This document shows positions 1 to 64,000 of a stretch of 64,000 bases of DNA, in pieces; the stretch's first letter is position 1; each line of letters starts with the position of its first letter. The translations under genes were made by a program, and so were the position numbers. The notes under the pieces are model-generated. The model saw only the letters and a list, made by a program, of their open reading frames with translations, was not told the origin of the DNA and made no database searches. The DNA comes from Sphaerolaimus hirsutus. Taxonomy: Eukaryota; Nematoda; Chromadorea; Monhysterida; Sphaerolaimidae. The DNA lies in contig OZ038456.1 in the NCBI GenBank assembly GCA_964036195.1, positions 23,227,792 to 23,291,791 on the forward strand, in the 5' to 3' direction.

Positions 1-124
1 TATTTTTTCATCTTTGTATTTATATTGTATATAATTCTGCAATAAAATTACGTAATGATATAAATATAGAATCAAACAATTGTGCGTTTTGTAAAGTTAC
101 CTTAAATGTTTGCTTGGGCCTCTC

Positions 125-638
125 CAGGGGTCTCCTAGGGGGGGGGGGGGCTGGGGGGGGGGCTGCCCCCCCCCAAATCGGCCAGCTATCTATCTATCCC
201 GGAGGTCGCTCAGCTATCTATCTATCCCGAGGCAAAATTTTTGGCTACTACCCCAAAAGACCCCCCCCCCCCAAATCGCTCAGCTATCTATCTATCTGGA
301 GTGGTTTTTGAGAAATTTTGCCCCAATTTTCGCTCAAAATCACTAATGTTCGCACCTTTTTATAGTTTTTCACCATCAAAATCGTGCTTTCCGGCTATAT
401 ACATGGTTATATACCTATTTTTAGCCATTTTATACCTACTTGTGGCTACTTTTAACTGATTATTAGCGATTTTTTCCCCTTTCTGCCTTCTTAACCTTGA
501 AAAAGCCTATATATTGTGCCCCCGCCAGCCCCCCCCCCAAGCCCCCCCCCAGAGAATTTTTCCAGCTATCTATCCCTCCGGAGGAGCGATTTGCTATCTA
601 TCCAGCCCCCGCGAGGGCCAAAATCCTGGAGACCCCTG
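125..638. mobile_element. hAT-like MITE, CAGGGGTCTCC family (A1)
   Basis: Both ends carry the inverted repeat CAGGGGTCTCC. The element is bounded by a perfect 8-bp duplication GGCCTCTC (117-124 and 639-646). The paralogous site at 39653-39660 holds a single GGCCTCTC, so the insertion is confirmed by an empty site. The interior has homopolymeric G and C runs and repeated CAGCTATCTATC motifs. No coding sequence was seen. An 8-bp TSD with a CAGGG-type end is the hAT signature. Relatives lie at 27895-28163, about 34185-34390, 35815-36250 and 40925-41353, and diverged pieces near both N gaps. Confidence 0.93.
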
Positions 639-733
639 GGCCTCTCTCGATGGCGTTATTTCGTTCTATTTATCGTGTATTTTATAGTTTGCGTATTTTG
701 TTCGCGTGTGCCTTCAGCCAAGTGTTTATCGAC

Positions 734-984
734 TAGTGATGGAATGGCGCCAGTGGCGCTTGACACCATTTTTCAGTGGCGTCCTTGGCGCCTGGCTGCC
801 AGTTCTAACAGATGGCCACAAATGTGCTTTCAGGGTGAACTCGTACAAGAGCGATACAATTTGAAGGGGGGGGGGGCAAGATTCGATATTGACTTAACAT
901 TGCTGGAAACGACAGATTTTTGTCCTACTGCCCTTTCGCCAAATGGCTCTTGTCGACGTGCTTTCTGGCGCTTTTCCACCACTA
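734..984. repeat. TAGTGATGG...CCACCACTA repeat with GGCGCC motifs
   Basis: The segment is bounded by TAGTGATGG and an imperfect reverse complement, with ATGGCGCC/GGCGC motifs inside. It resembles the elements with clear duplications at 4743-4871 and 42180-42326. It is present in both segmental copies (also about 39732-39988), and no target duplication is visible here. Confidence 0.45.
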
Positions 985-1073
985 GTGCCGCCCACGTGCC
1001 GGTACACATGTAACCCAGTGCTCATGTAACCCGCTGCACATGCAGACCGCCACTCACCCAAGCAGCTGCTGCG

Positions 1074-1118
1074 ATGGACCCGGCCGTGCCCGACGCAGGG
1101 CAAAGTCGCCTGCTCAGG
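1074..1118 (+). CDS. F-box/LRR family copy A, exon 1
   Basis: Fifteen codons starting MDPAVPDAGQSRLLR end in a GTCAGT donor in phase 0. The same ATG-led exon recurs at 40075, 31068 and 58984, always followed by GT and each embedded in a duplicated upstream region. Conservation of the codons next to a splice donor is the reason to call it a first coding exon. An upstream ATG (at 1040) in a different frame could form a short uORF. Joined in phase 0 it would lead into the F-box exon, but in copy A that exon carries an indel at its acceptor, so this copy is probably not functional. Confidence 0.6.
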
Positions 1119-1626
1119 GTCAGTTACCCTGCACATTTATGTCACTGGTCCATGCGTTTTATGTTGCTTGTACCCAGTTGTTTGTGGGTGAATTCTGTGG
1201 TGCCTAGTTTTGTATGGCACAGCTGCTCTGTATTCAAGAAGATTCGTGTGGCATTTCTGGATTACATTATCGTTGGTTTTTGTGAAGTGAGCTTGTGGCC
1301 TGTAGACTTTTTTATATCAATTGCTGTCTAGCAAATATACAGAGCGCAGTGTTTATACGAGAAACAAGCCTGGAGTCCAAATCCAACTCCAAACTCAACT
1401 GCTCAAATGGTTTAATATTTACATAAACATAGATGTTACAATTACTGAACTTTTTTTCATTGTATATGTTCATGTTCAAAGTATATTCAAAGTGTATTTC
1501 CTCGAAATACCCCCTCAACATGGACACAATGAATTTGGAAACCCACCTCGAAATACCCCCCCAAATTTAGTGTATAGAGCACGTAAATAACAAAAGCTGC
1601 GATTTGTGACCCGGGAAACATCGAAC

Positions 1627-2061
1627 CAGTGGCGTAGCCCAAATTTTTGAGCGGGGGCGGATCGTATACGGAATCCGGCTAACGGGGGGAGGGGCAGCAC
1701 ACCCCCCCCTAAAATTTGACCCCCGTAGCAGCGGAAAGGAGTTATGGCGCTGGCGCTATTCATGGGCGCCGCGCCATGGCGTGATTGGCATTGAGAATGG
1801 CGCCAATGTTTACTATGTAAGACATATATATACCTAAAATTATGATAATTGGCACCGCATTTTGTAATTTGTACCGGTTTTAACACTCCGGAAATGTATA
1901 TATGTAAATATAAAAGAGGATCTCGCAAATGCGCGCTAGCGCGCCAAATTTTTTCAAATCACCTACAAAGTCGCTTTAGAATCTGCCATTTCTGGCATCT
2001 TTTCTGTCCCGCCCGGGACGAGGGGGGCAGCCCCCCCCCCCGCCGCCTGGCTACGCCACTG
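1627..2061. mobile_element. MITE, CAGTGGCGTAGCC family (F1)
   Basis: The ends are CAGTGGCGTAGCC and its reverse complement GGCTACGCCACTG. The flanking 8-mers are CATCGAAC and CACAGAAC; the paralogue at 40625 reads CATAGAAC, one mismatch from the right one, so an eroded 8-bp duplication is likely. Inside are G/C runs, ATGGCGCC repeats and a GCGCGCTAGCGCGC palindrome near 1933. A right-truncated copy begins at about 40633. Confidence 0.75.
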
Positions 2062-2071
2062 CACAGAACAC

Positions 2072-2552
2072 TAACGATGGCAAAAAAAAAGATTTGTAAA
2101 TTCGAAAACGTTTTCGAATTTTAGAATTTTTTTGGACTTTTCGAATTTTTGAGCACGCGGTGAAAAAATACATAAAAATCGATTTTTTTTCAAAAGATTC
2201 GAAAATTCAAAAAGACTTCTAATTTTTGAAGTTTTGAATTTTTTAGAGCATTTTTGGTTGAAAATGGGTAAAAAATGAGAAGTTTAACTCAAAACATCAG
2301 TTTTGAATGTATTTTTTTTGTAGCGGCAGAAGTTCAACGTGCAATATATGTCCGCGGTAACAGTATACAATGATGTAACACATTAAGATATATTGAAAAC
2401 TCAGATTAAAAATTCAAAAATGCAATAATTCTATGAAATTTTTTCGAAAAGTCGAAACGTATTTTTGGAAAAAATTCGAAATTCGAAAAGTCATTTTGGA
2501 AAAAAACACTTAAAAATTTAAATACTTTTTTCGAGAGGGTGTGCCATCGTTA
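2072..2552. mobile_element. hAT-like MITE, TAACGATGGCA family (G1)
   Basis: The inverted ends TAACGATGGCA (2072-2082) and TGCCATCGTTA (2542-2552) are flanked by a perfect 8-bp duplication CAGAACAC (2064-2071, 2553-2560). It landed directly in the right target duplication of the preceding element, so it is the younger of the two. The interior is AT-rich, with repeated TTCGAAAA/TTTTCGAA motifs in both orientations and no coding potential. Confidence 0.92.
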
Positions 2553-2606
2553 CAGAACACACGTTAACAGCAATGTCTGTGCTAGGTTAGAACGTTAACA
2601 GCAATA

Positions 2607-4262
2607 AACACCTTCCCGGTCAAGTAAGCCACCCATTTTTTTATTTCACTTCAGAAGCTATATCTCGGGCTATGATGGGGTTATAGAGCTGAAACTTTGT
2701 GAATATAGAGTTGTAACATCCCTCTACTCTGGATCAATGGGGGGAGGCATGGAGACTAACTACAGGGTGGGTTGCCCTATATGCAACAATTTTTTTCCGG
2801 GTTTTCAGTGTCCCAAACAAGTACACCACCCACTTGATTAGCTACACTAAAGGGGCTGTATCTCCAGTTGTATGGGTGGTAGAAAGCTAAAATTTTGGGG
2901 GAATTTTGGCAACACCCACCCCTACTATACACCAGTGGGGCAGCTCCCGACGACCCACTCAGTTTGTGCCGCTGTGTATAAAGTGGTTTTTTTTTTAAAA
3001 ACGACCCAAGTGTTCCAAGCAAGTTCACCACCTAAACAAATTTAAAAAAGTTTTGAGAACATACCTTATATAAAAACTGAATCTGGGTTTTAACCCTAGT
3101 TCTGCTAATTGAATTTTTTTCCTTTGTTTGGCCACCCCCATCATAAATGGCAGACCAAAAAATTCACTTTAAACCAATTTTTTGTTCCACACTTTAAAAG
3201 TTGGTTTACAAAGTTCAGTAGAGGAGGGTCTAATGTTCAAAGTTACGTAAACAACATGACCTCCAAAATAACAACATAAGGAAATTTATTTGGGGTAAAT
3301 TCTATGATGTCATAATGATGTCATTGCAGGAACAAAATTTTACAGAATTTTCACTTTTTCATTCCACCCAAATAAATTTACTTATGTTGCCATTTTGGAC
3401 GTCATGTTGTTTACGTAACTTTGAACCTTAGACCCTCCTCTACTGAACTTTGTAAACCAACTTTAAAAGTATGATACAAAAAATTGGTTTAAAGTGAAAT
3501 TTTCAGTCTGCTGTTTATGGGACAGTGTGGGTGCCCTACTGAAAAATTTTTAAGGAGCAGAACTAGGGTTCAAATCTGATTCAGTTTTATATTAGGTATG
3601 TTGTTGCAACATTTTTTTAATGCAGTTGGGTGATGAACTTGTTTTGGGACACTTGGGGCAGTTTTTAGAAAATGGTCAACTTTATATGCAGTGACCCATG
3701 CTTTAGTGGGTCATCAGCAGCCGCCCCACTGGTGTATTGTGAGAGGGTGTAGCGGCCGTAATGAAAACCCGGCCGTAATGAAAGCCTGGTCGTAATGTAT
3801 GCCTACCCGGCCGTAATGAAAGCCTGGCCGTGATGTAGGGGATGCTACATTACGGCCAGGCTTTCATTACGGCCGGGTAGGCATACATTACGGCCAGGCT
3901 TTCATTACGGCCGGGTTTTCATTACAGCGAGGCCCCCGTCGTATTGTGAGGGGGTTGTTGGCAAGACATCCCCCAAATTTCAGCTTTCTACCGCCCTCAC
4001 AGCTTGGGATATAGCCTTCAAAGTGTAGCTAATCAAGTGGGTGGTGAACTTGCTTGGGACACCAAAAATGCCACAAAAATTGTTGCATATAGGGCGACCA
4101 ACCCTGTAGTGAGTCGCCGCACCTCCCCCCATTGTTGGGGAGTAAGGAAGTCTTACAACTTTATATATACAAAGTTTCAGCCTTATAACACCCCCATGGA
4201 CAGAGATATTGCATTCGAAGTGAAATAAAAAAATGGGTGGTGAACTTGTCCGGGAAGGTGTT
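2607..4262. mobile_element. Large foldback element flanked by TA (N1)
   Basis: Its ends are AACACCTTCCC and GGGAAGGTGTT, each bordered by TA. Inverted similarity runs through almost the whole element: the arms 2607-3310 and about 3340-4262 face each other, including mirrored blocks such as GGGTTGCCCTATATGCAAC with GTTGCATATAGGGCGACCAACC. Siblings with the same ends and TA flanks are at 10329-11466 and 48942-49228. TA flanks fit Tc1/mariner-type integration; no transposase was seen. A GC-rich palindrome is inserted in the right arm. Confidence 0.85.
3751..3930. mobile_element. GC-rich palindrome of CGGCCGTAATG repeats (O1)
   Basis: Two inverted arms of about 85 bp (3752-3836 and 3846-3929) are built from CGGCCGTAATGAAA units. 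The sequence on both sides contains GTATTGTGAG(A/G)GGG (3733-3746 and 3941-3954), a likely target duplication of 10-14 bp, so the inserted segment is roughly 3747-3940. The mirrored arm of the host foldback lacks it. A cousin made of CGGCCGTAAAGTAAACC units lies at 58572-58935. Confidence 0.75.
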
Positions 4263-4412
4263 TATATAAAAATTTATGTTTGTTGTAGGCAGAAAGAGTG
4301 ATCGAGATATAGGTGTCTGACACAACAATTATTCAATTTTCGTGACATAAAGAAAGTTGAAAGCCCAAAAAGTTTTTGTCGTCACACCGTGTGAGTGTAA
4401 ACGCCGCTTTAG

Positions 4413-4672
4413 GCGTTATGTTTCCACGGAATATAGTGTTGTTTTATTCTCAGCTGTTGGAGGGGCCCACGTATGTGCCGCACGTGCTGGAGGCGATTCT
4501 GCTGTACGCGTGCCCCGCCCCCCAACAGCTGTGCGCGCTGGTGTCGCCCCTGTGCTCGCGGCTCTGGGCGTTCGTGTACTCGCAGCCGAGGCTGTGGCGC
4601 CAACTGAAAGTTGACGGTCATCGGAGGAAGAACAATACTGATGCATTGGGCAGCTTGTTCCAGCGGCCACAG
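4413..4672 (+). pseudogene. F-box/LRR family copy A, exon 2 (F-box exon) with acceptor indel
   Basis: The reading frame from 4418 encodes an F-box-like segment with the core PTYVPHVLEAILLYACPAPQ, then QLCALVSPLCSRLWAFVYS and an LWRQLKVDG tail. That is the usual F-box pattern of a hydrophobic start, L(P)xxxL/I, an LCxLxxLCxRL core and a closing W. F-boxes bind Skp1 in SCF ubiquitin ligases. The exon ends CCACAG before GTTTGAGG in phase 0, as in copies B and C. At the start, copy B reads GCGTTTGTG after the acceptor and copy A reads GCGTTATG, one base fewer, so phase-0 entry from exon 1 would shift the frame. No exon 3 was found downstream before the truncated exon 4, so I call it a decayed copy. 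Confidence 0.7.
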
Positions 4673-4742
4673 GTTTGAGGGGGGGGGCATTTTGCGAGTG
4701 TCTCACTTTGAAACCTGGTTATATTGGCAGATGAGTCCTGGC

Positions 4743-4871
4743 CAGTGATGTAAAAGCGCCATGGCGCTGGCGCCAAAGCAAAAAGTGCCATGGCGCTTTT
4801 GGCGCTTGGCGCTTTTTTCCTGTGGCGCCATTGACGCTTGGCGATAAGTTCTGGCGCTTTTCACATCACTA
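4743..4871. mobile_element. hAT-like MITE, CAGTGATGT...ACATCACTA (AB1)
   Basis: The ends CAGTGATGT and ACATCACTA are bounded by a perfect 8-bp duplication GTCCTGGC (4735-4742, 4872-4879). The interior is a GCGCCATGGCGCTGGCGCC-type repeat. The orthologous insertion in copy B (42180-42326) has the same target duplication but is 18 bp longer through expansion of the GGCGC units. It therefore predates that duplication, and its interior is length-unstable. Confidence 0.9.
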
Positions 4872-5015
4872 GTCCTGGCGGTACAATATCACGCCCCTGC
4901 TCTGGGATTTTATTTCATGACAAATTTCGCACTGTCAATCGTGGTCCGGAAACCCAGCTGCACATCCATATTTACAACCCGGATCAAAGAATGTGTTTCA
5001 AGTTAATGTGAAAAC

Positions 5016-5405
5016 TAGGGATGGCCAAGGTTTTTTTCAAATGTTTTTTAAGACCATCGAAACCGTTTTTTAAACACTTTAGTACTAAGCACTAGGTATT
5101 TTGCAATTTTTTTGCACGCAAGCGCGCAATTTCACCCGCACTTTACCATTTGTGGTGGTTTTCAATGGTTTTGGAGCATTTTTAGTGTAAAAGGTTCCAT
5201 TTGTTAATTGTTTGTGCTATTATGTCATAATCTGCCACGATGCGCTAGTGTAGTACCTAATATACAGCCATTGTGCCCCACATATGTGAACAGTGTGAAG
5301 CACCACTGCCAATGTGTAAGCCTGCTCTCATATTCTTATTAAGACACTTTTCCACACCCAACATCACTTGTCACGAAGTCACGAATGTTCGACAAAATGT
5401 GATAC
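5016..5405. mobile_element. TAGGGATGGCC element, left part
   Basis: It begins TAGGGATGGCCAAGG after GTGAAAAC, exactly as the complete element at 42467 does, and shares its TTTTGCACGCAAGCGCGCAATTTCAC block and CACTAGTGTAGTA motif. It has the empty TA site (5254-5255) where copy B carries the element at 42729-43988. The right end is missing; the sequence passes into the inverted-repeat unit beginning at 5406. Confidence 0.7.
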
Positions 5406-6072
5406 TAACGCCAAACAAAAAGTGGACGCTGCCTCCACAGCAAATAGAGATGAAGTGTGTCTCTCAAATGGACATGAACCCTTCAACTATCTGAGACAGT
5501 GTTAGACGTACACATCCATGTAAAAAAAGTTTCACACCCTTCAACTATCTGAGACAAAAAGGAAAAGAATTCACTCAAGTTTATCACAGCTGCGTGAGCT
5601 GTGCTATGTGTGTGTTTAAAACCAAAAAGCTCACGCTGCTATGATAAACTTGAGTGAATTTTTTTCCTTTTTGTCTCAGATAGTTGAAGGGTGTGAAACT
5701 TTCTTTACATGGATGTGTACGTCTAACACTGTAATCTGCCTTGAAAACTATTGAATAAGTAAAAGTCTGGGTTCCATGTGAGACATTTCTCACAATGCAG
5801 ATGTAATGATATATTGCTTTTGTGCATTTAACAGTCAATACATGTAACTCTTGTGATGTAATACAAATAGTTTCTTTATTCAGGTGGGATATGTAACCAC
5901 AGTAAAGTGTGTTATCAGTGAAGTGTATGCCATTTTCTAAGCAATGATACATTACTTTTGTGCATCCAATATATATTAATGTCCATTTGAGAGACGCACT
6001 TCATGTCCATTTGAGAGACACACTTCATCTCTATTTGCTGTGGAGGCAGCGTCCACTTTTTGTTTGGCGTTA
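5406..6072. mobile_element. Inverted-repeat element, TAACGCCAAAC ends (K1)
   Basis: About 70 bp at the left (TAACGCCAAACAAAAAGTGG onward) recurs inverted at about 5983-6072, where the GTCCATTTGAGAGAC tail is present twice in tandem. No convincing duplication flanks it. The palindrome at 5497-5731 is nested inside. No gene was recognised. Confidence 0.65.
5497..5731. mobile_element. Near-perfect palindrome, CAGTGTTAGACG ends (L1)
   Basis: Arms of about 105 bp (5497-5600 and 5628-5731) are separated by a short spacer near 5601-5627. A CAGTG terminus and a TA on the right side suggest a mariner-type foldback, but the left TA is absent. CCTTCAACTATCTGAGACA also occurs just outside the left end, as a direct repeat. 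Confidence 0.7.
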
Positions 6073-6178
6073 GCCATTTTTTTACTGATATACTTCTTTT
6101 TGTGTGGCCAGTGGCCCAGGCTTCCCCGAATGACACCCAGTAGGTGTCTTGCTGAACAATATATAAATATGCTGGCGA

Positions 6179-6345
6179 GTAGATGGTGCTACTCCACAAA
6201 AATGGCACCATTTTGGAGTAGATGGCACTGCTGTTTTGGAGTAGATGGCGCCATCCATGAAAATGATGCTGCTTTGGAGTAGTTGGCGCCACTCCATGAA
6301 AATGGCACCATTTTGGTATAGATGGCACCACTCCATAAAATTGCA
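6179..6345. repeat. Minisatellite of about 40 bp, GTAGATGGCRCCACTCCA
   Basis: Roughly four imperfect units contain GTAGATGGCACC, CTCCATGAAAATGG and CACCATTTTGGA. Open frames here are by-products of the periodicity. Confidence 0.75.
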
Positions 6346-6719
6346 CAATTGGAAATTATAACCATTGAAGACCCATATAGTGGCAGTATCACATCAAACA
6401 GCAGTATATTTTGATCAAAAATATGCAACCCATAACTTGGATGAGGGCCAAGTTTATATGTGACAGGGTGAATTTCATCCTACAAATATTGGCTGGCATG
6501 GTGCCAGCATGTGCCAACGATATTTGCATATGCTATGTGTTAAATGACATATCCAAAGCTCATTGAGAAATGTCTCTTAAATGAAATTGGTCCACCATTA
6601 AGAGTTAAGGAGTGTATCATAATTCTATGTACAACTCATATTTGTGACAATAGCATAATGTGATTGTTCACAAAAAAAAATTAACTAGAAATATGGATCA
6701 CAGTTCAGTATCCATTTAT

Positions 6720-8385
6720 CAAAGTTTTTCAATTTAATTTTTTACTTGCCATTTCACTTCTCATTTGACTTTTGCCAATTTTCTTTGCAATTCACTTCGC
6801 ACTTCTCTTTTTACTTGCCATTTGACTTGCCACTTTAGACTTGACATTTATAACTTGACATTTGACTTGATATTTGATCACTTGACATTTAACTTGACAA
6901 TTGACTTGACATTTACCACTTGAAATTTGACTTGACATATGACTTGTTATTTGACTTTTGACATGACATTGATCAGATGACATTAAACTTGACATTTGAC
7001 TTGACATTTGACATGACATTTGACATGACATTTGACATGACATTTATCACTTGACATTAAGCTTGACATTTAACTTGACATTTGACATGACATTTTACTT
7101 GAAATTTATTACTTGACATTTCACTTGAAATTATTCACTTGGCATTTGACTTAGACATTTCAATTGAAAGTTATCACTTTATATTCACCTTGACATTATC
7201 ACTTGACATTCGACTTGACTTGACTTTAGACTTGACATTTGACTTGACATTTATAACTTGACATTTGACTTGATATTTGAGCACATGACATTTGACTTGA
7301 CATTTGACTTGATATTTGAGCACTTGACATTTAACTTGACATTTGACTTGACATTTGACATGACATTTATCACTTGACATTAAACTTGACATTTCACTTG
7401 AAATTTATCACTTGACATTAAACTTGACATTTGACATGACATTTATCACTTGACATTAAGCTTGACATTTAACTTGACATTTGACCTGAAATTTATTACT
7501 TGACATTTCACTTGAAATTTTTCACTTGACATTTGACTTGACATTTGACATGACATTTATCACTTGACATTAAACTTGACATTTCAGTTGAAATTTACCA
7601 GTTGACATTTGACTTGAAAGTTATCACTTGATATTTGACTTGATATTTTATCACTTGATATTTTATAACTTGACATCTATCACTTGACATTTATCACTTG
7701 ATATTTATCACTTGACATTTATCAGTTGACATTAAACTTGACATTTGACTTGACATTTGACATGACATTTATCACTTGACATTTCACTTGAAATTTATCA
7801 CTTGACGTTAAACTTGACATTTGACATGACATTTATCACTTGAAATTTGACTTGACATATGACTTGATATTTGACTTGACATTTATGAGTTGACATTACA
7901 CTTGACATTTCACTTGAAATTTGTCACTTTACATTTGACTTGACATTTGACATGACATTTATCACTTGACATTAAACTTGACATTTCAATTGAAATTTAT
8001 CAGTTGGCATTTGACTTGACAGTTATCACTTGAAGTTTGACTTGATATTTTATCACTTGATATTTTATAACTTCACATCTATCACTTGACATTTATCACT
8101 TGACATTTATCAATTGACATTTATCAATTGACATTTGTCTTGACATTTATCACTTGACATTGAACTTGACATTTCACTTGACATTTATCACTTGACATCT
8201 ATAATTTGACATTTTTCACTTGACATTTCACTTGAAATCTACCACTTAACATTTATTACTTGATATTTGACTTATTTTGCCTGACATTTATTGCTTGACA
8301 TTTATCACTTGACATTTGACTTGACATTTATAACTCGACGGTTGACTTGACATTAACCACTAGACATTTATGACCTGATAGTAAT
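6720..8385. repeat. Satellite array of ACTTGACATTT / TTTATCACTTGACA units
   Basis: About 1.6 kb of TTGACATTTGAC, TTTATCACTTGACA and TTGACATGACA units of 11-14 bp, organised into higher-order blocks: the run ending in AACTTGACATTTCACTTGAAATTT recurs many times. The first 110 bp carries ACTTGCCATTTCACTTC, the inner repeat of the short elements at 9910-10100 and 23190-23275. The same TTGACATTTGAC motif forms the arms of the element at 34657-35812, so this array may be an expanded transposon arm. Confidence 0.9.
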
Positions 8386-8831
8386 CACCATGCAAGGTCA
8401 CATGCTCAGTATCACATCAAGCAGTAGTTCAGGCATGTTTGCGCATATTACACAAAATAAGCAAACTTGAATAACTTTTGTAAATCTGTACCAAAATCGC
8501 CAAAAATTAGCTCATTCGAAAGCTCTAGTCATGGCGCACACCAACAAATTTTTTTTTTGCCGCATTTGTATTCAAATTTTAAATTTATCGAGGTTTGAAA
8601 ATTTCAAACAGATCCCGTCCCAAAGTGGGCGGAGCCTGTGACAAAAATTAGAAATTAGCCCGAAAATAAGAAATGGCATCATATGCTCTTTCATATGAGC
8701 CATCAACCATGAAAATCGGTCGTGTTTCAAGGAAGTTATTGCAGTTTGAAGATTGTCGGGAGAACAAGAAGAACAACAACAACAACAACAACAAGAACAA
8801 CAACAACACTACTTGAAAAAGAAAATCCGTA
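8386..8831. other. Non-coding, ends in an AAC microsatellite before the gap
   Basis: I see no gene. A CAACAACAACAA-type microsatellite lies at about 8768-8812, immediately left of the assembly gap. Confidence 0.6.
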
Positions 8832-9031
8832 NNNNNNNNNNNNNNNNNNNNNNNNNNNNNNNNNNNNNNNNNNNNNNNNNNNNNNNNNNNNNNNNNNNNN
8901 NNNNNNNNNNNNNNNNNNNNNNNNNNNNNNNNNNNNNNNNNNNNNNNNNNNNNNNNNNNNNNNNNNNNNNNNNNNNNNNNNNNNNNNNNNNNNNNNNNNN
9001 NNNNNNNNNNNNNNNNNNNNNNNNNNNNNNN
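8832..9031. other. Assembly gap (200 N)
   Basis: Exactly 200 N, a placeholder length. The sequence resuming at 9032 (GGGTATTTCGGGTAAGCGTA) matches the right end of the CAGAGTTGT family (compare 37867-37905), so the gap lies inside one of those elements. Confidence 0.97.
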
Positions 9032-9072
9032 CCGGGTATTTCGGGTAAGCGTAAATACGCTTTCGCAACTCT

Positions 9073-9317
9073 GGTGCCTACACACACTAGTTTTCACCGT
9101 GACTTCGTCTGAAATCTGAAATTTTTAAAAATGCAAATAATTGACACACGGTTGAATGATTTTTTTCAAATTAAATTTGAATTAAAATTAAGGTAAATAA
9201 ATTTGAAAATTTGAAAACTAAAACACATATAGCATACAATAAGAGTAGGTGGAATGTCGCCATGTGGCCATTTTAGTTTTCACACGAGTCACGGTGAAAA
9301 CTAGTGTGTGTAGGGCC
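9073..9317. mobile_element. Inverted-repeat element, GGTGCCTACACACACTAG
   Basis: The left end GGTGCCTACACACACTAG plus TTTTCACCGTGACT recurs inverted at 9284-9317. The ends resemble the PIF/Harbinger-like unit at 60234. No duplication is visible because it abuts another element end. Confidence 0.65.
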
Positions 9318-9660
9318 ATTGTCGTTGAGCCGAAAATGCAAAAATGGCTTGTTCTCACATCACATGGTCGCCGAAAGTAATATCGACCATGAACTGAGCG
9401 AAAATCATCTGTCCAAACTTGAATGTGAGACATAAGTATTAGGAATTAAGTCCAACAACATTGTAGAGTTTCATGTCCGCCGAGTATACGCGACTCCACC
9501 TTTTTATTTTCAAATATTTTTATTTTTGTGAAAGTGCATTCATAAAATTTTGAAAAAGTATATGTATCTCCCACCAATATATATTTATAAAAGTTATCTT
9601 TGAGAAAAGTCAGAACAACCGTTTTGATCAATGTTATTACTTAAAGTCTTTATTGGAGTT

Positions 9661-9830
9661 CCGGGCCACTCCCAGACCCTGTAAAATGTCAAATGACATG
9701 CAAAGTGTCAAAAGTCATGGAAAATTCCCCTACAAAATGGCAACTAGATTGCCATTTTGAAAGGGGAACTTTCCATCACTTGTGACACTTTGCATGACTA
9801 AGACATTTAACATGGTCTGGGATTGGCACC
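9661..9830. mobile_element. Palindromic MITE, CACTCCCAGACCCTGTAAAATG (B family)
   Basis: Arms beginning GGGCCACTCCCAGACCCTG and ending GGTCTGGGATTGGCACC face each other around an ATGGCAA/TTGCCAT centre. The family recurs at 14827-15032, 28380-29047 and 34657-35812, with fragments at 11693. No target duplication was seen. Confidence 0.7.
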
Positions 9831-9909
9831 TCGTATTCTCCCGATTTAGCTGAATATTACGCATAAATATCTTAGATAGAACGGGATCACCTAGGTCGCA
9901 TTTATCCAG

Positions 9910-10100
9910 GGGCTAGTTCCGCAAATTGAGAAGTGAGAAGTGAAATGGCAAATGCGAAGTGAAATGAGAAGTGAATTGAGAAGGAATTGGCAAAAGCGAA
10001 GGGAAATCACTTTTTTTTTTCTTCGCTTTTGCCAATTTACTTGCCATTTCACTTCGCTTTTGCCAATTTTCATCTCAATTCACTTCGCATTTGGATTGTT
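9910..10100. mobile_element. Short foldback of AAGTGAAATGGCAAA units
   Basis: GCTAGTTCCGCAAATTGAGAAG leads into GAAGTGAAATGGCAAAAGCG units, which are mirrored after 10015. The end resembles the GTTCCGCAAGTGGACAAG family at 12280, with a different interior repeat. A right-end fragment is at 23190-23275. Confidence 0.6.
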
Positions 10101-10328
10101 ACTTGCAGCGTTAGCAACGACGGCGCCCCCCAAAAAGGTGAGGCCAATGCCAAGTGCCGCGAGTAAGAATCGTTTTTGCTTGGGCCCCTCCGCTGCCGCT
10201 GCATTCCCTTCGAGGAATTCGCACGCCGTCCTGGTTTCAGCCTGCGCATCGAGTTTAGCATTCCAAAAATATCTGGGAGATTTATATCTAAAAATATAAT
10301 CAAATATAGAATCTCTTATTTAATAATA
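10101..10328. other. Unassigned, locally GC-rich
   Basis: Contains a GC-rich patch (10120-10260) on neither strand of which I can recognise a protein. It could be an exon remnant; there is no clear splice pattern. Confidence 0.3.
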
Positions 10329-11466
10329 GACACCTTCCCACCCAAGTCCGCCCCCCAATGTTTGATTTCACTTCAGATGCCCTATCTCCGACTGTGGGCA
10401 CGGGCAGGGTGAAATGCTAATAATTGGGTGGTATATAGGTGTAACCCCCTTCTACTCTTCATGAATGGAAGGGGCGCTGGCGACTCACTACAGGGTGGGT
10501 CAAAATGTCAAAAAACATATGTCAAAAAATGAGTGGCATTTTTGCTGTCCCACCCAGGTCCGGCCCCCACTTTATTTCTCATACTATGGTTTGGAGAAGG
10601 GGTGCCAGGCGCTGATTGCATCGGCAAAGGGCACCAATGCGTGCCACCCTTTGGCACCCTGAAATGGCGCCGATCCATCACTAATCTTGAGACCTCCCCC
10701 TAAGCAGCAGACAAATTTTTTACGAATTTGAAAATTCACTTTTCACTTTTATTTTTTATACACTTGACACACTGGTTTAGGATGTTTTATAGAGGAGGGT
10801 TTTAGGTTCAAAGTTGTGTAAAAAACATAACTTCTAAAATGTCTCCATAAGAAAACAGCAGAGTGGAGTGGATCTTATGACATCATAATGATGTCATTAC
10901 AGGAACAAAAGTTGTCTAAATTTACAACTTTAAATTCATCCCCAGTAAATTCTCTAATGGAGGCATTTTAGAGGTTATGTTTTTTACACAACTTTGAACC
11001 TTTAACCCTCCTGTATAAAACATCCTAAACCAGTGTGTCAAGTGTGTCAAAAAAAGAGCTAAAAGTGAATTTTAAAATGTGCAAAAAAAAATTTGTCTCC
11101 TGCTTAGGGGGGAGGTCTCAAGATTAGTGATGGAATTGCGCCATTTCAGGGTGCCAAAGGGTGCCACGCATTGGTGCCCTTTGTTTGTTATGCAATCAGT
11201 GCCTGGCACCATTTCTCCAAACCATAGTATAAGAAATAATGTGGGGGCCGTACCTGGGTGGGACAGCAAAAATGCCACAATGTTTTTGACATATATGACA
11301 ACCCACCCTGTAGTGAGTCACCAGGGCCCCTTCCATTTATGAAGAGTAGAGGGGGGTTACACCTATATACCACCCAATTATTAGCATTCCACCCTGCCCA
11401 CAGCCGAAGATAGAGCATCAGAAGTGAAATCAAAAATTGGGGGCCGGACTTGGGTGGGAAGGTGTT
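10329..11466. mobile_element. Large foldback element flanked by TA (N2)
   Basis: The ends GACACCTTCCC and GGGAAGGTGTT are bordered by TA, and the arms mirror each other over most of the length. The centre (10770-11060) is a second palindrome around GATGTCATTACAGG, matching the centre of the sibling at 2607-4262. Both arms carry a GGCGCC/TAGTGATGG block. Confidence 0.85.
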
Positions 11467-12268
11467 TATTTTATCCAGTTTTTTTCCAGAGAGAATTTAT
11501 TAATTTTATTTATGAGAAAAACATATAATCAAATCTCATTAATATTTATTTATAATTTCTCAGCGTTTTTTCAGAGAGATTTAATTATATTTTATTTTTT
11601 GAGAGATTTTCTGAGATTATTTTTAATTAGGTATATATTTTTAATAACCCATTTTTTGGAACGCTAATCTAGTTGCCCGCTGTTTGTCATGCTAGGGGCA
11701 GTCCCGGACCCTGTAAAAAGCCCTGTAAAATGTCTGATGTCATGCTAAGTGTCAAAAGTCATTGAAAATGCCTGGTAAAATGGCAAATGTATGTCTGGCA
11801 CTTGGAATCACCGCTGTAACCGAGGATGGAGTTTAAAAAATTGCAAAGTTTGGTAGTCTAGTTCAAATTTTCAATTATTGCCATATTTTTGTTGTACTGT
11901 AGCTATGAATAATTGAATAATTCCAGATTAATGTACAATTTTGGAAACTAGAAATTATTGAGAATGTTTTGGTAAAAAAAGGAAAAGTTTCACATTCCGT
12001 ATCTGCTTGAATTAACACTCACCTCTAAACACTCTTGGGATAGTGTGAAGTATAAAATACCTAACGATGGGCAATAAAACACATTAACCAGTGATTTCGA
12101 AGGTGAAAAACTACTAAAAGCTATTTTGAGCAAAAATCCGGACAAAATTTCTAAAAAATTGCTGCAGATGCAGATAGCTGGACAATTTGGGGAGGAGTTT
12201 CAGGGGACAGCCAAACATCTGGCTCTGAGATAGATGAATAGCTGAGTGGCCTCAAGGATAGGTAACTA
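11467..12268. other. AT-rich non-coding, with transposon fragments
   Basis: A B-family end fragment (CAGTCCCGGACCCTGTAAAAAG) lies at about 11698-11800. The rest is AT-rich with no supportable gene. Confidence 0.5.
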
Positions 12269-12279
12269 CCATATATCCC

Positions 12280-13436
12280 CAGGTGCCGGTTCCGCAAGTG
12301 GACAAGTTAAGAGTTAAAAGTTAAGAGTTGAGTAAAATGACAAATGGCGAGTTAAGAGTAAAGTTAAAGTTTAAGAGAAAAGTTAAAATTTAAGAGTTGA
12401 GTTAAAAGTTGAGTTAAATGTTAAGAGTTGAGTTAAAGGTTAAAAGTTGAGTGAAGAGTTAAGAGTTGAGTTAAGAGTTGAGTTAAGAGTTGAGAGTTAA
12501 GAGACAAGTGGAAAATGATGGTAAAAAATATAAAGAATAAAAATGTGAAATTGGTATTGATACGGCTGTTCGCTGGCATGCTGCCAATGTTGTATGCACA
12601 ACATTTGAAAATAACGTACCGTATTACCTTGAAATACCCCCATGGGGGTTTATTATTTCGCCAGCAAAATTTGAGGGGGGGTTAGATCGAGGGGGGGTTT
12701 TATTATTTCGTCAGAAATTTTCATAAGGATCGTAGTAAATAGTAGGCATTTGCGTACCCAATATAGGTAATAAATGTGTCCAAACTGGATATATTTGGAC
12801 ATAAAAACGTAGATAGCTACACAAACTAGTCTATGTGTAGCTGCAATGCAAATTAACAGTAATATACATCATGTACATTGCGTACTTGACGTATTTATTA
12901 TGTACATGACGTACATCATTCCGAAGGGGGGGGGGTATTTCGAGGGGGGGGGGGGGTTATTATTTCCCCAGCCCATTTTGAGAGGGGGGTTAATTCGAGG
13001 GGGGGTTAATTCAAGGGGGGGATAATTCGAGGTAATACGGTATCCAAAAAAATTATCGCTAAAAAAACGAAAAAAATCGCGGAACGTTGTTTCAAAATGG
13101 CTGTGCGGGGACAAAATATGATCGAAGATCAGCATATCGCGCTTCTGCAACGAATGACCCATTTGTCTTTTAAATCAACTTTGAACTCACCTTTTAACCT
13201 TAAACTCAACTCTTAACATTTAACTCAACTTTTAACCTTTAACTCAACTCTTAACATTTAACTCAACTTTTGACTCAACTTTTAACCTTTAACTCAACTC
13301 TTAACATTTAACTCAACTTTTAACTCAACTCTTTAACTTTAACTTTTCTCTTAATTTGCCATTTGTCATTTTACTCAACTCTTAACTTTTAACTCTTAAC
13401 TTGTCTACTTGCGGAACTGGCCCCAGGGGAGTTATT
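12280..13436. mobile_element. Foldback element of GTTAAGAGTTGA repeats (C1)
   Basis: The ends CAGGTGCCGGTTCCGCAAGT and its near-complement GCGGAACTGGCCCCAG enclose long arms made of GTTAAGAGTTGAGTTAAA units. A short unique centre contains GATACGGCTGTTCGCTGGCA. Copies lie at 20056-20812 and 33440-34173. The terminal CAGGTGCC resembles hAT ends, but no clean target duplication is visible. Confidence 0.85.
12619..13040. mobile_element. Mariner-like MITE inserted at TA (R3)
   Basis: CCGTATTACCTTGAAATACC and its complement CGAGGTAATACGG lie between TA at 12617-12618 and TA at 13041-13042. Sibling elements C2 (TA at 20401-20402) and C3 (TA at 33789-33790) have one TA there, giving two independent empty sites. 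Confidence 0.95.
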
Positions 13437-13958
13437 TTTCATCAGAAATTTTTGAGGGGGGAGTTATTCGAGAGGGGGGAGTCATTTTTTCAAAACGATT
13501 TTCACTAAATTGTACGATTGATTTACTGACCAAATGCGGTCAATTTGGTAAAAAAAATCACTTGTAGGGGGACAAAATTCACAATTCATGCAGTGAAATC
13601 AATGTTGGTGAACTCTAACTGCAAGATGATACATATATTTTGATATTAACTACATACCGCTAAAACGTTTTTAGTAAGGGTTAATGGCTGTGAAATCTTT
13701 TCTACCCATCAAAGTGGGGGGTAGTTATTCAAGGGGGGAGTTATTGTTTCCTCACACTCACAAGAGGGGGGACTTATCGAGAGGGGCAGTTATTCAAGGG
13801 GGGACTTATTCAAAGATATATGGTAGATGGGTTGTTTGGGGGGTGGTCACCACTCCAAACCCTCCATTCATGGCATGGCCCCAGGGCTTAAAAAATAGAA
13901 AATTATGCATTTTGGGGGGGTTATGGCACTGACTTGAAAAATACACTCCATCTTGACA

Positions 13959-14210
13959 CACAGCAAAAAAATGTGCTTGTGAAGTGCACTGAAGTGGTCT
14001 GAAGTGCCCCTTGTGATCACATTTCAGAGCCTGATCACGCCTGATCACTGAGTGAATGCACTTCACCGACACTTCATGAATTTGTTTACTAAATTGTTTA
14101 CATAAACAAGAAATTAGAAATTCGTGAAAGGCGTTGAAGTGCCCGCAAGGGTATGCATGAAGACACTTCACCACAGATCAAGGCAGATCACCAGCACTGT
14201 TTTTGCTGTG
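13959..14210. mobile_element. CACTA-like MITE with ACA duplication (W2)
   Basis: Termini CACAGCAAAAA and TTTTTGCTGTG are bordered by ACA on both sides (13956-13958, 14211-14213). The subterminal region repeats TGATCA and CACTTCA motifs in both orientations. A 3-bp duplication with CACAG...CTGTG ends suggests a CACTA (EnSpm)-like element; compare 62876-63151. Confidence 0.75.
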
Positions 14211-14811
14211 ACACTGTGTTCCTAGCAGGGTTGGATTTAGTAAAAAAATTTTTTTGCTAAAATTTTATCAATATTGTATAAAAATTCATTTTTTTTCTTC
14301 ATTTTATTCTTCAATTTTCCACATTTTATATATTTCATGTTAGTTCGTGACCAGGATTGGTTTTTGTAAAATTCTTTTCACTAAAACTGTAGTATAATTG
14401 TTAAAAATTGTATTTTATTTTAATTTCATTCCTGTTTCATTTTATTTTATTCTTCAATTTTCCATTTTATTTTAATTTTTTTTTTGTTGAGATTTTGCCA
14501 ACCCTGGTTCCCTTGAATGGAGCCCGTGGAGCTTACAAACTTTTTGCATTTTTGACATCACTGATTCCAAATATACCCTCTATTTTGACACTACATTGCT
14601 AAAACCTTTAAATAAACCATTAAGTGGGGCTCACCAAAATTTCATTGATGAAATCATGCATTTGGGATGTTTTGATTGGCTTAGAAATAGAATAATAAAT
14701 GTACTACGAAAGCCCGCCGAAAGTGGGAGAGAATCCCGCCATTTAAATGGCATGTATTATTGCGATGTTTAATAAAGTGAATAGGTAGGAAATTTAAATC
14801 GAAACAGATAC
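14211..14811. other. AT-rich non-coding
   Basis: T-rich tracts at 14270-14490 (repeated TTTTATTTTATTCTTCAATTTTCC) suggest a local duplication. If the minus-strand gene is real, this lies in its intron after the exon that starts at 15167. Confidence 0.5.
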
Positions 14812-15167
14812 CTTCAGTTGGGGGACCAGGTGCCAGTCCCAGACCTGTAAAATGCTCTGTAAAGTGCCAAATGTCATGCAAAGTGTCAACAGTCATGTAA
14901 AATACCCTGCAAAATGGCAACTCAAATGCCAACCGAGTTGCCATTTTGCAGAACATTTTAGAGAACTTTTTACACTTTGCATGACATTTGACATTTTACA
15001 GGGAACTTTACAGGGTCTGGGACTGTCCCCTGGTTGCACATGGGACAGTCTGTTGTTACGATGTCGTAGATGTCCTCCACGCAGTCTCCACGCAGTCGCG
15101 GCCGCGCTGCATCCACATTCTGTGCGTTCAAGTCCAGCACGCACTTTTCACACTCGGTGGACCCCGC
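14812..15167 (-). CDS. Secreted cysteine-containing protein, exon 2 (interrupted by a MITE)
   Basis: Reading leftward from the acceptor TTTTTCAG, the exon opens in phase 0 with AGSTECEKCVLDLNAQ and continues over 45 codons to DCPMCN at 15033. There are five cysteines, including CxxC at each end, suggesting disulphides or metal binding. No family is recognised; a saposin-like fold was considered but the spacing does not fit well. At 15032 the coding run meets the B-family MITE. On its far side (14826-14812) lie five codons in the same phase (VPQLK) followed by the consensus donor AAG/GTATCT. Either the MITE interrupted this exon, or the exon now ends inside the MITE at a GTAAAG site. Exon 1 at 18305 ends in phase 0, so the two join without a frame change. 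Confidence 0.5.
14827..15032. mobile_element. Palindromic MITE (B1)
   Basis: Ends CAGGTGCCAGTCCCAGACC and GGTCTGGGACTGTCCCCTG with mirrored arms (GCCAAATGTCATGCAAAGTG and its complement) and a centre of AACTCAAATGCC/GAGTTGCC. It sits in the middle of the minus-strand exon described above. No duplication is visible. Confidence 0.8.
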
Positions 15168-15379
15168 CTGAAAAATGCCCGTTTTAAATTTCACCAAAAA
15201 ATACTTTAAAAACTGAATTTCATCTCTAATTCGGTGATGCCGTACACCAAATTCACTCACGGTAAAAGCAATGAAATAATTATGAGGTCAAAATAAAGGT
15301 TTTGTGTTTATTGTAATGGAATATAAATATATTTATATATACATACCGTATATCCTTGAATAAAACCCCAGGGGAGTTA

Positions 15380-16532
15380 GGCTATTTACACAGGTCCCAG
15401 CCGGGGACTGGTCCCAGGCAAAAAAATTTTTTTTTCAAAAGTCTATAGTTGGCGTGTATGGGGTTGTTTGCATGTTAATTAGGTGAATTATCACCAAATT
15501 AGCATGCACAACATTTTTGCAAGACGGTTACATGCGCTGATGCATTTTCTTTGGGGGTGTGTATAATTTTTTTTGGAGATGTCTGAATTGTGGCATGTGT
15601 GTACTCCTTTGTTTTCTGAGTATGCATGCTAAATTTCAGTCCAGCGCGGTTACCAGTTCTTATTTTATTGATACTTTAATTTTTGTCAATCACTGTATTT
15701 TTGTATAGTGATTGAAATCCTGCCAGGGACCGGTCCCCGGCAATTTTGAAATGGCCCCAACTGGGGTCAAATGTCCCCAGTGAGAAAAAAAATTTTTTCA
15801 GTAAACAAAATATTTTGGTGCCCAACAAATTTTTAGTAAAGTATCAATAAAATAATACTCACTAAACGAAGGAGTACACACATGCCAAAATTCAGACAAA
15901 TAAAATAAAATTTATACACTCCCCCAAAGAAAATGCATCAGCAAAAATTTGGTGATAATTCACCTAATTAACATGCAAACAACCCATACATGCCAATTAT
16001 TCATTTTTGAAAAAAAATTATTTTTTGCTGGGGACCAGTCCCCAACCAGGGCATGTGTAAATCAAGGACGTATCCAGGGGGGGGTGGGGGGGCTGCAGCC
16101 CCCCCCCTTTCCCGGGTGAGACCACAAAAGTCGGTGAAAATGCGACTTTTGGTACGACTTTTGAAAAATTAAAAAAATGTTATGAAAAAATGTTGCGCGC
16201 AAGCGCGCATTTCTCAATCACACAGCTTTATTATCAGAAAATGGGTCATCGTACTCTCACTTCACCTTTAAATTACACTAAATGGCGTGTTCATCACCCT
16301 ATTTGTATGTATATTTACATACAAATTAGCGATTTTTGGCGCCAGCGCCAACGCCAATGGCGCCATGGTGTGGCGCCTACGAATGGCGCCAGCGCCATGA
16401 CGCTATTCCGCTACCATGTAGGGAAAATTTTAGGGGGGGGGGCTGAGCCCCCCCGTTCGCGGGGCTCCGTAAACAAGCAGCCCCCCCCGCTCCAAAATCC
16501 TGGATGTGGATACGTCCCTGGTGTAAATAGCC
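15380..16532. mobile_element. Foldback element with 9-bp duplication, Mutator-like (S1)
   Basis: The ends GGCTATTTACACAGG and the complement TGTAAATAGCC are bordered by a perfect 9-bp duplication GGGGAGTTA (15371-15379, 16533-16541). Long arms contain GGGGACTGGTCCC and TTAATTAGGTGAATTATCACC and their inverses. Long inverted arms with a 9-bp duplication are typical of Mutator-like elements. Sister: 55893-56686. Confidence 0.9.
16063..16520. mobile_element. hAT-like MITE, CAAGGACGTATCC family (E1)
   Basis: Ends CAAGGACGTATCC and GGATACGTCCCTG lie within a perfect 8-bp duplication GTGTAAAT (16055-16062, 16521-16528). Inside are G/C runs, GGCGCCAGCGCCAACGCC units and the palindrome GCGCGCAAGCGCGC at about 16195. 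Diverged relatives: 34755-34820 and 49758-49980. Confidence 0.93.
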
Positions 16533-16835
16533 GGGGAGTTATTATTTTGTCAGAAGTTTTGCAGGGGGAGTAATTCAAGGGGGGATGTTATTCAAGGGGA
16601 GTTATTTTTTCTCTGGAACTTGCACTGTTGCCATCTTGGCAAGAATAGTGATAAATTTATTTTAGGTCCTTAAAGTTTTGAGGGGGTATTTCAAGGAAAC
16701 ATGTATATGTTTAACACTTTTTTACCCATACTCATAAGTACATGTGAGTAAATAACTTTTTTTGGAAAATGTAAAATTGAGTACTTTTTTCCTTGGAAAA
16801 TTTAAAAGCGACTGCCTACTTTTCATCATAGAATA

Positions 16836-17253
16836 CCGTATATCCTCGAATAAGTCCCCTGGGGAGTTATTTTTTCATCAGAACTTTTTTAGGGGGGAGT
16901 AAATCCAGAGGGGGGAGTTATTCGAGGGGGGGGGGAGTTATTTTTTTGTCAGAATATTAAGTAAAATTCATGATCAATATATTGTATAAATAAGGTTGAA
17001 TTAGGTAGTTGCATAAACCTGTAAGTTTGTATGGAAACTCATTAACTCATGCAATGAAATGAATGGTAAGTGAAGATACGCTGAAATAAATACATCCTTT
17101 TAGATAAAACCTACATAAAAACATTGTTTTGTATATGAACATCTTAGTCAACCCTTAAAGAGGGGGAGTTATTTGAGGGGGGGGAGATATTATTTCTACA
17201 GTCTCCTAACAGGGGGGAGTTATTCGAGGGGGGACTTAATCGAGGATATAAGG
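16836..17253. mobile_element. Mariner-like MITE (R10)
   Basis: Starts CCGTATATCCTCGAATAAGT after TA and ends ACTTAATCGAGGATATAAGG before TA. It is rich in GGGGGGAGTTATTCGAGGG units in both halves. Confidence 0.8.
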
Positions 17254-17369
17254 TATGTAAATACGATTCTTTTTTTCTTTCTTTCTTTTTCATGAGAAAT
17301 GTAAAAGCTACTACCTTTTATATGTGAGAGCGATTTTTACATTGGAAGACAATACATATACATATACAT

Positions 17370-17870
17370 ATATATTTACTCATATCTGAAAATCATTTGA
17401 AAAAGTGTCAAGTGAAAAAAACAGGCAAATGTGCGTAACGGGCAGATGTGCGTATCAGGCCTGCCCCGTTTTTAAGGGGGTGCACTGATACACACATCTG
17501 CCCGTTTCACACATTTGCCCGTTTTTTTTCACTTGACACTTTTTTAAGTGATTTTCAGATATGAGTGAAGTGAAAAACGCTGCGCAATGACATTAGTGAA
17601 CTTTTTTCACTTCACTCATATCTGAAAATCACTTGAAAATGTGTCAAGTGAAAAACAGTGAAAAATGGCTATTTTTCACTGTTTTTTTTTCACTTGACAC
17701 ATTTTCAAGTGATTTTCAGACATGAGTGAAGTAAAAAAATTCACTAACGTCATTGCGCAACTTTTTTTCACTTTACTCATATCTAAAAATCACTTGAAAA
17801 AGTGTCAAGTGAAAAAAACGGGCAAATGTGTGTAACGGGCAGATGTGCGTATCAGGCCTGCCCCGTTTTT
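17370..17870. repeat. Serial hairpins of TCATATCTGAAAATCACTTG arms
   Basis: A roughly 40-base arm (CATATCTGAAAATCACTTGA onward, through GTGTCAAGTGAAAAA) occurs at about 17380, 17605 and 17775 and inverted at about 17530 and 17690. Consecutive arms form two or more hairpins with loops containing GGCAAATGTGCGTAACGGGC or GTGAAAAATGGC. No coding content. Confidence 0.8.
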
Positions 17871-18236
17871 AAGTGATTTTTTAGTACTCTTATAGAAAAA
17901 ATGATAGCTTTTCTTCAAGATTATCTTATTTTAGCAACCAAGATTGCGATTTTAGCAACAAAAAATACATTTTCTGTACACATGTACTTTTCAAAAGTAT
18001 GCATGCAGGTGAGAATGGGTACTTTTTCAAAGGAATATGTGTATGTATTTTACAAAGTACTCGAGTATACATATTTTTTTGAGTAAATGTAAATACATTT
18101 TCACAGTGGTGCCTTCGGCCATTGGGCGCCCTCAAATGGGATGGCGTTTCCATTCAACTATCATGGCTTTCATCTGCTGTTGTCATTTTTGAGTAGCTAT
18201 GAAAGATGGGTGTGGCTGAGAGATATTCAAACAGAC

Positions 18237-18305
18237 CTGAGCAGAATCCTGGGCTTTGGCTGCCACAGCCAGCCAGCCGACAAACACAAGCAGAATCAGC
18301 TTCAT
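18237..18305 (-). CDS. Secreted protein, signal-peptide exon 1
   Basis: On the minus strand the ATG at 18305 opens MKLILLVFVGWLAVAAKA, a textbook signal peptide: short basic start, hydrophobic core, small residues at the AKA cleavage site, then QDSAQ. After 23 codons comes CAG/GTCTGT, a donor in phase 0; read through, the frame stops at 18183. A TATA-like TTTAAAAG lies about 75 bp upstream. The next phase-compatible exon with an acceptor is at 15167, leaving a 3.1 kb intron with the hairpin array and MITEs. The protein probably enters the secretory pathway. Later exons are not identified and no family is assigned. Confidence 0.6.
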
Positions 18306-18379
18306 GTGGCAACTTCGCTCCTCTGGTTGTCTTTTTCTGACTGCGGGCAAACTGATGACAGGCTGGCAAAATGCACTCC

Positions 18380-18387
18380 CTTTTAAA
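18380..18387 (-). promoter_or_regulatory. TATA-like box TTTAAAAG
   Basis: On the minus strand TTTAAAAGGGAGTGC lies about 75 bp before the signal-peptide ATG, a spacing that allows a TATA-driven start and a short 5' leader. The hAT-like element beginning at 18418 lies just upstream and bounds the proximal promoter. Confidence 0.4.
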
Positions 18388-18417
18388 CCAGCTCACGGCA
18401 ATCAGATGTGCCACACC

Positions 18418-19496
18418 CAACGATGGCAAAAACACACATATTAAGTATGGAAACTCAATGAGTTTCCGTGTTTTTGTTCAACACGGAAACACGGAAACTC
18501 AGCAATTTTGAAAAACACAGAAACTCCAATGAGTTTTTTTTCAGAGAACACGGAAACATGGAAACACAGAAAATACGGAAATGTTTTTTGAGTTTTTTCA
18601 GGCACATGATTTGAACTGAACAATGTGAGTATGAACATACATAATGTATGTGTGTATAGTATTTTTATATGTATTTACATAAGTCAGTTAATCAGGCTCT
18701 CAATAAAAATGTTTCTGATGAGCTGAAATGGTTTTTGCAAAGGAATGTGATAATTTGATGAAGAAAAAAGATTTTGCTGCTGTCAAGTTTTGGTGTGGTT
18801 TTGGAGACAAGGCGGTGTACTAGCATGCCAGTGTCCACTGACAGTGTGGATGGTCCCTTAAGCCAGTGCCCAGGATATTGGGTGCTAGGCATCTCCATAT
18901 GAACCCATTTTCTCTTGAACATGATGTTTTGTTGAAATTTAATGAGGTGTTTTGGGACGGGTAAGTAGTTCAGATACATTGAAGGCCTCAACGGATGTGC
19001 ATGTTCAAGTATAGTTGCAGTTTAATCACACAGTACAACATACAGTGCACATCCATTGAAGTATTTTATTGTACAGTGTGAATTTTCGTTTTTTTGACAT
19101 TTTGTTGATGCTTATGCTGTGGAGTGGACATGCTTATTTTTTTGATTTTGTGGACTGTAGTGGACATTTTTGTGAACTTTTTGACACATGAACAAATATG
19201 CAGATCCTCAATATATGGAACATCTACATCAGCAAAACCTATAGCAAAACCTATATATGATAAAACCCCTGTTTTCACATCAAAATGCTGTAAAATGCTA
19301 CTTTTTGTAAGAAAACTTGAGTTTTTACAAAAAAAACTTGAGTCTTTACTAAAAAACTTGAGTTTTTTCCACAACACTGAAATAAAACACGGAAACTCAA
19401 GTTTTTTCATGAAAAGAACTCAAAACACAGGTTTTCATTTTTGAAAAACTCAAAACACAGAAAGTGTTTTTTTATTTGAGAACTTACCCATTGTTG
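18418..19496. mobile_element. hAT-like MITE, CAACGATGG family (H1)
   Basis: Ends CAACGATGGC and CCCATTGTTG are flanked by GCCACACC and GCCACACA, an 8-bp duplication with one mismatch. The ends carry many GAGTTTCCGTGTTTT / AAAACTTGAGTTTTT repeats in both orientations; the centre (18660-19100) is single-copy-like but shows no coding frame I trust. A sister in reverse orientation lies at 59352-60107. Confidence 0.9.
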
Positions 19497-19834
19497 GCCA
19501 CACAAAATCAGCATCAACATCAAAAGCGCATGCCGCTTGGTTGAAATTGAAATCAACATTTTATTAGGTATTTTTATGTTTCAGAATGTCCACATTGTTG
19601 TAATATGAAAAGACTGTTTGGCAGAAAATCATTGAAGTAAAGCTTGTTCAGTAAGTACTAAATACAGCATTGGGTATTGTGATGTGGTGTGATTGGCATT
19701 CCAAAAATCTCTAATTTATATTTTTTCAAGAAAAATTTTAAACATCTTAATAGAGTAAAGTAAAATAACAAATGATAACTTAAGATGACTGAATATACTG
19801 ATAACTGAGCATACTGATAATTGAACAAATGATA
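19497..19834. other. Non-coding, nothing recognised
   Basis: AT-rich, no supportable exon or repeat boundary. Confidence 0.5.
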
Positions 19835-21136
19835 CCATATTACCTCTAATATAAGGTATACCTTATATTAATTTTTGTCAGTTTTTTTCGGCGTTTTGGT
19901 ATACCTTATATTAGAGGGTGCCTTATATAAGAGGTATACCTTATATTGTTATTGCCAGATTTTTCAAACATATTACCAAAAGTGAACAAAAACGAAATTC
20001 ATTTTATCAAACTGGAATGTAACAAAATGGTGAACCAGTGTCAATACAAAATGACCAGGTGCCGGTTCCGCAAGTGGACAAGTTAAGAGTTAAAAGTTAA
20101 GAGTTGAGTAAAATGACAAATGGCGAGTTAAGAGTAAAGTTAAAGTTTAAGAGAAAAGTTTAAGTTTAAGAGAAAAGTTAAAATTTAAGAGTTGAGTTAA
20201 AGGTTGAGTTAAATGTTAAGAGTTGAGTTAAAGGTTAAAAGTTGAGTTAAGAGTTAAGAGTTGAGTTAAGCGTTGAGAGTTAAGAGACAAGTGGAAAATG
20301 ATGGTACAAAAATATAAAAAATAAAAATGTGAAATTGGTATCGATACGGCTGTTCGCTGGCATGGTGCCAATGTTGTATGCATGTCATTTGAAAATAATG
20401 TATCCAAAAAAATTATTGCTAAAAAAAGAAAAAATCGCAGAACATTGTTTCAAATCTAACGCTCTCAAGATCCAAATTCATTTTTTTAATTTTTTTATTA
20501 TTTTTTATTACATTTTCCCCCCATTTGTCTTTTAAATCAACTTTTAACTCACCTTTGAACCTATCACTCAACTCTTAACTCAACTCTCAACTCAACTTTT
20601 AACCTTTAACTCAACTCTTAACATTTAACTCAACCTTTAACTCAACTCTTAACATTTAACTCAACTTTTAACTCAACTCTTAAATTTTAACTTTTCTCTT
20701 AAACTTTAACTTTTCTCTTAAACTTTAACTTTACCCTTAACTCGCCATTTGTCATTTTACTCAACTCTTAACTTTTAACTCTTAACTTGTCCACTTGCGG
20801 AACTGGCCCCAGATCGGTTTTTGGATATCAATTTGACTTTGACAATGAATTTTCTGTTTGAGTGAAGAGTTTCTCTTTGACATATTTATGTCATTGATGT
20901 ATGCCCTTTTTTCATTTTCGTGGCACCGTTTTCATTGTTTTCCGCCATGTTTGACAATAGTTTGAATGATTTTTCGAGTTTTGGCATGCAGCCAGCTGTG
21001 CCTTATATTAGAGGTATACCTTATATTAGAGGCATGCCTTATATTTATTCTATCACGTTCAAAAAGGCCAAAAGGTGTACCTTATATTAGGGGGTACCTT
21101 ACTTCAGAGGCATACCTTTTATTGGAGGTAATATGG
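19835..21136. mobile_element. Mariner-like MITE (R4), CCATATTACCTCTAATATAAGG
   Basis: Ends CCATATTACCTCTAAT and ATTGGAGGTAATATGG are bordered by TA. The body repeats GGTATACCTTATATTAGAGG in both orientations. The C2 element (20056-20812) is nested inside. Confidence 0.88.
20056..20812. mobile_element. Foldback of GTTAAGAGTTGA repeats (C2)
   Basis: Same ends as the 12280-13436 element, with arms of GTTAAGAGTTGA units. The centre lacks the TA insertion found in C1, so it serves as an empty-site control. Confidence 0.88.
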
Positions 21137-22250
21137 TAACTGAATATTCTGATGAAAAAACAACTCCCCCCTCGAACAACTCTCCCTTGATTAACTCCCC
21201 CCTCAAAATATTCTGATGAAAAAAAAACTCTCCTGGGGACTTATTCGAGGATTTATGGTAATTGAAAATTTTAAAATAGTTTTGAAGAGATGGATCAAAG
21301 CCACTAAATAATTGCATCCACTGACATTTAGAATTATTCCAGCAGTTTTTGACCCTTGTAGACCATCCCTCAATTTATTTTGTGGCTCAAATAAACTCAG
21401 AAAGGTGTACCTTCTATTATGACACCATTCTATTGGAGACCTACCCTTCTATTAGATGAAATATGGTATTTAATTTATATTTTTATTTCGTGTATTTTCC
21501 ACTATTTTCATAACGCTAAGTCACCAAAAGTCGCTTCTTAAAAGTGTCAAACAATGAAACAATGCTATAAAAACATGCAGCATGGATCAAAATCATGAAA
21601 AGGTTCACTTTACACAATCGCCATGATTTTGCTTTTATTTACACACATTGTTTGCGATGCTATTCCACATTAATGATTAATGCATGAATTAATGGTTTCA
21701 TTGATGTTTCTAACATTTTGTGCACTGGTGTAACAAGCAATGATATGCTCAATGATAGAAAACGTTATTCGAATACGCTTTTATATAGGTTTTTAAAGGC
21801 AGAGGGGAGGGAGAAAAAGCTAACGAAATATCCTAAATAACTTTTTCTCAATAGGCAAAAACACGTGAACTAGTGAATTTGACAGTGAAAAAGTTTGAAA
21901 ATAAATGATTTTGAGTGAAAATGAGGTTGAAATTTCTCCAAAAAACCATAGATTCTCTCAAGAATCAAGATCAAAAGATTCTTTCAAACTTTCAGTTTAA
22001 AAACTCCATTCTAGACCGACCCTCCACCAAAAGATTTCGCAACAATTTTTGCTTTTTTAGACAAATTGGCTAGCATCCAAACCGCACGAAATTAAATTCT
22101 GGCACAATTTTTCAGTTAAACGTATGCGCGTGTAGAAGAACTTGGGCCTCATCCCAGTCACCAGTTGCTCAAAATCGCTAACATTTGCTCTACTTTGCCA
22201 ATTTCCACTTTCGTAATTGCTATTTTCGTTTATTTACATCGTTAGTTATA
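21137..22250. other. Fragments of TA-flanked MITEs, then AT-rich non-coding
   Basis: Right ends of the mariner-like families occur at 21160-21262 (CTCCTGGGGACTTATTCGAGG) and 21400-21470 (AGGTGTACCTTCTATTA). From 21480 to 22250 nothing is recognised. Confidence 0.5.
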
Positions 22251-23430
22251 TATATATAGTTAGTGTTAGCCTATTTTATTAATATTTATAGCGAATTTCG
22301 AAATTATGGCTGGCTGCCAAGTTCTCATACGGGGACTCTTCCGCACGATTCCAAGTCATTAACAAAAGAAAAAGCCGCGAAGGATAAAGGCTGGAAGCTA
22401 ATAATTCCGCTGGATACTGGAAACTGTATCCAAATGTGGCTGCAAAATCAGGCGAACGTCATTTTGTCGCGAAAAGTGCAAAAATTTCGGAATGTTTGAG
22501 CAATATTCATCCCTGGGATTCGGATGCAGCGAATTTGGGTAGCAACGCGTTTATTTGAGCGGATGAATCACGCAAATTGGCATAGTGCCAACAGGTGAGA
22601 CGTTTTTCTAAGGTGATTAACTTGGTTTTAAAAGCTGTTCGATGTATTTTTATTGTATCTTATATAGTGGGGCAACTTGCTAAACTGCTGGAAACGAGTA
22701 TTTTAACTAAGTCGTTAGATGTGAGATAATTTCGGCTGCAAATTGGAAAAATTCCTTCCTTTAGACGATGGTAACGTTTGCGAAACCGGAATACATCGTC
22801 GAATACAGAAAAAAATTTTTGACGGCCGAGATTCCATTCGTTTCGCAGTTAATTTTATCGAGTGCGATCTTTTCGTGCAAAAAAATTTTTTTTTGGCTCA
22901 GTGCCAACGTTTCGTAACGCGTTTGAAACGCGACTTCATTGGATTGCGTGACCGCCTTTCAGGGGTCTGGTAGAGGGGGGGGGGTTATTTTTTTTGACAC
23001 CCTAATTCTGACGATCATTTTAAGTGTTCAATGGTCAAAATCAGCTCAGAAATGGCCTTGTTCTAAATTATTTTTTTTAAAGTGCTGCTTTTGTGCCCAA
23101 TTGGGAGAACGTGGTGCGGCTTATTCTCGTTGGGACACAAAATATATATGCAAAGTGAAAGAAATGATAATTTTACTTCGTCTTTGTTGTTTTACTTCTC
23201 AATTCACTTAGCTCTTGCCATTTCACTTCGCTTTTGCCAATTCACTTCTCCACTTGCGGAACTGGCCACTGTATAAGCTGCAAAAAATCTAAGCCCAGTT
23301 TTTGGCTCAGTGCCAACATTTCGTAATGTATTTGAAAGGCGACTGCGTTTCTTCATTTGCACAGGAGCAGAACTGATGCGTCGAGAACAGCCGCGACAGG
23401 TTTGTGGCGTTCCAACAACAAAAAATCAGC
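22251..23430. repeat. Unclassified interspersed repeat, TTTTTGGCTCAGTGCCAACG
   Basis: TTTTTGGCTCAGTGCCAACGTTTCG recurs at 22890, 23297 and 32600; TTATGGCTGGCTGCCAAG at 22305 matches the Y ends near 28950. A short fragment of the AAGTGAAATGGC family ending CACTTGCGGAACTGGCC lies at 23190-23270. No gene is supported. Confidence 0.5.
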
Positions 23431-23700
23431 AACATGTGAGTTTTTGACGCACCGCACACTGGAATTTTTAGTTAGCATTGAAGGCACACTAATTGACACA
23501 CTAACTAGAGTCAATTGATTTGTGTCAACTCGTATTTCGGCTTAACGTGTCGCTGAGCGATCTTCCAATGGGCCTGTCATAATATTTATTTTTCAACACT
23601 GCCGCATGTGCATTTGGAGATCGCTCAGGGACACGTGAAGCCGAAATCTGAGTTGACACAGACCAGTTGACACATGTGTCAACTAGTGTTCGGGCCACCA
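23431..23700. repeat. Inverted repeat of GTTGACACA / TGTGTCAAC motifs
   Basis: AACTAGAGTCAATTGATTTG, TGTGTCAACTCG and GAGATCGCTCAGGGACACGT face inverted partners (AGCGATCTTCCAATGG; GAGTTGACACAGACC) around a centre near 23590. It resembles the GTTGAC-rich unit at 60234. Confidence 0.55.
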
Positions 23701-23754
23701 AAAGGTTTTTTGTATGCGGAGATGATACATCTACCGAAAATACTCGGGCCTACA

Positions 23755-24438
23755 TAGGGTTGGAAAAAAACGTTTTTTTTAACTCGATGTTTTTAAAAAA
23801 AAACAACGTTTTAAAAAACAAACACGTTTTTTTAAATAAAAAACGTTTTTTTTAAAAAGCTCCCAGATATGACCTTGTGTCAATATATATAGGTATATCA
23901 GACAGTGGCAATACTCTGTGATGTTATATATGACCATATAATGTCTGTGGAGCCATGGGATCGCATTATAAGTGGTGATTTGTGTCAAAAATATCCATTT
24001 TTCGTCGACATATTGTTCGTATATCGACTTATAGTCGAATGTTCGTGACTTCAGGTAAATTTTGGCATGGAATAGTGATCAAACAAGGTTATAAAAGGAG
24101 GTTGTTACTTTGGGAGTTAAGTTACACACTGTGGAGGTACATGGAAGCACATTACCTCAATATTATATACCACAGCAACATATTACGGCTTATTAACCCA
24201 TGGTAGCAGATAGAAATGGATACTTTGATACTAAAAATGCCACAAAACCAATGAAAACAACCACCAATGTCAATTTGTGTGTGAAATTGCGCGCCTGCAC
24301 GCGAAATTTTTGCAAAATACCTAGTACCTATTTCGGCCAATGTTTAAAAAAAAAAAAAAACATTTCGGACGTCATGTTTTTAAAAAAACAACGTTTTTTT
24401 AAATAAAAAACGTTTAAAAAAAACATCGGCCAACCCTA
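23755..24438. mobile_element. hAT-like MITE, TAGGGTTGG family (I1)
   Basis: Ends TAGGGTTGG and CCAACCCTA have a perfect 8-bp duplication GGCCTACA (23747-23754, 24439-24446). The arms are built from ACGTTTTTTTAAAAAA repeats. The core contains a conserved block (ATATGACCATATAATG... GGAGCCATGGGAT) and a GCGCGCCTGCACGCG variant of the shared GC palindrome. Confidence 0.95.
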
Positions 24439-24602
24439 GGCCTACATGCAAATTGCTTAAAGGACCAGGATTTTTAAACGTTTTGGTGAGCCTGTTTTTC
24501 ATCCAAAAAGATAATTATGGAAAAATAAGATGAGTTGCGTTTCCGCATCCAAAAAACGTCTGAACTTGTATACTGGGCGGACTTGACATTCTGCACTCGC
24601 AC

Positions 24603-25273
24603 TAGGGTTCAAACGATATATCGTATTGAATATCGAATATCGGATATCGACCATTTTTTAATATCGAATATCGATATCGAAAATTTTGAAAAAAATATCG
24701 AATATCGATATCGAAAATTTTGAAAAAATATCGAATATCGATATCGAATATCGACCATTTTTTCGATATATCGAACCTATATTGTGTCCCAAAAAAAACG
24801 TTATCATTTTCATTTTGAGATATTTATGATTGATCTGATGTGCTTGATCTGATCTGAGAATTGTATTAGATGAGTAAAATTACAGTACTTATAATGTCAT
24901 TTTTGTTGGAGTGCTAAATTTGAAGCCAGAAAATGCTGATATTCTATTTTTTGCAACATGCAATTAACAATCAGGTTATCAGTATAAACTGTAATATCTA
25001 CCAATTGTTATTTGTCTGATACACTTTGATTCATCAAATTTTTTTTTCTACATGTTCTACTTTTGAGTGATGTAAACCTTGTTAAAATCATTTGTACCAT
25101 TAACATTTAACTAAAGAGATGATTAACCATGCGTGCAACCACATGAAAATACAATATATCGAATATCGAGTTTCAGAAAAAAATATCAAATATCGAATAT
25201 CAATATCGAGTTTGAGAAAAAATATATCGAATATTGAATATCAATATCGAAAAGTCATATCGTTTGAACCCTA
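24603..25273. mobile_element. hAT-like MITE with ATATCGA satellite arms (V1)
   Basis: Ends TAGGGTTCAAACGATA and TATCGTTTGAACCCTA are bounded by a perfect 8-bp duplication ACTCGCAC (24595-24602, 25274-25281). The arms are arrays of ATATCGAATATCGATATCGA; the centre is AT-rich with no gene. The outer TAGGGTTCAAACG is identical to that of the GGGATC-filled elements at 27112, 36661 and 38161. A partial relative of the arms is at 30590-30710. Confidence 0.95.
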
Positions 25274-25495
25274 ACTCGCACTGATTTATGTCTTACGTTG
25301 GAAGCGTGCCAATGATAATTGAACGATGCTTTTTTGTGAACGATGAATGAACGATTGAACGATATGAAAAAGTCATTGTTCTGAATACGGTAAGATATAA
25401 CGTTTTTACGGCAATGATTTTTTTCAACGTTTTATGTCATTTTTATATAATATCATTGGCGCGCTTCCAACCTGGACCACGCGTGCAAGTGTAAA

Positions 25496-25843
25496 GTGCA
25501 ACACCTGGGACTTTCTTGGGTTTCTGAAGTCGGATTGAATAGATTGCTCTTGCAGGGGGCGCCCTGGCTGCAGCTCACAACCCTGAAGATTCATGGGGTT
25601 ATTCTTAGTGAGGATACAATCAATGCGATTGTGCGCAGCTTGCCAGGCTTGCAAGAACTTACTCTGTGTTGTTTGGCTCGTCTGAGTGACGCGTCGCTGC
25701 GCACCTTGGTGGTGGGGCTGCCGCAGCTGCGCAGCCTGGATCTGTGGTGCAGGGAAGTGGCAGCAGATTTGCAGTGTTCTGCGCTGGAATCTGTGCCCGC
25801 GGACAACTGGACGCAGCTGCGGCACATTCGTTTGGGCTGCACC
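25496..25843 (+). pseudogene. F-box/LRR family copy A, exon 4 truncated at its 5' end
   Basis: The frame starting QHLGLSWVSEVGLN encodes leucine-rich repeats of the cysteine-containing FBXL type, for example LARLSDASLRTLVVGLPQLR followed by SLDL. It aligns with copy B from 50383 onward but lacks the first 250 bp of that exon; the sequence left of it is unrelated. The likely donor is ACC/GTGGGT in phase 0. The leucine repeats would be the substrate-binding part of the adaptor. Loss of the 5' half and of exon 3 makes a functional product unlikely unless a shorter transcript starts nearby. Confidence 0.75.
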
Positions 25844-26019
25844 GTGGGTTTTTTTACTTTTAAAAGTAGAAGTCTTTTCATGTGAAGCAATTATCACTGA
25901 ACACATTTGCTTGTATTTAAAAAAGTTTTTTTTTCAATATTAAAAAATAATAAATATTCAACATGGTATTCTGATATTCTTTAACAATCCATATTCCCAA
26001 TTTATCAACGTTCATGCAG

Positions 26020-26103
26020 GGCGATCGGCAGGAGATCGTGGCAAGTGCTCTGGATGCACTCCGCTCGAGGGCCGCTGGACAGATTACATGCATTAGTACC
26101 TGA
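26020..26103 (+). CDS. F-box/LRR family copy A, terminal exon 5
   Basis: After the acceptor TTCATGCAG, 27 codons (GDRQEIVASALDALRSRAAG then QITCIST) end in TGA. Copy B has the same boundaries, phase and stop at 50952-51035. Conservation of the last coding exon and of the following AATAAA in both copies supports the gene model. It is listed as coding because this exon itself is intact, although the upstream exon is truncated. Confidence 0.6.
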   Translation, partial: GDRQEIVASALDALRSRAAGQITCIST

Positions 26104-26205
26104 TGTAAGCTAAAGATGTGTTCTGCATGCTTTTATATTTAGGCAGGTTGTGATGTGATGTGGTGCAAAAAAATGTTGGAGCCTAGTTTCAAATAATTTT
26201 GTATT

Positions 26206-26211
26206 AATAAA
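26206..26211 (+). terminator. Polyadenylation signal AATAAA
   Basis: It lies about 100 bp after the copy A stop codon and is matched by the AATAAA at 51137-51142 at the same distance in copy B. Confidence 0.5.
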
Positions 26212-26593
26212 AATGCTGAAATTGTAAGATCACAATTTAGATTTTTTTAATGTAAATTTGCACCCGTTTGATTTGTTTCATACTGTCACACATACCGTTG
26301 GTGCATCGGTAAACTTGGCGGACATGATGGCATACAATGTTCTGGAAGAATTCGCAACGACCATAGTGTGAACTGAATGGGCACTTTGCCAACTATTTCG
26401 CAATATGGGGGAAACGAAATTAATGAAATCATCCCGATAGACTTATAACTTACAATAACAATTTATATATCTTGCGTTTATAATGTTTGACGATATCATG
26501 TTTTGTCAAAACGTTAAATCGTCCGCCAAGTTTACTGCAGCACATTTGTGGTCATTATGACTGCATGAAAATTTTTTGTCAAACCCCCCGGAC
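26212..26593. other. Non-coding 3' flank of copy A
   Basis: Similarity to the 51140-51255 flank fades after about 26300. No other gene is visible. Confidence 0.5.
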
Positions 26594-27081
26594 TAGGGTG
26601 TCAACCTTCTGTTTTCCGTTTCCGCTTTCCGCAGGCAAATTTGTTTTTTGTTTCCATTTTCCGGCTGCTAAATTTGTTTCCATTTCCGTTTTTCCGGATC
26701 ATTTTCTGTTTTCCAGCTAAATTTTCAATTTTTCTGCCTGTTTTCCGTTTTCTGGTCCAATTGTCTGTTTTTCAATTTTCTGTTTTCTGTTTCAGCCAAA
26801 CTGGTAAACGTGCATTCAGGTTCTCTACTATGTGAATTTTTTCTATTTATAGCAAGATTTCTTCAAATTTTTTATCTTTTATCTTCAACATTCTGCAAAA
26901 GTTCCCGGCAAAATTTCAGCAAATTTTTTTGTTTCTGGCTTAATTTTAGCAAATTTTTCCGTTTCCAGGCCTTTCATTTCCGTTTTCCATTTTCCAGCAA
27001 GTGCAAAAATTTTCCATTTCCGGCAAGTGCAAAAAATTTTCCATTTCCGTTTTTGGCCAAAACGTTTTTGTTGACGCCCTA
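26594..27081. mobile_element. hAT-like MITE with TTTCCGTTTTCC interior (AF1)
   Basis: Ends TAGGGTGTCAACC and GTTGACGCCCTA are flanked by CCCCGGAC and CCCCAGAC, an 8-bp duplication with one mismatch. Almost the entire interior is a strand-biased pyrimidine array of TTTCCGTTTTCC-like units. Confidence 0.85.
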
Positions 27082-27111
27082 CCCCAGACTTTAGGATAAA
27101 CAGCCTGCAAG

Positions 27112-27702
27112 TAGGGTTCAAACGGGATTGACTTTTCGGGATCGGGATCGGGATCGGGATTCACTTTTTGAGATTTCGGGATCGGGATCGGGATCGGGAT
27201 TGGGGTTTCGGGATCGGGATCGGGATTGGTTTTTTGAGATTTCGGGATCGGGATCGGGATCGGGATTGGCCGGGATTGGGGTCACGGGATCGGGATTGGG
27301 ATAGGTATTTTTCCGGGATCGGGATTGGGTTCTAGGGATAGAGATTTTGGCCATTTTTCTGGCATTCACAGTTGTTCATAAAGGTCTCAAAACACTGTTG
27401 GATGCCAGAAAAGTGGCATAAAATTGACGCTGGGGGTTTGCATCCACTTTTTTGCATGCAAAAACGTCATTATTTCACTTTTTATAATTTCCACTAATTT
27501 TTCCGGGATCGGGATTCCGGACTTGGGAGTTTCTCGGGATCGGGATCGGGATTTGAAAACTTTCGGGATCGGGATCGGGATCGGGATTGGTATTTTTGAG
27601 ATTTCGGGATCGGGATCGGGATTGGGGTTTCGGGATCGGGACTGGTAAATCCCGGAATTTCACGGGATCCGGGATCGGGATCGGGATCCCGTTTGAACCC
27701 TA
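27112..27702. mobile_element. hAT-like MITE with GGGATC satellite (T2)
   Basis: Ends TAGGGTTCAAACGGGATTGA and the complement CCCGTTTGAACCCTA are bounded by a perfect 8-bp duplication CCTGCAAG (27104-27111, 27703-27710). The interior is mostly (GGGATC)n with a short non-repetitive centre near 27350-27490 that is also found in the siblings at 36661-37081 and 38161-38589. Confidence 0.96.
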
Positions 27703-27894
27703 CCTGCAAGGCCGCTACACATGCGTTGCTCTCATAGAATTGGAAATAAAACAAAGTTATATTTCTCCATGTGAACTTTTTGAATTATCAACTATTTATT
27801 TTGAAATGTGGAGGCCTCATAATCATGAACATCAAATGTTGGTAGGCGTTTGCAAAGGACATGTTGCATTCATTTATATGCTTTCACTGATGAG

Positions 27895-28163
27895 CAGGGG
27901 TGGGAAAGGGGGGTGTTACCACCAAATTACCCAGCTTATATCTATCCTGGAGGCAAATTTTTGGGCTGTTGTTCCTTGAACACCCCTCAATTTGTGCTCA
28001 AAATCACCAGCCTAATACAACCCTTTAATTATATTGAACCATCTCAACCCCCCCCCCCAAAGAAATCTTATCAGCTATCTATCCAACCTATTCATCAACA
28101 GCTATCTATCAGCGATTTGCTATCCATCCAACCCCCAGAGGGTCAAAATCTAGAATACCCCTG
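27895..28163. mobile_element. hAT-like MITE, CAGGGG family (A2)
   Basis: Starts CAGGGGTGGG and ends TACCCCTG, with flanking 8-mers CTGATGAG and TTGATGAG (one mismatch). Interior CAGCTATCTATC motifs and C runs match A1 at 125-638. Confidence 0.8.
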
Positions 28164-28379
28164 TTGATGAGTACAAAACTGTATTTCCCACTCTTTCCAG
28201 AAAAAATCCACAAGATGGCAGATGGGATGGATTGAACTTTCAAATGATTGGGCGATGGTTTGCGGGGATTTCAACGCCAGTTTGTGAACGCCAGTTTACC
28301 ATAGAAAGTAGTCATACTCTTTGGTCATAATGCCTCATTTTGTTTCGTTTTAATTCAGTCATTTTGACATTGGGAACTC

Positions 28380-29047
28380 TCCCACATCCTGTAAAAGACC
28401 CTGCAAAGTGTCAAAGACCCTGCAAAGTGTAATGTGTCATGTAAAAATATAAAAATCACAAAAAAATAAAATAATGATACGGGACTTGGCAGCCGGCCAA
28501 ACTTAACAAATTGAAAAAAATAAAAGGATGATATCAGAGAGAAAATGATTCAGTAGGAGTTGGATCGTATTGCATAGATCAAGAACGAACACTTTTACGG
28601 GTATGAATTCCCTCGAAAAGCGTTGTGAAAATGATTTGGCATTTTTTGTGTGAAAAATGCCAAAAAAGCCGAACCAGCCGCGGGGATCCGATCACATGAC
28701 CATCCGAATGCCTGGCAAAAAGATACACACCGTGAATACAACGCGTCAATACAATGCAGTAGTCAGTTCATTTTTTCCATCAGATATCATTCAGATTGAT
28801 GCGGTATTTAGACTTGACCGGTGTCCAATTTTCTAGTTGTGTAAGTAGTCGTTTCAGCTTCATAATTGGTATTTTCATCTTAATAAATGACTACCCCTAT
28901 TATTAGTATATTTTGGCTATTTTCAAACATTATAGAACGATTTCAAAATTTTGGCTGGCTGCCAAGTCCCGTATCGTTATTTTTTAATGCGATTTTTATC
29001 TTTTTGCGTGACACATGACATTTTACATGGTCTGGGAGTGGCACCTG
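28380..29047. mobile_element. B-family foldback (B3) with a second inverted element inside
   Basis: Outer ends GGGAACTCTCCCACATCCTG and GGTCTGGGAGTGGCACCTG. At 28476-28975 lies an inner unit with ends GATACGGGACTTGGCAGCC and GGCTGCCAAGTCCCGTATC, related to the unit at 34866-35345. No coding region was recognised. Confidence 0.7.
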
Positions 29048-29216
29048 CTTCAAGTTGAGTTCTCTCATCATGCATCAAAATCTGTAGTCTTGTAATTCGC
29101 CATTTCAAGCTCCAGCATATTGGGATTTGTTACGTTTGATCAGGTTGATTTTTTTTGGTTTTGTTGGACCTATCGTTTTGAATGATTCAGTTGGCATCGT
29201 TTGTTCGTGCAGTCGT

Positions 29217-29660
29217 TAGGGTTGGCCGATGTTTTTTTGAAGGTTTTTTGTAAAACAACGTTTTTTTATTTAAAAAAACATGACGTCCGACGGCCGAGAT
29301 TTTTAGGTGTTTTGACTAGGTATTTTGCAAAATTTACCCCATGTTTCACTCAAAATCACCAATTTTCATAACTTTTGGACCGCTTTAAGAAATTTTCGGA
29401 TACATAAATATGTGCGTGTAGACACATTTCCGACCATTTTCCCCTATTTTTAGCATATTCTCTCCCGTTTTCCCTTATATTCCTTCAAAAAGTCGATAAA
29501 AATACTTACCAGAAATACGTTTTCTGTACTCGAATACTTTCAAAAAGTATACGTAAATGCGAGTACAGGAACTTTTTTTGGAGGAAACGTAAACGTATTT
29601 ACTCTGTACTCGAGTAAACGTATTTATCGAGTAAAAGTAAATACGTTTTAACAACTATGA
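29217..29660. repeat. Fragments of TAGGGTTGG and CAGAGTTGT family MITEs
   Basis: 29217-29335 is a left end of the TAGGGTTGG family (GTTGGCCGATGTTTTTTTG, ACTAGGTATTTTGCAAAA). 29480-29655 carries the right-end pattern ACGTAAACGTATTTACTCTG ... TTTTAACAACTATG of the CAGAGTTGT family. Neither is complete. Confidence 0.6.
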
Positions 29661-30154
29661 CTCCGCGGACAGCGCACTTCACATGCCACATAAATATTTA
29701 CAATACGCATGTTGTCTGAAGCAAAAACACGCCCGAGTAGCACTAATCAATAAATACCCACTCACACAAAAAATATAATTAAATTTATAATAGAAAAACG
29801 CATTTTCGCGCATTTAACTTTTTTCAATTGTTTGAACACTATAATTTTATTCTTAAAGATGGCGTCATAATAATTTTTTCAAAAAGAAAATCGCTTAACA
29901 TGCGCGGTCCGCCGAGTAAAAATGCGCTTGATTGAATTTTGTGCCCACATTGTTTGCAGGGGTCAATCTTGTAAAATGTCATGTGAAATGTAACTAGAAA
30001 TGTGTCAAATGTGTTACTCACTGGAACTGGCCCCAGGAAGCGTATGGCGAGTTGCGCTTGTCAAATCAAAATTGTACCGATGAGAAAATTCTCCAAAATA
30101 CATTCACTTGTTTTGTTTTCGAGCTTGATGTTTCTGCCTTGAATACTACATTTG

Positions 30155-30846
30155 GCTCCGCACCTGTACGCACAAACGCCCGGCGCGCACAAACGCCTGG
30201 CACGCACAAAATGAAAGTCCGGTACGCACAAACGCCCGGTATGCACAAAACTGTAGCTGTGTGCGTGCCGCGGCTTATAAGTTTGAAAGGTTGTCATTAA
30301 TAATAAAAAACAGCCGAAAAATTTTAGTCACGCTGCCATGCAAAGGTTTGATGAAATTGCTTCCTCATGCTGCAGTTTGCTGTGTTAGTAGCCTACATTT
30401 TGTTAGGATGTGTATACATTACCAGTGAAATGATATCCTACTTTTGATAGCTCAATGTGAAAATGGTATGGTATTTATATGATATATTACTTTGTGCATT
30501 CAAAAGCATACACATGTTTTGCTGCAGCGTCCAATTTTTGTTGGCTTCAACCATTTTTGGGGGATCACAAATATGTCAAAATGACTGTCAGAATATCGAA
30601 AAAATGGTCGATATTCGATATTTTTTTAAAATTTTGATATCGATATTCAATATGAAAAAATGGTCGATATCCGATGTTCAATATTCGATACGATATATCG
30701 TCCCAACCCTACCGGTACGCACAAATGCCCGGTATGCACAGAGCATCAGATTTGTGCGTACCGGGCATTTGTGCGTGGCGGGCTCAATTTTGTGCGTGCC
30801 GGGCGTTTGTGCGCGCCGGGCGTTTGTGCGTAGGAGGCCTGGCCCC
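30155..30846. mobile_element. hAT-like MITE with GTACGCACAAACGCCCGG repeats (AE1)
   Basis: Flanked by a perfect 8-bp duplication TACATTTG (30147-30154, 30847-30854). Both ends carry arrays of GTACGCACAAACGCCCGG facing each other. The paralogous stretch at 58085 lacks the element, so its insertion postdates the duplication. A remnant with ATATCGA repeats is nested near 30590-30710. Confidence 0.88.
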
Positions 30847-31067
30847 TACATTTGTTGAACCGATGTTGTAGTTATGAAATAAATACGTGCATTTGAATTT
30901 TCTGCAGATTGAAATGTTCGCCTGGTGCTCGGTTGTGGAAAATACAGCTATTCAGGATATTGTGTTAGTGTATGTCTTGTAGCATGTGCCCCAACCAGAT
31001 GTGTGTGCCGGTGCACATGTAAACCCGCTGCGCATGCAGACCGCCACTCACCCAAGCAGCTGCTGCG

Positions 31068-31111
31068 ATGGACCCGGCCGTGCCCGACGCAGGGCAAAGT
31101 GCCCGCTGCAG
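31068..31111 (+). pseudogene. F-box/LRR family copy D, exon 1 relic
   Basis: The exon opens MDPAVPDAGQS like the others, but one base is missing towards its end, so the GTGAGT donor now follows 44 nt instead of 45 and the phase no longer suits a phase-0 exon 2. No F-box exon follows before 40 kb. The upstream region matches copy C, so this is a stranded duplicate of the gene's 5' end. Confidence 0.65.
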
Positions 31112-31199
31112 GTGAGTCCCCCTGCAAATGCGTTTGCCCTTCTCGATGCCGTTTTGCGGTGATCTGTTGTGCATAGTTAATTGGTCTTCTGCTTGTGTC

Positions 31200-32010
31200 T
31201 GCCATATTTGAATTTTTTGAATTAATTATGGTAAATAGTTCTTTTTAAGTGAGCGGTCAGTAGACTTTCTTCCATATAATCGCTCATTTTGGTTTATATT
31301 GATACAAATTGATTTTTCCAATGCATCCAAAGCAGGTGAAAATAGAATTTTGACGATTTGAAACCGTTGATTTACTAGTTTGCAACTTTGGCAGCTTATC
31401 AGTCATTTCAGCTTCTGATTTAGGCGCCACATACACTGGATTGGATGTCAACTGTTTTGGTGTCAACTCTATTTTAGTTAAATTTAGGTTGCAGGACAAT
31501 TTTCAAGTGAATGTGCGTGGTGCAGCAAAGGCGAAGCGGAATTTATATTGTCATGTGCATTTGAACATGGTTTTGCAGCCCCTAAACTATAAAATTTATG
31601 AAAAACCATCTGCCCAGTTGACATCCGAATGTCAACTGTCCAACAGTTTTTCATCAATTTTCGGTTTATGGGCTGCTAAAGGATGTTCAAATGAAGGGTG
31701 TGCTTCTAGAAGTACTGACTGATCTAAAAAAATTTCAAATTTGAGTTAGGACCATTTTTCGGGTCCCCATAAAAAATGTGCTTCTAAAATATATATAATA
31801 TGTGGTGGGTGCGAAATTCAATTTTTAGATATATGTGGGGTCAAAAAATGCCAAAAAATCACAAAATACAGTTTTTAAAATTTTCAAAGTACCAATCTAC
31901 AAGCGTTTTCAGCTTTTGTGTCTTTAAAAGTACCAATCTACACACTTTTTTCAAAATTGTTCTTTCAATTTACCGATCTGCAAGTAAACGAACACTGAGA
32001 AATCGTTTGC
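31200..32010. repeat. GATGTCAACTG inverted-repeat family, partial
   Basis: 31440-31560 (GGATGTCAACTGTTTTGGTG, GGTTGCAGGACAATTTTCAA) matches 53340-53400, where a complete palindromic copy exists. The remainder to 32010 has no recognised feature. Confidence 0.5.
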
Positions 32011-32572
32011 CGCTCCCAGATATGACCTTGTGTCAACATATATAGGTATATCAGACAATGGCAATACTCTATGATGTTATATATGACCATACAATGGCTG
32101 TGGAGCCATGGGATAGCATTATAAGTGGTGATTTGTGTCAAAAATATTCATTTTTTTGTCGACATGTTCGTATATCGCCTTATAGTCGAATGTTTGTGAC
32201 TTCAGGTGAAGTTTGGCACGGAATAGTGACCAAACAAGGTTATAAAAGGTGGTTGTTACTTTAGGAGTGAAGTTACACACTGTGGAGGTACATGGAAGCA
32301 CATTACCTCAATATTATATACTAAAGCAACATATGACAGCTTATTAACCCATGGTAGCACATAGAAATGGATGCTTTGATACTAAAAATGCCACAAAACC
32401 AATGAAAACAACCACAAATGTCAATTTGTGTGTGAAATTGCGTGCTTGCGCGCAAAATTTTTGCAAAATACCTAGTGCTTAGTTCTAAAAATTTCGGCCA
32501 ATGTTTAAAAAAAACATTTCGGACGTCATGTTTAAAAAAAAAAGTTTAAAAAAACATCGGCCAAAGCTAGTC
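32011..32572. mobile_element. TAGGGTTGG-family element, left end missing
   Basis: The core is collinear with I1 (CTCCCAGATATGACCTTGTG through AAAAAACATCGGCCAA), including a GCGTGCTTGCGCGC palindrome, but the left terminal array is absent. Confidence 0.75.
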
Positions 32573-33439
32573 ATATCTTTTTGTGGGAAAAATCCGTATT
32601 TTTTGGCTCAGTGCCAACGTTTGGTAACGCATTTGAAACGGAACTGTTTTTTTTTGTACTGTGACTGCCTTTTTCAATTTGCACAGGAGCGGCACTGAGG
32701 CGCCAGCACGTTTCAAAAACAAATAATTCAGGAACATGTGAGCTTTTGTGACTGAAACAACATTGAATCTTTTTTTAAACGTTGAAAATTTCTCAGTTGA
32801 TACTAGGGATGGCTGGCATCTTTTTCAACCATCTTTTTAAAGACAACCATCGTCAACACCGTCTTCGCTCAAAAAAGACCCCAAACAAAAATATCAGAAC
32901 TTATTCACTAGGTAAAAAGACATTTTTAAACATGTCATTTTTTAGACAGAGTCATAAAAATAGGTATTCTACATTGAAATCCTAGTCAGTACTCCTGAAT
33001 TGTTTTGCGTTTTTTCAAATTTCAAGAATTTCATTCAAGTTGTTAGCTTGTTGTCTGTTCTAGTACGAGATTGTTAGCTTTGTTTCCAAAAACTGCCATC
33101 CATTTTAGTTTCAGCTAAATTTGTTTTTGGATGCAATTATTATCAGACGAACTGAAATCCTAGTTGAAAACAATATTTAGATTAAAATACTGAATTCAAA
33201 TTTCCAAAATTCCATTAAATCAGTGAAAACAACCACCAATGTCAATTTGTCCCTTCGGAGGGATAGGTAAAATAGCTAAAAAAGTTTCTGGGGGGCGGGT
33301 TCGCGGGGGTTCAATATATAGGCATAGAAAAAAGAAAAGAGAGAAAAATCGCTAAAAGTAGGTGAAAATGGGTATATAATCCCATAAATACTATGAAAAA
33401 TAGCTGAAAATAGGCAGTTTTAGGCATGAACTAGTGATT
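32573..33439. other. Unassigned, repeat fragments only
   Basis: Contains TTTTTTGGCTCAGTGCCAACG (32600), an ACTAGGGATGGCTGGC end (32804) and, near 33240-33430, a CAGGGG-family fragment. No gene is supported. Confidence 0.5.
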
Positions 33440-34173
33440 CTGGTGCCGGTTCCGCAAGTGGACAAGTTAAGAGTTAAAAGTTAAGAGTTGAGTAAAATGA
33501 CAAATGGCGAGTGAAAAGTAAAGTTAAAGTTTAAGAGAAAAGTTAAAGTTTAAGAGTTGAGTTAAAAGTTGAGTTAAATGTTAAGAGTTGAGTTAAAGGT
33601 TAAAAGTTGAGTTGAGAGTTAAGAGTTGAGTTATGAGTTGAGTTAAGAGTTGGAACAAGTGGAAGTGGAAGAGACAAGTGGAAAATGATGGTAAAAAAAT
33701 ATAAAAAAATAAAAATGTGAAATTGGTATTGATACGGCTGTTTGCTGGCATGCTGCCAATGTTGTATGCACAACATTTGAAAATACCGTATCCAAAAAAA
33801 TTATCGCTAAAAAAAGAAAAAATCACGGAACGTTGTTTCAAAATGGCCGTGCGGGGACAAAATATGACTGAAGATCAGCGTATCGCGCTTCTGCAATGAA
33901 TGACCCATTTCTCTTTTAAATCAACTTTTAACTCACCTTTTAACCTTTAACTCAACTCTTAACATTTAACTCAACTTTTGACTCAACTTTTAACCTTTAA
34001 CTCAACTCTTAACATTTAACTCAACTTTTAACTCAACTCTTGAACTTTAACTTTTCTCTTGAACTTTAACTTTTCTCTTAAACTTTAACTTTTACTCTTA
34101 ACTTGCCATTTGTCATTCTACTCAACTCTTAACTTTTAACTCTCAACTTGTCTACTTGCGGAACTGGCCCCAG
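33440..34173. mobile_element. Foldback of GTTAAGAGTTGA repeats (C3)
   Basis: Same termini and centre as C1 and C2, with an uninterrupted TA at 33789-33790. It appears to sit within a CAGGGG-family remnant, whose motifs (GCATGAACTAGTGATT; TATACAAATGTATG) continue on both sides. Confidence 0.85.
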
Positions 34174-34384
34174 GACGTGAAAATCTATACAAATGTATGA
34201 AAAAAGCTACTTTGTATGTAAATTGGCGTCGTGTTTCTTAAAAATCGCTCCAGATAGGTAGATCTGACTGGGGGGGGGGGGGTAGCCCAAAAGTTTGCCT
34301 CCGAGATAGATAGATACATAGCTGAGCGGTGTGGGGGGTAACCCGCCCCCAACCCCCGCTTTCCTGCCCCTGATATAAAGTAGT

Positions 34385-34560
34385 GCGTTTTGCTCCCGAA
34401 CAATCGCGTGTCCGCTGTGCAGGGCGGCGTGCAGCGGTGACTTGCGCAGGGCTGCAGCTGACTGGTGCGGCACTCCCCACAAACTCCGCCCACTGCGCAA
34501 CAACCGGCACGCGCTTCGGCCCCGCCCAGCTGTGCGCCAGCGGCAACGCAAATATGACTT
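34385..34560 (-). pseudogene. Possible ankyrin-repeat exon remnant
   Basis: A GC-rich island on the minus strand reads ALRKSPLHAALHSGHAIV, close to the ankyrin consensus (TPLHxAAxxGHxxIV). Only one repeat is recognisable; the frame continues into the neighbouring MITE and no convincing splice sites were found. Ankyrin repeats are protein-binding modules, so by itself this says nothing of the gene's role. It may be a decayed exon carried by rearrangement. Confidence 0.35.
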
Positions 34561-34656
34561 TTCAGGTTCTGTTTTTTCCTGGATCAGTGCCAATTTCCTG
34601 GATTTCAACTGTGAAGGGTTGTGACAACACTTCACGGGTTTTGTAGATTTGGACCC

Positions 34657-35812
34657 CAGGGGGCAGTTCCAAGCCCTGTAAAGTGTAAAGTAAAGTGTCA
34701 AATGTAAAGTAAAGTGTCAAGTCAAATGTCAAATGTAAAGTCAAGTGACAGCCCCCGTTCGCCGGCCCCCGTAAACAAGCAGCCCCCCCCCCGCTCAAAA
34801 ATCCTGGATACGTCCCTGTTCGGTACAAGTATTCAGATCGACTGCTTAAGTAAAATGGAGATACAAGTTGGCAGTCGGCCAAAAATTTCGTAATCGCATA
34901 AATAAAAATAAAGAAGGCTAAAGATAGGTATACAACCGGTTCCGTGTACTATTTCACATCTCTTATCATGTATTTAAACAAAAATAGCGGTTATGAAGGA
35001 GAAAATTTGCAAAATAGAGTAAATTTTAGCGATTTTGAGCGGAAATTTTGGAAAACTCGCTCAAAGTACAATTTTCAACCAGTAACTTGGACATGGGCCA
35101 ACTTGTCATACATAACCCGATGCTAATTAAAACAAATCTGACCGGATCATGTATGCAAAGTTGGCCCATGTCCAAGTTGCCAGTTACGTACTGTATACGA
35201 ACGAGAGTGAAAGCTGTCGAAATGAGAGTTTTTGCTAAAAATCACCAAAATAAGCTCCATTTTGACCATCTTAATCATCTAGGTACATAAATGTTTAAAA
35301 TCTTCTTATCTATAGAGATTACGAAATTTTTGGCTCTCTGCCAACTTCACATAAGTGGTAACTATCTCTGAAAAATTGTCGTATTTCCAAATCGTTGGTT
35401 CGTTGCCAAATGAGCAAGGATCAACGCGCGACGTCGTTAAAAATATATGTAAAGGGGGATTCAATCGTACATCCTAAATTGATTCTTGCTCATTTGGGAA
35501 TGAAGTGACATAAAAATACTTTTGTATTTTATATTGGACGTTGCGGTTTCACGATACGTCCGACACAGATATCGTCACTTTCCTTTTAATATTTTTCTTT
35601 TTTTGTGAATATTTTTTGTTTGTCATTACATTTGACACTTTACTTGACACTTTACTTAACATTTGACATTTGACTTGACACTTGACTTTACATTTGACAT
35701 TTGACTTGACACTTGACTTTACATTTGACTTGACACTTTACTTTACATTTGACACTTTACTTTACATTTGACACTTTACTTAACAGTTTACAGGGCTTGG
35801 GATTGGCACCTG
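34657..35812. mobile_element. B-family foldback with TTGACATTT arms (B4)
   Basis: Ends CAGGGGGCAGTTCCAAGCCC and TTGGGATTGGCACCTG. The left arm repeats AAGTGTCAAATGTAAAGTA, mirrored at 35625-35790. Inside are an E-like fragment (34755-34820, ending CTGGATACGTCCCTG) and a unit at 34866-35345 with GTTGGCAG...GGCCAAAAATTTCG ends, itself containing a palindrome around CAACTTGGACATGGGCC (35075-35190). Weak TTTGG similarity flanks it; no clean duplication. Confidence 0.7.
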
Positions 35813-35814
35813 CT

Positions 35815-36250
35815 TTGGTTCGTATAGATAGTAAATCGCTCCACCGGAGGCATAGATAGCTGAAATTTTTTTGGGCGGGTGTTCAATATAAATACAGGCT
35901 TTTTCAAGGTATAGAAGGAAGAAAAGAGGAAAAATCGCCAAAGTAAGCGAAAAATAGGTATATAAGCATATAACGTACACAAATAGCTGGAAATAGCAAT
36001 GAAACACATGGAATAGCGTTTTTGAAGGTGAAAAACTATAAAATGGTATCAAAATTTTGAGCGATTGTGAGTGAAAATTGGGACAAAATTTGTCAAAAAT
36101 CGCTCCAGATAGGTAGATAGTTGGCTGATATATTGGGGATAGTTAGCCAACGTTTTTGCCTTCGGGATAGATAGATAGCTGGCCGTCCTCCGGGATAGGT
36201 AGATAGCTGGCGGATTTGGGGTGTGACTCCCCCGCCTACTAAACCCCTGA
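35815..36250. mobile_element. CAGGGG-family MITE, reverse orientation
   Basis: GATAGATAGCTGGC and GAGCGATTTTTGACAAATTT-type motifs and a right boundary near CTAAACCCCTG match the family of 125-638 in the opposite orientation. Exact ends are unclear. Confidence 0.6.
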
Positions 36251-36660
36251 AACACTTGATTTTTCCCCTGTTTATGGTGGTATAACTTTTTATATTCCAG
36301 TTTTCTGATGGCTTCTTTTTGTTTTTCGTTTTTCGTTGAGTGTTGATACATCGTTTGTGGCATGGCTTGCATTTCAACCGTTAAAATACACTTTTCTAAA
36401 ACTACCGGACCGTTAAAAGAGATTTTTTTTCCAAAAAAACCCAAATACTGATTTCACCGCTCCCGTTTGAAAAAACGGCTCCGATGCTACGCTTCTTTAA
36501 AAAAAACGTTGTTTAAAAACCGTAAAAACTTTGCCATCCCTACGGTTGCTTATGTTTTTAGTAGGGTACTACCGTGTTTCCTCGAAATACCCCCCCCCCC
36601 CCTCAAAATAAGCACTATGAATTTCTGACCCCCTCCCTCGAAATACCCCCCCCCCCAAAT

Positions 36661-37081
36661 TAGGGTTCAAACGGGATCCTGATCCCGGATCCCGTGAAAT
36701 TCCGGGATTTAGCAATCCCGATCCCGAAACTTTTCAAATCCCGACCCCGAGAAACTCCAAAGTCTGGGATCCCGATCCCGGAAAAATAAGTGGAATTATC
36801 AAAAGTGAAAAAACGACGTTTTTGCATGCAAAAATGTGAACGCAAAACCCCAGCGTTCATTTTATGCCACGTTTCTGGCATACAACAGTGTTTTTAGACC
36901 TTTATGAACATCTGTGGATGCCAAAACATTGGCCAAAATCTCTATCCCAAGACCCCAATCCCGATCCCGAAAAAATGCCAATCCCGATCCCGTGACCCCA
37001 ATCCCGGCCAATCCCGATCCCGATCCCGAAATCTCAAAAAAGCGATCCCGATCCCGAAAAGTCAATCCCGTTTGAACCCTA
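36661..37081. mobile_element. hAT-like MITE with GGGATC satellite (T1)
   Basis: Ends TAGGGTTCAAACGGGATCC and CCCGTTTGAACCCTA; flanks CCCCAAAT and CCCCCAAT (one mismatch). Confidence 0.85.
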
Positions 37082-37162
37082 CCCCCAATTGAGTGTAAAG
37101 AGAGCGTCAATGACAAAATGCTTATGTTTTTAGTACGGTACTACCGTGTTTCCTCTAAATAC

Positions 37163-37905
37163 CAGAGTTGTTAAAATACCGGTATTTTTGGAAAGTGTAA
37201 GTGTAAGTGTAAATACGCTTTCCAAATTTTGAGTATGGATACCAAAAGTGTAAGGTATTTTAAAAATACCTAGGAAAGTGTAAAAAAAGTGTAAGTGTAA
37301 ATTTTGTTTAGAGAGCTCTCACTGTTAGGCATTAGAAAACACCGCTGTTCTCATCTTTAGATCAATTTATTTATCATTTTCATGCATTATTTCACATTTT
37401 ACGGCCTTTTATGAACCATTTCAGACTGTAACAAATACTGTAGTGGTATGAAGTTCCCTAATAATGGCACTTTTTCAGTGTTGATATTCTACTGATTAAG
37501 CAATGCGATACACACTGTTTAAATGCAAGAATGGACATGCAGCAAATGTCAATGCAAAAGTTGACTTTGTGTTCAGCTTGTGAATTTCCATTGATCTTGT
37601 CCTTTTACAAAAGTATGATGAAACTGTAGAATACCATGAGTACTGATTGTAGATCAAAGGCTAGTTTGTACATTTGCCATATTTTTTACATTCAATGCAT
37701 TTTTTGTACATGACCCTATTTTATGCTTTCTCAAAAGCATAAAACAGAGCCATCTGAAAGAAAAAAATACACTTTCTGTACCCGGGTATTTTGCCCAGGA
37801 AAGTGTAAAAAAGTGTATGGGTATTTTATGAAAGTGTAAGTGTAAATATAAATACCCATTTACCCGGGTATTTTGGGTGAGTGTAAGTACACTTTCGCAA
37901 CTCTG
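37163..37905. mobile_element. hAT-like MITE, CAGAGTTGTTAAAA family (P1)
   Basis: Ends CAGAGTTGTTAAAATACC and CGCAACTCTG with a perfect 8-bp duplication CTAAATAC (37155-37162, 37906-37913). The arms are arrays of AAAGTGTAAGTGTAAATAC and ACCCGGGTATTT; the centre is unique and AT-rich. Confidence 0.95.
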
Positions 37906-38160
37906 CTAAATACCCCCCCCCCTCAAAATAAGCACTATGCATTTCTAACCCCCTCCCTCGAAATACCCCCCCCCCAATTGAGTGTAAAGAGAGCGTCAAT
38001 GACAAAAGCTGCGGTTTATGACCTGGGCAATGCATAAAAAGCTGTAGACTCTTATACATGGTGGTTTTGTTGCATTTTTTTACGTCTGCGTACGTTATTA
38101 GTACTGGGAGTTCAAAAAATGTTTGGCGAAATAATAACTACCTCCCCCTCGAAATATCCC

Positions 38161-38589
38161 TAGGGTTCAAACAGGATTGACTTTTCCGGATCGGGATTGG
38201 TTTTTTGAGATATCGGGATTGGCCGGGATTGGGGTCACGGGATCGGGATTGGCATTTTTTCGGGATCGGGATTGGGGTCTTGGGATAGAGATTTTGGCCA
38301 ATGTTCTGACATTCACAGTTGTTTATAAAGGTCTCAAAACACTGTTGGATGCCAGAAAAGTGGCATAAAATGGACGCTGGGGGTTTGCGTTCACATTGTT
38401 GCATACAAAAATGTTTTTTTTTTCGCGTTTTGTAATTTCCACTTATTTTTCCGGCATCGGGATCCCGGACTTAAAAGTTTCTCGGGATCGGGATCGGGAT
38501 TTGAAAATTTTCGGGATCGGGATCGGGACTGCTAAATCCCGGAATTTCACGGGATCCGGGATCGGGATCGGGATCCCGTTTGAACCCTA
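38161..38589. mobile_element. hAT-like MITE with GGGATC satellite (T3)
   Basis: Ends TAGGGTTCAAACAGGATTGA and CCCGTTTGAACCCTA; flanks AATATCCC and AATACCCC (one mismatch). Inner centre as in the 27112 sibling. Confidence 0.87.
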
Positions 38590-38791
38590 AATACCCCCTC
38601 AAAAGTCTCACTCTGAAAAAATAAACCCCCTTTGGGTATTTCGAGGAAATACGGTAGATGATCCCCACAATCATTGTAGCCTCAGACAGTTGGTGAGCCG
38701 GTAAATGTTATGGTGAATGTGAAATTTTGCGGTACGGTTCGGCAAAGTTTGCGCAGTAGCGGCGTCACTTAGAACACGGAATAATATTACC

Positions 38792-39034
38792 GTGCAAAAA
38801 TGCAGGGAATGCAGCTGCACGTGGGACGAATTGGCACTGGACGAAATCACTCTGGCCGATGTGACACAGGAGGATGGGAAACATTGCGAGTTCCATGTCT
38901 GCCTGATTGCGGAAAAATGCGTGCGCGCTAAGGAGAAAACGTTGGGTTTTTTCGTCATAATGAGCGGATTTTTCTTTCAAAATAATGTCGTGTTGGTACG
39001 GGTAGATATGGAGAATATTACTCAAGTGTTGTAA
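38792..39034 (+). CDS. Hypothetical protein fragment (possible exon)
   Basis: This is an open stretch of 80 codons with richer GC than its surroundings: KCRECSCTWDELALDEITLA, then DVTQEDGKHCEFHVCLIAEK and CVRAKEKTLGFFV. Six cysteines, including a CxxCxC cluster and CxFHxC, could bind zinc, but I recognise no family. It opens with GTG rather than ATG in this frame, so if real it is an internal exon; no confident acceptor was found. It is unique in the window and not part of any repeat I can identify. Confidence 0.35.
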   Translation: MQKCRECSCTWDELALDEITLADVTQEDGKHCEFHVCLIAEKCVRAKEKTLGFFVIMSGFFFQNNVVLVRVDMENITQVL

Positions 39035-39044
39035 ATACAAAAAC

Positions 39045-39536
39045 GTAAAAGTCAATATTTGATATGAAGACGGTCGATATTCGATGGGATACCTTTACGC
39101 ACATTTTTATTTCCACTCTTTCAGTTTCCACGTTTTTCTGTCTAACTGCAAACTCTCACAAATTGCTCGGTGAATGGTCGCAAAAATTTTACTAGCAAAA
39201 GCATTTGATGTCCTGAATCTATTTGATCTTTTAAAATTGCTATTTTTTGAAAAAAATAGCTTTGCGTTTAAAAAGGTTATCTTCCACTATTTGAATTGCA
39301 CATTTTTCAGGTTAATTTGCAAAATCTTTTGCCGTGATGCTGGATGCATAAATATGATGAATCAGGAATTCAAACGTTGATAAAAATAAGAGCAAAATAA
39401 CTTTCCCTCTTGGGTGATCTGTCAATAATTTTTCCATGTCAATGGATTGATTTACATTGTTACTCGGAATCTGTTCTTATCTATACAATGTACTGTAATT
39501 CTGATTTTGTGACAATATTCTGTAATTCCATTTTTG
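39045..39536. other. Non-coding, nothing recognised
   Basis: AT-rich, bounded on the right by the start of the segmental duplication. Confidence 0.5.
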
Positions 39537-40842
39537 TATTTTTTCATCTTTGTATTTATATTGTATATAATTCTGCAATAAAATAACGTAATGATAAAAA
39601 TATAGAATCAAACAATTATGCGTTTTGTAAAGTTACCTTAAATGTTTGCTTGGGCCTCTCTCGATGGCGTTATTTCGTTCTATTTATAGTGTATTTTATA
39701 GTTTGCGTATTTTGTTCGCGTGTTTATCGACTAGTGATGGAATGGCGCCATTGGCGCTTGACACCATTTTTCAGTGGCGTCCTTGGCGCCTGGCTGCCAG
39801 TTCTAACAGATGGCCACAAATGTGCTTTCAGGGTGAACTCATACAAGAGCGATAAAATTTGAGGGGGGGGCGAGATTCGATTTTGACTGAACATTGCTCG
39901 AAACGACGATTTTTGTCCTACCGCCCTTTCGCCCTTTTCTCAAATGGCGCTTGTCGACGTGCTTGCTGGCGCTTTTCCACCACTAGTGCCGCCCATGTGC
40001 CGGTACACATGTAACCCAGTGCTCATGTAACGCGCTGCGCATGCAGACCGCCACTCACCCAAGCAGCTGCTGCGATGGACCCGGCCGTGCCCGACGCAGG
40101 GCAAAGTCGCCTGCTCAGGGTCAGTTACCCTGCACATTTCTGTCACTGGTCTGCGTGTTATGTTGCTTGTACCCAGTTGTTTGTGGGTGAATTCTGTTGT
40201 GCCAAGTTGTTTTGTATGGCACAGCTGCTCTGTATTCGTGAAGATTCGTGTGGCATTTCTGGATTACATTATCGTTGGTTTTTGTGAAGTGAGCGAGTGG
40301 CCTGTAGACTTTTTATATCAATTGCTGTCTAGCAAATCTACAGAGCGCAGTGTTTATAGGAGAAACAAGCCTGGAGTCCAAATCGCATATGCCATGCAAA
40401 CTCAACTGCTCGAATGGTTTAATATTTACATAAACATAGATGTAAAAATTACTGAACTTTTTTTCATTGTATATTTACATGTTCAAACTATTTTCAAAGT
40501 GTATTTCCTCGAAATACCCCCACAACATGACACAATGAATTTGGAAACCCACCTCGAAATACCCCTTAAATTTAGGGTATAGAGTACGTAAATAACAAAA
40601 GCTGCGGTTTGTGATCCGGGAAACATAGAACCAGTGGCGTAGCCTGGATTTTTGAGCGGGGGGGGGCGGATCGTATACGGAGTCCGGCTAACGGGGGGGG
40701 GGGCAGCGCCCCCACCCCCTAAAATTTGACCCCCATAGCAGCGGAAAGGAGTTATGGCGCTGGCGCCATTCATGGGCGCCGCGCCATGGCGTGATTAGCC
40801 TAGAGAATGGCGCCAATGTTTACTATGTAAGACTTATATATA
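39537..40842. repeat. Segmental duplication 1, right copy
   Basis: Counterpart of 1-1840. It contains the uninterrupted GGCCTCTC (39653-39660) that is the empty site for the MITE at 125-638, exon 1 of copy B and a right-truncated CAGTGGCGTAGCC element from 40633. Confidence 0.9.
40075..40119 (+). CDS. F-box/LRR family copy B, exon 1
   Basis: Fifteen codons, MDPAVPDAGQSRLLR, followed by a GTCAGT donor in phase 0. The next exon, after the acceptor TTTAG at 41850, opens in phase 0, so the model reads through without a shift. The upstream region holds a second ATG in another frame (at 40041). Copy B is the fullest member of the family here, about 11 kb from first to last exon. Confidence 0.65.
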
Positions 40843-41580
40843 CCGTATTTCCTCGAAATACCCCCCGGGGGGGGTGATTGTTCCATAGTGGTCCCGAGAC
40901 GGGGGGGGTTAAACGAGGGGGAGGCAAAATTTTGGACTACTACCCCCTAAACCCCCCCCCCCCCCAAATCGCACAGCTATCTACCTATCTGGAGCGATTT
41001 TTCAGAAACTTTACCCCAATTTTCGCTCAAAATCGCTATTTTTCATACCTATATATATATTTTCACCTCCAAAATCACTAGTTCATGCGTCTAACTGCCT
41101 ATTTTCAGCTATTTGAAGTACTATATGCTCTTGTATACTTATTTTGAGCTATTTTACACCTACTTTTAGCGATTTTGTCTCCCTTTTCCTCCTTCTATGC
41201 CCCGAAAAAGCCTATATATCGAACCACCACAACCCCCCCCCCCCCCCCAAACCGCCCCCCCAGAAAATTTTTCAGCTATCTATTCCTCCGGAGGAGCGAT
41301 TTGCTATCTTTCCAACCACTAGGAAGGTCAAAATTCAAGATACCCCTGGTGCTAGGTTAGAACAGGGTCTATACAAATCTATAGACTCTTATGCATGGTG
41401 CAATTGTTGCATTTTCCTATTTCTGCATATGTTACAAACAAGAAATTAGTACTGGGAGTTGAAAAAAATTCTGGCAAAAAATAAGGCCCCTCGAAATACC
41501 CGCCACGTTTTACCCCCGTCAAATCCTCTCTCTGTAACAATCACCCCCCTCCCCCCTGGAGGCATTTCGAGGAAATACTG
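40843..41580. mobile_element. Mariner-like MITE (R7) containing a CAGGGG-family MITE
   Basis: CCGTATTTCCTCGAAATACC after TA and GGCATTTCGAGGAAATACTG before TA. A CAGGGG-family element occupies roughly 40925-41353, ending ATACCCCTGGTGCTAGG. Confidence 0.85.
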
Positions 41581-41850
41581 TATTTACATGTGTATGTTTC
41601 AAATGTACGCGTACAGCCCAGTCCGGTACTTTTTTTAAAGCACATGTAAACGTATTTACAAAGTAATCAAGTAAATGTATTCTTCGAGTAAGTGTAAATA
41701 CATTTTAACGACTGTGCATGCGAAGAGCCCGGTTAGTGAGCACACTTCACCGCCTTTGGTTGCAGATATGGAACGTAATTCCAAAATTATGGAATTTTTT
41801 CACCAATCTTTTTTGTCAGCACATGAAAGCGTGTAAACGACGCTGTTTAG
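41581..41850. repeat. CAGAGTTGT-family right-end fragment
   Basis: AAACGTATTTACAAAGTA and ATACATTTTAACGACTGTG (to about 41720) match the right arm of that hAT-like family; the rest is intron leading to the exon 2 acceptor. Confidence 0.6.
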
Positions 41851-42111
41851 GCGTTTGTGTTTCCACGGGATACAGTGTTGTCGCACTCGCAGCTGGTGGA
41901 GTCGCCCACTTGTGTGCCGCACGTGCTGGAGGCGATTCTGCTGTCCGCGTGCCCCGCCCCCCAACAGCTGTGCGCGCTGGTGGCGCCCCTGTGCTCGCGG
42001 CTGCGCACCTTCGTGTACTCCGAGCCGAGGCTGTGGCGCCAACTGAAAATGGACGGTTATCGGAGGACGTACCATATTGATGCATTGGGCCACTTGTTCC
42101 AGCGGCCACAG
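41851..42111 (+). CDS. F-box/LRR family copy B, exon 2 (F-box)
   Basis: 87 codons from AFVFPRDTVLSHSQLVE through VLEAILLSACPAPQQLCALV, APLCSRLRTFVYSEPRLWRQ to LFQRPQ, ending at CAG/GTTTGA. The segment VLEAILLSACPAPQQLCALV with the downstream LW fits the F-box, which docks Skp1 and so couples a substrate to the cullin ubiquitin ligase. Phase is 0 at both ends, matching exon 1 and exon 3. The acceptor follows a CGCTGTTTAG tract. The sequence is much richer in GC than the introns. Copies A and C preserve the exon with conservative changes, and copy A has an indel at its start. Confidence 0.75.
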
Positions 42112-42179
42112 GTTTGAGGGGGGACATTTTGCGAGTGTCTCACTTTGAAACCTGGTTATATTGGCAGATGAGTCCTGGC

Positions 42180-42326
42180 CAGTGATGTAAAAGCGCCATG
42201 GCGCTGGCGCCAAAGCAAAAAGCGCCATGGCGCTTGGCGCTTTTTTTCCTGTGGCGCCATTGGCGCTAGGGGTCGAAAAGCACCATGGCGCTTGGCGCCA
42301 AAGTTCTGGCGCTTTTCACATCACTA
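42180..42326. mobile_element. hAT-like MITE (AB2)
   Basis: Same insertion as at 4743-4871: duplication GTCCTGGC at 42172-42179 and 42327-42334, with more GGCGC units inside. Confidence 0.9.
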
Positions 42327-42728
42327 GTCCTGGCGGTACAATATCACGCCCCTGCTCTGGGGTTTTATTTCATGACAAATTTCGCACTGTCAATCGTGGT
42401 CCGGAAACCCAGCTGTACATCCATACAACCCGGATCAAAGAATGTGTAAACTGTTGATGTGAAAACTAGGGATGGCCAAGGTTGTTTTCAAATGTTTTTT
42501 AAAAATAAAAACGTTTTATTTTATAAAAAACGACCATCGAAACCGTTTTTAAATACTTTTTAGTACTAAGCACTAGGTATTTTGCAATTTTTTGCACGCA
42601 AGCGCGCAATTTCACCTGCACTGTACTATTTGTGGTGGTTTTCATTGGTTTTTGAGCATTTTTAGTGTAAAAGGTTCCATTTGTTTGTGCTATTATGTCA
42701 TAATAAGCCACGATGCACTAGTGTAGTA

Positions 42729-43988
42729 AACTGGTGGCACATATAAATGAGAAATCAGGTACCTCATTTTTCACAACAATCTCACAGGGAAACGTGCAGC
42801 CCAATATGGCTGCCATTTGTTGTGGGGGTGCCCACAACATTTGTCTACATAAATGCCAAGTGGCACCCCATGGCACCCTCCTGTTCTGCTGTTACAGATT
42901 GATGAAGGATTTTTGCCATTTTTTTCCCGGAAAATATAAATGAGAATTTTCAAAAAACCACACAAAATATAGCTGTGGTAAAGTGTGCAGCCATTTTTTG
43001 GTGTGCTGACAACATAAGTAATGAATTCACTTGTGTTGGTGCTTTTTCAAAAAATAAAAGTTCCTTGTGGCTTGCCAAAAGCCATATTTTGACCCGCTGG
43101 TCATTTGTGGGTATATTTTGACCCCCATTCCACTACCCCCACATAAAAATGGCCCCCAATATGCAGACATGTGCTATGGAGCCAGCTCAACCATTATTTT
43201 GAACTTTGTGATAATCCAAATTGTGATTGTTATTGAAAAACCATGATTTTCAACTTTCTGGACATGACCTAGTTTTTTGTCTGGCCCATTCAAACTAGAT
43301 ACATGGCACATTGCCCATTGGCCCCCATAGATTTTTTACAGATAATTAGTGCCCACATAAAATGGGCACAATTATTTTGTGATTTGTCTGGCGACATTGG
43401 AGGCGTCGGACACGCTGTCACCCAAGTGCCGTCTTTACACAGGGCCATTTTTATCATTTGCTATAAAAAAATATTTGAGTGCAAAAACGGGGCCCAGGAG
43501 CAGTCATATGTTGCCCCTGACACCGAACAAGCCGATTCTGGCCCCCATGTGCTCTATGAATAGCTTGGGATAGTGGATTATCCAGATTGTAAAACCTATG
43601 TTTTTGTCCAAAAAAATTTTTCAGTTTGATCAACAATGCTGTCATTGTGTGGGGATTCTGGGGGTTCTGAGGGGGTGGAAAAGTTGTACATACTGTGAAT
43701 CTACCAATGTTAAAAAAACTTTTTGGGCTCAAATGTCCAGAATAAAAATTATAAAAATTTAAATTTCATCAGGAACAAAAATTTGTATGGAATTCTCATT
43801 TATATTTTCCAGAAAAAATGTAAAAAAAAATTTTTTCTGCACCAAGGGTGGCCTGAGGGGGGTGCCACCTAGGGTATATATAGTGAATACTTGGGGGCAC
43901 CCTCACACATAATGAAAGCCTAACAGCTTGCATGTGGGATTTGTAAAATACAATAAAGTGATTTTCTCATTTATATTTTCCAACAGTT
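42729..43988. mobile_element. Tc1/mariner-like element, AACTGGTGG ends (J1)
   Basis: Ends AACTGGTGGCACATATAAAT and ATTTATATTTTCCAACAGTT are bordered by TA (42727-42728, 43989-43990). The copy A paralogue has the single TA at 5254-5255. Interior copies of the end motif (42930-42950, 43790-43815) suggest an internal inverted unit. At 1260 bp it could once have held a transposase, but no frame resembles one. Confidence 0.92.
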
Positions 43989-44287
43989 TACCTAATATAC
44001 AGCCATTGTGCCCCACATATGTGTACAGTGTGAAACACCACTGCCAATGTGTGAGCCTGCTCCTATATCCTTATTAAGACACTTTTCCACACCCAACATC
44101 ACTTGTCACAAGTCACAAATGTTCGACAAAAGGTGATATCCATAATAAGTTGACATAAAACATATATTTTTGACAGAAATCACCACTTATAATGATATCC
44201 CATGGCTCTAAAGCCATTCTATGGCTATATATAACATCACAAAGTAATGTCACCTGTCTGATTCACCTGTATCTGTTGACTCATGAC

Positions 44288-44972
44288 TAGGGTTGGCCGA
44301 TGTTTTTTTTTAAACGTTTTTTATTAAAAAAAAACGTTTTTTTTTAAAAAAAAACATGACGTCCGAAATGTTTTTTTTTTAAAAAAAACATCGACCGAAA
44401 TTTTTAGTACTAAGCACTAGGTATTTTGCAAAATTTTTGCGTGCAAGCGCGCAATTTCACACACAAATTGACATTTGTGGTTGTTTTCATTGGTTTTGTG
44501 GCATTTTTAGTATCAAAGTATCCATTTCTATCTGCTACCATGGGTTAATAAGCCGTAATATGTTGCTGTGGTATATAATATTGAGGTAATGTGCTTCCAT
44601 GTACCTCCACAGTGTGTAACTTCACTCCCAAAGTAACAACCTCCTTTTATAACCTTGTTTGATCACTATTCCATGCCAAACTTTACCTGAAGTCAGGAAC
44701 ATTCGACTATAAGGCGATATACGTACGATATGTCGACAAAAAATGGATATTTTTGACACAAATCACCACTTATAATGCTATCCCATGGCTCCACAGACAT
44801 TATATGGTCATATATAACATCACAGAGTATTGCCACTGTCTGATATACCTATATATGTTGACACAAGGTCATATCTGGGAGCTTTTAAAAAAAAACGTTT
44901 TTTATTAAAAAAAAAACGTTTTTTTTTAAAAAAAACATCGAGTTAAAAAAAAACGTTTTTTTTCCAACCCTA
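44288..44972. mobile_element. hAT-like MITE, TAGGGTTGG family (I3)
   Basis: TAGGGTTGG and CCAACCCTA within a perfect 8-bp duplication CTCATGAC (44280-44287, 44973-44980). It inserted into its own relative, which has the same core. Arms of ACGTTTTTTTTTAAAA; core with GCGTGCAAGCGCGC. Confidence 0.95.
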
Positions 44973-45171
44973 CTCATGACCATATCTGGGAGCTTTTAAA
45001 AAAACCGGTTTTTGAAAAAAACGTTGTTTAAAAAAAAACCTGTCGTTGGAAAAAAAACTTTTTTCAGCCATCCCTAGTGAAAACGCGTCCTTGCAATATA
45101 TGCCCGAAATGTTTCACTCACAATCTGTGCAAATGATTGAATATTCACAATTTTTCGATTGTCATTCGCAG

Positions 45172-45534
45172 GTATGCAAAGGATTGCGGCATTTGAAGTT
45201 GGGAAATGTTTCGATGGGAACAAGTCACATGCCGAGGGTCTTTTTCGCCCACCCACTTCCCAACCTGACCGAGCTGCAGCTGGAACGTTGCCAAATTGGC
45301 TGGGACATGTGGCTGTCGCTGGCCGGGGCAACTCCGCACTTGCAGCAGATCACATTGTATTTGCTCAGATTTGATCGCTATGAAAGGTCGTCTGAAGAAG
45401 TCCCAGAGAGCGGTCGCTTTTGGCCTGCATTGACAACTGCAAAAATGAGATGCCATGTGGATTTGATGTTGTTTGTGCTGCGGCAGAGTTGCGCGCTGGA
45501 GATTTGTGAAATTTTCGCAGATATTTCCCAGTTG
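45172..45534 (+). CDS. F-box/LRR family copy B, exon 3 (leucine-rich repeats)
   Basis: After CATTCGCAG the exon reads VCKGLRHLKLGNVSMG in phase 0 and continues for 121 codons. Leucine-rich repeat strands are visible: LRHLKLGNV, LPNLTELQLERCQI and TPHLQQITLYLLRF, then VDLMLFVLRQSCALEICEIF. It likely ends at CAGTTG/GTTCTT in phase 0, since the frame reaches a stop at 45562. These repeats would form the start of the substrate-binding solenoid behind the F-box. Copy C (61589-61948) is the same exon one codon shorter and with several changes at the start. Confidence 0.7.
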
Positions 45535-45582
45535 GTTCTTTTCTTGGGGTGTTTTTGCCTATAGCGCAGGTGGTAGTTATTA

Positions 45583-45970
45583 GGGTTGGAAAAAAGGTTT
45601 TTGTCCAACAGCATGTTTTTAAAAAACAACAACGTTTTTTTAAAAATTTTAAACGTATTTTTCAAAGCTCCCAGGTAAGGCCTTGTGTCAACATACATAC
45701 ATAGTTATATTAGACAAGTGGCAATACAGCTCTGATGGTATATATGACCATATAATGGCTGTGGAGCCATGGGATATCATTATAAGTGGTGATTTGTGTC
45801 AAAAATGTCCATTTTTTGTTGACATGTTCATATATCGCGTTATAGTCGAATGTTCATGAGTTCAATTGAAGTTTGGCACGGAATAGTGATCAAACGATTA
45901 TACGGTGATCAAACGGTTATAAAAAGAGGTTGTTACTTCGGGAGTTCTGTTTCACACTGTGGAGGTAAAC
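45583..45970. mobile_element. TAGGGTTGG-family element, right end missing
   Basis: Starts TAGGGTTGGAAAAAAGG and follows the family core as far as CACACTGTGGAGGTAAAC; no CCAACCCTA end follows. The same truncated unit is in copy C from 61992, so the truncation predates the duplication. Confidence 0.75.
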
Positions 45971-46039
45971 TTGTGTTCAGGCTCCTTTGTACGTTTGGAA
46001 ACATATTTTATGGATTTATGTATGAATGAAATTTCCCAG

Positions 46040-46187
46040 TTCTGTTGTGGATTGTAGTGCAATTCAAGCCATACAATTTGAGCGGATCACCTGGGCGCAA
46101 TTCCTACCCTGGGCCGGCCCAGAGTATTTTTTGTCCTTTGGGGCCTGCTCACCAGTCTTCATTTAGTGCCACCAGCCATCTTATAAG
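46040..46187 (+). pseudogene. F-box/LRR family copy B, candidate exon 3b with an in-frame stop
   Basis: Bounded by ATTTCCCAG and AAG/GTATTG, the frame reads VDCSAIQAIQFERITWAQFL, an LRR-like strand (IQAIQFERI). In copy C it stays open for 49 codons, but here codon ATT is followed by TAG (46164-46166) where copy C has GAG. The acceptor needs two bases from the previous exon, whereas exon 3 seems to end in phase 0, so the exon model is uncertain. If exon 3b is genuine, copy B is a pseudogene or uses a transcript that skips it. Confidence 0.45.
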
Positions 46188-46568
46188 GTATTGGCGGATA
46201 GCCAAAATCGTGTACTCTTGAATACAGCGAATTTCGGGCCGTTTTTGGAGCTTTTGGACCCGTTTTTTGTCGTTTTTCACTTCAATGGTTTTTGTTCACA
46301 AGTCAACGGTTGGTGTGCTTTAGATGGATGGTGTGCAGTGGCGTGTGTTTTCTCTGACTCGTGTTTTCCTTCTGCCATGTGTTTTCTCCGACTGTGAGGG
46401 GGGTATGTGGGCTACCAGAAATGCAAATAACTGGCCAACCCTAGTACTTTCTGTATGTCTATTTTCGGCTATTTTTTGTAGTATATGTACTTATATACCT
46501 ATTTTAGCTGTTTTTTTCCAACGCGATTTTACCTCCTTTTATACCTCTGAAAAGCCTATATACTGAAC
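46188..46568. other. Intron, duplicated in copy C
   Basis: Matches 62577-63246 except for the CACAG...CTGTG element at 62876-63151. The right part (46440-46560) has CAGGGG-family motifs. The ATA at 46483-46485 is the empty site for that element. Confidence 0.7.
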
Positions 46569-47087
46569 TAGGGTTGGCACTTGGCACAGGATTTTTTAAT
46601 TGATTTTTTTTATTTTTAAATCTGATTAAAAAAATATATCAAAGAGTGGAAACTGATTTTAATTTAAAAAATCAAAAGGCAAAGGTTCTGGTAGACTTGC
46701 ACCAGGTATTTTGCATTTTTTTGCATGCAAGCGCGCAATTCCTCATACATATTACCATCTGTGGTGTTTTCATGGGTTTTGGGGTATTTTTAGTGTATAA
46801 TCTTCCATTTATTCACTTTACCAAGTAATAATAAGCTGTGATATGCTAGTGTAGTATATAATATCAAACCAATGTGCTCCCACATACTTCTACAGTGTGT
46901 AACATCACTGTCAATGTATTAGCCTTCTCTTACAACCTTATTTAAGCACTATTCCATGCTGAACTTCACTTGAAGTCACAAACATTTGACAAAAGGCGAT
47001 ATAAAAATATTTTGGGCGATTTTAGAGAATCTGATTTTAATTTTTTTTAAATCAAGGCGTTTAAAAAAATTGTTTTTTCCAACCCTA
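46569..47087. mobile_element. hAT-like MITE, TAGGGTTGGCAC subfamily (I5)
   Basis: Ends TAGGGTTGGCAC and CCAACCCTA; flanks TACTGAAC and TATTGAAC (one mismatch). The arms use AAAATCTGATTTTAA instead of ACGTTTTTT, while the core (ACCAGGTATTTTGCATT, GCATGCAAGCGCGCAATTCC) is the family's. The same insertion is in copy C at 63247-63904. Confidence 0.9.
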
Positions 47088-47107
47088 TATTGAACCCTCA
47101 CGAACCC

Positions 47108-48121
47108 TAGGGTTCAAACGGGACCAGTTTTTCGGACTGGGACCAGGAATAGAAATTTTCTAATGTCGGGACCGGGACCGGGACTGGGGGGTAGGGTGGC
47201 AGACGGTACGGCCTTGCGGTAAACCGTACGGTACGGTAAATTTTCTCTTTTGCGGTAAACGGTACAGTACGGTAAATTTTCAATTTTGTGGTAAACGGTA
47301 CGGTACGGTAAATCTGAAAAGTGCGGTTCGCGGTACGGTACGGTACGGTAAATTTTCGCTTGTCAGAAATGTACCAATGCCGGACTACAGACAACTTTTA
47401 CTTCATGAATTGACAGAAAATTGAATTATGCAATGTGTTAATGGACTTTAGAACACAATAACAGTGTGATAACATAGAATTACATTAACCACAATGCAGT
47501 GGCTCAATATAAAGGTTTTTTTAAGGTTTAGAAGGAAGAAACGGAGAAAAATTGCTAAAAGTGGGTGAAAAATTGCTAAGTGGGTGAAAATGGTAAAAAG
47601 TATATAAGTGCATGCATATGTACCTACAACAAATAAGCTCAAAACATTGAGGATGATGTAAAACAACTACAGTGCAATTTGAAGCACATGGCTTGATTTT
47701 AAAAACACATTAAACTAATGTAAATGAAGAGTTACATCAATATTGCATGTGGAAATGGAAGGGTTTCAAATCAGTCCAAACAATGTTGTCAAATTTGCGC
47801 GCTTGCGCGCAAAAAAATTGCAGAACACCACATCTTTAAGTCAATTTTAAGGTTAATTTTTAAGGTCAATCTGAGTCAAATTTACCGCATTTTCTGCGGT
47901 AAATGAGTGCGGTACGCGGTACAGTACGGTAAAATTTAAAAAATGCGGTACGCGGTACGGTACGGTAAATTTCTAAGTGCGGTAAACGGTACGGTACGGT
48001 ACGGTAAATTTTCCAAAAATGCGGTACGGTACGGTAAATTCTGCCACCCTACTGGGGGGTCGGGACCGGGACTGGGATTTGCCGAACCAGGTACCAGCAC
48101 CGCGGTATTGTTTGAACCTTA
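47108..48121. mobile_element. TAGGGTTCAAACG element with GGGACC repeats (T4), host of U1
   Basis: Begins TAGGGTTCAAACGGGACC and ends TTTGAACCTTA. The outer parts carry GGGACCGGGACTGGG units instead of GGGATC. The element at 47192-48051 is nested. No clear duplication. Confidence 0.7.
47192..48051. mobile_element. hAT-like MITE with GGTACGGTAAA satellite (U1)
   Basis: Ends TAGGGTGGCAG and CTGCCACCCTA within a perfect 8-bp duplication CTGGGGGG (47184-47191, 48052-48059). Both arms are GCGGTACGGTACGGTAAAT arrays in opposite orientation. The centre has a GCGCGCTTGCGCGC palindrome at 47797. Confidence 0.95.
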
Positions 48122-48557
48122 TTGGTATGTAATATCCAGCCAATGTTGTTCCACACACCTCCACTGTGTGAAGGACCAGTCTCAATGTATTTTCTTATAA
48201 CATTATTCAAGCAGTATTCCATTGCCATCTTCACTTGAACTTGTGAATATATGATGAAACGCAATGTATGGAGGATTTTTTTTGGGAGGGGGGGGGGGGG
48301 CGGCGCCAGTTGTAGGCGCTGGCGCTGGCGTTGGCGACAACGTCATTAATATAGGTATCTATATATATACCTATATTTCGTAATAGAATCATGTTGGGGA
48401 CTGTTCTAACGCTGTCACATTATGGAAAAACACATAGTAATCATTGGCTGGGTATTTGCGCGCTTGCGAGCAAAATTTTTTTAGATTTTACTACGTAATC
48501 GCTTTATAAAAGTGCCATTTCTGGCAAATTATTTTTGAAAGATACGTTTTTTCCATC
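48122..48557. repeat. Mixed MITE remnants with GGCGCTGGCG and GCGCGCTTGCGAGC
   Basis: Contains a G run, GGCGCTGGCGCTGGCGTTGG and the shared GC palindrome near 48452, as in the CAGTGGCGTAGCC and CAAGGACG families, but lacks defined ends. Confidence 0.55.
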
Positions 48558-48759
48558 CCTTGTCGGGACCGCTATAAAATTCTGGGACCGGGACCGGGAC
48601 TGGGTGGTCGGGACCGGGACCGGGACCGGGACTGGCTTTTTTTAATTGTCGGGACCGGGACCGGGACTGGGGTGTCGGGACGGGGACCGGGACCGGGACC
48701 GCCCCAGTCCCGACTTTTTGCCGAAACATGTACCGGGACCGCGGTCGCGTTTGAACCCT
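48558..48759. mobile_element. GGGACC satellite with TTTGAACCCTA end (T5)
   Basis: GGGACCGGGACCGGG array ending GCGTTTGAACCCTA. The left terminus is lost. Confidence 0.65.
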
Positions 48760-48941
48760 AACGAAGCCCCCCCCCAAAAGAAAAAAAAATTTTTTTAGCT
48801 ATCTATCCCTCCGGATGAGCGATTTACTATATACATGAACCCCCGCGGGGTCGAAATCTACAAAATCCCTGGTACTTGTGCACCGAACAGCGGCAGTTTA
48901 CCTGAGCACCGGACAGCGGCAGTTTACTTGAGCATCTTGTA

Positions 48942-49228
48942 AACACCTTCCCGGTCACGTCCGGCAGCCATTTTTTGATCTTACTTCTTATATCCTATCC
49001 CCAGTTCTAGGGCGCCCCTGAGGCTGAAACTTGGGGGATATATTGGCGCAACCCCCCTCTACTTCGCATGAATTGGAGGGTCGCGGCGACCCCCCAATTC
49101 ATGCGAAGTAGAGGGGGGTTGCGCCAATATATCCCGCAAGTTTCAGCCTCGGGGGCGCCCTAGAACTGGGGATAGGATATAAGAAGTAAGATCAAAAAAT
49201 GGCTGCCGCACGTGACCGGGAAGGTGTT
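48942..49228. mobile_element. Compact perfect foldback flanked by TA (N3)
   Basis: AACACCTTCCCGGTCACGTC and its complement between TA dinucleotides, with arms of about 140 bp that pair almost perfectly. It is the minimal version of the 2607-4262 and 10329-11466 elements. Confidence 0.92.
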
Positions 49229-49479
49229 TACATTACTTGTGCATTAATTGAGCACCACTTGTGCACCACTTGATATCTCCCCAGAAAAATACCTACTTTT
49301 ATGTTTTCGCAGGAAAAAATAATTTTACTCAGGTTTTACGCAGTGTAAAAGTAAAAAAATATAATTTACATTTTCTGTACTCACCCGTGAGTAAAATAAA
49401 AATACTTTATGTTTATGTATACTTTGAAAACAGTTCAGTAGTTTTGACAACTCTGATGTACAGATGATTAAGCAGTGGG

Positions 49480-49675
49480 GAAATGCGTGTTTGCGCGCAA
49501 AATTTTGCACAAGTATGCTCAAGTAAACAGCTGCCTGGTGTACAAGTATCCACCCAGTCCAGTGCACAAGTACAGGCACTATACTTGTGCACCGGGTAGA
49601 CTTGTGCACGGTGTATAAAAACTTGTGCATGGGGCTTTGTGCACTGGGTTTACTTGTGCACCGACACACCCCTGT
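49480..49675. repeat. Minisatellite of CTTGTGCACCGGG / AAGTA units
   Basis: Repeats of TACTTGTGCAC and CACAAGTA. The same array type is at 48880-48935, 49232-49275, 51640-51845, 52485-52735, and as fragments around 54910 and 55190-55290. Confidence 0.75.
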
Positions 49676-50035
49676 CCCACAGCATGTGAATGCATGCTAC
49701 AGTTGTGATGCACACAAACCCAGCATCGAAACAACATAATGACACATCAAAACAACCAAGGATGTACACAGGGGGGCCTATCCCCATTCCCAGGATGGAC
49801 ACAAAAATTTGCTGTGAATTGCACTTATTTGAATCATTTTCGTGGCACTTCGAAAAAATTTGGCGCCTACAAATGGCGCCAGCACCATGGCTCCATACTT
49901 TTATTATTGGGCCAAATTTTAGGGGGGTTCGCTGCCCCCCTCCATTTCGCCAATCCGCAAAAATTCTGCATACATCCCAGCAAACAACGCTGAAACAGCT
50001 TGGTGACAACACCTTGGTGAATCGCTCCGATACGA
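49665..50035. mobile_element. CACAG-type element remnant with an E-like insertion
   Basis: ACAGCATGTGAATGCATGC through CATCGAAACAACATAATGAC and AACACCTTGGTGAATCGCT match 62985-63148. At about 49758-49980 an E-family relative (AAGGATGTACACAGGGGGG ... CTGCATACATCCC) interrupts it. Confidence 0.65.
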
Positions 50036-50128
50036 TAGTCCTATACTTCGTTAACCTATTTTTGGCAATTTTTTCATTTTCTTTTTTCTATTTACACCAT
50101 GACAACGCCTATACTTTGAACCCCCCAG

Positions 50129-50756
50129 GAGATGCATTGCTGCGCTGGTGGAGCGACACAAGGACACACTCAGAGAAGTTGATTTATTTCCATTCTATCA
50201 GATTGATGATGCATCAGTCAGGCAGCTGGCCACCTGCGAGCACTTGACCAAATTTGTGGCAAATTGTTTTGATGTGACAGCAGAAGCTCTGTGCACTCTC
50301 TGGGTTGGTTGCATTGCATCTGTTGCAATCACTTGGCCCGCCAACGTGTGCAATGTCTTTCAGAATCTGCGCACCACCCTGCAACACCTGGGACTTTCTC
50401 GGGTTTCTGAAGTCGATTTGAATAGATTGCTCTTGCAGGGGGCGCCCTGGCTGCAGCTCACAACCCTGAGTATTTGTGGGGGAATTGGTGCTGGGTATAC
50501 TATGGGGCTTACTTATAGTGAGGAGGCAATCAATGCGATTGTGCGCAGCTTGCCAGGCTTGCAGCAACTTGAATTCAGAATTTTGGCTCGTCTGAGTGAC
50601 GCGTCGCTGCGCACCTTGGTGGTGGGCCTGCCGCAGCTGCGCAGCCTGGATCTGGAGTATAAGGAAGTGGCAGCAGATTTGCAGTGTTCTGCGCTGGAAT
50701 CTGTGCCCGCGGACAACTGGACACAGCTGCGCCACATTCGTCTGATACACACTTGG
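50129..50756 (+). CDS. F-box/LRR family copy B, exon 4 (leucine-rich repeats)
   Basis: The frame opens RCIAALVERHKDTLREVDLF and runs to HIRLIHTW before GTAC, phase 0 at its end. Repeats of the cysteine-containing FBXL type are clear: LRTTLQHLGLSRVSEVDLNR, LPGLQQLEFRILARLSDASL and LPQLRSLDLEYKEVA. A stretch from 50311 (GTTGGTTGC) to 50365 (CTTTCAG) could be a short in-frame intron of about 55 bp or coding. The acceptor CCCCCCAG lies in a MITE-derived tract and gives phase 2, which does not match the phase-0 end of exon 3, so another exon or another acceptor may be missing. The part from 50383 on is duplicated as copy A. Confidence 0.7.
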
Positions 50757-50951
50757 GTACTTCATTTTCATTTTTAATAGTAGAAACCTATTTGTGTGTA
50801 GCAATTTCCACTGAAAACATTTGCTATTTATTTGACAGAAAAGAAAGAATAAAATTTTTGTTGTAATATAAAAAATTATTAATATTCAATATGGTAGCCC
50901 GATATTTTGTGTTGACATTCAAATATTCCCAATTGATCAACATTCATGCAG

Positions 50952-51035
50952 GGCATTCACCTGGTGATCGTGGACAGCGCTCTGGATGCACTCTGCTCGA
51001 GGGCCGCTGGACAGATTACATGCATTGGTATCTGA
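50952..51035 (+). CDS. F-box/LRR family copy B, terminal exon 5
   Basis: The acceptor TTCATGCAG is followed by GIHLVIVDSALDALCSRAAG, then QITCIGI and TGA: 27 codons plus stop, phase 0 from exon 4. Copy A (26020) matches in length and boundary. The intron before it is 195 bp. It gives the protein a short C-terminal tail after the leucine repeats. Confidence 0.7.
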   Translation, partial: GIHLVIVDSALDALCSRAAGQITCIGI

Positions 51036-51136
51036 TGTAAGCTAAATATGTGTTCTGCATGCTTTTATACTTAGGCAGGTTGTGATGTGGTGTGGTGCAA
51101 AAAATGTTTGAGTCTAGTTTCAAATAATTTTGTATT

Positions 51137-51142
51137 AATAAA
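51137..51142 (+). terminator. Polyadenylation signal AATAAA
   Basis: About 100 bp after the copy B stop, conserved with 26206-26211. Confidence 0.5.
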
Positions 51143-51284
51143 ATTACAAAGATTTTTTGTAACACAACACAATTTAGAACAGGTTTAGATCTTTTGAAAT
51201 ATAAATTTGCACCTGTAAATTTTGTTTCCATACTGTTACACATACCATTGCGCACATTAGCAGTGCAGCTGGCACGGTAATTAT

Positions 51285-51630
51285 GACCTGGGGATGGCTG
51301 AAAAAAGTTTTTTCAAGATAGGTTTTTTTAAACCCATTTTTTTCAAAAACGGTTTTTTCAAAAGCTCCCAGATGTGGTTATGAGGCAACATATACAGGTA
51401 TATCAGACAGATGACAGTACTTTGTGGTGTTGTTATGTATGGTCATATAATGGCTGTGGAGCCATGGGATATCATTATAAGTGGTGATTTCTGTCAAAAA
51501 TATTGGTTTTATGTCAACTTATTTTGTATATCAGCTTTTGTCAAACATGCGTTACTTCAAGTGAAGTTGGCCATGGAATAATGTTTAAATTAGGTTATAA
51601 TAGAAGGTTAATTCATTAGCAGTGATTGTT
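51285..51630. mobile_element. TAGGGATGG-family fragment
   Basis: GGGGATGGCTGAAAAAAG leads to the family core (GGTCATATAATGGCTGTGG, AAGTGGTGATTTCTGTC); the right half is missing. Confidence 0.65.
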
Positions 51631-51639
51631 CAGGGGGCC

Positions 51640-51845
51640 GGGTCGGTGCACAAGTAATCCTGGTGCCCAAGTAGGGCTGGTGCACAATAAGTTTTGATAC
51701 CCAGTGCCCAAGTAGGCCCAGTGCCCAAGTAAAGTGCCTGTACTTGGGCACCGGACAACTTTTTACTTGAGCATACATGTGCATTGCTTGGGCAGCACTT
51801 GTGCACCTTGCGTCAGGCCGGGTTTACTTGAGCATCCTGGATCTG
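51640..51845. repeat. Minisatellite of GTGCCCAAGTAGG / GTGCACAAGTA
   Basis: Imperfect units of about 22 bp such as CCAGTGCCCAAGTAGG, switching orientation near 51740. A GGCGCCATTGGCGCCTGGC patch follows at 51866-51965. Confidence 0.7.
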
Positions 51846-52133
51846 CTCACCCTGCGGGAGAGCCATGGCGCCATTGGCGCTTGGTGCCCTTTTCTCTGGC
51901 GCCTGGCGCCATTTTTTCAAATGGCATCATTGGCGCCTGGCACCATTGGCGCCTGGCACCATTGTTTTCGACGGCACTAGAAATGGCACCAGGGTGCCCC
52001 AAAAGAAAAATGATTTGAGGACTATAAGAGTGTAATACAGATATAAATTGTTTCCAATGTAAAAGAAACATCATCACTCCTAATGTATATATCCACTTCC
52101 TTCACCTTTTTACACAATTCCACATTCAATTTA

Positions 52134-52227
52134 CCATATTTCCTGGATACACCCCCCTCGAAATACCCACCTTCAGATTGTGCTGGCGAAATAACAACCC
52201 CCATGGGGGTATTTTGAGGTAATATGG
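52134..52227. mobile_element. Minimal mariner-like MITE (R6)
   Basis: 94 bp, CCATATTTCCTGG to GAGGTAATATGG between TA dinucleotides; the shortest member of its family here. Confidence 0.8.
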
Positions 52228-53327
52228 TAAATACATTAGATGCTACTCCATACCGTTTTTCTTGCTCTACCCTTTAGTTTATTAGCCCGCTTTGTAGCCA
52301 TTTAAAAAAATCTATTTGTTATAATTGAAATAAAAAAAACCACTCAACCATAAGTGGTTGTACCCTATTCCTCGCAAAAATGAGAACCTAACTAATTATA
52401 ATGAATTTTCTATATTTGGATGATTATCCATCACTAGTTGTATGAGAATAGCAATGTTGACATTTCTGTGGTCGTCACCACCCAGTGCACGAGTATGGCA
52501 CCCATTCTTGTGCACAAGGCGGGCTGCTTGCACCTGCCCTGTGCACAAGTAAACAGCCGCCCCATGCCCAGTAAATGCCGTGGCCGGTGCACAAGTACGG
52601 GCACTTTACTTGGGCACCAGGCCTACTTGTGCATTGGGCCTACTTGGACACTGGGCCTACTTGGGCACCGGGTATTATAACTTGTTCACTGGCCCTACTT
52701 GGGCACTGGTTTTACTTGTGCAATGGTCTGGCGCCATTGTTCACACTATACAAGTATATGGATGCACATTGACTGGATATTATATATTTAACTAACATAT
52801 CATGGCTTATTATGACATAATAACAAATGGAAGCTGTCACACTAAAAATGCTTCAAAACCAATGAAAACCATCACCAATGGTAATGTGTATAAATATGAA
52901 ATTGCGCATTTGTGCCCAAAAATGCTAAATACCTAGTGCTTAGTAAGCTCTGCAGACATAATGCTATACAATGTGTTAATGGAGTCATAACACTGCAATT
53001 GGGCCAAAAATAAAATGGGTCAAATATAGTTAACAATAAAATGCACAATGTAAATTACAAAATTTTCGCAATGTCTAAAGTCAACAAACATTTTCGCTAT
53101 ACAATTTTGTTCCATTGATTTATGATTGATTTTGTTTCAATTTTGAATTTGAATGGACTGATTCTATTCAGTTTTGTGTTTATTTTATCCAATCCTACCT
53201 TTTATTTTGAGAAACATCTAATTGCGTCTTTTTGGATCAGTCCCAAAAATGTTTGTCGGATGTGCAAAGAACAAAGCAAATTAAAACAAACATTTGTACT
53301 CACCCATCACTTTTCTTGTTCCATTGG
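52228..53327. repeat. Minisatellite (52485-52735) and unassigned sequence
   Basis: The array of CACAAGTA/TACTTGGGCAC units is followed by a fragment of the TAGGGATGG-family core (52790-52945). From 52950 to 53327 nothing is recognised. Confidence 0.5.
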
Positions 53328-53710
53328 TGTCACACACACTGGATGTCAACTGTTTCAGTGTCAACTCAATTTTAGTTCAATTTAGGTTGCAGGACAATTT
53401 TCAATTGCACGTACCACAAAGACAAAGAGGAATTTTTATTGCCATGCGCATTTGAACACGGGTTGGCAGCCCAAAAACTAAAAATTTACAAAAAACCATT
53501 GGCTCAGTTGACATCCGGATGTCAACTGCTCTGACAGTTTTCCATTAAGTTTCAGTTTATGGGCTGCAAAACCATGTTCTAATGACCATGATAATATGAA
53601 TTCCTTTTCAACTTTCATGCATGTGCACTTGAAAATTGTCCTGTGATCGAAATTGAACTATAATTGAGTTGAAACTGAAACAGTTGACATCCAGTGTGTG
53701 TGGCACCATT
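53328..53710. mobile_element. Palindromic element, CACACACTGGATGTCAACTG (AA1)
   Basis: ACACACACTGGATGTCAACT at the left faces AGTTGACATCCAGTGTGTGT at the right; the arms extend through GTGTCAACTCAATTTTAG and CAGGACAATTTTCAA, about 75 bp or more. The centre is unique. Relative: 31430-31690. Confidence 0.8.
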
Positions 53711-54276
53711 CTGATGGCATGTGCGTTTTTGATATCAATGGATTCTGTTTTCACTATAGTGGGTAATGTTATTCCTAAAAATGCAGAAATGGGACAGTAA
53801 AGCATGCTTAGATGTCACATTTGAACATTTTTAGGAGTTAAAAACACTTTTGACCTGATAAAAATGAGTGTTTTGATTGAATGTTAGAAATTGTGAGTAG
53901 ATTGATAATTTGCAATGAATATAGGTCAATTGAATAATCTCCTTCAAATGAGCGAACGTTGCAGCTTGTGGCAACGTCATAACCTCAGATAGACCAGCAG
54001 AAGTTTTTTGTATTTTTATTTATTTTTATTTTTATCAAGCACTCGGTGAAGGTGAGTTTCATCTTGCCGACACTCAGCGAAACGAAACGTAAGTGGAACA
54101 AAATTGTAGAATATCATGTCTGCCGAGTATACAAAAAATTTGGCTGGGTTTTTTTAAATAAAAAAACGGTTTTGATGGTCATTTTGTTTTTATAGAACGT
54201 TTTTATATAAAAAACCTTTGGAAAACCCCATAGGCCATCCCTTAAATCCCATTATGATTGCATGAAAAATCCTGCA
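53711..54276. other. Non-coding, nothing recognised
   Basis: AT-rich; it includes a TCATGTCYGCCGAGTATAC block (54115) also seen at 9470. Confidence 0.5.
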
Positions 54277-54874
54277 TAGGGTTGGCCGATGTTTTTTTAA
54301 ACGTTTTTTTTATTTAAAAAAACATGACGTCTGAAAAAATTTTTGTTTTTTAAAACATCGGCTGAAATTTTTAGTACTAAGCATTAGGTATTTTGCAAAA
54401 TTTTTGCGCCCAAGCGCGCAATTTCACACACAAATTGACATCAGTGGTAGTTTTCATTGGTTTTGTAGCATTTTTAGTATCAAATCATGCATTTCTATGT
54501 GCTACCATGGGTTAATAAGCCGTCATATGTTGCTGTAGCATAAAATATTGAGGTAATGTGCTTCCATGTACCTCCACAGTGTGTAACATCACTCCCAAAG
54601 TAACAACTTCCTTTGATAACCTTGTTTGATCACTATTCCATGCCAAACTTCACTTGAAGTCATGTACATTTGAGTATAAGCCGATATACAAACATGTCGA
54701 CAAAAATATGGATATTTTTGACACAAATCATCACTTATTATGCTATCCCATGGCTCCACAGCCATTATATGGTCATATTTAACATCACCATTGCCATTGT
54801 CTGATATACCTATCTATGTTGACACTAGGTCATATCTGGGAGCTTTTAAAAAAAACATTTTTTTTCCGACCCTA
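54277..54874. mobile_element. hAT-like MITE, TAGGGTTGG family (I7)
   Basis: TAGGGTTGG and CGACCCTA in a perfect 8-bp duplication ATCCTGCA (54269-54276, 54875-54882). Full family core, with GCGCCCAAGCGCGC. Confidence 0.94.
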
Positions 54875-55416
54875 ATCCTGCAGGCAAATTTTGTGCTTTG
54901 AATGGGGGGGGTGTCTGTGCACAAGTAGCAAAAGTAGTAGAAGGGCACTATTGTGCGACATACTTTGGCACCCTCAAATGGCACCATTCCATCACTAATC
55001 ATGTGTATATTTGTTGTTTTTGGGTGGGGGGGGGGAGGTCGCAGGGGTTCAATATATGAGGTTTTTCAAGCTTTACAAGAAAAAGGGAGAAAAATCGCTA
55101 GATACATATGTAAATAGCTGGAGCATTTGAGGGGTTACCCAACCCCCCCTCAAACCCCCCCATACTTAACCCCTGCAGTGTCCATGAAGGACCCAGTGCT
55201 CATTTATGGGGCCCATACCTAAGCACTGGGTCTACATTGACACCAGACATTGTTACTTGTGCACCGGGTTTACTTGTGCACTGGTCCTGCGCCGCTTTGA
55301 ACACCCCTCCAAACCGACCAGCTATCTATTCATTTTTTGAGCAATTTTTGAGAAATTTTACACCAATTTTTGCTCAAAATCACCAGACTTCTACAAACCT
55401 ATAATTATGTTGAACC
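54875..55416. repeat. CAGGGG-family and minisatellite remnants
   Basis: GTGTGCACAAGTAGC and GCACCGGGTTTACTTGTGC fragments, plus CAGGGGTTCAATATAT and CAGCTATCTATTC, the CAGGGG-family signature, running into the gap. Confidence 0.55.
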
Positions 55417-55616
55417 NNNNNNNNNNNNNNNNNNNNNNNNNNNNNNNNNNNNNNNNNNNNNNNNNNNNNNNNNNNNNNNNNNNNNNNNNNNNNNNNNNNN
55501 NNNNNNNNNNNNNNNNNNNNNNNNNNNNNNNNNNNNNNNNNNNNNNNNNNNNNNNNNNNNNNNNNNNNNNNNNNNNNNNNNNNNNNNNNNNNNNNNNNNN
55601 NNNNNNNNNNNNNNNN
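55417..55616. other. Assembly gap (200 N)
   Basis: Exactly 200 N. The sequence before (ATTATGTTGAACC) and after (GAACCATCTCAACCCCC) are both CAGGGG-family text, so the gap probably hides only a C-rich run. Confidence 0.97.
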
Positions 55617-55892
55617 GAACCATCTCAACCCCCCCCCCACCCTCCCCCCCAAAAAATCAGCTATAGCTGAGGCCTTCTGTGCATGTAAACCCGGTGCACA
55701 TTTGCTTATTTTCACTTAAAATCACCAATGTTTGAGATTAGTTTTTTTAGATTTCCACCTCTGAAGTGATTAGTCAATATGTTTAATTATCTATTTACAG
55801 CTATTTTTTTGCGGTATATGTGCTGATATACCCTTTTTTAGCTATTTTTCACCTACTTTTTTCTCCCTTTTCTTCTACACATTGAAAAAGCC

Positions 55893-56686
55893 GGCTATTT
55901 ACATAGGCCCCTGTCGGGGACCAGTACCCGGCAAAAAATAAATTTTTTCAATAGTCAATAATGGTGTATATGGGTTGTTTGCATGTTAATTAGGTGAATT
56001 ATCACCAAATTTGCATGCACAAAATTTTTTGCAAGACAGTTACATGGGCTGATGCATTTTCTTAGAAGGGTGTCAAATTTTATTTTCGATTTGTCTCAAT
56101 TTTGGCATGCATGTACTCCTTTGTTTAGTGAGTACGCATGCCAAATTTCATCTCAGAGCAGTTAGCGATTCTTATTTTTTTAACGCTTTTAGTTTTGTTG
56201 CTCACTGTACTTTTGTATAGTGAACAAAATCTCACCGGGGACCAGTCCCCGGCAGACAAAAAATATGTCCCCTGTCGGGGATGAACGTCCCCAGTCGGGG
56301 ACAAAAATTCTTTGTTTATGGAAAAACAATTTTTCTCACTGGGGACGTTTGGCCCTGGTCGGGGCCATTTCTATTGCCGCCGGGGACTGGTTCCTGGTGA
56401 GATTTTGTTCACTATACAAAAGTACAGTGAGCAACAAAAAGGATTAAAAAAATAAGAATCTCTAACCGCTCTGAGCTGAAATTTGGCATGCATACTCACT
56501 AAATGAAGGAGTACAGGAGTATGCCAAAATTGAGACAAATTGAAAATAAAATTTTACACCCTCCTAAGAAAATGCATCAGCCCATGTAACTGTCTTGCTG
56601 AAATTTTTACACACCAATTATTCACTTTTTAAATTATTTATTTTTTGCCGGGGACCGGTCCCTGACCGGGGCCTATGTAAATAGCC
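55893..56686. mobile_element. Foldback with 9-bp duplication, Mutator-like (S2)
   Basis: GGCTATTTACATAGGCCCC and its complement lie in GAAAAAGCC / GAGAAAGCC (9 bp, one mismatch). Arms of over 300 bp include GTCGGGGACCAGT and TTAATTAGGTGAATTATCACC. Confidence 0.88.
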
Positions 56687-57067
56687 GAGAAAGCCTATAT
56701 ATGGAGCCCCCGTGAACCACTCAACAATTTTTTCACCTATCTGTCGCTCCAGATGTGCGATTTGCTATCTATCCAACCCCCCAGAGGTCAAAATCTAGAA
56801 TACCCCTGTTGATGAGTACAAAATGTATGCCCCACTCTTTCCAGAAAAAAATCCGCAAGATGGAAAATGGGATGGATTGAAATTTTAAATGTTTGTGTAA
56901 TGGTCTTCAAGGATTTCATGCTGTACCCCAATTGACAAATGAATGTAGTCATAATGTTTGGTCATAATGTCTAATTTTGTTTTGAGCGTCATGTTAATTC
57001 TGTCACTTTTACACTGTTGTTGAAGTTGACTTCTCTCTGCTCTTGTCTGTGCTGCAATCTATATTTA

Positions 57068-57324
57068 CCGTATTTCCTCGAAATACCCCCCCCTCGAAAT
57101 ACCCCCCTCAAAATGAGCACCATGGATTTGTGGTCCGGGTATTGCATAACAGACGTTCAAAACACTTACTATGTTATGTTTGAACATCGTTTAAACCATC
57201 TACATCCTTATAAAAGGCTGTAAAAACTTAAAAATGGTGGTTATTGTTGCATTTTTCACGTTTTTCTCTAAAAATTCTCACTCTGAAACAATAACCCCCC
57301 GGGGGGTATTTCGAGGAAATACGG
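57068..57324. mobile_element. Mariner-like MITE (R1)
   Basis: CCGTATTTCCTCGAAATACC to GGTATTTCGAGGAAATACGG between TA dinucleotides (57066-57067, 57325-57326). It is the best-preserved member and the reference for the family ends. Confidence 0.93.
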
Positions 57325-58210
57325 TACTTGTTTTTTTTGCCAGTAATCTATGTTCGTTTTGACAAATCGTTTTTGGAATGCATCAGAATCTGTAGTTTTG
57401 TGTTTGATTTATCATTCCAAGCTCCAGCACATCCAGCTTTATGTTAAGTTCATCAGGTTGAAAAATTATGGTATGTTTGACCTATTGTTTTCAATTATTC
57501 AGTTGATTTTGTTTGCTCGTGCGGCCGTGCATATCAACTTCCGTTTGTTCTGCGCGTCGATTGCTCACTTCTGCTTTGATTACATACGTATGTAATATGT
57601 ATACTCCGCGGGCAGCACACTTTGCATCCCACATACATTTAAATACAAACACGCAATGTTTTTCTGATATGACGATACATCAGCACTAATTAACTCACTT
57701 GTGCCAAAAATAAATGTATTTATAATATTACAATAAAAGCGCATTTTCGCGCGTCAAACTTTTTCAATTTTTTAAACTCTAATTTTATTTTTGACGATGG
57801 CCATGATGGACTATTTCTTTCAGAAAACCGTATAGCATGCGGTCCGCTGAGTGAATGAGTGCATGATTGAATTTTGTACCCACATCATTTCCTGGTGTCA
57901 ATCCCGCATCTTGTAAAATGTCATGTCAAATGTAACCAGAAATTTAAATTTGACTTAAATCATTCACACACTGGAACTGGTCCCAGGGAGCGTATTATGT
58001 GTTGTTTTTTATCAAATTTTACCAATGAGAAGGTTCTCCAAGATACATTACTTGTTTTGTTTTCGAGCTTGACGTTTCTGCCTTGAATACTGCTAGTGCT
58101 GTCGTTTCGTTGTACCGCTTTTAAAGTAATATAATAAATACATGCAAATGATTTTTTTGCATATTGAAATGTTTACTTGGTCCTCAGTTGTGGAAAATAC
58201 AGCTGAGCTA

Positions 58211-58495
58211 CCGTATTTCTTTCAATAGAAGGGCGGTCTCTAATAGAAGGGTCAAACTACTGGAATTGTGCTAATACAAATAATAATAAAAATGTTAGCA
58301 GACAGTGTTAGGTGGCTCTGGTTAATTGATCTGTTGGCATTTTAAGATAAAATGTCACATCAATTCTATGAATTATTATTTGTATTGACGCTCGATAAAA
58401 CCTGAAATAACAGTTCGCAAAACCTTTGTAGAATTTCAAAGATTGATTGAAAATATGATGAAAAATGGGACGCCCTTCTATTAGAGAAAATGCGG
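58211..58495. mobile_element. Mariner-like MITE (R5), AATAGAAGGGCG variant
   Basis: CCGTATTTCTTTCAATAGAA to TTCTATTAGAGAAAATGCGG between TA dinucleotides. The duplicate at about 30950 lacks it. Confidence 0.85.
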
Positions 58496-58571
58496 TATTT
58501 AGCATATCGTGCTTGTGTATGTTTTGTTAGCGTGTCGCCCAGCCAGGCGTGAGTTGCCGACCCTGTCAGGG

Positions 58572-58935
58572 GATGTACCGGCCGTAAAGTAAACCCGGCC
58601 ATAAAGTAAACCCGGCCGTAAAGTAGAGGGTGCTACTTTAGGCCGGGCATCATTACGCCAGAGTTGTGAAAAGTACTGAACTTTTTTTCAAAGTAAAGAT
58701 AAACTCAGTTCTGTATGTAAACGTAAAAAATGTTCTCAATTACGTTTTCTGTACTCGCGTACTTTCAACAAGTACCGAGTAAGTGAGTACCAGTATTTTT
58801 TCGGGAGGAAACGTAAACGTATTTACGCAGCACTCGAGTATACGTATTAATCAAGTAAACGTAAATACGTTTTAACAACTATGCATTACGGCCGGGTTTA
58901 CTTTACGGCCGGGTTTACCTTACGGCCGAGCTCTC
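58572..58935. mobile_element. Palindrome of CGGCCGTAAAGTAAACC units (O2) split by a MITE
   Basis: CGGCCGTAAAGTAAACC units at 58574-58650 face the inverse GGCCGGGTTTACTTTACGG at 58888-58930. The hAT-like MITE at 58659-58883 is inserted at its CATTACG centre. Confidence 0.75.
58659..58883. mobile_element. hAT-like MITE, CAGAGTTGT family, short (P2)
   Basis: CAGAGTTGTGAAAAG to TTTTAACAACTATG with flanks CATTACGC and CATTACGG (one mismatch). Arms of GTAAACGTATTTAC / TACTCGAGTA. Confidence 0.88.
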
Positions 58936-58983
58936 GCCATGCAGACCCACTGCTCATCTAATCAGCTGCCCGGCGGTGCTGCC

Positions 58984-59028
58984 ATGGACCCGGCAGTGCC
59001 CGACGATGGGCCGAGTCGCCTGCTGCGG
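58984..59028 (+). CDS. F-box/LRR family copy C, exon 1
   Basis: MDPAVPDDGPSRLLR then a GTGAGT donor, phase 0. An in-frame ATG 45 bp upstream (58939, MQTHCSSNQLPGGAA) could extend the N-terminus; the inner ATG is chosen because only it is in frame in all copies. It feeds in phase with exon 2 at 61033. Among the exons visible here copy C has no disabling change. Confidence 0.65.
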
Positions 59029-59351
59029 GTGAGTCCCCCTGTGAATGCGTTCGCCATCTCCAATGCTCTTTTGTGGTGCCATTTGTGTTTGTTTTTGTGT
59101 GCCAAGCTTTTTCTCCCTTTCGTGTTGGCAATTTTTGAAGGTTTTGGGTTACATTATGGCTAGATAGTTTTTTTAAAGTGAGCGGTTGCGAGAATTTCAT
59201 ATCACCCAATAATATATGATCGCACCTTGGCAAATATCATAGACACTTGATATGGGAAGCTAGCAAAGAGTCCATATATAATATACCCCGAAAACAAGCC
59301 CTCAATCAAATGTTGTCATATTTACATACTATTTTATGAAGTGCCCATTTG
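59029..59351. other. Intron 1 of copy C, before the MITE
   Basis: No repeat boundary or other gene is visible. Confidence 0.5.
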
Positions 59352-60107
59352 CAACGATGGGTGAGTTCTCAAAATAAAAACACTTTCGGTATTTTGAGTT
59401 TTTCAAAAATGAATATCTGCGTTTTGAGTTTTTTCACGAAAAAAAACTTGAGTTTCTGTGTTTTATTTCTGTGTCTTTCGAAAAAACTTGAGTTTTTTGG
59501 TAAAAACTCAAGTTTTTTAGTAAAAACTTGAATTGTTTTACAAAAAGTTGCATTTTACAGCATTTTACTGTTGAAACAGTGGTTCTCTTATCAAATATTG
59601 GTTTTGCATACATTTTTTCATGTATTGGAAAATTTTCATTAGTTCACTGGAGGTAGTTCCAAATGGGTGACCAATACCTTTGACAGCTTGGGAGGTGAGG
59701 AGCCCTCAGCTCAATTGTGTGAGCTAGCAGACCCTGGTCGACACTCCTCAACACTTCGATCACAGTCCATAATATTGTCAAAACCACCAGGAGTTGTGGA
59801 CACCGTTATTTTTTGGATACTTATTTCCTCGTTAAACTTGGAAACTATGCACATATTTACACACTATACATACATGCATACCTTATGTATGCACATACAC
59901 ACATTGTTCAGTTCAAAATCTTGTGCCTTCAATTGCTTGAATAAAAAACTCAAAAAAACATTTCCGTATTTTCCGTGTTCTCCAAAAAAGAACTCATTTG
60001 AGTTTCCGTGTTTTTCAAAATTGTTAAGTTTCCGTGTTTCTGTGTTAAACAAAAACACGGAAACTCAATGAGTTTCCGTATTTAAAAGTGTGTTTTTGCC
60101 ATCGTTG
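59352..60107. mobile_element. hAT-like MITE, CAACGATGG family, reverse (H2)
   Basis: CAACGATGGG and GCCATCGTTG with a perfect 8-bp duplication CCCATTTG (59344-59351, 60108-60115). GAGTTTCCGTGTTTT / AAAACTTGAGTTTT arms match 18418-19496 inverted. Confidence 0.96.
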
Positions 60108-60124
60108 CCCATTTGTTCATTATT

Positions 60125-60980
60125 TAGTTGTTAGTATCACTGAACTTTTTAAAAGTATATGTAAACGTAAAGTACTTTTTTACTTACCACAAGCTATAGA
60201 AAACGTAAAATACTTTTTTTTTACTCGTACTTAGGCCCCACACACGCTAGTTGACGCCAAAATTAGCGTCAACTCAGAGTCAACTGGTCAAAAATTCAAT
60301 TGACTCTGAGCCATTTACAATGTGTATCCAAAAAAATCCCCTTCTTTCATTCTACATCAATCGACTTCTCAATATTTCTTAATCAACACAGGTAAAAAAT
60401 TAAAAATAGTTATACTTAAAACAGTTGACTCTGAGTTGACTCAATCGACTTCCAAAAAGTAGCGTCAACCACCGTGTGCAGCGCCTTACGCGTAAATGTG
60501 GGTACTTTTCTTGTGAGTGTAGAAATGACTACTTTTCTTCATAGAAGATGTGAAAGTGGGCACTTTTTCATACGTGTGCAGCACAACGTATGTTTTTCCA
60601 TAAGCAAATGCTAGATAAAATTGTTTTCAAGGTCTCTTTACTTTAGTAGATAAAAACCGTCGCTCTACCGACTTGTTTCCACTTCTATTGTCTGCACAAC
60701 CATCTCGATTTGGTTGCGATTTTTTTAGATTTTTAAAGGCACTACCCCCCGCGTATCTTTAATATTCAACGGAACCACTTCTGTAAATACATAGCAGTGT
60801 AGTAACTTTATTTATAAATATGTCCCACAAGTTTCTGAAATACATTTTTTGTACGCGTATGCTTTGAAAATGTACGCGTACAAGTGACTGCGGTATTTTT
60901 TAAAAGTATATCTAAATGTATTTACCGCGTACTCGCGTACGCGTATTTTTCGAGTAAACGTACGTACCTTTTAACAACTT
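60125..60980. mobile_element. CAGAGTTGT-family MITE (P3), ends eroded
   Basis: AGTTGTTAGTATCACTG to CCTTTTAACAACTTTG with GTAAACGTAAAGTAC and ACGCGTATTTTTCGAGTA arms. No clear duplication. It hosts the element at 60234-60485. Confidence 0.7.
60234..60485. mobile_element. PIF/Harbinger-like MITE with TTA duplication (Q1)
   Basis: GGCCCCACACACGCTAGTTG and CCGTGTGCAGCGCC are bordered by TTA on both sides (60231-60233, 60486-60488). GAGTCAACTGG / CAGTTGACTC inner repeats. A TTA/TAA 3-bp target duplication is typical of PIF/Harbinger. Confidence 0.75.
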
Positions 60981-61032
60981 TGGTATTTACATACAATTTT
61001 ACGAGGTGCCCATGTATTCATTGTTTATTTAG

Positions 61033-61305
61033 TATGCATTTATGTTTCTGTGGAATATAGTGTTGTCGCACTCGCAGCTGCTGGAGGGGCCCACGTATGT
61101 GCCGCACGTGCTGGAGGCGATTCTGCTGTCCGCGTGCCCCGCCCCCCAACAGCTGTGCGCGCTGGTGGCGCCCTTGTGCTCCCGGCTCAGGGCGTTCGTG
61201 TACTCCAGTTCTGCGCTGTGGCACAAGCTGCAAGTTGATGGCACTGAATATTGCGGTTTGAGAGAAGACATTGATGCATTGGCCCATTTGTTTCGGCAGC
61301 CAAAG
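61033..61305 (+). CDS. F-box/LRR family copy C, exon 2 (F-box)
   Basis: After the acceptor TTATTTAG, 91 codons run YAFMFLWNIVLSHSQLLE, then VPHVLEAILLSACPAPQQLC and ALVAPLCSRLRAFVYSSSAL to LFRQPK, ending AAG/GTTTGA in phase 0. The F-box core is identical in layout to copy B, but the tail (SSALWHKLQVDGTEYCGLRE) has diverged. It is followed by exon 3 after only 283 bp, because the large MITE-filled intron of copy B is absent here. Confidence 0.75.
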
Positions 61306-61588
61306 GTTTGAGGGGGGACATTTTGCGAGTGTTTGACTTTGAAACGTGGAAATTTTGCAAGATTAGTGCTAAGTGTCCTGTAGCGTCAGCTTTTATATCT
61401 TTTACGTTGACACATTTCACACTGTCAGTCCTGGTCTAGAAACTCGTTCTGTATGAAACTGCATGAAAAAATGTGCTTCAAGTTATAATCATGAAAACGT
61501 CGTTGCAGTGTCCAAAGCAATATTCAGCAGTTATCTTCGTGTCGCTGATTGAAAGCTCACTTGTTATTGATTGCCATTTGAAACGCAG

Positions 61589-61948
61589 GTGTGCACAGGG
61601 CTGTGGCATTTGCATTTTGCAAGATTATCGATCAAAACAAGCAGAGATGAATTTTTCGTCAATACGCTTTCCAACCTGACCGAGCTGCAGCTGGAAGATT
61701 GCCAAATTGACTGGGACATGTGGCTGTCGCTGGCCGGGGCAACTCCGCACTTGCAGCAGATCACATTGTATGATCTCAGATTTGATCGCTTTGAAAGGTC
61801 GTCTGAAGAAGTCCCAGAGAGCGGTCACTTTTGGCCTGCATTGACAACTGCAAAAATGGCAGACTGCCATGTGGATTTGGTGCTGTTTGTGCTGCGGCAG
61901 AGTTGCGCGCTGGAGATTTGTGAAATTTTCGCAGAAATTTCCCAGTTG
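61589..61948 (+). CDS. F-box/LRR family copy C, exon 3 (leucine-rich repeats)
   Basis: The acceptor AAACGCAG is followed in phase 0 by VCTGLWHLHFARLSIKTSRD, then LSNLTELQLEDCQIDWDMWL and TPHLQQITLYDLRF. It is 120 codons long, ending CAGTTG/GTTCTT. The first 25 codons differ strongly from copy B while the rest is nearly identical, so the exon start has diverged or been converted. Confidence 0.72.
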
Positions 61949-61991
61949 GTTCTTTTCGGTGTTTTTGCCTACAGCGCATGTGGTAGTTATC

Positions 61992-62360
61992 AGGGTTGGA
62001 AAAAAAGTTTTTTTCCAACACCATGTTTTTAAAAAACAACAACGTTTTTTTTCAAAGCTCCCAGGTAAGGCCTTGTGTCAACATACATACATAGGTATAT
62101 CAGACAAGTGGCAATACTCTGATGTTATATATGACCATATAATGGCTGTGGAGCCACGGGATATCATTAAAAGTGATGATTTGTGTCAAAAATGTCCATT
62201 TTTTGTTGACATGTTCATATATCGCCTTATAGTCGAATGTTCGTGACTTCAAGTGAAGTTTGGCACGGAATAGTGATCAAACGATTATATACGGTGATCA
62301 AACGGTTATAAAAAGAGGTTGTTACTTCGGGAGTGCTGTTTCACACTGTCGAGGTAAACT
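61992..62360. mobile_element. TAGGGTTGG-family element, right end missing (copy C)
   Basis: Same truncated unit as at 45583-45970, here starting CAGGGTTGGAAAAAAAG. Confidence 0.75.
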
Positions 62361-62428
62361 GGTGTTCAGGCTCCTTTGGACGTTTGGAAACATATTTTAT
62401 GGATTTATGCATGAATGAAATTTCCCAG

Positions 62429-62576
62429 TTCTCTCGTGGATTGTAGTGCAATTCAAGCCATACAATTTGAGCGGATCACCTGGGCGCAATTCCTACCCTC
62501 GGCCGGCCCAGAGTATTTTTTGTCCTTTGGGGCCTGCTCACCAGTCTTCATTGAGTGCCACCAGCCATTTTATGAG
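62429..62576 (+). CDS. F-box/LRR family copy C, candidate exon 3b
   Basis: TTTCCCAG opens and GAG/GTATTG closes a 148-bp frame reading SLVDCSAIQAIQFERITWAQ, then FLPSAGPEYFLSFGACSPVF and IECHQPFYE. It resembles one leucine-rich repeat. Being open here and stopped in copy B suggests it was coding before the duplication. The acceptor needs two bases from exon 3, which appears to end in phase 0; a different exon 3 donor would be required. Confidence 0.45.
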
Positions 62577-62875
62577 GTATTGGCGGATAGCCAAAATCGT
62601 GTACTCTTGAATACAGTGAATTTCTGGCCGTTTTTAGAGCTTTTGGACCCGTTTTTTTTGTCGTTTTTCACTTCAATGGTTTTTGTTCACAAGTCAACGG
62701 TTGGTGTGCTTTGATGGATGGTGTGCAGTGGCGTGTCTTTTCTCCGACTCGCGTTTTCCTTCTGCCATGTGTTTTCTCCGACTGTGAGGGGGGTATTTGG
62801 GCTACCAAAAATGCAAACAACTGGCCAACCCTAGTACTTTCTGTCTGTCTATTTTCGGCTATTCTTTGTACTATA
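62577..62875. other. Intron shared with copy B
   Basis: Collinear with 46188-46485. No separate gene. Confidence 0.6.
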
Positions 62876-63151
62876 CACAGCGATTCACCAGCGTTATGAC
62901 ATGTAGTGCCAACGTGGGGACAACATTTCCACCAACTTGAAAACAACGTTCTAACAAACTTTTCAGCGTTGGGACAACATCGTCCCACGGCATGTTGTTG
63001 ATGCATGCTTTTATTGTGACGCGCGCAAACCCAGCATTGAAACAACATTATGACACATCGAGACAACAGCGAAACAACGTGTTGACAATACCTTGTCAAC
63101 ACGTTGTTTCGCTGTTGGCACTACATGTCATAACGTTGCTGAATCGCTGTG
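62876..63151. mobile_element. CACTA-like MITE with ATA duplication (W1)
   Basis: CACAGCGATTC and GAATCGCTGTG bordered by ATA (62873-62875, 63152-63154); copy B has a single ATA at 46483-46485, an empty site. The interior repeats GTTGGGACAAC-type and CAACGTGTTGAC motifs. Confidence 0.85.
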
Positions 63152-63246
63152 ATATGTACTTATATACCTATTTTTAGCTGTTTTTTCCGATGCGGTTTTA
63201 CCCCCTTTTATTCCCTCTATACCTCGGAAAAGCCTATATACTGAAC

Positions 63247-63904
63247 TAGGGTTGGCACTTGATTTTTTAACTGATTTTTTTATTTTTAAATCTGATTTTA
63301 AAAAAAATCAAAGAATGGCAACTGATCTTAATTTAAAAAAATCAAAAGGCAAAATTTCTGGCAGACTTGCACCAGGTATTTTGCATTTTTTTTGCATGCA
63401 AGCGCGCAATTCCTCATACATATTACCATTTGTGGTGTTTTCATGGGTTTTGGGGTATTTTGGGTGTAAAATCTTCCATTTATTCATGTTACCAAGTAAT
63501 AATAAGCCGTGATATGCTAGTGTAGTATATAATATCAAACCAATGTGCTCCCACATACTTATACAGTGTGTAACATCACTGTCAATGTATTAGCCTTCTC
63601 TTACAACCTTATTTGAGATCTATTCCATGCTGAACTTCACTTGAAGTCACAAACATTTGACAAAAAGCAATATATGTAATAAGTCAACTTAAAATGGATA
63701 TTTTTGAAAGAAATCACTGCTTATAATGCTATTCTATCACTCCACAGTCATAATATGACCACAATAGACATAACAATACATTGTCTGACACTTAACATAC
63801 ATATATTTTTTCTCTATACCCCCATTTTGGGCGATTTTAAATAATCTGATTTTAATTTTTTTTTAAATCAAGGCGTTTAAAAAATTGTTTTTTTTCCAAC
63901 CCTA
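63247..63904. mobile_element. hAT-like MITE, TAGGGTTGGCAC subfamily (I6)
   Basis: Same insertion as 46569-47087, about 140 bp longer in the right half; flanks TACTGAAC / TATCGAAC. It contains GCATGCAAGCGCGCAATTCC. Confidence 0.88.
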
Positions 63905-64000
63905 TATCGAACCCCCACAAACCCCCCCATCCCAAAAAAAATATTTTTTTTGGCTATCTATCCCTCCGGAGGAGCGATTTACTATCTACATGAACCCCTG
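63905..64000. repeat. CAGGGG-family right part, runs to the window end
   Basis: CTATCTATCCCTCCGGAGGA and GCGATTTACTATCTACATG match the right part of the MITE at 125-638. Confidence 0.6.

Follow-up and report, generated by a model that had tools for sequence, protein, structure and literature searches.

Family-specific words that switch on shared scaffolds in the ends of hAT-like elements of Sphaerolaimus hirsutus

Open questions in transposon biology include how transposases alter the site they recognise and still retain their own ends, and how they get away from their parasites. They are raised here by a 64,000-nt stretch of Sphaerolaimus hirsutus DNA (the window; all coordinates are positions in it), in which a sequence-only reading had proposed hAT-like families with arms made of family-specific motif arrays. 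From our analysis the elements, which include several families abundant in this genome, are most likely non-autonomous or decayed hAT transposons, in which dense subterminal arrays repeat a short word, a putative transposase binding site that is specific for each family and switches with specificity.

Sixteen hAT-like candidates in the window were checked for 8-bp target-site duplications (TSDs), which are present in 15 (9 perfect, 6 with one mismatch); none was found for the sixteenth, the TAGGGTTGG end at 45581. The terminal inverted repeats are short, with tips of 8-13 bp. The proposed combination of inverted ends, 8-bp duplications and motif arrays was recovered for the elements starting at 18418, 23755, 24603, 26594, 27112, 36661, 37163, 38161, 44288, 47108, 47192, 58659 and 59352, but not for those at 12280 and 30155, which have inverted arms and in which an 8-bp duplication was looked for and not found, placing them outside the hAT set. 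For the element at 37163 the word is GTGTAA and not GTAAACG as first read.

Table 1. Elements delimited in the 64,000-nt window, with tips and target-site duplications
Element	Position	Strand	Tips	TSD	Remarks
ATATCGA-word hAT-like element	24603..25273	.	TAGGGTTCAAACG	ACTCGCAC, 8/8	
GGGATC-word (CGGGAT) element	27112..27702	+	TAGGGTTCAAACG	CCTGCAAG, 8/8	
GGGATC-word element	36661..37081	-		CCCCAAAT/CCCCCAAT, 7/8	
GGGATC-word element	38161..38589	+		7/8	
GGGACC-word element	47108..48760	+	TAGGGTTCAAACG, 13 bp	ACGAACCC/ACGAAGCC, 7/8	contains nested insertion
GGTACGG-word element	47192..48051	+	TAGGGTGGCAGA	CTGGGGGG, 8/8	inside GGGACC element 47108..48760
TTTCCG-word element	26594..27081	+	TAGGGTGTCAAC	7/8	
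GTGTAA-word element	37163..37905	+	CAGAGTTG	CTAAATAC, 8/8	in GTG/GCG/ACG word-switch series
GTAAACG/ACGTAA-word element	58659..58883	.	CAGAGTTG	7/8	scaffold more diverged
ACGTTTTTT-word element	23755..24438	.	TAGGGTTGG	GGCCTACA, 8/8	
ACGTTTTTT-word element	44288..44972	.		CTCATGAC, 8/8	nested in 42467-45076
TAGGGATGG-tipped hAT-like element	42467..45076	.	TAGGGATGG	GTGAAAAC, 8/8	host of 44288..44972; absent from earlier list
GAGTTTCCGTG-word element	18418..19496	.	CAACGATGG	7/8	word direction mixed
GAGTTTCCGTG-word element	59352..60107	.	CAACGATGG	CCCATTTG, 8/8	word direction mixed
TAACGATGG-tipped element	2072..2552	.	TAACGATGG	CAGAACAC, 8/8	TTCGAA-like arrays; absent from earlier list
Foldback element	12280..13425 (ends approximate)	.			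word GTTAAGAGTTGA, inverted TTAAGAGTTGA arms
Foldback element	30155..30840 (ends approximate)	.			inverted 17-bp GTACGCACAAACGCC arms

An exact search of the window for 9-bp inverted ends abutting 8-bp direct repeats, with low-complexity pairs excluded, gave 12 pairs, more than expected by chance; the same search gave 0 pairs in 19 of 20 dinucleotide shuffles and 1 pair in the remaining one. Some of the 12 pairs (e.g., 3251-3410, 36937-38293, and 51447-54768) do not correspond to elements delimited here. The duplication is found in 15/15 copies of the GGTACGG family (13 perfect) and is perfect in 10/10 copies of the ACGTTTTTT family. For the TAGGGTTCAAACG tip, the sample comprised 20 pairs of convergent tips within 1.4 kb (the first 21 less one of 1,357 bp), which covers partnered tips only, and the duplication was perfect in 15, 7/8 in one, 6/8 in one and at most 4/8 in three.

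The hAT affiliation is further borne out by coding remnants. Twenty of 28 matches to the hAT dimerisation domain (PF05699) lie inside delimited elements of 1.0-1.95 kb with tips, 8-bp TSD (perfect in 17, one mismatch in 3) and word-array arms. These C-terminal exons sit in four word families, TTTCCG, ATATCGA, ACGTAA, and TTCGAA, and occur in genomic elements that share the tips TAGGGTGTCAAC and TTTCCG words with 26594..27081, and in others with TAACGATGG-like tips. A tree of the exons accounts for the four word families with 3 changes, the smallest number possible, with the GTAAACG group being weak (52/41). None of the 20 elements comes from the GGGATC, GGGACC, GGTACGG, ACGTTTTTT, GAGTTTCCGTG, GTGTAA or GCGTAA families. 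The affiliation of the four exon-bearing families is thus supported by hAT exons within elements, and that of the TAGGG-, CAGAG- and CAACGATGG/TAACGATGG-tipped families by the 8-bp duplications. The search for autonomous hAT elements, which had been suggested together with the families, yielded the C-terminal exon only, and no complete transposase was found. A zf-BED search detected 8 exons, whose neighbours resemble host zinc-finger genes, and no DNA-binding domain within any array element.

The words are 5-11 bp long, clustered and occupy much of the arms. However, the arms do not consist wholly of repeats, as had been claimed: there are spacers between the word clusters, and a number of words are isolated. 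Within one element the words are nearly pure. Most words contain CG (CGATAT, CGGGAT, CGGGAC, CGGTAC, CGGAAA, CGTAAA, and CGTTTT), but a general rule of this kind fails for GTGTAA. Genome-wide, 14,371 of the 15,514 exact TAGGGTTCAAACG tips continue with ATAT, GGAT or GGAC, the beginnings of three words, and a word is present in 20/20 sampled tip pairs, so that copies with this tip mostly do carry arrays; the reversed pattern occurs 8 times.

Both arms of element 27112..27702 carry words pointing one way. With direction assigned by majority within each element, the three words of the TAGGGTTCAAACG-tipped families are oriented 259:0, 404:26, and 120:5 in 43 elements. In 39 of these 43, a word palindrome of at least 10 bp adjoins one tip, always the same of the two, as in 24603..25273 (L001), where ACGATATATCGT covers bases 11-22 of the left end. 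In the 3 elements examined for it, the palindrome-bearing end (end B) lies 5' of the exon. The GAGTTTCCGTG elements have words of mixed direction, and no direction can be read for ACGTTTTTT (AACGTT is a palindrome) or TTCGAA. Several short elements comprise little beyond one array (L028, 139 bp; L096, 190 bp; L099, 257 bp; L104, 100 bp), which suggests recombination between direct arms as a possible source of this type.

The central observation is that related families share a scaffold and differ in the word. Between GCGTAA and GTGTAA elements 12/12 word sites are changed, whereas the scaffold is identical at 205/227 positions (104/117 and 101/110); for L116-L121 end A was used in this comparison, as the far end lies outside the retrieved stretches. 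From GTGTAA to ACGTAA 10/11 sites are changed, the remaining one is gapped and 0 are retained. Between GGGATC and GGGACC (3 elements each) 30/41 sites are changed, 1 is retained and 10 are gapped or otherwise different. Words in tandem clusters may be homogenised by conversion or slippage, and cluster sites in these counts are therefore not independent; isolated words between conserved spacers also switch, at both ends. One or two foreign words are seen in 4/17 end-A sequences (L034, L117, L120, and L121). One scaffold site has 4,056 exact copies, and at the first 100 places 99 read GC, AC or GT, split 38:36:25 between the three words, so that each of them probably accounts for about a thousand copies or more. 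In titles and abstract openings we came across no published account of hAT elements that switch words on a shared scaffold, although this does not prove that none exists.

Several other explanations have to be weighed. Arms as repetitive as these could belong to foldback transposons like FB, Galileo or Tetris, and true foldbacks with inverted repetitive arms lie in the same window (12280, 20050, 33440, 34660, 3753, and 30155). However, these are a separate class: in the ATATCGA, GGGATC, GGGACC, GGTACGG, TTTCCG, and GTGTAA/ACGTAA families no long inverted repetitive arms were found. Inversion is confined in them to the tip and the first word, the arms being direct, and we give next to no weight to a foldback origin. 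The arrays could also have originated as neutral satellites, through slippage at the ends of transposons, and have been kept uniform by concerted evolution (slippage, unequal exchange, and gene conversion), and a birth of satellites from MITE ends, perhaps by replication slippage, had indeed been proposed. Array length does vary between copies: indels of at least 5 bp are located in the arms and are mostly unit-sized, with sizes of 6, 12, and 29 in GGGATC copies and 5 in GGTACGG copies, 10/21 indels of 6-7 bp in ATATCGA copies and a 20-bp single-unit change in 5/10 ACGTTTTTT copies. This comparison took the 16/28 ATATCGA, 15/15 GGTACGG and 4/5 GGGATC loci with a pair passing the tip, size and TSD limits; the DNA searches scored the best 40 copies, and the length and identity ranges therefore favour query-like copies. 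Replication slippage is thus real but accounts for word number only. Satellite birth found no support for the five words tested, whose arrays are found almost only inside elements and not as long independent arrays: of the 62 double words in the window, 60 fall between cognate tips, one is close to a single tip and one to no tip; for the 485 in loci of at least 3 kb, which were partly chosen by family, the corresponding numbers are 415, 65 and 5. Since, moreover, the switch at both ends extends to isolated words with conserved spacers, and word direction and palindrome are maintained, we consider neutral satellites unlikely.

Ordinary decay such as CpG deamination could in principle turn one word into another, since GCG becomes GTG when the C of its CpG changes to T, and one of the 100 places at the scaffold site reads ATGTAA. 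However, in the consensus ends CpGs are lost at 14/14 places inside words and kept at 4/5 outside words, and six GTGTAA copies contain zero GCGTAA. The change from ACGTAA to GCGTAA is not a CpG deamination, and the arms are not CpG-depleted, with an observed/expected ratio of 1.1-6.9 in 17 hand-set arm stretches versus 0.74 elsewhere in the window. Decay is therefore a very improbable source of the word changes. Alternatively, the words might be sites for a host factor, repressor or promoter protein. Their role as transposase sites is putative, BED/C2H2 zinc-finger exons form a cluster in the genome, and there are host proteins of hAT origin whose motifs are diverse (PMC8097297, available part). 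Transposase sites are the simpler fit to words that lie next to the tips, occur at both ends, are arranged much as in Hermes and differ by family, which makes a host factor quite improbable.

We therefore return to words read by the transposase. Selection for multimerised transposase sites, already considered in the sequence-only reading, fits because the words are near-pure, point mostly in one direction in both arms, and switch jointly, isolated words included. If each word is the address of a different transposase, sister families that share the end framework but have nearly every copy of the word switched, as some do here, are to be expected. Each word would be bound by the DNA-binding domain of the cognate transposase, acting as a multimer, whereas the tip would be read by the catalytic core, and the direct arms together with the one-sided palindrome may set a left/right asymmetry as in Hermes. 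After a change in the specificity of the binding domain, amplification would mainly involve elements uniform for the new word, and word families such as ACGTAA, GCGTAA, and GTGTAA might arise by one-letter steps, with the word number adjusted by replication slippage or unequal exchange. A wider proposal, which we put forward tentatively and rate at slightly less than even, is that hAT lineages in one genome repeatedly change the transposase-read word by single letters, rewriting most or all of the ~10-50 copies in each element and leaving tips and spacers unchanged. Every such step would free the active lineage from MITEs with the old word (or from a host or domesticated repressor), and the arrays would be a fossil record of specificity changes. 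Families on one scaffold that differ in the word at nearly every site are a ready series for testing specificity change. Repeat annotation is affected as well, since in such a genome many arrays of short period are the ends of transposons and not satellites.

Among known systems, Tetris, with its TIR-220 satellite (PMC4079207), and Galileo (PMC3688188) are, in the available parts of these reports, similar in having tandem-repeat termini with actual or possible extra transposase sites and a variable repeat number. However, both have long inverted arms, and Tetris has 220-bp units and real satellite arrays (PMC4079207). The hAT element Herves carries the motif CG/AATTCAT in both ends and thus resembles the present families in its short family-specific motif, but it has few motif copies and the available part of the report describes no arrays (PMC3143072). 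According to its authors binding regions vary among hAT transposases, and different short motifs are recognized by different hAT transposases (excerpts of PMC3143072 and PMC8097297). In maize Ac/Ds, multiple subterminal AAACGG hexamers are bound cooperatively (PMC3260210, available part), and as here one CG-containing hexamer is repeated in the ends of a hAT family, many non-autonomous members included; Ac/Ds has one word for the family, and that part mentions no set of words that replace each other on a common scaffold. A close layout is that of Hermes, as given in the available part of PMC10368747. Its ends have many short repeats (17 and 14 per end), subterminal and bound by the BED domain, which in the left end are antisense after the first one and in the right end sense. 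If 'sense' is taken as tip-to-inside, which is our interpretation, this matches the opposed sense per end seen here. The Hermes repeats are 4 bp long and dispersed, whereas the words described here are clustered and longer. Hermes also has a quasi-palindrome at one end, at bases 11-27 of the left end, and the one-end palindrome of the present elements likewise starts from base 11 or 12.

The exact 13-base tip TAGGGTTCAAACG occurs 15,514 times in the 348-Mb genome, whose size and intron-like gene structure mark it as eukaryotic (8 times for the reversed control), and 14,371 of these tips run on into ATAT (3,241), GGAT (8,581) or GGAC (2,549). Among 20 sampled tip pairs, all from contig C1, the word, i.e., the short motif repeated in the arms, was present in every pair (ATATCGA 4, GGGATC 10, GGGACC 6) and a TRF array in 19; the exception, L104, is a 100-bp copy too short for a TRF array, yet the word is present 6 times. 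Target-site duplications (TSDs) in this sample were perfect in 15 pairs, one reached 7/8, one 6/8 and three 4/8 or less (L106, L110, L112). Copies with this tip thus rarely lack the word, and the proposal of the sequence-only reading that the arms of hAT-like MITEs are made of family-specific word arrays is upheld in this respect for TAGGGTTCAAACG. Nor do the arrays lie mostly outside terminal repeats, as 60 of the window's 62 double words (five words checked) stand between cognate tips. In other families, TSDs were found at 15/15 GGTACGG loci examined (13 perfect; length 857-876) and were perfect in 10/10 ACGTTTTTT copies. The window's ATATCGA copy (L001) and L002 on contig C4 have an identical TSD in reverse complement and therefore are probably a single insertion copied along with its flank.

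Within the window an 8-bp duplication flanks 15 of 16 hAT-like candidates, 9 perfectly and 6 with one mismatch, and the lone end at 45581 showed none. A scan for exact 9-bp inverted ends immediately flanked by 8-bp direct repeats, likewise exact, returned 12 pairs, and shuffled controls gave 0 pairs in 19 of 20 shuffles and 1 in the remaining one. Under the same check ten foldback-like elements showed no 8-bp duplication. The families at 12280 and 30155, initially listed among the hAT-like MITE families, belong to this foldback-like type and had none detected. Several arrays of differing sequence share a 17-bp period; with period constant and sequence variable, these might be binding-site arrays of another transposon superfamily. 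The window's longest array might stand free of any element and be of a different kind.

Coordinates of foldback elements and other arrays (window positions) and of BED zinc-finger exons (contig positions)
Feature	Position	Description
Foldback elements	12280-13425, 20050-20810, 33440-34150, 34660-35790	Arms inverted, with TTAAGAGTTGA or TTGACA/ACTTTAC as the words; tips similar (AGG-GCC-GTTCC-like); 8-bp duplication looked for, none detected
17-bp-period arrays	3750-3935, 17420-17851, 30155-30840, 51645-51700, 52607-52709, 58578-58930	CGGCCGTAATGAAAACC, GTACGCACAAACGCCCG, TACTTGGGCACTGGGCC and others
Longest array	6809-8354	1.5 kb; TTTGACTTGACA-like units
BED exons L037-L039, L041, L042, L044	C1 7.466-7.489 Mb	Tightly clustered, adjoining C2H2 finger exons
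BED exon L043	C1 7.68 Mb	
BED exon L040	C6	

Copies differ in word number. Counting distinct indels of at least 5 bp against the consensus, we found 21 in the arms and 0 in the core of ATATCGA (16 copies; 10 arm indels of 6-7 bp), 7 in GGTACGG (15 copies), of which 6, each 5 bp long, were in the arms and 1 was in the core, and 10 in GGGATC (4 copies), all of them arm indels, with sizes of 6, 12 and 29; one additional 20-bp unit was present in 5/10 ACGTTTTTT copies. The earlier idea of slippage is therefore retained in part, since arm indels between copies indicate that slippage or unequal exchange alters word number. Three mini-elements (L028:2878-3016, L096, L104) of 100-190 bp, with perfect TSDs, consist of hardly anything but a single array with a tip on each side and perhaps derive from recombination between direct arms, as with solo LTRs.

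Most families whose word direction can be read keep it across both arms. The GGGATC element at 27112 carries 17 words left and 14 right in a single direction, and the window's ATATCGA, GGGACC, GGTACGG, TTTCCG and GTGTAA elements keep one direction in all words but one or two at most. In the window's foldbacks the direction flips between the arms. It is mixed in both GAGTTTCCGTG elements, and AACGTT, being a palindromic word, gives no readable direction. Over 43 TAGGGTTCAAACG elements from the window and genomic loci (TSD at least 7/8; L001 and L002, with their common TSD, not independent), words with and against each element's own majority numbered 259:0, 404:26 and 120:5 for the three words. 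End A reads tip, CG NNNN, a short linker with TTTTCG, then the array, and end B reads tip, word palindrome (ACGATATATCGT, CGGGATCCCG, CGGGACCGCGGTCCCG), then the array in opposite sense. A palindrome of at least 10 bp is found in end B of 39/43 elements and begins at base 11 or 12 (base 15 in L045); end A has 17 palindromes of this size, each beginning at base 24, within the ATATCGA array.

A scaffold of about 140-160 bp at each end is common to the CAGAGTTG families, and three words are found on it, ACGTAA, GCGTAA and GTGTAA (5, 6 and 6 end A and 2, 2 and 5 end B sequences compared). From GCGTAA to GTGTAA the word is switched at 7/7 end A and 5/5 end B sites, with scaffold identity of 104/117 and 101/110, respectively. 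From ACGTAA to GCGTAA 11/13 sites are switched, 1 is retained and 1 is other (identity 94/117 and 88/104), and from GTGTAA to ACGTAA 10/11, the remaining one being gapped. Isolated words between spacers switch just as clustered ones do. Word purity is high though incomplete, and 4/17 end A sequences also hold one or two different words. CpG decay, which could turn GCG into GTG, does not explain the switch, since CpGs were changed at 14/14 positions in words and only 1/5 outside. Exact copies of one site in the scaffold number 4,056 genome-wide (control 0), and the first 100 listed carry GC 38, AC 36, GT 25 and AT 1. Between GGGATC and GGGACC (three elements each) 30/41 sites are switched, 1 retained and 10 gapped or other, at scaffold identities of 65/92 and 58/91; by eye, ATATCGA agrees with both in its tip, in where the first word stands and in the TTTTCG linker.

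A genome search for PF05699, the hAT dimerisation domain, gave 28 matches. Of these, 20 fall within elements bounded by tips plus an 8-bp TSD (perfect in 17, one mismatch in 3; L024 and L025 have their TSD in common and do not count as independent), with word arrays on either side: TTTCCG 10, TTCGAA 7, ACGTAA 2 and ATATCGA 1. The other eight (L011, L016, L017, L018, L020, L027, L031, L035) were not delimited in this way. In the ten TTTCCG elements every counted word (9 to 19 per arm) has the same direction relative to the exon. Three elements were inspected for the placing of end B (L019, L012, L015), and in each it is 5' of the exon, with the inverted words two bases apart in L012 and one palindrome half damaged in L015. 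In the exon tree, with word-family labels set by the analyst beforehand, exons cluster by word family with one change per family; support is 91/91, 100/99 and 92/87, and only 52/41 for the CAGAGTTG group. These elements are 1.0-1.95 kb long with a C-terminal exon only, and genome searches by PF05699 and zf-BED found no complete transposase for the word families. The zf-BED search gave 8 exons, whose neighbours make them look like parts of host zinc-finger genes, possibly hAT-derived.

Judged from sequence, uniform words at non-adjacent sites, spacers that stay conserved, arms that keep a direction and a palindrome by one tip are what would be selected by a multimeric DNA-binding transposase. 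Such a transposase would bind the word, and its domain would have changed together with it; escape from MITEs as the driver of word change is offered only as a proposal. According to PMC3143072 and PMC8097297 the short motifs read differ among hAT transposases; new here are sister families with one framework and a different word. In Hermes (PMC10368747) the left end has repeats 2 to 7 in antisense and, in its bases 11-27, a quasi-palindrome; repeats 1 to 5 of the right end are sense. Read from the tip inwards, the Hermes ends so described have the same layout as the elements here, with opposed repeat sense at the two ends and a palindrome in one of them.
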